The translations under genes were made by a program, and so were the position numbers. This document shows positions 1-27,859 of a stretch of 27,859 nt of DNA, piece after piece. This DNA is from a virus: IMG/VR virus record IMGVR_UViG_3300021475_000294, positions 1 to 27,859 of that record. One strand, given 5' to 3'. Each line of letters starts with the position of its first letter. Positions within the stretch are counted from its first letter, which is position 1. The notes below the pieces were generated by a model that was not told where the DNA came from, did no database searches, and worked only from the letters and a program-made list of their open reading frames with translations.

Positions 1-419
1 GGTGTCGCGCTCCACGGCACAACCAACAGGAGGTTCGTGATGAGTGGAGGCAACGGCGGCGGAGGCTGGTTGGGGTCGTAGGGAATGGCCCAGCTCATAT
101 CTACGGAGCCGGTCCCGGTTATCTGGTAGGCGTTGCACTGTACAACGTTGTTGTTGTCATCCATCACCGTCAGCGTATAGAACGTTCCGGCTGGAACTAT
201 CATGTCGTTGCCGTAGAGATTGGCTTCGAATCTGCCGTTGTCATCGACCGGAATCGGTTTCGTTGTAACTCTGGCCAGGAGCGATGTTCCCTGCACACGC
301 GGAATCTGGCTCCCGTATCCACACAGGGAAAACTTTACCGTCCCGTCCTCAAAAGTGTCCTGAAGCGTGGCTATATCCTGAAGGATTCCATAAACGAGGA
401 GAGGCGTCGGTGCGGCCAT
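1..419 (-). CDS. Tail fibre or receptor-binding-like protein, N-terminal part (cut by window edge)
   Basis: An open frame starts at ATG 419 and runs off the left end with no stop, giving about 139 residues. GAGG lies about nine bases before the start. The visible part looks like a beta-rich appendage domain: a segment around residues 25-45 (KFSLCGYGSQIPRVQGTS), then DDNGRFEANLYGNDMIVPAG, then a TFYTLTVMDDNNN strand, and then a proline hinge (NQPPPPLPP) near residue 127. Domains of this kind followed by a proline linker are common at the start of phage fibres and host-binding proteins, and the place after the lysis genes at the end of the structural block fits. The function is inferred from style and position, not from a recognised family. 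It could also be a structural decoration protein. Confidence 0.6.
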   Translation of the reverse strand, partial: MAAPTPLLVYGILQDIATLQDTFEDGTVKFSLCGYGSQIPRVQGTSLLARVTTKPIPVDDNGRFEANLYGNDMIVPAGTFYTLTVMDDNNNVVQCNAYQITGTGSVDMSWAIPYDPNQPPPPLPPLITNLLLVVPWSAT

Positions 420-430
420 GGCTTTTTACC

Positions 431-856
431 TCACGCAAAGAAATCAAACTGACCCACCTTCGCTATGCGCGGGTGGCTTTCAAGATCGCTCAACACGTTG
501 TCTTTGAACCACTGCCGGTTTACGTTGTGCAGCTCCGCGTAGTAGAGCGATTTATGTTCGTCGTTGTTCACGTCGCCATCATCTGCGATTCCGTAGTACA
601 CGTCATCGACGCCCAACAGAATTTTGCGAAACAGAACGTCGCGCGGATCGACTGCCGGCCGATTTTTCTGCACGGTCCCAACGTAGTCCGGCGCGGTCTC
701 GATGACTCTCTTCCAATCGCCTCCGTGCCATCCTGCATCCACGCGGTTCTTAAGCACCTGTGCAATCGCAAGCACCGTGCTCGCCGCGCCATCGTGATAC
801 GCCTCGTTTGCGGCGAAGTGGACGAGCCGGGCCTTGATGTAGTTCTCATACGTCAT
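431..856 (-). CDS. SleB-like cell-wall hydrolase
   Basis: 141 residues from ATG 856, whose ATGA overlaps the stop of the upstream muramidase gene. The pattern resembles the cell wall hydrolase SleB family (Hydrolase_2). An early acidic motif (HFAANEAYHDGAASTVLAIA, Glu18 as the candidate catalytic residue) is followed by VLKNRVDAG. A later LYYAELHN...W block leads to an ending with HPRIAKVGQFDFF that matches the family's usual C-terminal 'G.H.FY' theme. Such enzymes are lytic transglycosylases that cut peptidoglycan. Coupling to the endolysin gene implies lysis or virion-borne wall degradation. No signal peptide is seen. Family placement is from remembered motif layout only. Confidence 0.6.
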   Translation of the reverse strand: MTYENYIKARLVHFAANEAYHDGAASTVLAIAQVLKNRVDAGWHGGDWKRVIETAPDYVGTVQKNRPAVDPRDVLFRKILLGVDDVYYGIADDGDVNNDEHKSLYYAELHNVNRQWFKDNVLSDLESHPRIAKVGQFDFFA

Positions 857-1386
857 AGCTGCACCCGGTTCTTCATCCATCCAAAGATGAAACTCTCATT
901 CGCAACGCGACTCTCTGTGATGGCGAGATAGCGTTCGCCCTGGACGCAGTTGATTCCCTTCAGCAAAACCTCTTCGCCCTCCCTGCCTCGCGCCTTGATG
1001 AATTTGGCGAGTGCTTCGTGGGTGCGCGGTCCTATGATGCCGTCTATCGTCAGCTCCGGGTCTCTGCGATTGAATGCATTCAGCCAGCGTTGCAGCGTTC
1101 GCGCTCCAAACGCCGGTCCCATATTCACACCCATATCCGTCAGCTTCACGGCTATCGGCATGGAGATGACGGACAGTTGCGCGAATCTCGGCTTGTGCCA
1201 GTAGTCGGCCTTGAGGATGCGGACGGCTTCGTCGCGGGGAAGGTCGCGCATGTGGCCCTTGTAGCCATGTTCCCGCGCCACGCGCTCAGTGATGCCCCAG
1301 TTCGTCGGGCCTCCCCGGTCGTCGGGATGGTCAACATAGCCGCCTTCCTTGCCAAGTATTTCTTCGATGATGGAGTCGAGTGTCAT
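853..1386 (-). CDS. Endolysin, GH108-type N-acetylmuramidase with peptidoglycan-binding tail
   Basis: 177 residues, starting at ATG 1386 in an ATGA overlap with the lipoprotein gene. The N-terminus has the signature of the glycoside hydrolase 108 family: EGGYVDHPDDRGGPTNWGIT at residues 14-33. Glu14 is the expected catalytic acid for cutting the MurNAc-GlcNAc bond. The second half (about residues 85-160, GARTLQRWLNAFN ... IDGIIGPRTHEAL) matches the peptidoglycan-binding domain that usually follows this catalytic domain. The length is normal for the family. There is no signal peptide, so export should need a holin, and none lies directly beside it. The neighbours, a lipoprotein upstream and a second wall hydrolase downstream, form a lysis cassette. 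Confidence 0.92.
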   Translation of the reverse strand: MTLDSIIEEILGKEGGYVDHPDDRGGPTNWGITERVAREHGYKGHMRDLPRDEAVRILKADYWHKPRFAQLSVISMPIAVKLTDMGVNMGPAFGARTLQRWLNAFNRRDPELTIDGIIGPRTHEALAKFIKARGREGEEVLLKGINCVQGERYLAITESRVANESFIFGWMKNRVQL

Positions 1387-1634
1387 TTGTGTTTTGCCTT
1401 TGCGTCGAGTGCTCTCTGTTCGGCTACTGCTTCCTCACAAACCTGCAACGGGTCGATGCTGGCTCCCGGAGCCTTTACGCCGGGCTGCGCGAGTGCCGCA
1501 CACTGCACCTCCGGGGGCTGCGGTTTGCCTAAGCTCGATGCTGTGTGCGCGGACGATCCAACGTTCACCATCATGATGTCGTAGCATCCTGTGGTTGCAA
1601 GGCAGAGGAGTGCAACAAGGATTCGCGTCTTCAT
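1383..1634 (-). CDS. Small lipoprotein, possible outer-membrane spanin (Rz1-like)
   Basis: 83 residues from ATG 1634 (ATGA overlap with the upstream gene). The start is a classic export leader, MKTR followed by ILVALLCLATTGC, with a probable lipidated cysteine at residue 17. The box is slightly off consensus, with threonine at minus 3. The mature part contains a small proline-rich stretch (GKPQPPEVQ), two further cysteines and a charged helical tail. Position immediately before the endolysin and small size suggest an outer-membrane spanin subunit that disrupts the outer membrane at lysis. No inner-membrane partner is recognised next to it, so the spanin role is inference. A general phage lipoprotein is the alternative. 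Confidence 0.6.
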   Translation of the reverse strand: MKTRILVALLCLATTGCYDIMMVNVGSSAHTASSLGKPQPPEVQCAALAQPGVKAPGASIDPLQVCEEAVAEQRALDAKAKHK

Positions 1635-2365
1635 TGCGTCAGTCCCTTCCTGATGGCGCGGTGGCTCTGGAGATACTGGCGATAGAGTTCGCTGGCCGGG
1701 TTCAACACAACCGGGCCAAAGGCTCTATCCACTTCTTCTTCGGTGATGACATCTTTCAGAATCATTTGCAGCAAAGCTGTCCTCCAGCCACGCAATCTTT
1801 CGGTGGTGGGTACGTCCCACTCGTTGAAATTCATCACGCTCCACTCGGGTCCGCATGGATATTGCAGGGACGTAATCAGCTTCACGCGGCGGGTTTGCGT
1901 TTTGGTATCTTTCACCCATCCGAAGATCCCGATGCGTCCCTTTATGGCTTCGTCTCCTAACCAGATTCGTGCCACGTCGCGCGGCTTCTTCACCTGTACG
2001 GGCTTGCCTGTGATGTCGTCGGCCATCGTGACGTAGTACACAGGCGCTTCGATCCGCGCATCCACTCCGCCTCTCTGTAGTTTTCGCATCACATCATGCG
2101 GATGCATAATGTTGACGACGCGACGGGCGATGTTCTCCTCGCCCATCCATCGCTCCTGTCCTTTCCATCGGCTCTTGCGAACGGGGTCGGAGTTGTAGGC
2201 TTTCGCATACGCCTCGTCCACCAGGTCCTCCATCTCCGGTGTCGAGTCGCCGTCTTTGGGCAGAGAGTTGTAGTAATCAAGTTCCTCCGCAGATAGTGAC
2301 AGCTCCTCGTCATAACTGGTGGTGACGCGCTTGAAGTTCGAAAATATTTGTCCGGCTTCCGGCAT
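1631..2365 (-). CDS. Conserved-looking phage protein of unknown function (244 aa)
   Basis: Starts at ATG 2365, with AAGGAG about eight bases before it. The stop overlaps the lipoprotein start. The sequence is soluble and mixed alpha/beta. It has an acidic N-terminal third (SYDEELSLSAEELDYYNSLP), a central basic RRVVNIMHPHDVMRKLQRGG stretch, and a C-terminal helical part (ERLRGWRTALLQMILKDVIT) ending in LYRQYLQSHRA. Proteins with such a GWRT...L...G.LTEE tail are common in short-tailed phages, but I know no assigned role. Its place between ejection-type genes and the lysis cassette suggests a virion or assembly role. No catalytic motif is recognised. Confidence 0.75.
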   Translation of the reverse strand: MPEAGQIFSNFKRVTTSYDEELSLSAEELDYYNSLPKDGDSTPEMEDLVDEAYAKAYNSDPVRKSRWKGQERWMGEENIARRVVNIMHPHDVMRKLQRGGVDARIEAPVYYVTMADDITGKPVQVKKPRDVARIWLGDEAIKGRIGIFGWVKDTKTQTRRVKLITSLQYPCGPEWSVMNFNEWDVPTTERLRGWRTALLQMILKDVITEEEVDRAFGPVVLNPASELYRQYLQSHRAIRKGLTQ

Positions 2366-2369
2366 CGCG

Positions 2370-2519
2370 TTAGCTCCTTCTCCTGCCGGGTTTGAGTCCT
2401 ATCGTGTGCAGTGCTTTTCCAGTTGCGCCAATGCTCTTTCCATTGGGTTCGGGCTTCACCGTGCGAACCTTCTGCGTCCTCGGTTTCGGACTCGTGATTC
2501 CTACCGTTTTCCCTGACAT
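2370..2519 (-). CDS. Possible internal start: 49-aa basic proline-rich product
   Basis: Inside the 98-residue frame an ATG at 2519 has an excellent ribosome site, AAGGAGG eight bases before it, inherited from the 27-base repeat. The product would be very basic and low in hydrophobic residues (SPKPRTQKVRTVKPEPNGKS, ending KPGRRRS). It may be made as a separate polypeptide in addition to, or in place of, the longer one. This is inference from the ribosome site alone. Confidence 0.35.
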   Translation of the reverse strand: MSGKTVGITSPKPRTQKVRTVKPEPNGKSIGATGKALHTIGLKPGRRRS

Positions 2520-2666
2520 CGCTGTTTCCTCCTTAGCGTTTTCTGCGTCGTGCTCTTGTTCGTTGCCCAACTCGTTCAACATCTCTAAATACTTCTCCCT
2601 CAAAACTGGCGGCATGTACGTGTTATATGAGCGAAGCTTGCCCAGAATCTCCTTTTTCGTGGCCAT
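2370..2666 (-). CDS. Small basic phage protein (98 aa), possibly a fusion of two short genes
   Basis: The start at ATG 2666 is supported by GGAGGG eight bases upstream, directly after the stop of the 61-residue basic gene. The N-terminal half (MATKKEILGKLRSYNTYMPP...LNELGNEQ) is helical. The C-terminal half (from MSGKTVGITSPKPRTQKV) is lysine/arginine- and proline-rich. The middle (about residues 38-49, EHDAENAKEETA) is encoded by a near copy of the end of the previous gene, including its GGAGG ribosome site, but read in another frame. A one-frame shift there would end the first half at TAA just before an AAGGAGG...ATG. This suggests an in-frame merger of two genes, or internal initiation. 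The function is unknown. Confidence 0.65.
   Translation of the reverse strand: MATKKEILGKLRSYNTYMPPVLREKYLEMLNELGNEQEHDAENAKEETAMSGKTVGITSPKPRTQKVRTVKPEPNGKSIGATGKALHTIGLKPGRRRS
2528..2554. repeat. 27-base direct repeat, copy A (inside coding frame)
   Basis: An exact 27-base match to 2676-2702. On the minus strand it contains ACGCTAAGGAGG, a stop codon plus ribosome site in copy B. Here the same bases are read through in another frame inside the 98-residue gene. Confidence 0.9.
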
Positions 2667-2675
2667 CACTCCGGC

Positions 2676-2702
2676 CCTCCTTAGCGTTTTCTGCGTCGTG
2701 CT
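2676..2702. repeat. 27-base direct repeat, copy B (gene end plus ribosome site)
   Basis: An exact match to 2528-2554. Here, on the minus strand, it encodes the last residues (ARRRKR) and TAA stop of the 61-residue basic gene, followed by the GGAGG that serves the next gene. Confidence 0.9.
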
Positions 2703-2866
2703 GCTCTTGCTACGTTCTGCGCAAAGATGGCTTTCTTCGCGGCTTTGCCGCCCTTCTTCTTCGCGGCTGCAATCTTCTTTTTCGTGGCTTTGCCGAAGCT
2801 TCCCAGCGTGCCTTTGCGCTTCATCTTCCTGACGGCTTTCTGAATCCATTTCTTTTTGGTCGCCAT
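2681..2866 (-). CDS. Very basic 61-aa protein, probable nucleic-acid-binding virion protein
   Basis: ATG 2866 overlaps the previous stop (TGATG), with AGGAGG six bases upstream. The product is dominated by lysine, arginine and alanine (KKKWIQKAVRKMKRKG, ATKKKIAAAKKKGGKAAKK, ARAARRRKR). It is probably helical and DNA-binding, like small basic proteins found among the internal or ejection genes of many short-tailed phages. I see no zinc, HU or other named domain. Its location directly after two ejection-type genes suggests it is packaged with, or helps condense, phage DNA. That role is inference. Confidence 0.75.
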   Translation of the reverse strand: MATKKKWIQKAVRKMKRKGTLGSFGKATKKKIAAAKKKGGKAAKKAIFAQNVARAARRRKR

Positions 2867-4560
2867 CACTGCCCTCCTGTCTGTGGCTGCGGTGCATTCG
2901 CCTGGTCGCGTTCCGTCTCGTGATTGATCGCTGCGGCCATCAGCGTAGCGGCGTAGCGCGTGGACACGTTGCCTTTGGCCGCATAGGTCGCCATCTTCAC
3001 AAGTCGGGGTTTGGTGGCCACATACTTCAACAGGTTTTCGGCGGTGGCGTTCGCGGCTCCCACGGCTGTACCTGCCGCGTAACCCATTCCCGCTGTCTTC
3101 GCCCATCCTGAAGGCAGGAACGTTCCCAACATGCCGGATGCCCATGAAGTCTTGGAGCCTGTCGCGTGAGCGCGTGTGGCTATCTCTTTCATCACATCTA
3201 CAAGCCGCTGATTCTGGACTGGATTCTTCGCGGTCTGCGCAAGGTCATAGAGTGAGTTCAATCCGTCCTGGCCCATAAGGTCCACCATGCGTTGATGGCC
3301 TATGCTGTTATCGCTCGTTAGGTTCTTCAGTTGTGTTTCGAGGTCTGCACCAGTGAAGGTGTTTGAGCTGCCACGCATCGCAGCGGCCTCGGGTGCGCCG
3401 AAGTCAAAAGCTTTGACAAGACCGTTATGAATCTTCTGCAACGTGAATTTGTCATGGAAGGCGTCCTGCGCCCGGTCGGTCGCTTCCTTCACGGCTTGCC
3501 CGTAGTTGGCATCATCAAAGCCGGTCGATAGCGAGTCGAGATTCGTTTGCGCCTCCGCTATCGCGTCTTTGTCTCCGCTGTCCTTGGCATCCTGTACGGC
3601 TTTGTTTGCGGCTCTCCATCTGCCATCGGTCACGCGGTCGGCTTCGTCATAGATGGAGCTGGCATTTTGCTCTAGCTGTTTAGCTGCCTGTCCATAGTCC
3701 GCGACTGGCGTGGCTACTCGGTTCCCACCCATACGGTCCAGTGCGCGTTGCAGGGTGCTGGTGGCTCCGCTTGCAAAGGTCTCCGGCGCAGCTTCGCTGG
3801 CGGCTTTCTGACTCAGGATTTTGGAGACTGCCTCGCTTGCCGCCTGTCCAGCTTCGCGGACTAATCCGGCTCCTCCTCCTAACACTGCGCCCGTCACGCC
3901 TCCTGCCACGGCTCCGGTCGCGGTTGCTTTCGGATCGCCTCCGCTTTCGACGGCTGATAGGGTCGCGTTTGGCACGGCTGCTTCTGTGGCTCCCGTCGCC
4001 GTATCCACGCCGATGCGTTTAAGCATGTTGAGTAGGCCGGGATTTTTTTCCAGCGTCTTGATATTTCTGCCGATGGCTGCGATTCGATCACCAACGGACA
4101 TGCCTGCGGTGGCTCCCTCTTCTCCCCATAGTTCAGGGGATGCAAGCGCGAGCATGTCTACCCCGAATCCTCCGGCCTGTTCCTGCGGAGTTGTCGGCGT
4201 TGAGCTGTCTCGCAAGTGGGACGCCAGGGCCTGCACTTCGGGTACGAGTGCCGTGTTTCTCGCCGGGTCTGTCGTGAGACCTGGAACGATGGGCGAATTT
4301 GCCAGGTCCATCAATCCCGCCGCAAGCGTTTTCACTTTTTTCCATGCGCCTTCGGCTACGCTTCCCGGTGGGCCTGCCGATAAAGTTGACTGCGCCACGG
4401 TCGGCGTCGGCGGTGGTGTCGGGGATGGCTGTTGCGCTGACGCGACCGGCGCGACTGTTCCGCCATAGGCCGCATATGGGTCTGCGGCTGCTGTTGGCGG
4501 CGTCTGGGCTGCTACCTGTCCGCCATAGGCTGCATACGGGTCTGTTGCTGGGTCGGCCAT
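2866..4560 (-). CDS. Internal virion / ejection-type protein (564 aa)
   Basis: The start at ATG 4560 lies in a TGATG overlap with the upstream gene. The N-terminus carries two copies of DPYAAYGG (residues about 7-14 and 27-34) separated by alanine/threonine/proline-rich linker. A large Ala/Gly-rich helical body follows, with a glycine-rich stretch (AVAGGVTGAVLGGGAGLVRE) that could be membrane-interacting. The central region (about residues 300-360) has charged coiled-coil character, and the C-terminus has a small hydrophobic AGMGYAAGTAVGAAN segment. Length, composition and place after another Ala-rich large protein match ejection (internal virion) proteins that form a channel for DNA entry. 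No enzymatic domain is visible. The role is inferred from composition and context. Confidence 0.7.
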   Translation of the reverse strand: MADPATDPYAAYGGQVAAQTPPTAAADPYAAYGGTVAPVASAQQPSPTPPPTPTVAQSTLSAGPPGSVAEGAWKKVKTLAAGLMDLANSPIVPGLTTDPARNTALVPEVQALASHLRDSSTPTTPQEQAGGFGVDMLALASPELWGEEGATAGMSVGDRIAAIGRNIKTLEKNPGLLNMLKRIGVDTATGATEAAVPNATLSAVESGGDPKATATGAVAGGVTGAVLGGGAGLVREAGQAASEAVSKILSQKAASEAAPETFASGATSTLQRALDRMGGNRVATPVADYGQAAKQLEQNASSIYDEADRVTDGRWRAANKAVQDAKDSGDKDAIAEAQTNLDSLSTGFDDANYGQAVKEATDRAQDAFHDKFTLQKIHNGLVKAFDFGAPEAAAMRGSSNTFTGADLETQLKNLTSDNSIGHQRMVDLMGQDGLNSLYDLAQTAKNPVQNQRLVDVMKEIATRAHATGSKTSWASGMLGTFLPSGWAKTAGMGYAAGTAVGAANATAENLLKYVATKPRLVKMATYAAKGNVSTRYAATLMAAAINHETERDQANAPQPQTGGQ

Positions 4561-6563
4561 CAAAATACCTTCGCGTTAGGATTCTCGTGCTGAAATTTTG
4601 CTAGTGCAGAACGCGGTATGTGTCCCGGTTGCTGGCCCGGAATCTGAACGGTTACAAGATCATTTGCGGATGGTGCTGCCGGAGCTGCTGGCGCGGCTGC
4701 TGGCGCGGCTCCGCCTCCCGGCGCTGGTGTGGGTGTCGCTCCCAGCAGACTTTCCAAAGCGGAGTTGGGTGAGACTGCACCTCGCGGCATTGCGGAAGCC
4801 CATTGTGTCTGATAGCTGGCGAGCTTGCCGTTCAGCAGTCTGCGAAACTCTCCGATGCTTCCGCGCAATGCGCCGGGTGAATCGCTTTCATTGATGAGTC
4901 CCTGCATTTGATCGTGTTCGCCCAGGCTGATTGCGCCTCCCTTGTATGCCTTGGCTACTTCATCGCTCACGGCGCTACGCGCCGATTCAAAGGCGCGAAG
5001 GTCTGGATTGGTGGCGCGGGTGGCCGTGTTCTTCGCCCAATTGATCGCGGAGCCTATGAGCGGGACCGTAACGTTATCGGGAATCGTCCTCTCCAGCTCG
5101 TCAAGGTGATTCCGTGCCGTGCCGATGAAGTTGAGTCCCACGCCTCCGGCTCCTGATGTCATAAACTGCCGCATCTTCTGGTAGGTGGGGTACTGCGTGG
5201 AGTCGTAATCGGGGTAGACCTGATTGACCATACCCATGATGCGCTGGCCTTCCTTGGTGAAGCGGCTGGGCGGTGCCTGGCGTCCTTCGCCGATGGCTTT
5301 TACGGTCGCGGCGTCTCCGGTCGGCAATGCTGCCAGCGCGTCCGGTCCTGTCGCTCCGCCTGTTGAAACTGCTCCTCCCGCTGCTGGTGCGCGTCCGGCT
5401 GCTTTCAACGCCAGTTCGTTCTTCTGGATCGCGGCGGCGGAGTCGAGGAGAGCCTGTTTCTTAACCGGATCGGTCTCCTGTCCGGCTGCGATGAGCGCGG
5501 CTTGTGCGGTGGTCGGCGTCTTCTCCGTCTCTGGCTTGTGGTTTTTGTCCCACGCATTTTTCATGTCGAAATACTGCGCAATGGTGGCTTGCTGGGCTAA
5601 CCGGATCGCGCCTTTTTTCTGTGACTGCGGGGCGATGTCGTCGGACCCCAGGGCGGGTGCGCCCGTTTTCGGGTCCACTTCGATCTTGAAAGCCTGTTCC
5701 ACCTTGTCGTTTTTGCGGTTGTCGTCTCCCTGGTCCACCAGAAAGGCGTGGAGCTGTACGGTTCCTTTCGCATCCGCCGTGGGAATGATCTTGAGGGCTT
5801 GATTGGTGTGGCCCTGAAGTATGGCGGGATTGTCCTGGACTGCCTTCATGATGCTGGGCATGTCGGTAAACGATCCAAGGTCGGTTGTGTTCGGACTGTT
5901 TTGAATGGAGTCAGCCGCGCTTTGCAACAGACTCGCTTCCTGTGTTCCCAGCGTCAGTCCTGCTTCGCGGTTGGCCAGTCCGGCTCCGACAATTTTCTGG
6001 TGGACGAGAGCGTTGTTGGCATCGGCGAGCTGCTGCGCACTCATGTTCGCGGCTTCTGCGTTCGCCTGGGCAAGCTGCTGCTGGGGAATGTTCTGCCCTG
6101 TCTGGAAGCCTGTCGCTAACGCTCTGGCGGAGCCGCCCGGTCCCTGTCCTGCGGCGTAGCCTTTGGCGGCTCCCCCCAGCACGGCGGACGCGATGCGTCC
6201 CCACTTCTCTCCGCTCGTCGCCGGATCGTGGGTGACGGTCACGTTTCCGGTCTGCGCATCGCGGGTGACATGGACGCTGGTATCTCCGGCGAGAATGTCG
6301 GTCGCTTTATCCATGATGTTCGCAAGCCAGTTGTGATGAGCTGCGGCCATGCGAATCTCGGGGTCCTGGTAGGCGTCCATCGGCTGCTGCTGGACCATGG
6401 CGGTTGCGGGGTCGGCTCCCGGCTGCACGCCGGACGGCGGGGGAGAGTTCACATTGACCGTCTGGCCGGAGTCCTGCACGGGAATTGTCGCCGTCGCCTC
6501 GGGGTTCTGAGCAAGATCAACGGGGGTGTTTTGAACGCCTAGAATATCGGCTGCGGTGGCCAT
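4560..6563 (-). CDS. Internal virion / ejection-type protein (667 aa)
   Basis: ATG 6563 follows AAGGGAG at a good distance, ten bases after the previous stop. The N-terminal 70 residues are disordered and Pro/Gln-rich. A glycine-rich segment near residues 125-150 (RIASAVLGGAAKGYAAGQGP) and long Ala/Gln-rich helices (QLAQANAEAANMSAQQLADA) follow. The second half is helical and charged, with low-complexity Ala/Pro linkers near the end (PAPGGGAAPAAAPAAPAAPS). This resembles large ejection proteins of podoviruses, which are packaged in the capsid and released into the envelope before DNA. The last about 35 residues (VQIPGQQPGHIPRSALAKFQ) look like a small separate terminal domain. No lytic transglycosylase motif is apparent. 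Confidence 0.7.
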   Translation of the reverse strand: MATAADILGVQNTPVDLAQNPEATATIPVQDSGQTVNVNSPPPSGVQPGADPATAMVQQQPMDAYQDPEIRMAAAHHNWLANIMDKATDILAGDTSVHVTRDAQTGNVTVTHDPATSGEKWGRIASAVLGGAAKGYAAGQGPGGSARALATGFQTGQNIPQQQLAQANAEAANMSAQQLADANNALVHQKIVGAGLANREAGLTLGTQEASLLQSAADSIQNSPNTTDLGSFTDMPSIMKAVQDNPAILQGHTNQALKIIPTADAKGTVQLHAFLVDQGDDNRKNDKVEQAFKIEVDPKTGAPALGSDDIAPQSQKKGAIRLAQQATIAQYFDMKNAWDKNHKPETEKTPTTAQAALIAAGQETDPVKKQALLDSAAAIQKNELALKAAGRAPAAGGAVSTGGATGPDALAALPTGDAATVKAIGEGRQAPPSRFTKEGQRIMGMVNQVYPDYDSTQYPTYQKMRQFMTSGAGGVGLNFIGTARNHLDELERTIPDNVTVPLIGSAINWAKNTATRATNPDLRAFESARSAVSDEVAKAYKGGAISLGEHDQMQGLINESDSPGALRGSIGEFRRLLNGKLASYQTQWASAMPRGAVSPNSALESLLGATPTPAPGGGAAPAAAPAAPAAPSANDLVTVQIPGQQPGHIPRSALAKFQHENPNAKVF

Positions 6564-6573
6564 GGCTGCTCCC

Positions 6574-7197
6574 TTATGTCCATATCTTGTTCAACAGATT
6601 GCTTCCGGTCGCGCCTCCCAGAAGTGCTCCGGCTGCACCAAAGGCCGCGTTCCAGGGGCTGTTGCTGGCGAGAGCAAGATTGGTTGCGGACGTGGACGCT
6701 CCGCTCCCGGCTGTGTTGACGGTGCTTCCGAACGTGGTCGGGTTGAGGGTGTTGGCCGTGCTGCCTAGAATCCCCGCCGCCTGTTGCCAGTTTTGATACC
6801 CCTGCGCGTAGTTGGCCTGGGTAATCGTGTTTTGGCCCGTCGCCCTTTGAGCTGCGGCCTGGTTCGCATTCTGCGCGAGAAGGGTGGAATCAACGCTTGA
6901 AGGCAGGAGCGTGTTGCCTCCTCCACGAGCTGCCAGAATGTCTGCGGTTGCTTTTTGCGCCTGCGCATAATTGGTGGCCACATTCTCCGTGTTCTGGGTC
7001 TGAAGTGCGTTCTCTTCCGTGGGGGCAAACCCGGTCTGGCTCGGCCCTGCCTGAAGGATCGGCGTAAAGGCACTCGTCAAGGCTCCGGTGATGGCCTGAT
7101 TTTCCCCGAAAACGGTGCTGTACTGCTGGGTGAGCTGCTGGTAAAAGGCGTTTTGCTCATTCGTGACATCCTCTTGCTGCTGATTTGAGCCGCACAT
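6574..7197 (-). CDS. Internal virion protein, Gln/Ala-rich (207 aa)
   Basis: ATG 7197 begins MCGSNQQQEDVTNEQNAFYQ. The protein is rich in Gln, Asn, Ala and Thr, with long amphipathic helix potential (residues 8-120) and a glycine-rich end (AAFGAAGALLGGATGSN). It is the first of three successive proteins of this style (207, 667 and 564 residues), the usual pattern for the three ejection proteins of short-tailed phages. The role is assigned from order and composition. No domain is named. Confidence 0.65.
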   Translation of the reverse strand: MCGSNQQQEDVTNEQNAFYQQLTQQYSTVFGENQAITGALTSAFTPILQAGPSQTGFAPTEENALQTQNTENVATNYAQAQKATADILAARGGGNTLLPSSVDSTLLAQNANQAAAQRATGQNTITQANYAQGYQNWQQAAGILGSTANTLNPTTFGSTVNTAGSGASTSATNLALASNSPWNAAFGAAGALLGGATGSNLLNKIWT

Positions 7198-7202
7198 GGC
7201 AG

Positions 7203-7709
7203 TTATCCTTCCTTATGCGATGGCTGTGGGTAGCGTCCCCAATCAGTCGTGTGGCGTCCGATGGGGTTTATTGGCCCTATCTCTCGTAGAAGCTCCATCG
7301 GACTCTCCCTGAAGCCAAGCCGCCGTTTGGCAAAAGCGGTCAGTTCGGGTCCGGCTGTGTCAAAAATGATCTGGCGGAAGCTGTTTTGCCGGAGCATCGC
7401 TTCAATCCACGCAAAACCCTTCAGCAAAGCCAGCCGGTTACGGTGCTTTTCCTCCCTGGTCTCGCTGGACGCAAACTGCACGCTCAGTCTGACCGCGACC
7501 TGGGTCTTGAAATAGAGAAGGACGTTGCCGTGTTCGTCTTCCAAAGCCCATGCGTCCTCACCCGGCATCAGCTTCAGAAAGTAATCGGGGGTCATCCGGC
7601 CCTTGTGGTAGGCGTCTTCCTCTATAAGGTTGTCGAGATAGGCGCGGTCGGCTTCGCTCATGGGTCTTACTACATAGTCGTCAAAGTGGAATTGGGGCTG
7701 AGTGCTCAT
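7203..7709 (-). CDS. GNAT-fold-like protein (possible N-acetyltransferase), 168 aa
   Basis: ATG 7709 overlaps the upstream stop (ATGA). The layout resembles GNAT proteins. An N-terminal VVRPMSEADRAYLDNLI block is followed by a strand pair (DAWALEDEHGNVLLYFKTQ), a second strand (VAVRLSVQFA), a long helix (LALLKGFAWIEAMLRQNSF) and the strand/helix RQIIFDTAGPELTAFAKRRL. The end, GFRESPMELLREI, is typical of the family's last strand. The acetyl-CoA pyrophosphate loop (Q/RxxGxG/A) is not clear, so it may be a structural, non-catalytic relative. Such proteins recur in structural operons of short-tailed phages. The substrate is unknown. Confidence 0.5.
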   Translation of the reverse strand: MSTQPQFHFDDYVVRPMSEADRAYLDNLIEEDAYHKGRMTPDYFLKLMPGEDAWALEDEHGNVLLYFKTQVAVRLSVQFASSETREEKHRNRLALLKGFAWIEAMLRQNSFRQIIFDTAGPELTAFAKRRLGFRESPMELLREIGPINPIGRHTTDWGRYPQPSHKEG

Positions 7710-7966
7710 GAATTGCCTCCATGCTGCATGGGAACGGTGCGGAACTGCGGGATGCTCCAGTTGCCATAGAACTGTGTGAGAGCGTCGTTGGTTGAGGCCA
7801 TCAGGGGCATCGAAGCCAGCATGAAAGGACTCATGTTCGGATAGCCTCCGTTGGCTGGCGGTTCGGCCTTCGGATCGGGGCTTTCGAGGGTCGAATCCGC
7901 TGCCTTCGGCGGGGCTGGTTGCCAGCCTGTCGTGTTCACGTTCTGGGACTGCTTTACGCTGGGCAT
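7706..7966 (-). CDS. Small Pro-rich protein of unknown function (86 aa)
   Basis: ATG 7966 follows immediately after the TAA of the nozzle gene. AGGAG inside that gene's end is the ribosome site, seven bases upstream. The N-terminal half is disordered (QPAPPKAADSTLESPDPKAE) and the second half has a short hydrophobic helix (PFMLASMPLMAS). Between the tail nozzle and the ejection genes, it is probably a minor virion or assembly protein. No family is recognised. Confidence 0.65.
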   Translation of the reverse strand: MPSVKQSQNVNTTGWQPAPPKAADSTLESPDPKAEPPANGGYPNMSPFMLASMPLMASTNDALTQFYGNWSIPQFRTVPMQHGGNS

Positions 7967-10507
7967 TTATTGGCTCCTGTACTCCTGCCATGTCTGGCCG
8001 AAAATCGTGAAGGTCAGCAACTCGTTTGCAGCATCTTCGGCTGGCCACGCAATATCCATCTGGAAGTGTCTGCACCATGCCGGATTCTGGCTCTGGAGGA
8101 AGTGATAACGGTCGCTGTAAAGGGTGTTGCTGGGGGGTAAAAGAGGGGGGTCCTGGCGCGTCCTTCCAAGGGGTTCAAAGGGGGCTGAATCGGTCGAATA
8201 AATCTCCCCTAAAAGGATGGATAATGCTGCGCGGGAACCTGCCCTCTCCGCCTCTAAAGTGATGAACGCGATGGCCGCTAATTCGCCGGGATGGGCCAGC
8301 ACAATCGAGCCGAAAGTGGCGTGCGCGGTGAAGGGTACTCCGATGTCTGTATTGGTCGTAAGGTCGCGCATCCTTATCTGTCCGCCCTGCGGGGGTGGGC
8401 CTATCAAAAGGCGGCTCACGCCGGGGGTAACTTCGACCGATTGCACGGCGCTCGACGGGATTGCGAGAGTGGCTTTTGGCGACCAGTTGAGGCCCGTTTC
8501 CGGGGCTGTCGTCGCGCTCATCCGATACCACGAACCCACTCCGTCATCGACGTACAGCGCGTTCTCTTTGCTGCTTTGCGAGTGGTAGGTTACATACGCG
8601 GTTGAGGCGTTGAATTCGGTCTCCAGCCGGTCGGCAATGGGGAAGCCTACTTCCGTAATCCCGGCTGACGGATCAAGGGCGACGAGCATGTTCGTCCCCA
8701 GCAACAGGTAGGGCGTCGTCAGATGGGTCGTAAAGGCGTCGTAATTCAGTAGCGGGAGACCGTCGATAAAGGTGGTCTGATAGAGCGGGTCGTCTGCGGT
8801 CCCTGTGCCAAGGATGATGTAGCTGTCGCGCACGGTGAAGATGACGAGACCCAGCGGAGAAACCCAATAGCGAATGATCTTCGATTGACTGGTAAAGGTG
8901 GTATTGAATCCCGCGTTTCCGCTGCTGGTGCTGGCGATGGCGTCGGGTCCGCTCGATACATAGGTGACGTTGCCCACGGCCACAAAGAAGCGTTGCAGAT
9001 GGTAGGCCATACACGTCGCTCCGGCTGGGAGCGGTGTACCTTCTCCGTTAACCTGTGCCTGAATTGTCACGTTCAAACCGCTGTCGGGTGTGGTATCAAC
9101 GTATGTCCATGTCGTAGCGCCGGGGTTGGGAATCTCATCGAGATAGAGAAAGGTTGAACCCCCCTGGGCGGTGCGATAGATGATGATGGTCGTAACCTGC
9201 GGGTCTGCACTTCCCATGCCTTGCAGCGTTACCGCATTGCCAAGCAGCACCGTGGTTGAAGTGCTGGCGGGACTCATCTCACTTATGTCGCCTATCGAAT
9301 TTTTATAGGCGTATCCCCACTGTGCTGTGGCTGTTGATGCAACTGCCCATGGCCCTGCATTCACCCATATGACTGTACCGTCCGTGGTGAACGATCCAAG
9401 TTCCGTTCCCCATGTAATCGTGGTGGTTCCATCTGCGGTTTTTCCCGCCTGTTGAACGCTCTGGAGATTTCCGTTTGGATCGAGAATCTGCGCGACCGAA
9501 GTTATATTCGTGGTCGCTCCGATGTTCGTCCAGCTCATCGTTCGGCCCACGTTCGTCCATACCACTGTGCCGTCCGTGACCTGCAATCCCTGGTTGGCTG
9601 GCCACGCCGGGGTATTGGTTCCGCTCACTCCCCCTGTCGTGGCGACGAAGGTATACGTTACGTCGCTGGGGAGCTGCATCCCTGTGACGACTGAACCCAC
9701 GGCATAGGAATGATTGGGCGACCATGTGTAAAAGCCCAGATTCGTCCACTGCACAGTGCCGTCCTGTGTTGTTCCGCCAAGTGTTCCATTCCACGTTGGC
9801 TCTGCCGCTCCTGTCGTTCCTGTGCCATTGAATGCCTGGAGCCATTCGCCTCCGAGAATGATGACGCCGCTTCGCGCCGGGTTGTGGGCTTCGTACACGG
9901 TCAGCGGTTGCGGTGCAGGGGGCGGGTTCGGACGCGGAGCCTGAGTTGCGATGGGGGCGGTCGTCGGCGCGACGATGCCCCATTTGTATACCGGCCCTGA
10001 ACCTGTGGCGGGGTTATAAACCCATTGCACGTTATCGACGCCATTGGTCATGTAAAGCGTGTTGCCCAGACCAAGAAAAAACGTTGGTCCGGCTCCGGCT
10101 GATTTCGTCCAGATAGGCGTCTTCGTGTTCGGTGTCGCGGTGTTGCTCGTGGCGTCATAAACCACGCCTCCACCCATCCCCGTATCGACCATGACGCGGA
10201 TGAGTTCGCTGGTCAGCGTGAAGGTGTTGAACGGATAAAAACGATTGATCGGCGGAAAGAGCTGCGTGTTGTAGACGCTGGTTCCGCATCTCCGCCGCAG
10301 TGTGAGCTTCGAACTAAGCTCAGTATTGAGTCCGTCGATGATGGAGTCCTGCAATCCAAGGCCGTACTTCTCCATGTTGGTCGAAACGGATGCATCGGTG
10401 AGCGGGTTGCGATTCGTCCACAGTCCGGTAAACATCCGGTTGGTGTGGAGTGGCGCGAAGCTGGTAGGCTCCGATGCTCCTCCGGCCTGTTGGATCGCGT
10501 TCGCCAT
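7967..10507 (-). CDS. Tail nozzle-like structural protein with inserted repeat modules (846 aa)
   Basis: ATG 10507 directly follows the connector gene. The N-terminus (residues 1-110) and the region after about residue 395 (SIGDISEMSPAST..., TIIIYRTAQGG, LGLVIFTVRDSYIILGTGTA) read as beta-strands of a propeller-like tail nozzle, comparable in place and size to T7 gp12 or P22 gp10 type proteins. Between about residues 219 and 385 lie three related modules that end in DGTVQWTNLG, DGTVVWTNVG and DGTVIWVNAG. The first has a TGAAEPTWNGT strand before it. A proline hinge (RPNPPPAPQP) at 192-201 precedes them. Such TEPxW...DGTxxW modules occur in phage surface proteins and probably decorate or bind. 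The C-terminus carries a compact beta domain (LLTFTIFGQTW). The core role is inference from size and position. Confidence 0.72.
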   Translation of the reverse strand: MANAIQQAGGASEPTSFAPLHTNRMFTGLWTNRNPLTDASVSTNMEKYGLGLQDSIIDGLNTELSSKLTLRRRCGTSVYNTQLFPPINRFYPFNTFTLTSELIRVMVDTGMGGGVVYDATSNTATPNTKTPIWTKSAGAGPTFFLGLGNTLYMTNGVDNVQWVYNPATGSGPVYKWGIVAPTTAPIATQAPRPNPPPAPQPLTVYEAHNPARSGVIILGGEWLQAFNGTGTTGAAEPTWNGTLGGTTQDGTVQWTNLGFYTWSPNHSYAVGSVVTGMQLPSDVTYTFVATTGGVSGTNTPAWPANQGLQVTDGTVVWTNVGRTMSWTNIGATTNITSVAQILDPNGNLQSVQQAGKTADGTTTITWGTELGSFTTDGTVIWVNAGPWAVASTATAQWGYAYKNSIGDISEMSPASTSTTVLLGNAVTLQGMGSADPQVTTIIIYRTAQGGSTFLYLDEIPNPGATTWTYVDTTPDSGLNVTIQAQVNGEGTPLPAGATCMAYHLQRFFVAVGNVTYVSSGPDAIASTSSGNAGFNTTFTSQSKIIRYWVSPLGLVIFTVRDSYIILGTGTADDPLYQTTFIDGLPLLNYDAFTTHLTTPYLLLGTNMLVALDPSAGITEVGFPIADRLETEFNASTAYVTYHSQSSKENALYVDDGVGSWYRMSATTAPETGLNWSPKATLAIPSSAVQSVEVTPGVSRLLIGPPPQGGQIRMRDLTTNTDIGVPFTAHATFGSIVLAHPGELAAIAFITLEAERAGSRAALSILLGEIYSTDSAPFEPLGRTRQDPPLLPPSNTLYSDRYHFLQSQNPAWCRHFQMDIAWPAEDAANELLTFTIFGQTWQEYRSQ

Positions 10508-11218
10508 TTAGTTTTGCCTCGCGGAGACGCCTTGCTGGGTCGTCATCTGTGCGCGTTCGCTGGCCGTCATCACCTGAAGGAAGTTGCCAAGGAAGATGTT
10601 TCGCTCCAGCGCGGTCAAGCCTTCCTGTGCGCCCAGCAGATGCGCCGTAAAACGCTGGCCGAAGATAGGGAATCGAGCGTCTTTCGTGAGTAGGCTCATG
10701 AAGGAAAGAAAGCCCCAGTCGTAGATATAGCCAAGATGATCGGGGATTGGCCCCCAGCCATTCGCGAGTGACGACATCAGGACCGGGGCTTTTTGATAGA
10801 AGCCGTCCACCTGATAGGTCTCTCCGTCTGGCGGCATCGTGTTGAGCCGGAAGGTCACACCTCCCTGGTCGTCGGCGATATTCGCGGCGATGCTGCCGGG
10901 GCGTTTTTGCACACTCTCTGCCGTCAGGCTCTGCTGAATTTCAATCTCTTTAACCACACCCTTGCTGTCGGTCAGCGTCACACGCTCCAGGAAACCAAAG
11001 TCGGAAACGATAAGGTAATAATCCTGGTCATCCGGCTCGGTCGGGAAGCTGAAGGATGCGCGGTTGAAGGGCCATTTGAAGGGTGCGCCGAGAATGGTTT
11101 GTTTGGTGAGATTGGCGGCGGTGACGGCGGGTTCGTTGTTGGACACGTTGACGGGCTGATATCCGAGAAACGGCATCGAAAACAACGCGCTCGACTGGAG
11201 GTTGCGAGTCGTGCTCAT
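10508..11218 (-). CDS. Head-tail connector / tail protein (236 aa)
   Basis: The start is placed at ATG 11218, in an ATGA overlap with the adaptor stop. A GTG at 11227 is possible. The protein is beta-rich in its first half (QDYYLIVSDFGFLERVTLTD, GVVKEIEIQQSL) and helical at the end (LTALERNIFLGNFLQVMTAS). In the order capsid, adaptor, this gene, nozzle, it occupies the slot of a connector or tail-tube component. A tail role is supported by context. The family is not recognised. Confidence 0.7.
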   Translation of the reverse strand: MSTTRNLQSSALFSMPFLGYQPVNVSNNEPAVTAANLTKQTILGAPFKWPFNRASFSFPTEPDDQDYYLIVSDFGFLERVTLTDSKGVVKEIEIQQSLTAESVQKRPGSIAANIADDQGGVTFRLNTMPPDGETYQVDGFYQKAPVLMSSLANGWGPIPDHLGYIYDWGFLSFMSLLTKDARFPIFGQRFTAHLLGAQEGLTALERNIFLGNFLQVMTASERAQMTTQQGVSARQN

Positions 11219-12201
11219 AGCCTCCACCCCCAGCGGTAGGGAATTGGCCCGGTGTCTCCGGCATAGCCGGGGGACATGACGCCTCTGTCGGGAAAGAAGC
11301 CCATCGATTCATCTTCGCGGTCGCCCTGGTGCGCAGCTCCTTCGACGGCTATGATCCAGTCCTGTTTCATCTGTTCGAATCGCGCTCGTACCTGTGGGTT
11401 GGAAGAGTAGCGGTGGGCATAGGCCACGCACCCATCACGAAACCAGTGCGAGTAGTCGTCGGGGATGGGGTCCAGCTTTTGGTCGAGTTTGTAGAAGAAT
11501 GGAGCCTTGCGCTGTGCGAAGAGACGCACCAGCCACACCGTTCCGCTCTCCGGTGGCCGTGGATAAAAGCGAAAGCCCTGTGCGTCTGGATCAACAACCT
11601 CCCACAGCACGGTTCCGTCCTGCACGGTATCTCCCGGCTCCGCGTCCAGTCCGGCATCCGGCTCCGTGGCTCCGGTTATGCCCCATTCCGTGAGAATGAG
11701 GATGTTCCCGCTTGGATCGAGGATGTTGGTATAGGGATTCTGCGGCGGCGGCGTGACTGCGCCGATAGGATCGAGGTACACCACATCCGGCCCTGGCCAT
11801 AGATGCTGTTCAAGCAGCCTGTTATAGCTCCAGCACACCTGAAAGGGCCACGCTGACGCTACGCTGTCCTCGGACAGCTCGCGCACGGCATAGACAGGCG
11901 CATCGGGTGTAGGAACGGTGGTGTTGTTGATGTCTACCCGCCGCCCGTTTTCGAGCCATCCCAGATTGCAAAAGTTGCTGGCGTAATCCTGCTGGTTGCT
12001 GGTGAGAGGGAACGGGGGAATCTTAATGCGGTTCCACTTCCACGGAAAACGAACGCTGATGAACTGGCCCATGACATCGTTTGCGATGGTCAGAGCTGGT
12101 TCATCGGCCCATCCTCCGGTGTTGTTGAATACCGTATTGAGGTCGCCAATCGTGCTGATTCCATCCATGATGGATTGCAGCGTCAGTGTGCTGTTCCCCA
12201 C
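11215..12201 (-). CDS. Tail adaptor-like protein with one DGTVxW module (328 aa)
   Basis: Start at GTG 12201, with GGAGG six bases upstream. The N-terminal 130 residues (MGNSTLTLQSIMDGISTIGD, FISVRFPWKWNRIKIPPFPL) and residues from about 205 (GFRFYPRPPESGTVWLVRLF, then RDGCVAYAHRYSS..RARFEQM) resemble head-tail adaptor / tail tubular A-like proteins. An insertion at about residues 157-203 (ILDPSGNILIL ... TGATEP ... DGTVLWEVVD) is clearly related to the modules in the 846-residue nozzle protein, including the ILDPxGN start. The adaptor core appears interrupted by this module, an example of domain sharing within one virion. Assignment is by size, order and sequence style. Confidence 0.7.
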   Translation of the reverse strand: MGNSTLTLQSIMDGISTIGDLNTVFNNTGGWADEPALTIANDVMGQFISVRFPWKWNRIKIPPFPLTSNQQDYASNFCNLGWLENGRRVDINNTTVPTPDAPVYAVRELSEDSVASAWPFQVCWSYNRLLEQHLWPGPDVVYLDPIGAVTPPPQNPYTNILDPSGNILILTEWGITGATEPDAGLDAEPGDTVQDGTVLWEVVDPDAQGFRFYPRPPESGTVWLVRLFAQRKAPFFYKLDQKLDPIPDDYSHWFRDGCVAYAHRYSSNPQVRARFEQMKQDWIIAVEGAAHQGDREDESMGFFPDRGVMSPGYAGDTGPIPYRWGWRL

Positions 12202-12213
12202 GTCCCACCTCCG

Positions 12214-12813
12214 CTACTTCGCAGTCGTGACTTTTTTGTTGCTGTCGTCACGTTCGGCCTGTAGTCGCCGCCGCTTCTGCAACTCCTTCACCTGTTCGCG
12301 GTTTTTGCGGACAGTCTTCGGATCGTGGGACATCAATGCGGCCTGTGCGGTCTCCATTGAGGTCTCGCGCAGATAGTCGGGGTCCAGCAACAGGCCGGGC
12401 AGTGCTGCTACCCGTCTGTTCTGGGCTATCTGGATGGCGTTGAGCTGGTCGTTGGCGCGTTCGTTGCGCTCTGCCTGACGGATCAGGTAGGCGCGGCGGT
12501 CGCGGTGCGCTATGAGGCGTGTGGGGTTATCGGGGTCCAGTGCTCCGGCGTCCGCATCTCCCTCGGGATACTCCGTGACCGGGCCGGGTTCGGGGAGATC
12601 GGGTTCGGTCTCCTCAAGATCGGTCTCGGTCTGGTCCGCGAACTTCTGATTGTTCTTGGCCGCATCGGCCTGTCTCTCTTTGACGAACTTCAAAATGTCG
12701 TTCGCCTGGGCTGGATCGTCCTTGTTGGGTCGGCTGCGCTGGGCGACGGCATTCTCGCCCGTACCTGCTCCACGCTTTTCTCCTGCGGTGGTGTTGGGTT
12801 CTGCGTTTGTCAT
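12214..12813 (-). CDS. Charged virion-operon protein of unknown function (199 aa)
   Basis: Start at ATG 12813 with GTGAG upstream. The sequence is strongly charged and largely disordered or helical. It has an acidic centre (TETDLEETEPDLPEPGPV), then an arginine-rich helical region (LIAHRDRRAYLIRQAERNER) and a basic coiled-coil end (NREQVKELQKRRRLQAERDD). It lies between a coiled-coil/zinc protein and the adaptor gene. Such charged proteins next to the capsid gene can be head or assembly factors. I do not recognise the family. Confidence 0.7.
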   Translation of the reverse strand: MTNAEPNTTAGEKRGAGTGENAVAQRSRPNKDDPAQANDILKFVKERQADAAKNNQKFADQTETDLEETEPDLPEPGPVTEYPEGDADAGALDPDNPTRLIAHRDRRAYLIRQAERNERANDQLNAIQIAQNRRVAALPGLLLDPDYLRETSMETAQAALMSHDPKTVRKNREQVKELQKRRRLQAERDDSNKKVTTAK

Positions 12814-12866
12814 GGTGGTCTCACTTTCTGTTGTTGCTTCGGGTGAGGTAGTGCGTGGATGTGGTT

Positions 12867-13334
12867 TCAGGCGGCTCGTTCGCTCGTAAATTCGAAGAGT
12901 CGCGCTCCGCTGGTTTCGTTGTCGGTGGGCAGATTGACGGCGGCCTGGTACTCGACGTAGAGGCGTTTGTATTCCCTCCGGTCCTCCGTCGATCCGCTGC
13001 GCAGCGCCAGTGGCGGCGGCTCCCACACCTTGTTGCAGCGTTGGCAAATGACGATCATGGGGCCATGGCTGAGGATGTGTTTCACCACGGCATAATTGCT
13101 GTCATTGCCGCTGAACCACATCTCTTTGCCTTTACCGCCCTTGCGGTGAGCGCAGTTGTCCTCGGCTGCTTTCTGGATGGCGGCGTTCTTTGCCAGTGCA
13201 AGCTGCCTCGTTCTCATGCGGTTCTCGCGCATGGCGCGGACGCGCCGAATCTGCGCAACCCGCTCCTTCGTCTCTTCAAGCTGCAACTGCTCCAGCTCGT
13301 CGGTGATTTGTTTCTTATCCATTCGTTCGGCCAT
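12867..13334 (-). CDS. Coiled-coil protein with CxH...CxxC zinc site (155 aa)
   Basis: Start at ATG 13334 is set by AAGGAG six bases upstream. The longer frame has no such site. Residues 1-55 form a charged coiled coil (MDKKQITDELEQLQLEETKE). A likely zinc ribbon follows, NCAHRKGGKGKEMW ... VICQRCNKVWEPP, giving CxH and CxxC ligands about 35 residues apart. It directly follows the major capsid gene, so it may be a capsid-associated or tail-related structural protein. The zinc fold is inferred from ligands. Confidence 0.72.
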   Translation of the reverse strand: MAERMDKKQITDELEQLQLEETKERVAQIRRVRAMRENRMRTRQLALAKNAAIQKAAEDNCAHRKGGKGKEMWFSGNDSNYAVVKHILSHGPMIVICQRCNKVWEPPPLALRSGSTEDRREYKRLYVEYQAAVNLPTDNETSGARLFEFTSERAA

Positions 13335-13367
13335 CGCGGTCTCCTTCCGTTTCGGTTGAGGTGGAGT

Positions 13368-13391
13368 GGGAGAGGTGGCAAAGCCTCTCCC
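13368..13391 (-). other. RNA hairpin downstream of the major capsid gene
   Basis: GGGAGAGG (13368-13375) and CCTCTCCC (13384-13391) form a perfect eight-base stem with an eight-base loop in the 85-base gap after the capsid stop. No T-run follows on the minus strand, so it does not look like a rho-independent terminator. It may be a 3'-end stability or processing element that raises capsid expression. Confidence 0.6.
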
Positions 13392-13419
13392 TGCCGTTGC
13401 TCGAAAACAGCCTCCAGCT

Positions 13420-14580
13420 TTAGGTGATGGCCGATACCGCATCGATCATGCGGATGCGCTGTACCGGATCGGGTGGAAGAGTCGCGGTATACATGGTGTT
13501 GTACGAAGCGAATCCGCCGATCATGCGCGACGGATCGTAGCCGCTGGGCTCCGCCAGTCTTCTTACCCAAATCGCTAAATTGCGCCAGTCACCGTTACCT
13601 ATTTGCGTGTTCTCTTTCGCGCCAAACGAAACTCCGATCAGGCCGTCCCGTCCCACGATGTAGGTCCGCAGCGCGGTAAAGGTTGTGGCGTCGTAGTCGG
13701 GGGTTTGTTTGACGAGAGTGCTTTGGAAGAAGCTGACGCCTCCCCAGTCGATCAGGGGGACGGTCTGGCCATCGGCTGAGGCCAGGTCCATCAGCCGCTC
13801 GTTGCCCTGTGGCGTTCTCTTCAGGACGTCGGTCAGCGAGTTGTTGGTTTTGTCCAGGAGAATGTCACCAACAATGTGTGGGTGGATCACTCCGGTATAA
13901 CGTCCGGCCTCGAAGGGAAGGGCATTGACGCCCTGTAGCGACTGCGCGGCGATAATCACATCGTCGGAAGTCATGGGGTCGGCGGCATCTTTTTCAATCA
14001 GGGTTGACGGATCGACTATTGCAGCTCCATCCGCCGTGTTCTGGAGGATGAGGTTGATAACCTGCGCCATGCGATAGGCCATCTGCACGCCCAGAGCCTC
14101 CAGCGCCGGATCAATGGCGGTCTGTAGGGCATAGGTGGAGATGTTCATGTAGTCGGCGTAATTGCCCATGATCGACGTGTTGGAAACAACCGTCGCCGTG
14201 AGACCTGTCTGGATCGTTCCTTCCGGGGCCTGGGTGAGAGGCGGAGCCGGGAGATTCTGATACATGTACAGGACCAGCCGATTACCTGCGTTCTCATCGA
14301 TGGAACGCCGTGATGTTGTTCGCACCCACGGCGTCTCCGCTTTAAGATTTTCGACGAAAATTTTGTCGTAGGTCGTAACCACAGACTGAGGAAGATTCGT
14401 TGTGAGGTTCGACGCCGGACTGACGCCGATGCACAACACGCCATGGGCATGAACCTTGCCCACGTTGCCCGTATAGAAGTAGGCGGATCCGCCAATGGCT
14501 CCGACAAATTCTATAAACGGAACGACGACTTTATGAAAGAACGTTCTGCCGCGTTGTGCGGCTACTGAAGTTGATCGCAT
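13420..14580 (-). CDS. Major capsid protein, N4-gp56 family
   Basis: 386 residues from ATG 14580, with AGGGGG before it. The middle and C-terminal sequence fits the N4-gp56-type HK97-fold capsid family. It has a YDKIFVENLKAE start of the conserved region near residue 71, RSIDENAGNRLVLYMYQNLP, then the helix-rich ISTYALQTAIDPALEALGVQ, a VIHPHIVGDIL strand, and GNERLMDLASADGQTVPLID followed by WGGVSFFQST. The protein is about the expected size. It forms the icosahedral shell, and the gene just upstream is scaffold-like as in related phages. The first about 60 residues (FFHKVVVPFIEFVGAIGGSA) are unusual for the family, and the start could be later. Confidence 0.85.
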   Translation of the reverse strand: MRSTSVAAQRGRTFFHKVVVPFIEFVGAIGGSAYFYTGNVGKVHAHGVLCIGVSPASNLTTNLPQSVVTTYDKIFVENLKAETPWVRTTSRRSIDENAGNRLVLYMYQNLPAPPLTQAPEGTIQTGLTATVVSNTSIMGNYADYMNISTYALQTAIDPALEALGVQMAYRMAQVINLILQNTADGAAIVDPSTLIEKDAADPMTSDDVIIAAQSLQGVNALPFEAGRYTGVIHPHIVGDILLDKTNNSLTDVLKRTPQGNERLMDLASADGQTVPLIDWGGVSFFQSTLVKQTPDYDATTFTALRTYIVGRDGLIGVSFGAKENTQIGNGDWRNLAIWVRRLAEPSGYDPSRMIGGFASYNTMYTATLPPDPVQRIRMIDAVSAIT

Positions 14581-14604
14581 GTGACCGTCCCCCTGCGGGA
14601 AGGA

Positions 14605-15429
14605 TCACGAACCCATAGCATCGACCTGTTGCCTAAAGCCCGGCTCGTTTTGCAACTTGTGCTGGTACTCCGCCCTGGACATCAGCTCGATTTCGGCTCG
14701 TGTGTACTTCTGTCTCTTCGGCGGCGGGGGTGCGAGTGCTGTGGCGTCTGAATTTCGAATCCCCGTCGCTACGCTTCTGGGTCGGGGCAGAGGTTTCGGC
14801 TCTGGAGCGGGTTGGGCATACACAGGTGCAGGTGTGCCGCCGCTGGCTCCTCCGTTCGTTGGTGGTTCTTCCTCGTCGTCCTGTGGCCTCAATTCCAGGT
14901 CTTCTCGTTCCTTGAGGGTTTCGAAGACGATTGCGAGATTGTTGCGGGTCATATCCCAGCCGTTCGCTTTCAGCTCATCGAACAAAGCATCGCGGTTACG
15001 GTCGGTTGAAATGTATTCGGGATGCGCGGTGATGAAGGCTTTGGCTTCGGCTGCATAGTAGTCACCGGCCTCCTGCTCCGACATCCTTTTGCCGATTCGG
15101 TCGGGACTGGTCCCGGCGGTGGCGGTGAAGATTTCCGTTACAGCGTCCACCACTTTTTCAGGGTTGGTCATTTCATCTGCAAGCCTGAGTTTGTCGGTAG
15201 GAGTTAGCTGTCTGGGTTCGCTTTGCTGCGGGGGTTTGCCTTTGTCCGGTTGACGAAGCTTGCTGATAGACAGTGTGGTCTTCATCGTATTTTCGAGGAG
15301 TTTGTCTGCGACTTCCTCGATGCTTTTTCCTTTGAATGTGGAGACTCTGCCGCCTCTGTCGTTTTCGATTACAGCGGTGATATCGCCATTCTCATCGGGT
15401 TCTTTGTTGTTGAGCCATAGTGTTCGCAA
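14605..15429 (-). CDS. Scaffold-like capsid assembly protein (274 aa)
   Basis: Start at TTG 15429, with AAAGGAG seven bases upstream. The sequence is highly charged and helical, with long disordered linkers (PQDDEEEPPTNGGASGG, PAPEPKPLPRPRS) and a basic end (KRQKYTRAEIELMSRAEYQH). This low-hydrophobic, coiled, Pro/Glu-rich style and the location between portal-side genes and the major capsid gene are typical for scaffolding proteins, which help shell assembly and are lost. The function is inferred from this position. Confidence 0.7.
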   Translation of the reverse strand: MRTLWLNNKEPDENGDITAVIENDRGGRVSTFKGKSIEEVADKLLENTMKTTLSISKLRQPDKGKPPQQSEPRQLTPTDKLRLADEMTNPEKVVDAVTEIFTATAGTSPDRIGKRMSEQEAGDYYAAEAKAFITAHPEYISTDRNRDALFDELKANGWDMTRNNLAIVFETLKEREDLELRPQDDEEEPPTNGGASGGTPAPVYAQPAPEPKPLPRPRSVATGIRNSDATALAPPPPKRQKYTRAEIELMSRAEYQHKLQNEPGFRQQVDAMGS

Positions 15430-15441
15430 GGGTTTTCTCCT

Positions 15442-15831
15442 TTATCCAATTCCCATGTAGTCGTCTGGTGGGAGGGGTTGCAGCGGATCGAGCGTGTTCT
15501 CGATGAACTGTTCCTCCGGCGTCAGCTCCGGTACAGGGGGTTTTTTGGCAACACTTTCCAGATAGAGGGAGGATTCAGAAAAGATTTTTTCCTGAAAGTG
15601 GGTGAACATTTTCCAGGCGGCTTTCGCCATCTTGTGATTCGCCAGCACTGCGTTCTCGTCTGCGGCTGACGTGTTGATAAGATCGGTCTCTACTTCAATG
15701 CAGGTCTGCTCCATCACGTCAAGCAGGTCGTCCCACACTTCGCTGTTGCGCAGCGCGTTGAGGTTCCTGCGCTGGTTTGGCTCCAGTTGCGCGGTGACGC
15801 CGAATCGTCGCTCGTTGCGAATCGCGGTCAT
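15442..15831 (-). CDS. Unknown helical protein near the scaffold gene (129 aa)
   Basis: Start at ATG 15831 (ATGA overlap with the previous stop). The chain is mostly helical (NQRRNLNALRNSEVWDDLLD, HKMAKAAWKMFTHFQEKIFS) with a proline-rich end (DPLQPLPPDD). There is no named domain. It lies in the portal-to-scaffold block and may be an assembly factor. Confidence 0.7.
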   Translation of the reverse strand: MTAIRNERRFGVTAQLEPNQRRNLNALRNSEVWDDLLDVMEQTCIEVETDLINTSAADENAVLANHKMAKAAWKMFTHFQEKIFSESSLYLESVAKKPPVPELTPEEQFIENTLDPLQPLPPDDYMGIG

Positions 15832-16133
15832 GCTGCCACCTTGTAAAAGCGGAATGGCCGGGGATACTCGCGGCCTAAATCCCATGAGTCGTAAAGGATT
15901 CCGCGCGAACATAAAGAATTGACCGCCGCTCGTGTGACGGCTCCGGTCATGCTGTAACTCAGTTCGTGCGGATCGCAGTATCGTGCGTTGCCAATGCCCA
16001 TCTGTCTCAGTATCTCGGCCAGCTCCGCATAGGTCTTGCCGTCGCCGGAACACGCCTCGATGATCGCGGCGTCAATTTCGTCGCGCCGTGCGCAGTAGCC
16101 TTTTTCATCGAGGAGTGTCCAGTTGGGAATCAT
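15828..16133 (-). CDS. Unknown protein with winged-helix-like pattern (101 aa)
   Basis: ATG 16133 overlaps the acidic small gene's stop (ATGA). The pattern DEIDAAIIEACSGDGKTYAE followed by a second helix, then TRAAVNSLCSRGILYDSW and a beta-like tail (RPFRFYKVA) resembles a winged helix, as in small DNA-binding proteins. It is unusual inside a structural block. The fold is inferred and no family is named. Confidence 0.6.
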   Translation of the reverse strand: MIPNWTLLDEKGYCARRDEIDAAIIEACSGDGKTYAELAEILRQMGIGNARYCDPHELSYSMTGAVTRAAVNSLCSRGILYDSWDLGREYPRPFRFYKVAA

Positions 16134-16246
16134 TTCGTCTGTGTCTCCTCTTCCTCTTCGTCCTCGTGCTCCGGCTGCTTTTTCTTTTCGTCTTCCTTGT
16201 CGTCAGCTTCTTTATTTTTGTTTGGATCGTATTTCGTATCAGTCAT
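16130..16246 (-). CDS. 38-aa highly charged protein
   Basis: A short frame from ATG 16246 to TGA 16130, with GGAGG eight bases before the start and an ATGA overlap with the next gene. Its start also overlaps the twin-arginine gene's end by eight bases. The product is nearly all Lys, Asp and Glu (KYDPNKNKEADDKEDEKKKQ, then an EEEEE run). The strong ribosome site and tight packing support a real gene. The function is unknown. Confidence 0.6.
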   Translation of the reverse strand: MTDTKYDPNKNKEADDKEDEKKKQPEHEDEEEEETQTK

Positions 16247-16580
16247 GGTTACATCCTCCATTTGGTGTAGTTGTCACCGTTTTGCAAAATTGAAATTCGG
16301 GCGGTATGGCGTCTCTATGTGCGCCGGACAAAAACTGTGCGCCGGACAAAAAATTAGTCAACGATAAAATCGCTTTTTGGTATTCAAAAAGATTTGGGTC
16401 AATGTCAATCGCTGGTGGAAGGTCAAAACTTACGACTTTGGTATAGTCCGCATAGGCTCCGATCACGGTCGGTATCTCCGGTCGAATCCATCCACCAAAC
16501 GGCGAGAGGAAATAGGTCGGCTTCACGATCACAGCCGGGGCAACGAAGCCCATCATCGAAAGAAAGCTGCGGCGATTCAC
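16239..16580 (-). CDS. Protein with twin-arginine-type leader (113 aa)
   Basis: Start at GTG 16580 (GTGA overlap), with AAGGGGG upstream. The N-terminus MNRRSFLSMMGFVAPAVIVK has the RRxFL twin-arginine motif followed by a hydrophobic stretch, as in Tat substrates. The rest is small and lacks recognisable catalytic motifs, and residues around 79-90 contain a six-residue duplication (FLSGAQ/FLSGAH). Similar RRxFL leaders followed by a TYFxxPxGGW motif occur in phage structural operons. The C-terminus is TTPNGGCNHD. Export of a folded protein, or mere resemblance with an internal structural role, are the two options. Confidence 0.65.
   Translation of the reverse strand: MNRRSFLSMMGFVAPAVIVKPTYFLSPFGGWIRPEIPTVIGAYADYTKVVSFDLPPAIDIDPNLFEYQKAILSLTNFLSGAQFLSGAHRDAIPPEFQFCKTVTTTPNGGCNHD
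16318..16352. repeat. Tandem repeat, 18-base period (2 copies)
   Basis: TGTGCGCCGGACAAAAA occurs at 16318-16334 and 16336-16352. It lies in the coding frame of the twin-arginine-leader gene and produces the FLSGAQ/FLSGAH duplication, so the frame is kept. Confidence 0.9.
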
Positions 16581-16774
16581 TGGCGTATCCCCCTTACCAC
16601 AAAAGCCTCTTCTAGCAGGTGCTCACCTTCCTTGTTGTCACAGCCATGAAACGAGAAAGTTAAAATTCCTGTAGCCATGTCTCGCGTGATTAGCACTGCC
16701 GCGTCGAATGGATCGTAGGTTCCATTTCTGTACGCATCGAAAATTTGTTCCACGCTTTGCATGACTTCCTTCAC
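16577..16774 (-). CDS. Small unknown protein after the portal gene (65 aa)
   Basis: Start at GTG 16774, overlapping the portal stop (GTGA), with GGAGG six bases upstream. The protein is mixed alpha/beta (VEQIFDAYRNGTYDPFDAAV, GILTFSFHGCDNKEGEHL). No recognisable motif. Translational coupling with the portal suggests expression alongside it. Confidence 0.7.
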   Translation of the reverse strand: MKEVMQSVEQIFDAYRNGTYDPFDAAVLITRDMATGILTFSFHGCDNKEGEHLLEEAFVVRGIRQ

Positions 16775-18906
16775 TGTCCACCTCCAGATGGTCCGAAGAA
16801 TTGACTGGTGTTAATCGCGTGCGTGTCAGCGGTTCTCTCGGCAAAGCTGGCCGCTCGGTCAAGCGGCGATTCGACTAAGGTTTTGTGGGTGGTGTCGATG
16901 CTTTTTGCGGCGATGCGTCCGGCAATTTTCTTGTCTTCCAGTTGCATCTGGAAATTCTGGTTTTGCTGCTGCTCTGCGGCCTTCGATTGCGCTGCGATCA
17001 CGGCGGGATTCTGCGCGGCCATCATCTGCTGTTCCTGCGGTGTCATCTGCACGATGAGGTCGTTCTGGTTCTTCCACTCGCTCATGTCGAGCACCATCTT
17101 TACCAGCTCCAGCGCGTTCACCTTCCATCCTGTCTGGCCTAGCTGTTGGACGAGTGCCTGATTGCCCAGCACTTCCAGAAGGAAGGGAAGCGCCTGTGCC
17201 ATGCGGTTCCGCGCGGCGAGTCGCGTTCCGGCCAGCGTGTCAAACCTCACGTCCGCATCCATGAAGTCCTGAAAGTCCACCACTAAATCAGGTGCGCGGT
17301 CGCCAAGGATCGCGCGAATGTCCGATATGGGCATCCGTTCCTTCACCATCTGCCAGAGGAACGATAGATAGGGAAGAAAAACCCCGTCGATGAATCGCTC
17401 GACGGGGCTTTGAAGCCGTCCGGCTGACGCCGCACCAATCATCCCGGCTCCTGTGCCGGAGCGTCCGATGCTGGAGCCGCGACCGGGAAGGGAACCCTGT
17501 ACGCTGGCCTGGTCGGCTCCGGTCGCGCCCTCTGAGGTCGCTATGGATGCCTGGATCGCTCTCCACGCATCGGCGGGAACCTGCGGCTGGGGGACTAGCG
17601 CGATGGCGCGGCTGGCGTCTCCCCCTGGCCCGGTCTCGACAAGGCGGATGCCCCCCAGTCTTCGCCGCTGGTCCTGAGTCGGAACATTGGCTCCCCGCGC
17701 AATGCTGTACTCGGGATTTACGGCGAACGCCAGGATGTCGAGAATTGCGTTAATCATGCCCTGCTCTACGCGCTGGTCGGCTCCGGCGATCCGGCCTATG
17801 CCCATCCCATATCCGGCGTTGTCGATGTCCCAATAGTTCGCGCTGAAAAAGGGCTTGTGCGGCATCTTGTGTTTCGCGTTGCGGATGACGCATTTCTTTT
17901 GCAGCACCGTGCGCACATCGGTGTCGCTCCACCACTCCAGGACTTCCATCGGCCTCAACAGGGGGTCTTCAGAAAAGTCGAAGTCCTCGCGCTCGGCATG
18001 GTGGACGCTGGTGTTGGCCGTCAACGCTTCTTCTACTCCGGTGATGCCCTCGGTCTGCTCGGGATGATCGGGGCTGAACATTGACCGCAGGACGTCATCG
18101 GATGGGATGTCGTAGTCGGGATTGTCGCGGAGCTTGGTGAGGTCGTCATAGTTGAGATACATGCGACGGACGATGAAGCTGGCTTTCCAGAGCTGGTTGG
18201 GTTTGTTCCACGTCGGATCGGGGAAGACGGTTCCGAGTTCGCACTTTTCGAAGATGGGAAGGTTCTTCGTCACCTCTACATCGACCGCCTCAAACTCATC
18301 CGATTCCTTTGTGAAAACCGTCATCGGCTGCCCTAGTGGAAGGTTCACCTGGGGCGGAGCCTGTTTGCGCTGGTAGTGGCTCTCGACGCGGGTCTTTGTC
18401 TCCCAGCCACCCATGAAGATCACGGTCCCCTGATTGACTTCGCCCTGAATCCCATAGCTGGCCTCCTGCTTGAAATTAATCTGCTCCAGCAGCTCCGCAA
18501 TGGTCTCCTTCCATGCTCGGGCCGTGTCCTGCTTGGTGTTGGGCCGGGGCCGAATCTCGAACGGTGTGGCATCAGAAAAAATCGCTCCCGAGATTGCGGG
18601 AGCGATGGAGTTGGTTTGCTTTGCGACTGTGAACCTTGAGACGTTCGCTCGGGTGACGCTGGAGCCTTCAAAGACGCTTAGGCTGCGCGGCGATTGGTAG
18701 AGGATGTCGGTCTCAGTCCACATCAGCGGCCAGCGGCGATCATTCAGCCACGTTGACGCGCGTTCGAAGTCCTGAACAACGATAGATAAAACCGCTTCAT
18801 CGGTGTATTTCGGGTCTATGGCTGGGTCGTTCGAAGTCTTCACGTCCCCCATGCGGACGGGTGCGCTCCAAACGCTATCGGCAACTAAAACAGCGGTAGC
18901 AGCCAT
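16771..18906 (-). CDS. Portal protein (711 aa)
   Basis: ATG 18906 has TGAGGA upstream. The size, the position between terL and scaffold/capsid, and the sequence style fit podovirus portals. It has an N-terminal helical region with WLNDRRWPLMWTETDILYQS, a central stem with GYGMGIGRIAGADQRVEQGM and INAILDILAFAVNPEYSIAR, and a Gly/Ser-rich loop (GSLPGRGSSIGRSGTGAG) followed by VERFIDGVFLPYLSFLWQMV. The C-terminus is a Gln/Ala-rich helix (QNPAVIAAQSKAAEQQQNQN) expected for a barrel or tail region. The protein forms the ring through which DNA is packaged and to which the tail attaches. There is no frame disruption. Confidence 0.85.
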   Translation of the reverse strand: MAATAVLVADSVWSAPVRMGDVKTSNDPAIDPKYTDEAVLSIVVQDFERASTWLNDRRWPLMWTETDILYQSPRSLSVFEGSSVTRANVSRFTVAKQTNSIAPAISGAIFSDATPFEIRPRPNTKQDTARAWKETIAELLEQINFKQEASYGIQGEVNQGTVIFMGGWETKTRVESHYQRKQAPPQVNLPLGQPMTVFTKESDEFEAVDVEVTKNLPIFEKCELGTVFPDPTWNKPNQLWKASFIVRRMYLNYDDLTKLRDNPDYDIPSDDVLRSMFSPDHPEQTEGITGVEEALTANTSVHHAEREDFDFSEDPLLRPMEVLEWWSDTDVRTVLQKKCVIRNAKHKMPHKPFFSANYWDIDNAGYGMGIGRIAGADQRVEQGMINAILDILAFAVNPEYSIARGANVPTQDQRRRLGGIRLVETGPGGDASRAIALVPQPQVPADAWRAIQASIATSEGATGADQASVQGSLPGRGSSIGRSGTGAGMIGAASAGRLQSPVERFIDGVFLPYLSFLWQMVKERMPISDIRAILGDRAPDLVVDFQDFMDADVRFDTLAGTRLAARNRMAQALPFLLEVLGNQALVQQLGQTGWKVNALELVKMVLDMSEWKNQNDLIVQMTPQEQQMMAAQNPAVIAAQSKAAEQQQNQNFQMQLEDKKIAGRIAAKSIDTTHKTLVESPLDRAASFAERTADTHAINTSQFFGPSGGGQ

Positions 18907-19073
18907 GACGATTCCTCACACCGATTGGGGAGACTCGGGTTCGGGTCGGGAAAGTCCGGCCACTTCCGGTAAATCAGGGCATCCGAAGACGATGCGTTAT
19001 AGGTTCACTGCAATACGGCGAATAGTACGCTGGTTACAAAAGTTTGAAAATCTTTCGCCTCCTTTTCGCCAAC
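18907..19073. other. Non-coding leader upstream of the portal gene
   Basis: No credible gene is seen here. On the minus strand it lies between a terminator and the portal start, so it should hold the portal promoter. Weak minus-strand candidates exist in the AT-richer part near 19015-19050 (TTTCAA with TACTAT, 16-base spacing, about 4 of 6 bases matching at the minus 10). An AAAAGGAGG at about 19056-19064 has no following start codon of any length. Confidence 0.4.
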
Positions 19074-19096
19074 AGAAAAGCCCCCTTGCGGGGGCC
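19074..19096 (-). terminator. Rho-independent terminator after the terminase block
   Basis: Stem GCCCCC (19080-19085) and GGGGGC (19090-19095) with a four-base loop. On the minus strand it reads into TTTT at 19079-19076. It lies just after the 27-residue frame and before the portal, so it probably ends or attenuates the transcript that carries terL. Confidence 0.8.
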
Positions 19097-19109
19097 TTCT
19101 GCTGCGGCG

Positions 19110-19193
19110 TTAGCGTTTGAACCACATCGCCAACGCTGCAATCAGCGCCGCCAACGTGGTAGAATCAAATTCGATTCGGATACGAATCTTCAT
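19110..19193 (-). CDS. Possible 27-aa membrane peptide
   Basis: A short frame runs from ATG 19193 to TAA 19110, immediately before the terminator, with a weak GGTGGA site about seven bases upstream. It begins MKIRIRIEFDSTT and ends LAALIAALAMWFKR, a short amphipathic or membrane helix with a positively charged end. It may be a real tiny membrane protein or chance. Its position just inside the terminator and outside any other gene makes it plausible. Confidence 0.4.
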   Translation of the reverse strand: MKIRIRIEFDSTTLAALIAALAMWFKR

Positions 19194-19205
19194 TGAATGT
19201 TCCAC

Positions 19206-19312
19206 CTTTTCCGAGTCTGGCCCGGTGATGCGCACCGGGCCTTTCTCTTGATAGTCGCCAAGGGGCGACATCGTGAGCGGCGGGGTGCAACTACCCCGGC
19301 AACCTGGAAAAG
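19206..19312. ncRNA. Candidate structured RNA, closed four-way-junction-like element
   Basis: CTTTTCC (19206-19212) can pair with GGAAAAG (19306-19312). Inside are three hairpins: GGCCCGGTG/CACCGGGCC (19219-19227 with 19233-19241), GTCGCC/GGCGAC (19254-19259 with 19264-19269, four-base loop), and CGGGGT/ACCCCG (19281-19286 with 19293-19298). The pairing is equally possible on both strands. Minus-strand transcription through terL would include it. I recognise no known riboswitch or ribozyme class. It could be a regulatory RNA, a packaging-related DNA site or an attenuator. Confidence 0.4.
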
Positions 19313-19326
19313 CGGCTGCGCTGGTT

Positions 19327-19548
19327 TTATTTTACATGCGAAATGGGTGCATCTGGCTCGATATAAAACTCGTCGCCAGTGTTCTCGATGCGATGGCCTT
19401 TGACTCCTAATCCGTTCTCCAGCTCGTACAAAATTCTGAGCGCGTCCGTCTCTTTGTAGAAACAGGCAAGTATCTCCACTTTGTTTCCGAAGAGTGGGAC
19501 CTGTACGATTCTCAGAACGGCGTTGTTATCGTCAACGATGATGTACAT
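19327..19548 (-). CDS. Small unknown protein after terL (73 aa)
   Basis: ATG 19548 begins three bases after the terL stop, with GGAG six bases before the start. It opens with beta-strands (MYIIVDDNNAVLRIVQVPL) and has a helix (YKETDALRILYELENGLG) followed by a beta hairpin (HRIENTGDEFYIEPD). No family is recognised. Coupling to terL suggests co-expression only. Confidence 0.7.
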   Translation of the reverse strand: MYIIVDDNNAVLRIVQVPLFGNKVEILACFYKETDALRILYELENGLGVKGHRIENTGDEFYIEPDAPISHVK

Positions 19549-19551
19549 TGC

Positions 19552-21282
19552 TCACTCCAGTCCCGGTATAGTCATTTCGAGACCCTGCGCGGTAAGCTCC
19601 TGGTCCTCCAGGCGCGGTTCCACATAAGCCTCTTCCTCCGGCTCCGGCTCGACGGGCGCATAGGCTCCTTTGCCATAGAGCATGTTGTAGCGGTCGCGTT
19701 CGCGCATCATCTCCCATGCTCTGTCGTCGTCGCGATCCTCGGCGGCGATGGACTGCGGCAGATTCCCCGCGACCTGGGCGACGACATCGGGCAACCCGGT
19801 TTCTTCGATCATGCTGTACTGCACAAAGCCCTGAATCAAAGCCTTCAGTTTCGCGATGCCGTTGGAAAAGACAATCCGTGATGCTGCGATGTCGGCCTCG
19901 ATGTTGCGGATTCGGGTGTCGCGGTCTCCGGCATCCTCGATAAACGGCGTCCACTTCACGCGAATATCCCAGCCGGTTGTGAGCGCGTAGTTGGCGATGG
20001 GCGATTGCATCAGCCGCGCTCCCGGCGACTCTTCGATGCTGATGTCGTGCATACCGTACTTCCGCGCGGTGTCGTGAATCAGCTTCGCCAGCACAGACGG
20101 CTTGTAATGGCCCTGCAAGGCGTCGGTGAAGTGCATCCGGTTGCGGTGCAGGATACCAACGGCGGCAGAGGCTGTCTGCCACTTCAGGCTCCGGCACGGC
20201 AGACGCCAGTGGATGAAGGTCTGGCCCTCCATCGGCATCTTGTTTTCATCGATCATCGCGGCCAGCATCTGCGGTTCGCTGAACACAATCTCCGCCGCGC
20301 CGTAGCTGTCGAGCATGTACTGGCTCATGAAGCTGGAGTATTCGGCCTCGTACTCTTCCTTGAGAAATTCGTAGCTGAGGATCGACGGAAACAACAGCTC
20401 TACATCGTCCTCGTCGGGAAAGCCGTTCGGGTCCAGCCTTTCGCCGCTCCTGAGTCTCATGGCTGGCTTGTAGATGCGGCGGTAGGTTCCCGGCTTCGAT
20501 GTCAGCACCTCGTCTGCGAAGATGTCTCCGGCTCCGTATGGCGTTCCAATCTTCAGCTCGATTCCGGTAGGCTTCAGAATCTTGCGCGTCAGTTTGTAGT
20601 CCTTGGTGATGCGGGTCCGCGCGGCGAAGCTGCGCGAGTTGCGGTTGTTGTGAACGTCGTCATAGATCGCAACGTCGGGATGCCAGCCTGTCGTTGCGGA
20701 GCCGATGGAGTTGCCCCATATCAGCGGCTCGATAATCTTCGGCTCGTACTGACGCAATGCGGCTGTAAATTCTCCTGAGTCCGGTTCCTTCTCCACGCAC
20801 AGCTCGGGGTAGAGCGCCTGAAACAACGTTGGCGGTCGGCGCGGTGCGCGATAGAAGAAGCTTGATATTTGATCGACAAACGCAAACGCCAGCTCTTTCG
20901 ATCCGCTGATAATCAGGATCGCAATGGTCATGTAGTAAATCAGAATGAGCTGGATGCAGTTGGCCAGGTCGAGCGTCGATTTGTAGGTGTTGCGGGGAAG
21001 CAGAAGGGAGCCGCGCCGTTCGATGTCGATGGATAGCTCCTCGACGGTTTTATTGCGGTCGATCTTGGGAAAGAAGTTGATGGCGTCGTGATGGACGTCT
21101 TCGGTGATGAGGCAGTAGCCAAGGACGTAGCAGAGCGCGAGTAGGTTGGTCTCGCACAGGCGGCGTCCGTCCTCCTTCAGCTCGTCGTCTGACTGCACCA
21201 ACAGGGTAAGCTCCGCTCTCCATGCTTTGTTGTCGCCCTTCTCCTGCGACGGATCGCGTAACTTGCGCCAGTTGAAATGCAT
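19552..21282 (-). CDS. terL: Terminase large subunit (DNA-packaging ATPase/nuclease), 576 aa
   Basis: ATG 21282 lies three bases after the previous stop. The ATPase part shows a degenerate Walker A loop at residues 93-103 (LLLPRNTYKST), Walker B around 203-209 (DVAIYDD), and a coupling-type motif near 245-250 (IGTPYG). The nuclease part follows: the first strand and helix at about 355-376 (TFIHWRLPCRSLKWQTASAA), motif II at 416-419 (IEES, Glu417/418) and motif III at 497-501 (LPDVV, Asp499). At the place where RNase-H-type terminase nucleases have the first catalytic Asp, this protein has Trp-Arg. It pumps DNA into the procapsid through the portal. The C-terminal tail is acidic (PVEPEPEEEAYVEPRLEDQE). 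No small terminase is recognised beside it. Confidence 0.88.
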   Translation of the reverse strand: MHFNWRKLRDPSQEKGDNKAWRAELTLLVQSDDELKEDGRRLCETNLLALCYVLGYCLITEDVHHDAINFFPKIDRNKTVEELSIDIERRGSLLLPRNTYKSTLDLANCIQLILIYYMTIAILIISGSKELAFAFVDQISSFFYRAPRRPPTLFQALYPELCVEKEPDSGEFTAALRQYEPKIIEPLIWGNSIGSATTGWHPDVAIYDDVHNNRNSRSFAARTRITKDYKLTRKILKPTGIELKIGTPYGAGDIFADEVLTSKPGTYRRIYKPAMRLRSGERLDPNGFPDEDDVELLFPSILSYEFLKEEYEAEYSSFMSQYMLDSYGAAEIVFSEPQMLAAMIDENKMPMEGQTFIHWRLPCRSLKWQTASAAVGILHRNRMHFTDALQGHYKPSVLAKLIHDTARKYGMHDISIEESPGARLMQSPIANYALTTGWDIRVKWTPFIEDAGDRDTRIRNIEADIAASRIVFSNGIAKLKALIQGFVQYSMIEETGLPDVVAQVAGNLPQSIAAEDRDDDRAWEMMRERDRYNMLYGKGAYAPVEPEPEEEAYVEPRLEDQELTAQGLEMTIPGLE

Positions 21283-21285
21283 GGC

Positions 21286-21564
21286 TCACTCTTTCTCAAA
21301 GAGACGATAAAGATCATGGATTTCGTTCGCGCCTTCGGTCACTGCGAAGTCTGCCATGCGTTCGATGTCCATAACGATGACGCGACCTTTGCGTTTCAGG
21401 ATGGAGAAATTTGCGACCGTCTGTTCTGCGTTGCGCTTTGACATCTGCACTCCGGCCCACGTTCCCACCCATTTGCACCAAAAAATTCTTCCGTCAATGT
21501 ACGTCACCACCAGCCAGTTTCCGCGTTCACTGCGGCGGCGTTTTTTTTGAGCTATGACTGGCAT
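21286..21564 (-). CDS. Basic small protein before terL (92 aa)
   Basis: The start is placed at ATG 21564, which overlaps the preceding stop (TGATG). An ATG at 21576 is also possible but has no ribosome site. The N-terminus is very basic (AQKKRRRSERGN), followed by a beta segment (WLVVTYIDGRIFWCKWVGTW) and a helix at the end (GANEIHDLYRLFEKE). It sits where a small terminase is often found, but it is short and does not resemble one by eye. An eight-A run on the coding strand (21541-21548) near the start is a slippage-prone site. Confidence 0.65.
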   Translation of the reverse strand: MPVIAQKKRRRSERGNWLVVTYIDGRIFWCKWVGTWAGVQMSKRNAEQTVANFSILKRKGRVIVMDIERMADFAVTEGANEIHDLYRLFEKE

Positions 21565-21704
21565 CACGTTTCCCATGTGATGGTGTGGTGGTCGAGAGCG
21601 TCTTTTAGCTGGTCGGCTTCTTCTTTGGAAAAGAATCGTCCCTCTATTTCGGCTCGTACCGTTTTGAAATGCGTTCTACTTAATTCGTCGTTGGGCAGCA
21701 TCAT
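21564..21704 (-). CDS. 46-aa unknown protein
   Basis: A short frame from ATG 21704 to TGA 21564, with GAAGGG before the start and overlaps with both neighbouring genes (stop/start at 21701-21704 and TGATG at 21564). The product, starting MMLPNDELSRTHFKTV and containing FFSKEEADQLKDALDHHTIT, is a small helical protein. Tight packing makes it likely real. No family is recognised. Confidence 0.65.
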   Translation of the reverse strand: MMLPNDELSRTHFKTVRAEIEGRFFSKEEADQLKDALDHHTITWET

Positions 21705-21883
21705 GCGTTCCCTTCACCGCCGATGTAGCGATTGAATCCGCGTTGCATTGCGGCGGGGTCTTTCAGGCCACAGTTGAAACACACCTGTTCGCCGTTCGGT
21801 CCATACGGTCGGCACTCCGTCACTTTGCCGCAGAGTTCGCACGCCCTGTCCGGTTCTTCCTGAATGAATCCTCTTCCGCTCAT
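21701..21883 (-). CDS. Small zinc-ribbon protein (60 aa)
   Basis: ATG 21883 starts a frame with two CxxC pairs, CELCGKVTECRPYG and VCFNCG, about 20 residues apart. This is a compact zinc ribbon with PNGEQV between the pairs. The C-terminus is a short helix (PAAMQRGFNRYIGGEG). Small proteins of this type are frequent in phage genomes, with no assigned role. The metal fold is inferred from the four cysteines. Confidence 0.75.
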   Translation of the reverse strand: MSGRGFIQEEPDRACELCGKVTECRPYGPNGEQVCFNCGLKDPAAMQRGFNRYIGGEGNA

Positions 21884-21886
21884 CGC

Positions 21887-22078
21887 TCACCATCCCTGAA
21901 ATTCCGGTAATGCGTCAAACTCGGCCTCTGTCATCCTGAGTAGCTGGACATGGATCACGTCTTCGTCGTCGGCTCCATCAAATTCGCTCTCGACTTCTCC
22001 CCATGTGCGATAGATGCAATACGTTCGTCCGCAATCTGGCCGCATCACTCTGTAGACCTTGATTGTCTCCTCGCTCAT
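21887..22078 (-). CDS. Small acidic protein of unknown function (63 aa)
   Basis: ATG 22078 overlaps the stop of the zinc protein (ATGA). The frame gives a beta/alpha protein (SEETIKVYRVMRPDCGRTYC, WGEVESEFDGADDEDVIHVQ) ending ALPEFQGW. No motif is recognised. It is probably a minor regulatory or anti-host protein, but this is only inference from its place in the small-gene block. Confidence 0.65.
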   Translation of the reverse strand: MSEETIKVYRVMRPDCGRTYCIYRTWGEVESEFDGADDEDVIHVQLLRMTEAEFDALPEFQGW

Positions 22079-22458
22079 TGCGGCTTTTCCCTCTTGGAAT
22101 CCCACGCGCGTCTCTCCTCCGGCGTCATCGCTCGAATTGCTTGCAGCTCCGGCGCTGGCTGCATGGCTATGCCGTCGCGCGGACAGAAGTTGAAAGGCTG
22201 GGTGGTCTCGTATCCGCAGCGAGAGCATCTGCGCGGTACAGCCTCCTCCACTTCTCTGATTTCCATGTGAACGAGACAGGCTTCGTCCTTGCGCTCCAGC
22301 CGATACCATTTGCGCGGGTCGGGGTGGGCAAACTCGTACATGAACTGCGGAATGATATCGAAGTTGATTTTCATTCCGTCGATGATGAGGTAGTCGCGCT
22401 CGATTTGGATGGTCGCCCTTTTCAAGGTTCCTCCTGTGGTCTGCTCGTCTAAAAACAT
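22075..22458 (-). CDS. Zinc-ribbon protein with hairpin-controlled ribosome site (127 aa)
   Basis: The start is chosen at ATG 22458 because GGAGG (22464-22468) lies five bases before it. An ATG at 22486-22488 in the same frame is the alternative. After an N-terminal beta domain (TLKRATIQIERDYLIIDG), a zinc ribbon is visible: CSRCGYETTQPFNFCPRDG (CxxC, then CPRD as a partial second pair). The end is helical (MTPEERRAWDSKREK). The ribosome site lies in an inverted repeat that can form a hairpin. No family is named. Confidence 0.7.
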   Translation of the reverse strand: MFLDEQTTGGTLKRATIQIERDYLIIDGMKINFDIIPQFMYEFAHPDPRKWYRLERKDEACLVHMEIREVEEAVPRRCSRCGYETTQPFNFCPRDGIAMQPAPELQAIRAMTPEERRAWDSKREKPQ

Positions 22459-22490
22459 AATGCCCTCCAGTTTGAGAGTGAAGGGCATTA
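22458..22490 (-). promoter_or_regulatory. Ribosome-site hairpin
   Basis: TAATGCCCT (22458-22466) and AGGGCATTA (22482-22490) are perfect nine-base inverted repeats with a 15-base loop. On the minus strand the 3' arm includes most of the GGAGGG ribosome site and the A of the ATG at 22458, so folding would hide the start. It lies in the gap between the small membrane protein and the zinc-ribbon gene. Confidence 0.6.
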
Positions 22491-22492
22491 GA

Positions 22493-22714
22493 TCATCCGA
22501 TTGGCCGGTTTTTCCAACTGGTGATGGCGACGGCGATGGGAATGACGAGACCTACAAGAATTTCCTGAGTGGGGATGGAGAGCCTGTTGAAGGTTTTGAA
22601 AACTGCATCGTGGAAAGCTTCGTTGGTTCCGTAGAGCACGGTCAACAGCTCCCATATGCCCACCAGGGCAACGGCGGGAATCGAGGTCTTTATCCAAAGG
22701 CTGAATCGGCTCAT
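22493..22714 (-). CDS. Small two-span membrane protein, holin candidate (73 aa)
   Basis: ATG 22714 has AGGAGG four bases upstream. A GTG at 22729 is possible. There are two hydrophobic segments: residues about 11-27 (IPAVALVGIWELLTVLY) and about 50-66 (EILVGLVIPIAVAITSW), separated by a charged loop, with a Lys/Arg end (KNRPIG). This two-helix layout and size are compatible with a class II holin, but it is more than 20 kb from the endolysin gene. The call is therefore tentative and another small membrane role is equally possible. Confidence 0.6.
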   Translation of the reverse strand: MSRFSLWIKTSIPAVALVGIWELLTVLYGTNEAFHDAVFKTFNRLSIPTQEILVGLVIPIAVAITSWKNRPIG

Positions 22715-22725
22715 GATGCCTCCTG

Positions 22726-22986
22726 TCACAGTCGGCGGATGGCTCGACGGTCGATGACGGCCTCGAAACCATCCTCGAATTTAACCTGCACTTTGCTTGC
22801 TAGGCGTGTCGGTTTGATGACTTGGCATCGCTGGCCCTTGCGCCCCAGAACGTCCCAAAAGACGACATGGGGGAAGGGGTTATGAGTGCGGTCGGGGTTA
22901 GCTTCGTCGCTGCCCAACCGTCGCAAACCGCTTTTCATCATAGCGTCGAAACGCTTTTCGTCGCTAGTGCGGTCTCTCTTTAGCAA
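22726..22986 (-). CDS. Small unknown protein (86 aa)
   Basis: The start is uncertain: TTG 22986, with GAGAGG before it, or ATG 22941. The predicted protein has a basic N-terminus and a beta-barrel-like C-terminal part (RKGQRCQVIKPTRLASKVQV then KFEDGFEAVIDRRAIRRL). The latter resembles small SH3-like domains seen in many phage hypothetical proteins. No function is recognised. Confidence 0.55.
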   Translation of the reverse strand: MLKRDRTSDEKRFDAMMKSGLRRLGSDEANPDRTHNPFPHVVFWDVLGRKGQRCQVIKPTRLASKVQVKFEDGFEAVIDRRAIRRL

Positions 22987-23284
22987 TTTTCATTTCCTCT
23001 CTGAAGCAGGACATGCATACTATTCGCGTTGGGTAGCGTCCCCTTTCAATCAAAGCCTCCTGGGTGGACGGAGACATCCAAACCGGCTCTCCGCAGCCGC
23101 ACTGGACCTGTTTGGAGCCTTCGACTCCGCCATGGTCGGGGCCGCAGATGATGACTATTTCCTCATCGTCCGGCATCTCGTCCGTACTCTTCAGCCGCCC
23201 CTCTTCGACGGCTTTCTTCAGCGCGGCGTGAAGCTCGGGACGCTCCCGCAATATCTTCCGTATCGCCTCGCGCTCAGTCGCCAT
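22964..23284 (-). CDS. Zinc-ribbon-like protein (106 aa)
   Basis: Start at ATG 23284, ten bases into the overlap with the upstream gene, with AGAGGAAGG just upstream. The N-terminal helix (REAIRKILRERPELHAALKK) is followed by CGCGEPVWMSPST and RIVCMSCFREEM, giving two CxC/CxxC-type ligand pairs for a zinc ribbon. It belongs to the set of small zinc proteins of this region. The function is unknown. The metal site is inferred. Confidence 0.65.
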   Translation of the reverse strand: MATEREAIRKILRERPELHAALKKAVEEGRLKSTDEMPDDEEIVIICGPDHGGVEGSKQVQCGCGEPVWMSPSTQEALIERGRYPTRIVCMSCFREEMKIAKERPH

Positions 23285-23615
23285 CCTTCCTCTCATCCCT
23301 TCGCACATTCACCAGCGCACCTCCTCCGAAACTTCCGGCCTCCAGCTTGCGGCACAGGGCGCAGCGGTTGTCGTGGCCGTTCACGATGTCGCATCCGATG
23401 TGGCTCCCGCGATAGTCGCACAGAAGGTCGGCAAAGGATTTTGTCAGTTGCAACAGATTGTGGACTACCTCGGGGTCAAAGGATCGAAAGAATTTTGCTA
23501 ATTTTTCCGGGGTTAGTGCGGTCCCGCTCTCGATGGCGTAGTTCTGCTCCAGCATCGCCTCTTCCGCAATCTCGCGCAGCGTTTCGAAGCTCACCCATTC
23601 GCCTCTGGGTCTCAT
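23274..23615 (-). CDS. Unknown helical protein with C-terminal cysteines (113 aa)
   Basis: Start at ATG 23615, overlapping the prior stop (ATGA). Mostly helical (FETLREIAEEAMLEQNYAIE, LTPEKLAKFFRSFDPEVVHN). It has a possible metal-binding end (SHIGCDIVNGHDNRCALCRK) containing a CALC pair and one more cysteine plus histidines. No family recognised. Confidence 0.65.
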   Translation of the reverse strand: MRPRGEWVSFETLREIAEEAMLEQNYAIESGTALTPEKLAKFFRSFDPEVVHNLLQLTKSFADLLCDYRGSHIGCDIVNGHDNRCALCRKLEAGSFGGGALVNVRRDERKDGD

Positions 23616-23944
23616 TCGCGGCCCTCTGTGTTGCGGGGAATTTTTATTGTGTTCTCCACGCCGTCGATTTCTTTGTAGAATTTTCGACCGCGCTCAAGGT
23701 AGCGGAGAAACTCTATCGCGGGTAATTTAGCCGCCATCTCGTAAAGCTTCTTCTCGTCGGGGTCATACGCAATCAGAACATTGAAATTCTGCGGATACCT
23801 GGGCGGCGTGAGTACGCCTCCGTTGTTGGTGGACTCCAGTGTTGCCGGATCGCCCAACTCCATACGGCGAAGATTGCCGCTCTCGATGACGACAACCAGA
23901 ATGCTCTGCTGCAACTCATCTACGTTCAACATCGCTGCAATCAT
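23612..23944 (-). CDS. Unknown protein (110 aa)
   Basis: Start at ATG 23944 in an ATGA overlap with the stop of the 30-residue frame. It opens with an alpha/beta segment (NVDELQQSILVVVIESGNLR). The central beta/alpha part (NFNVLIAYDPDEKKLYEMAA) and the helical LPAIEFLRYLERGRKFYKEI follow. No domain is recognised. It is embedded in the small-gene operon. Confidence 0.65.
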   Translation of the reverse strand: MIAAMLNVDELQQSILVVVIESGNLRRMELGDPATLESTNNGGVLTPPRYPQNFNVLIAYDPDEKKLYEMAAKLPAIEFLRYLERGRKFYKEIDGVENTIKIPRNTEGRE

Positions 23945-24033
23945 TTACGCCTCGCTCTCAGCCACCAGATTAGCGATGACGCCATGAGACCGCCTATCGC
24001 TCCCCACAGAATCGTCCACAAAAGCTCATGCAT
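23941..24033 (-). CDS. 30-aa single-pass membrane peptide
   Basis: A short frame from ATG 24033 to TGA 23941, overlapping the preceding gene's end and the next gene's start (ATGA). GAGG lies about seven bases upstream. The peptide is a membrane helix (LLWTILWGAIGGLMASSLIW) with a basic end (WLRARRK). Its overlaps and ribosome site support translation. The function is unknown, and a holin-like or regulatory role is only a guess. Confidence 0.55.
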   Translation of the reverse strand: MHELLWTILWGAIGGLMASSLIWWLRARRK

Positions 24034-24382
24034 CCAGCACCTCTTCTCCCGCCTCTGTCTTCTCCGGCTTCGGTCGGCTGCGCTTGGTCGCCGTGGCCTC
24101 GGCTCTGGCTTGCGAGTCGCGCCACTGGCGGAACTGTTCTTCCTCCTCGGCGTTCTGCGGTCGGCGCATCCACTGACGGTAGAGCAAACGTTGCTCGGGT
24201 GTGCTGGGCTTGTAGCAGTAGCGGCACATCTTCGCATCCTGCTTGCTCCGCCAGTAGTCCTTTCGCCTGGTCGTACACTCGGGGCTGCACGTCACAGCAT
24301 TCTTTCTGCGGTCGTCGGGTAGCGGGTTCCTGCAAACCACGCAATGCATTTGCAGCTCATTGAAATCATCTCTTCGTGCCAT
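24026..24382 (-). CDS. Zinc-finger-like basic protein (118 aa)
   Basis: Start at ATG 24382, with GGAG four bases upstream. The N-terminus carries two cysteine pairs, HCVVCRNPLP and VTCSPECTTR, about 14 residues apart, and CRYC follows near residue 53, so one or two zinc sites are likely. The C-terminus is basic (KRSRPKPEKTEAGEE). It could bind nucleic acid, for example as an HNH-like or zinc-ribbon protein, but no catalytic His/Asn pattern is clear. Confidence 0.65.
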   Translation of the reverse strand: MARRDDFNELQMHCVVCRNPLPDDRRKNAVTCSPECTTRRKDYWRSKQDAKMCRYCYKPSTPEQRLLYRQWMRRPQNAEEEEQFRQWRDSQARAEATATKRSRPKPEKTEAGEEVLDA

Positions 24383-24713
24383 CGTTCTCCTCTGCTTTAA
24401 ACTCCTCTATCGTCTTGCACTCATCACCGGGATTCGCCGCTTCAATATCCTGCTTCGTCAGTAGGCGATTCCAGAATTTCCGGTCGGGTATCTTGTCGGC
24501 TGGAAGTGGCCCCACGACCATAACTGCTCCACCTGGGCTGTAGCCGCGCCGATTGCTAAGATAGGTAGCCTCGGCAGGTCCGTGAGCCTGAAGGTAGACT
24601 CCACCTCGAAATCCATAGTCGTCCGCGTAGGACAGATACCACACGCTCAACGGATTGTTGCGCTCCTCCGCGAGAAGCTTATTTAGCCGCTTCCTGAATT
24701 CCTGTTGGTTCAC
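24366..24713 (-). CDS. Conserved-type phage protein of unknown function (115 aa)
   Basis: Start at GTG 24713, with GGAGG four bases upstream and a GTGA overlap with the rusA stop. It contains WYLSYADDYGFRGGVYLQAH and RRGYSPGGAVMVVGPLP, then a helical RNRLLTKQDIEA-like end. I recall similar 'YLSFADxxGFxGG...NPGGEV' patterns in phage proteins of unknown role. The location directly after a recombination enzyme may mean a DNA-metabolism role. No active site is identified. Confidence 0.65.
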   Translation of the reverse strand: MNQQEFRKRLNKLLAEERNNPLSVWYLSYADDYGFRGGVYLQAHGPAEATYLSNRRGYSPGGAVMVVGPLPADKIPDRKFWNRLLTKQDIEAANPGDECKTIEEFKAEENDGTKR

Positions 24714-25144
24714 TCGGCCTCCAGTCGGGTTACAAAAAACTCGGTGCGCGGATTCTGTCGGCAATTGCGGTCAATCGTCAACGAACATTCAATAACCTTC
24801 GCATCGCTATGGATCACTCCCGCCGCTTGCAGCGCATCGACGGCTACTTTTGCGGAGTTGTCGCAGTCCAGCCGCGCCTTTGGTCCCAGGACGACATGAA
24901 CGCCTATCCTGTAGCGCACCTGGTCGCGTTCCTTCTTCGTTGCCGGAGCCACGGTGCGGCCTCGGGCGAAGATGGCGACGGCATCCTTGAAAGCCTTCGC
25001 CTCCGGCGTCACCTTGAACCCGCGATGCGCGTAGCCGTCTTTGCCGGTGTATATGGTGGGCTTCTTGTAGTGATTCCCACTCGGCGGCGTGAGGTAGGGA
25101 ACCGTGAAAGCCACCTCGTTCTCGATTTCGATTGCGTTATTCAT
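24710..25144 (-). CDS. rusA: RusA-family Holliday junction resolvase (144 aa)
   Basis: The start is taken as ATG 25144, because a minus 10 box sits just before the alternative ATG at 25156. The motif set fits RusA. An N-terminal PSGNHYKKP segment (about 21-29) is followed by DCDNSAKVAVDAL at 93-105 (Asp93, Asp95, Asn96, Lys99) and IHSDAKVI (Asp114). The three aspartates are the expected metal-binding catalytic residues. The enzyme cleaves four-way DNA junctions that arise in phage replication and packaging. The gene faces the repA operon with a very short gap. Confidence 0.87.
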   Translation of the reverse strand: MNNAIEIENEVAFTVPYLTPPSGNHYKKPTIYTGKDGYAHRGFKVTPEAKAFKDAVAIFARGRTVAPATKKERDQVRYRIGVHVVLGPKARLDCDNSAKVAVDALQAAGVIHSDAKVIECSLTIDRNCRQNPRTEFFVTRLEAE

Positions 25145-25156
25145 ATTTGTAGTCAT

Positions 25157-25183
25157 ATTATATTCACATGCCAAAACAAGCAA
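25157..25183 (-). promoter_or_regulatory. Candidate promoter for the minus-strand operon
   Basis: On the minus strand TATAAT (25157-25162) is a perfect minus 10 box, with TTGCTT (25178-25183) as a minus 35 at a 15-base spacing, slightly short. Transcription would start near 25150, about six bases before ATG 25144, which predicts an almost leaderless message for rusA. The box also lies in the start region of the plus-strand operon. Confidence 0.5.
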
Positions 25184-25395
25184 CACGAATTACACGTCGC
25201 GGCGGTCGTAAAGTAACCCTGAAAAGAACGGGGTATATAACCACCAGTCTCCGGCTCCAGGCGGAAGAAAACCGGGAGCTACGAAGGTTCGCCAAGAAAG
25301 TCGGTCTGTCGTTCAACGGCTGGGGCGTTCAAACTCTACTCAACGAAGCACGAAAGGGAAAAAATACTAATGGCAAAGCCTACACCGAAGAGTAA
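25168..25395 (+). CDS. Ribbon-helix-helix-like regulator at the head of the rep operon (75 aa)
   Basis: ATG 25168 has no clear ribosome site, so it may be poorly or leaderlessly initiated. Residues about 21-29 (TGYITTSLR) look like the DNA-contacting strand of a ribbon-helix-helix protein. They are followed by two helices (AEENRELRRFAKKVGL and NGWGVQTLLNEARK). The N-terminus is very basic. Small Arc/CopG-type proteins of this kind often repress the operon that includes the plasmid initiator, so a copy-control role for the downstream repA is a fair inference. A toxin-antitoxin antitoxin is less likely because no toxin gene follows. Confidence 0.6.
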   Translation: MPKQATRITRRGGRKVTLKRTGYITTSLRLQAEENRELRRFAKKVGLSFNGWGVQTLLNEARKGKNTNGKAYTEE

Positions 25396-25561
25396 CAATC
25401 AACCCACCACTGGATTCGCTCTGCCTCAACCCATCACAGACCCACGCAACGAACTGTTCTACCTGCTTGGCTATCTCCGTGGCCGCGATGCTGACACTGC
25501 GGTTCGCATCGCGGAGCTGGTCATCGAACTTCTGCCGCAACCGCAGCCGGAGGTCGAATAG
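25370..25561 (+). CDS. Small unknown protein (63 aa)
   Basis: ATG 25370 follows AAAGGG at a loose distance and overlaps the end of the regulator gene. The N-terminal half is disordered (KSNNQPTTGFALPQP) and the second half is a helix pair (NELFYLLGYLRGRDADTAVR, IAELVIELLP). It is the second gene of the rep operon. No function is recognised. Confidence 0.65.
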   Translation: MAKPTPKSNNQPTTGFALPQPITDPRNELFYLLGYLRGRDADTAVRIAELVIELLPQPQPEVE

Positions 25562-25866
25562 TGGCGACGGTCATTTACCACACCAACGGAATCATGGAAT
25601 CTGTCACCCCTGCCAACGGTGTCAACTGGTCGCTGAAGGAGTTGCAGACGATGGTGGGCGGCTACATTCAAATCTGCGAGACCAACGATGGCCGCTACAT
25701 GGTCATAAACGAACACGGAAAAGTCACGAGACCCAGTTTGCCTTTGAATATCATGGCGACTCGGATATACCTGTTCGGTGAGTACGATCCGATTGTTGGC
25801 CCTGCGGTCGTTGTAGACAATCGTCTGGAGCTGGACGGCCCGCAGGATGGAAAAGAGGAGGCTTGA
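25561..25866 (+). CDS. DUF3846-family-like protein (101 aa)
   Basis: GTG 25561 overlaps the previous stop by one base. The order of motifs, with WSLKELQTMVGGYIQICETN, then GRYMVINEHGKV, then a SLPLNIMATRIYLFG loop and DPIVGPAVVVDN, matches the DUF3846 family: a small domain with 'LQ..VGG.I', 'NE.GK', 'N..AT' and 'IVG.AVV'. Members are common on plasmids and phages and have no proven role. The place inside an operon that ends in repA fits an accessory plasmid role. Confidence 0.72.
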   Translation: MATVIYHTNGIMESVTPANGVNWSLKELQTMVGGYIQICETNDGRYMVINEHGKVTRPSLPLNIMATRIYLFGEYDPIVGPAVVVDNRLELDGPQDGKEEA

Positions 25867-25868
25867 GC

Positions 25869-26183
25869 ATGAAGCCGATGAGGATGTCGCAAAACCCGCT
25901 GCGGATCGTGGAGAGTGCCTGTCCTAAATGTTTTCACAGGCTCGATGCGGTCGATTCGGTCGGTGAGGGTGGGGAGTGTATCCCACCTTTACCGGGTGAT
26001 TTCACCATCTGCATCGCCTGTTTTTCTGTTCTTCGCTTCGATGACAATATGCATCTCCTCTTAAGCTCTTTGAGTGAGGTTCCTATCGAGCATCGCGCAC
26101 TTTTGGCTTATATCAAAATGACTGTCGAAGAGGCTGCGCAAGCGTGGAACGCGAAGGGGGGAAGGCCGTGGGCCAGCCACTAG
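25869..26183 (+). CDS. Zinc-ribbon protein of the rep operon (104 aa)
   Basis: Start is chosen at ATG 25869 because AGGAGG lies seven bases upstream. A TTG at 25863 is possible. It shows ESACPKCFHRLDAV and PGDFTICIACFSVLRF, two CxxC pairs about 35 residues apart. The rest is helical (SLSEVPIEHRALLAYIKMTV) and ends in AWNAKGGRPW. It is the fourth plus-strand gene before repA. The function is unknown and the zinc ribbon is inferred. Confidence 0.7.
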   Translation: MKPMRMSQNPLRIVESACPKCFHRLDAVDSVGEGGECIPPLPGDFTICIACFSVLRFDDNMHLLLSSLSEVPIEHRALLAYIKMTVEEAAQAWNAKGGRPWASH

Positions 26184-26461
26184 GCGGCAACTATGGAGCC
26201 ATCGCCTTCCGCGATCTGGGCGACGGTCGCGCCGTCTGGATTTACCCGATGCTCTACACCTTCAAAATCGCTATCGGCCCGGTAGATTCGCCGGGCTATA
26301 GCGATCACTGGTGTTACAAAGACCTTGAATCTGTCGTGTCCGCTTTCGCGCTCTGGGAGCCATCCACGGAGCCGGAGCCGGGCGGATGGGTTCGACATCC
26401 ACCAACAGGACGCCGCCGCTTTCCTGACGGCGATCCGGCAACTGAAGAAGTGAGGGATTGA
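26168..26461 (+). CDS. Conserved phage/plasmid-type protein of unknown function (97 aa)
   Basis: The start is placed at GTG 26168, with a G-rich GGGGGGAAGG just upstream. A longer frame from GTG 26144 is possible. It begins with GNYGAIAFRDLGDGRAVWIY, then YTFKIAIG, then a WCYKDLESVVSAFALWE helix, and ends with GGWVRHPPTGRRRFPDGDP. This RHPxTGRRRxxDGDP ending is a pattern I recall from many phage and plasmid proteins with no known role. It ends just before repA. Confidence 0.7.
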   Translation: MGQPLGGNYGAIAFRDLGDGRAVWIYPMLYTFKIAIGPVDSPGYSDHWCYKDLESVVSAFALWEPSTEPEPGGWVRHPPTGRRRFPDGDPATEEVRD

Positions 26462-27409
26462 ATGTCAATTTTCGATGAGCCAGCGTTAATACCAATCGGC
26501 ACGGTTGGAGAGCGTTATTGGAACACGGTTGCGACGATAGGCGAACCTACGGTCGATGAGATTCGCTACATGCATGTCATCTTTGCGCAGACTGGATTTC
26601 CCTATAGCGAAGTCCCTTTTGGACAGCCATTCCAGCGGAGAAATGGAAGTGCTGTCCTTGGTCTCACCCCTGGGTATTTGATGAACCCCGTGACGCGGCG
26701 GCTGGAGCTTCAGGGTTTGCCTTACGGCTCGATTCCACGTCTGCTGATGATCCACATTTGTAACGAAGCGAAGCGAACCAGTAAGCGAAAGATTGACATG
26801 AATCGAAGCATGACAAAGTTCCTGCGGGACGATCTTTTGGTTAGTCCTTCAGGTGGCGTGAGAGGGGGTTTGACTGCGTTCAAAAAACAGATGAATCGGG
26901 TTGCGGCCACGCCTATGACCATCGGCTTAAACTACCTCACTGGCCGGGGCGGTCGCGGAGCTGCGACGTTCAAGCCTACTCCTGCGATTGTCGAGTACAA
27001 AGTCTGGGACGAAGACAGCCTCGTTGACAAGCCGATGTGGCATACCGAGGTAACACTTTCCGAGTCTTTTTTCGAGGGGGTTCTTTACCATTCAGTCCCG
27101 CTCGATGACCGGGCGATTCAGGCTTTGCGGAAGTCTCCCCTTCAGCTCGACGTTTATTTCAACCTCGCTCAACGGCTTCCAAGGATGCGCGGAAATGAGG
27201 TTCAAAGGATCTCCTGGGCGAAATTGAGAGAGCAGGTTGGACAGGAGTATGGAGAAGTGAAGACATTTAGATTCAATTATTTACGCGCACTTGAAAAAGT
27301 AAAGGGCGTTTATCCTGACGCAAATATCACCTATACCGCTGATGGTATTGAACTTAGGCGGTCAAAACCACCAATTCCGTCAAACCTGCTTTTGCCGTTC
27401 GGGGATTAG
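26462..27409 (+). CDS. repA: Plasmid replication initiator, RepA family (315 aa)
   Basis: ATG 26462 directly follows the previous stop, with GAGG about seven bases upstream. The sequence matches the plasmid-encoded RepA family: PYGSIPRLLMIHICNEAKRT, SVPLDDRAIQALRKSPLQLD, then VYFNLAQRLPRM, SWAKLREQVGQEYGEVKTFR and FNYLRALEKVKGVYPDANIT. These fit two winged-helix regions that bind iterons at the origin and melt DNA. The length is typical. The iterons and DnaA-box-like sites immediately after the gene support the role. This is strong evidence for plasmid-style replication of the element. Confidence 0.87.
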   Translation: MSIFDEPALIPIGTVGERYWNTVATIGEPTVDEIRYMHVIFAQTGFPYSEVPFGQPFQRRNGSAVLGLTPGYLMNPVTRRLELQGLPYGSIPRLLMIHICNEAKRTSKRKIDMNRSMTKFLRDDLLVSPSGGVRGGLTAFKKQMNRVAATPMTIGLNYLTGRGGRGAATFKPTPAIVEYKVWDEDSLVDKPMWHTEVTLSESFFEGVLYHSVPLDDRAIQALRKSPLQLDVYFNLAQRLPRMRGNEVQRISWAKLREQVGQEYGEVKTFRFNYLRALEKVKGVYPDANITYTADGIELRRSKPPIPSNLLLPFGD

Positions 27410-27411
27410 GG

Positions 27412-27435
27412 TTTTCCACAGAAAGGTGTGGAAAA
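27412..27435. repeat. Inverted DnaA-box-like pair
   Basis: TTTTCCACA at 27412-27420 and its reverse complement TGTGGAAAA at 27427-27435 differ from the canonical TTATCCACA box by one base. The six-base gap makes a perfect nine-base inverted repeat. They start three bases after the repA stop. They may bind host DnaA or form a hairpin at the end of repA. Confidence 0.75.
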
Positions 27436-27441
27436 GCGCAA

Positions 27442-27466
27442 GTTTTCCACGCTGAATCACTAACCG
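27442..27466 (+). repeat. Iteron 1 of the repA origin
   Basis: An exact 25-base repeat (27442-27466 and 27488-27512, 46 bases apart). The core CACGCTGAATCACTAACCG is 27448-27466. The unit contains TTTTCCAC at its left end, as in the DnaA-like sites. Iteron-type origins are recognised by RepA. Confidence 0.85.
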
Positions 27467-27487
27467 CGTCATTTTGCGGTTTTCGGG

Positions 27488-27512
27488 GTTTTCCACGCTG
27501 AATCACTAACCG
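27488..27512 (+). repeat. Iteron 2 of the repA origin
   Basis: Exact copy of iteron 1 over 25 bases. Its core at 27494-27512 is 22 bases before iteron 3, about two turns of the helix, as is usual for iterons bound on one DNA face. Confidence 0.85.
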
Positions 27513-27515
27513 ATT

Positions 27516-27534
27516 CACGCTGAAACGCTAACCG
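27516..27534 (+). repeat. Iteron 3 (degenerate) of the repA origin
   Basis: CACGCTGAAACGCTAACCG differs from the core of iterons 1 and 2 by two bases and lacks the TTTTCCAC left part. It is 22 bases after iteron 2. The next bases (CTATATGGAAG) are somewhat AT-rich. Confidence 0.8.
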
Positions 27535-27545
27535 CTATATGGAAG

Positions 27546-27582
27546 CCTGTATTTAACCTGTATGTGAGTAAATACCCTGTAT
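27546..27582 (+). repeat. Three CCTGTAT repeats
   Basis: CCTGTAT at 27546-27552, 27557-27563 and 27576-27582, the first two 11 bases apart. They lie in the AT-richer part after the iterons. They may be another protein-binding set or part of the melting region. The role is not known. Confidence 0.6.
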
Positions 27583-27633
27583 CAGGGGCGGCGGGGATGT
27601 GCAAAAACCCTGCGGCGACATGGAGGGCATCGC

Positions 27634-27859
27634 ATGAAAGACCGAATCGGCAACAAGTTGGCGGCTGGCGACCGGGTTCTGGTGTCACTGCCGGAGTCCG
27701 CCATCATGGGCTTCGTGGCGGAAGTGAAAGAAACGGGACTGGTGGCGCGAGTGCGCGGCGGCGGAGCGGACACGGCTCCAGGTCACGTTTTGGTCTCGTG
27801 CGTGATCGCGTTTCCCGTTGACAGCCTCATGGACGCGGTTGCGCAGGTTGTGAAGGTTT
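27634..27859 (+). CDS. Unknown protein with SH3-like start (cut by window edge)
   Basis: ATG 27634 has GGAGG seven bases upstream. Seventy-five codons are open to the right end with no stop. The N-terminal part (KLAAGDRVLVSLPES, AIMGFVAEVKETGLVARV) looks like a small SH3/KOW-type beta barrel. A likely continuation follows in GGGADTAPGHVLVSCVIAFP. The gene lies after the origin and may belong to a second plus-strand operon. Function unknown. Confidence 0.6.
   Translation, partial: MKDRIGNKLAAGDRVLVSLPESAIMGFVAEVKETGLVARVRGGGADTAPGHVLVSCVIAFPVDSLMDAVAQVVKV

Follow-up and report, generated by a model that had tools for sequence, protein, structure and literature searches.

The rep gene of SGI1 encodes a RepA_C protein, and its oriV lies just downstream with four 17-bp iterons, a DnaA box, and an A+T-rich region that contains three repeats; without rep or without oriV the element no longer replicates, and in SGI1 variants another initiator takes the place of RepA_C (PMC7433901). 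RepA_C initiators are also found on plasmids of the IncN and Xanthomonas pXAC64 types, which carry transfer or maintenance genes, and repA in several of the plasmids examined has flanking iterons. Among tailed phages, mycobacteriophages use a RepA-like protein together with parABS as extrachromosomal prophages, with stable lysogeny and no repeats found beside repA (PMC7157519). Here, we describe a lineage of viruses in which a RepA_C/iteron replicon accompanies virion genes.

The window (the whole stretch of DNA analysed, 27,859 nt) is a 27.9-kb fragment lacking the left third of its genome, and the whole layout was taken from relatives of 40 to 45 kb. We consider it likely that the window is part of a ~42-kb linear short-tail-type phage that starts replication at a RepA_C/iteron origin of plasmid derivation, next to the right end of its genome. 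The first-pass annotation had placed virion genes on one strand and a RepA initiator, iterons, and DnaA-like sites on the other, and the family matches, three iterons, and paired boxes listed here bear this out (coordinates, strand, feature).

853..1386, minus, endolysin (GH108 and PG_binding_3 domain matches)
2866..6563, minus, two large virion-like proteins, conserved (clusters 15 and 16 in 12 genomes)
7967..10507, minus, large virion protein (weak matches to internal-virion/decoration PHROGs: phrog_511, E=5e-8; phrog_20658, E=4e-7)
13420..14580, minus, major capsid protein (phrog_1357, E=4e-12)
16771..18906, minus, portal, SU10 type (SU10_portal PF23899, E=8e-20)
19552..21282, minus, TerL, terminase large subunit (phrog_38, E=2e-29)
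24710..25186, minus, RusA-like Holliday-junction resolvase (PF05866, E=2.6e-6; phrog_34, E=2e-11; 14/14 genomes)
25168..26461, plus, five small rightward genes running into repA, the first three kept in 11 to 13 of 14 genomes
26462..27409, plus, repA, RepA_C (PF04796) replication initiator, 315 aa (Pfam E=1.3e-20)
27412..27435, inverted pair of DnaA-like boxes TTTTCCACA by sequence match (27412-27420 plus, 27427-27435 minus)
27448..27466, plus, iteron 1, CACGCTGAATCACTAACCG (0 expected by shuffling)
27494..27512, plus, iteron 2, identical to iteron 1 and 46 bp from it, start to start
27516..27534, plus, iteron 3, with 2 differences, 22 bp from iteron 2
27546..27582, plus, CCTGTAT, directly repeated three times within A+T-rich sequence; candidate duplex-unwinding element (read from the sequence)
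27634..27859, plus, conserved small gene adjoining the right genome end (cluster 21, 12/14 genomes), cut by the window

The capsid had been called N4-gp56 type; it scored 22 bits against model TIGR04387, under the cut-off of 60. A giant virion RNA polymerase, the N4-like/Schitoviridae trait, was found in neither the window (longest open reading frame, 847 aa) nor its relatives (longest core protein, ~1,000 aa; longest accessory protein, 1,334 aa). The family search gave no match for the proteins at 2866..6563, for which an ejection role would be a guess. An RHH protein (cluster 35) was present in 8 genomes.

RepA scored 74.8 bits against RepA_C (curated cut-off, 26) and is 37% identical to Xanthomonas pXAC64 RepA; the IncN- and pXAC64-type plasmid proteins belong to the same Pfam family, at 34 to 37% identity to the phage RepA. 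A PDB sequence search with the RepA alignment returned nothing useful, and fold comparison alone was informative: the top 20 matches of the AlphaFold2 model (mean pLDDT, 74) were all iteron initiators (RctB, Rep-iteron-DUE complexes, RepE54, and pi), at modest query TM-scores (0.38 to 0.48). In the RepA tree, 12 phage RepAs formed one group that excluded the RepAs of plasmids and Acidobacteriota (support, 80/81), which lends moderate support to a single origin of the phage proteins. An INPHARED search for RepA_C yielded no genuine named phage record, and RepA queries there matched no mycobacteriophage with RepA/parABS. The one INPHARED hit, an unverified 3.9-kb fragment, was judged to be plasmid scrap.

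Downstream of repA, the window iteron CACGCTGAAWCNCTAACCG gave 3 matches (0.00 expected, 100 shuffles), and its spacing of 45/46 and then 22/23 bp was seen again in most RepA relatives. The two DnaA-like boxes (0.21 expected; 2/100 shuffles also gave 2) are, taken alone, only suggestive of a real origin feature; most RepA relatives carry similar boxes among their iterons. Relatives carry triple motifs related to the CCTGTAT repeats, which may act as a duplex-unwinding element. The arrangement resembles SGI1 rep/oriV in its RepA_C initiator, putative origin directly downstream, DnaA-like boxes, and candidate unwinding region, A+T-rich and with three short repeats. Iterons are ~17 to 20 bp in both, numbering four in SGI1 and three to five in the phage lineage, and CGCATAAT occurs within the SGI1 iteron consensus (read in reverse) and in many phage relatives, the window having the variant CACGCTGAA. 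The phage cassette sits in a self-packaging phage, whereas SGI1 has no virion genes and is an integrative island that depends on a helper. Judged from sequence features, a genuine plasmid-type RepA/iteron/DnaA-box replicon physically joined to virion genes is supported.

The best reading of the relatives is a single initiator slot beside the right genome end, holding either a RepA_C and iteron cassette or phage-type initiators. This slot was typed in 35 genomes (12 RepA, 21 HTH initiators, 2 phrog_9474 initiators), and type members of the non-RepA initiators match phage replication initiation PHROGs. All 12 RepA genomes had iterons and none of the 23 others did (p=1e-9; p=8e-8 after near copies were collapsed by hand); the window counts with 3 copies, of which one is degenerate, detected at 3 mismatches. 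Portals of the window and G003 are 92% identical and their RepAs 31%; the same figures for G002 and G007 are 92% and 24%; those for the window and G002 are 82% and 92%. Since portals that are 92% identical accompany RepAs that are 24 to 31% identical, the cassette is exchanged, and these comparisons show the repA and iteron unit to be an exchangeable cassette in a fixed slot. The window and G003 cease to resemble each other between ~25.85 and 27.63 kb, a stretch that takes in repA and the iterons, and the small gene at 27634..27859 forms one edge of the exchanged cassette. Iteron similarity tracked RepA, a weak correlation in 10 genomes (rho 0.30, p 0.04), and neither iterons (rho -0.03) nor RepA (rho 0.03) followed the portal. 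SGI1 and the phage lineage are alike in having relatives in which an unrelated initiator stands in for RepA_C. The lineage contains nearly identical phages whose RepA/iteron pairs differ; these provide a natural experiment on initiator/iteron co-divergence, and are useful for asking whether such pairs act in incompatibility or superinfection exclusion and for studying the traffic of initiator modules between plasmids and phages.

If SGI1 and iteron plasmids are a guide, RepA would bind the three iterons and host DnaA the inverted boxes, the A+T-rich repeats would melt, and host DnaB helicase and replisome would load, so that the phage would replicate theta-fashion and reach high copy number in its lytic cycle. 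Its own contribution would be the RusA resolvase, to which relatives add an SbcC-like ATPase and an AAA+ protein resembling a clamp loader. The RepA cassette probably serves lytic replication of the theta type, carried out by host enzymes.

The first-pass annotation had proposed a candidate phage-plasmid. In the form considered here, RepA and iterons would maintain the phage outside the chromosome at low copy number, as a prophage whose partition or immunity genes are too diverged to recognise. We regard this as unlikely, even though RepA_C/iteron replicons are a hallmark of plasmids (found in 905), the mycobacteriophages offer a precedent, and one IMG/VR candidate (L244) carries RepA_C, ParA, ParB, Baseplate_J, and Mu Gp48. 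ParA was found near RepA in 5/6 RepA_C viral contigs outside the lineage (L235, L237, L239, L242, and L244, used as positive controls), so the test was able to detect it, but ParA (PF13614) was found in 0/32 relatives. The same 32 held no integrase above cut-off, and CI-like HTH_3 occurred in 3, none of them RepA carriers. Two weak integrase matches (G051 and G056) fell below cut-off and sit where the portal protein is expected. Among 71 non-core proteins scanned against Pfam, none was a maintenance protein, but ArdC turned up in G004; many small proteins could conceal a repressor or partition function. All 25 contigs compared were collinear and linear and shared their ends, and no circular or permuted one was seen. 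TerL and portal matched none of 72,556 sequenced plasmids, a set holding few Acidobacteriota plasmids, and the portal occurred in 1 of 396 Acidobacteriota genomes, a single, previously found MAG. The initiator, moreover, is replaceable by phage-type proteins. The first-pass annotation had named RepA-like proteins of this branch being standard lytic-phage initiators as fatal to its proposal, and the comparison comes close to showing this. Sister phages hold ordinary phage-type initiators in the same slot, which fits a lytic-cycle role. We find no support for the phage-plasmid interpretation. Replication genes of plasmid type in a phage are often taken as evidence for a phage-plasmid, a rule that would misclassify this lineage because its RepA/iteron replicon recurs without partition or lysogeny genes and is replaceable by ordinary phage initiators.

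Fold-back inverted repeats lie exactly at natural genome ends (7 of ~25 natural termini versus 0 of ~98 other contig ends; p=7e-6), and loops of 14 nt, GTTGAGATTACCTA and GTCGATATTACCTA, are alike in two metagenomes. These ends could belong to a linear genome with hairpins bearing unpaired conserved loops and a RepA/iteron origin near one end, in which the core RusA-like resolvase, with no protelomerase, would cut head-to-head junctions poxvirus-style; we think this improbable. A linear phage-plasmid with closed hairpin ends, an N15-like outcome via another enzyme, draws on the same confinement to termini and shared loops and is slightly less probable still: no known protelomerase (TelN/ResT-type, PF16684) was found in 32 relatives, the loops (4 to 33 nt) are unlike the near-perfect palindromes expected from such an enzyme, and library-making snap-back at true DNA ends could yield the same reads. 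A pattern scan for further left-end fold-backs returned two known contigs and two unrelated hairpins.

That the window is an assembly chimera, a concern raised at first pass, or contaminating plasmid DNA fused to a phage contig is scarcely credible despite the metagenomic source and the resemblance of the sole INPHARED RepA_C "phage" record to plasmid, because the repA/virion arrangement is shared by 13 virus records drawn from several metagenomes, in which RepA and iterons have diverged but stay collinear; this recurrence rules out a chimeric join. The same junction is present in 3300050821_006521 (99.95% identical over 14.3 kb), 3300020034_000039 (RepA 92% identical), and other relatives.

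The closest named phage to the window is Tunturiibacter phage Tunturi_3 (PP885686; portal 36% and TerL 26% identical), which differs in its size (97.6 kb) and in that RepA_C was not detected. Tunturi_3 is short-tailed and infects an Acidobacteriota host (PMC11924767). The lineage comprises bacterial viruses of soil, with Acidobacteriota as the probable, still tentative host. Hints of the host are indirect, namely the likeness to Tunturi_3 and one Acidobacteria MAG.

The window record (27,859 bases) is classed by IMG/VR as linear and, as the first-pass annotation had described, carries virion genes on one strand and a RepA-family initiator with iterons and DnaA-like boxes on the other:

Minus strand: endolysin, large virion proteins, capsid protein, SU10-type portal, TerL, and RusA
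25.2 kb to end, plus strand: small genes, repA (26462-27409), origin, and a conserved small gene (gene 27634) cut by the window edge
Downstream of repA: paired DnaA-like boxes, three iterons, and three CCTGTAT repeats

The window RepA matched Pfam RepA_C far above the cut-off, and its predicted fold resembles iteron initiators. Two long minus-strand open reading frames (7203-8078 and 7967-10507) share 112 bp, and translation of the shorter one probably does not include its upstream part (before about 7710).

A chimeric assembly join of repA and phage genes, which that annotation had allowed for, was ruled out by the same terL-portal-repA synteny in the first three relatives found: a fragment 99.95% identical to the window, a 42.2-kb contig (RepA 92% identical to the window's), and a 15-kb contig sharing stretches of ~85% DNA identity, with RepA only ~32% identical. 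Scanning with a portal alignment and with a DUF932 gene of the 42-kb contig yielded 76 portal-bearing loci; the whole evidence base is sequence comparison among metagenomic contigs. We infer an Acidobacteriota host from Tunturi_3, the closest named phage, and one Acidobacteria metagenome-assembled genome (MAG).

Gene order was conserved (25/25 contigs compared), and the slot flanked by the small rightward genes and gene 27634 held an initiator-like gene in every case. Slot types, assigned in 35 genomes, were RepA_C (12), helix-turn-helix initiators (21), and phrog_9474 (2), with representatives matching PHROG replication-initiation families. The RepA label required at least 2 to 3 changes on the portal tree, over which three RepA groups were scattered; the window and its sister G003 carried two different groups, as did the sister pair G002 and G007. 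All 12 RepA genomes compared had 3 to 5 copies of a genome-specific iteron (about 18 to 20 bp, usually starting CACGCATAA or CACGCTGAA; spacing 45 to 46 and then 22 to 23 bp in most), with DnaA-like boxes nearby, and such repeats adjoining the initiator gene were absent from all 23 genomes whose initiator was of another type (P about 1e-9; 8e-8 with near copies collapsed by hand, the only kinship correction). RepA identity was unrelated to portal identity (rho 0.03), and iteron similarity across ten genomes tracked RepA (rho 0.30, P = 0.04), not portal (rho -0.03). Because RepA groups are scattered on the portal tree and iterons follow RepA, repA and its iterons appear to travel as one unit. 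By sequence, the origin has the same anatomy as rep/oriV of Salmonella genomic island 1 (SGI1), an element in which both have been deleted experimentally and which likewise swaps its initiator (PMC7433901); iterons at several plasmid and Acidobacteriota RepA_C loci share the same kind of core. In one relative (IMGVR_UViG_3300036803_000057, 40815-41828), repA lies on the opposite strand, the iterons and A+T-rich part stay in place, and the usual core is missing from its iteron (AGGGATGGAGTGGGGGCGC).

The proposal that the window is a phage-plasmid was not borne out. Among 32 relatives (nine with RepA_C), none had ParA, protelomerase, or an integrase above cut-off, and three had HTH_3; TerL and portal had no match in PLSDB plasmids. 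Across 396 Acidobacteriota genomes, RepA_C occurred in 17 and the portal only in the MAG at the centre of that sample. A scan with the RepA alignment served as a positive control: it recovered six viral contigs that carry RepA_C and do not belong to this lineage, and in five of them ParA lies near RepA, so ordinary partition genes would have shown up. A cryptic plasmid phase is possible; a role in lytic replication is most likely. One control contig (IMGVR_UViG_3300025291_000012, locus 7497-18617), which has RepA_C adjoining ParA and ParB and also carries the tail genes Baseplate_J and Mu Gp48, is a separate and better phage-plasmid candidate.

In a tree that set the 12 phage RepAs against 23 sequences from Acidobacteriota and 11 from plasmids, the phage proteins formed one group (support 80/81), compatible with, though not proof of, one capture followed by shuffling within the lineage. 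RepA_C was not found in named phages (three tblastn queries, 50,697 INPHARED records; no PHROG match); OR850969.1 ("Salmonella phage S.Kent 1-2-1"), a 3.9-kb unverified fragment that carries RepA_C plus iterons, was rejected as probable plasmid contamination.

Contigs reaching the genome ends stopped at the same places, 37 to 57 nt before a C-rich block (left) and shortly past the initiator region (right). Seven ends bore exact fold-back inverted repeats (arms, 16 to 69 nt; loops, 4 to 33 nt), found at 7 of ~25 natural termini versus 0 of ~98 other ends by our own division (P = 7e-6). Fold-back natural ends occurred in 3300020034_000039, 3300036846_000518, 3300046376_000136, 3300036845_000448, and 3300036845_000436; a 14-nt left loop, GTYGAKATTACCTA, was conserved in two metagenomes. 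Fold-backs could instead have arisen by snap-back while libraries were being prepared; their position at natural termini and the alike left loops point to true linear ends, possibly hairpin telomeres without a known protelomerase. The left part, absent from the window and read in relatives, encodes a clamp-loader-like AAA+ protein, DUF932, an SbcC-like ATPase, and, in one relative, endonuclease VII. The ATPase (phrog_1499; L009:8004-9398 and homologues) was present in 11/11 genomes covering its position, none with a recognised nuclease partner, and may bear on end protection. An accessory protein at the left end of another relative (L043:995-1882) is probably the one with the ArdC N-terminal and zincin metallopeptidase domains found by batch Pfam scan.
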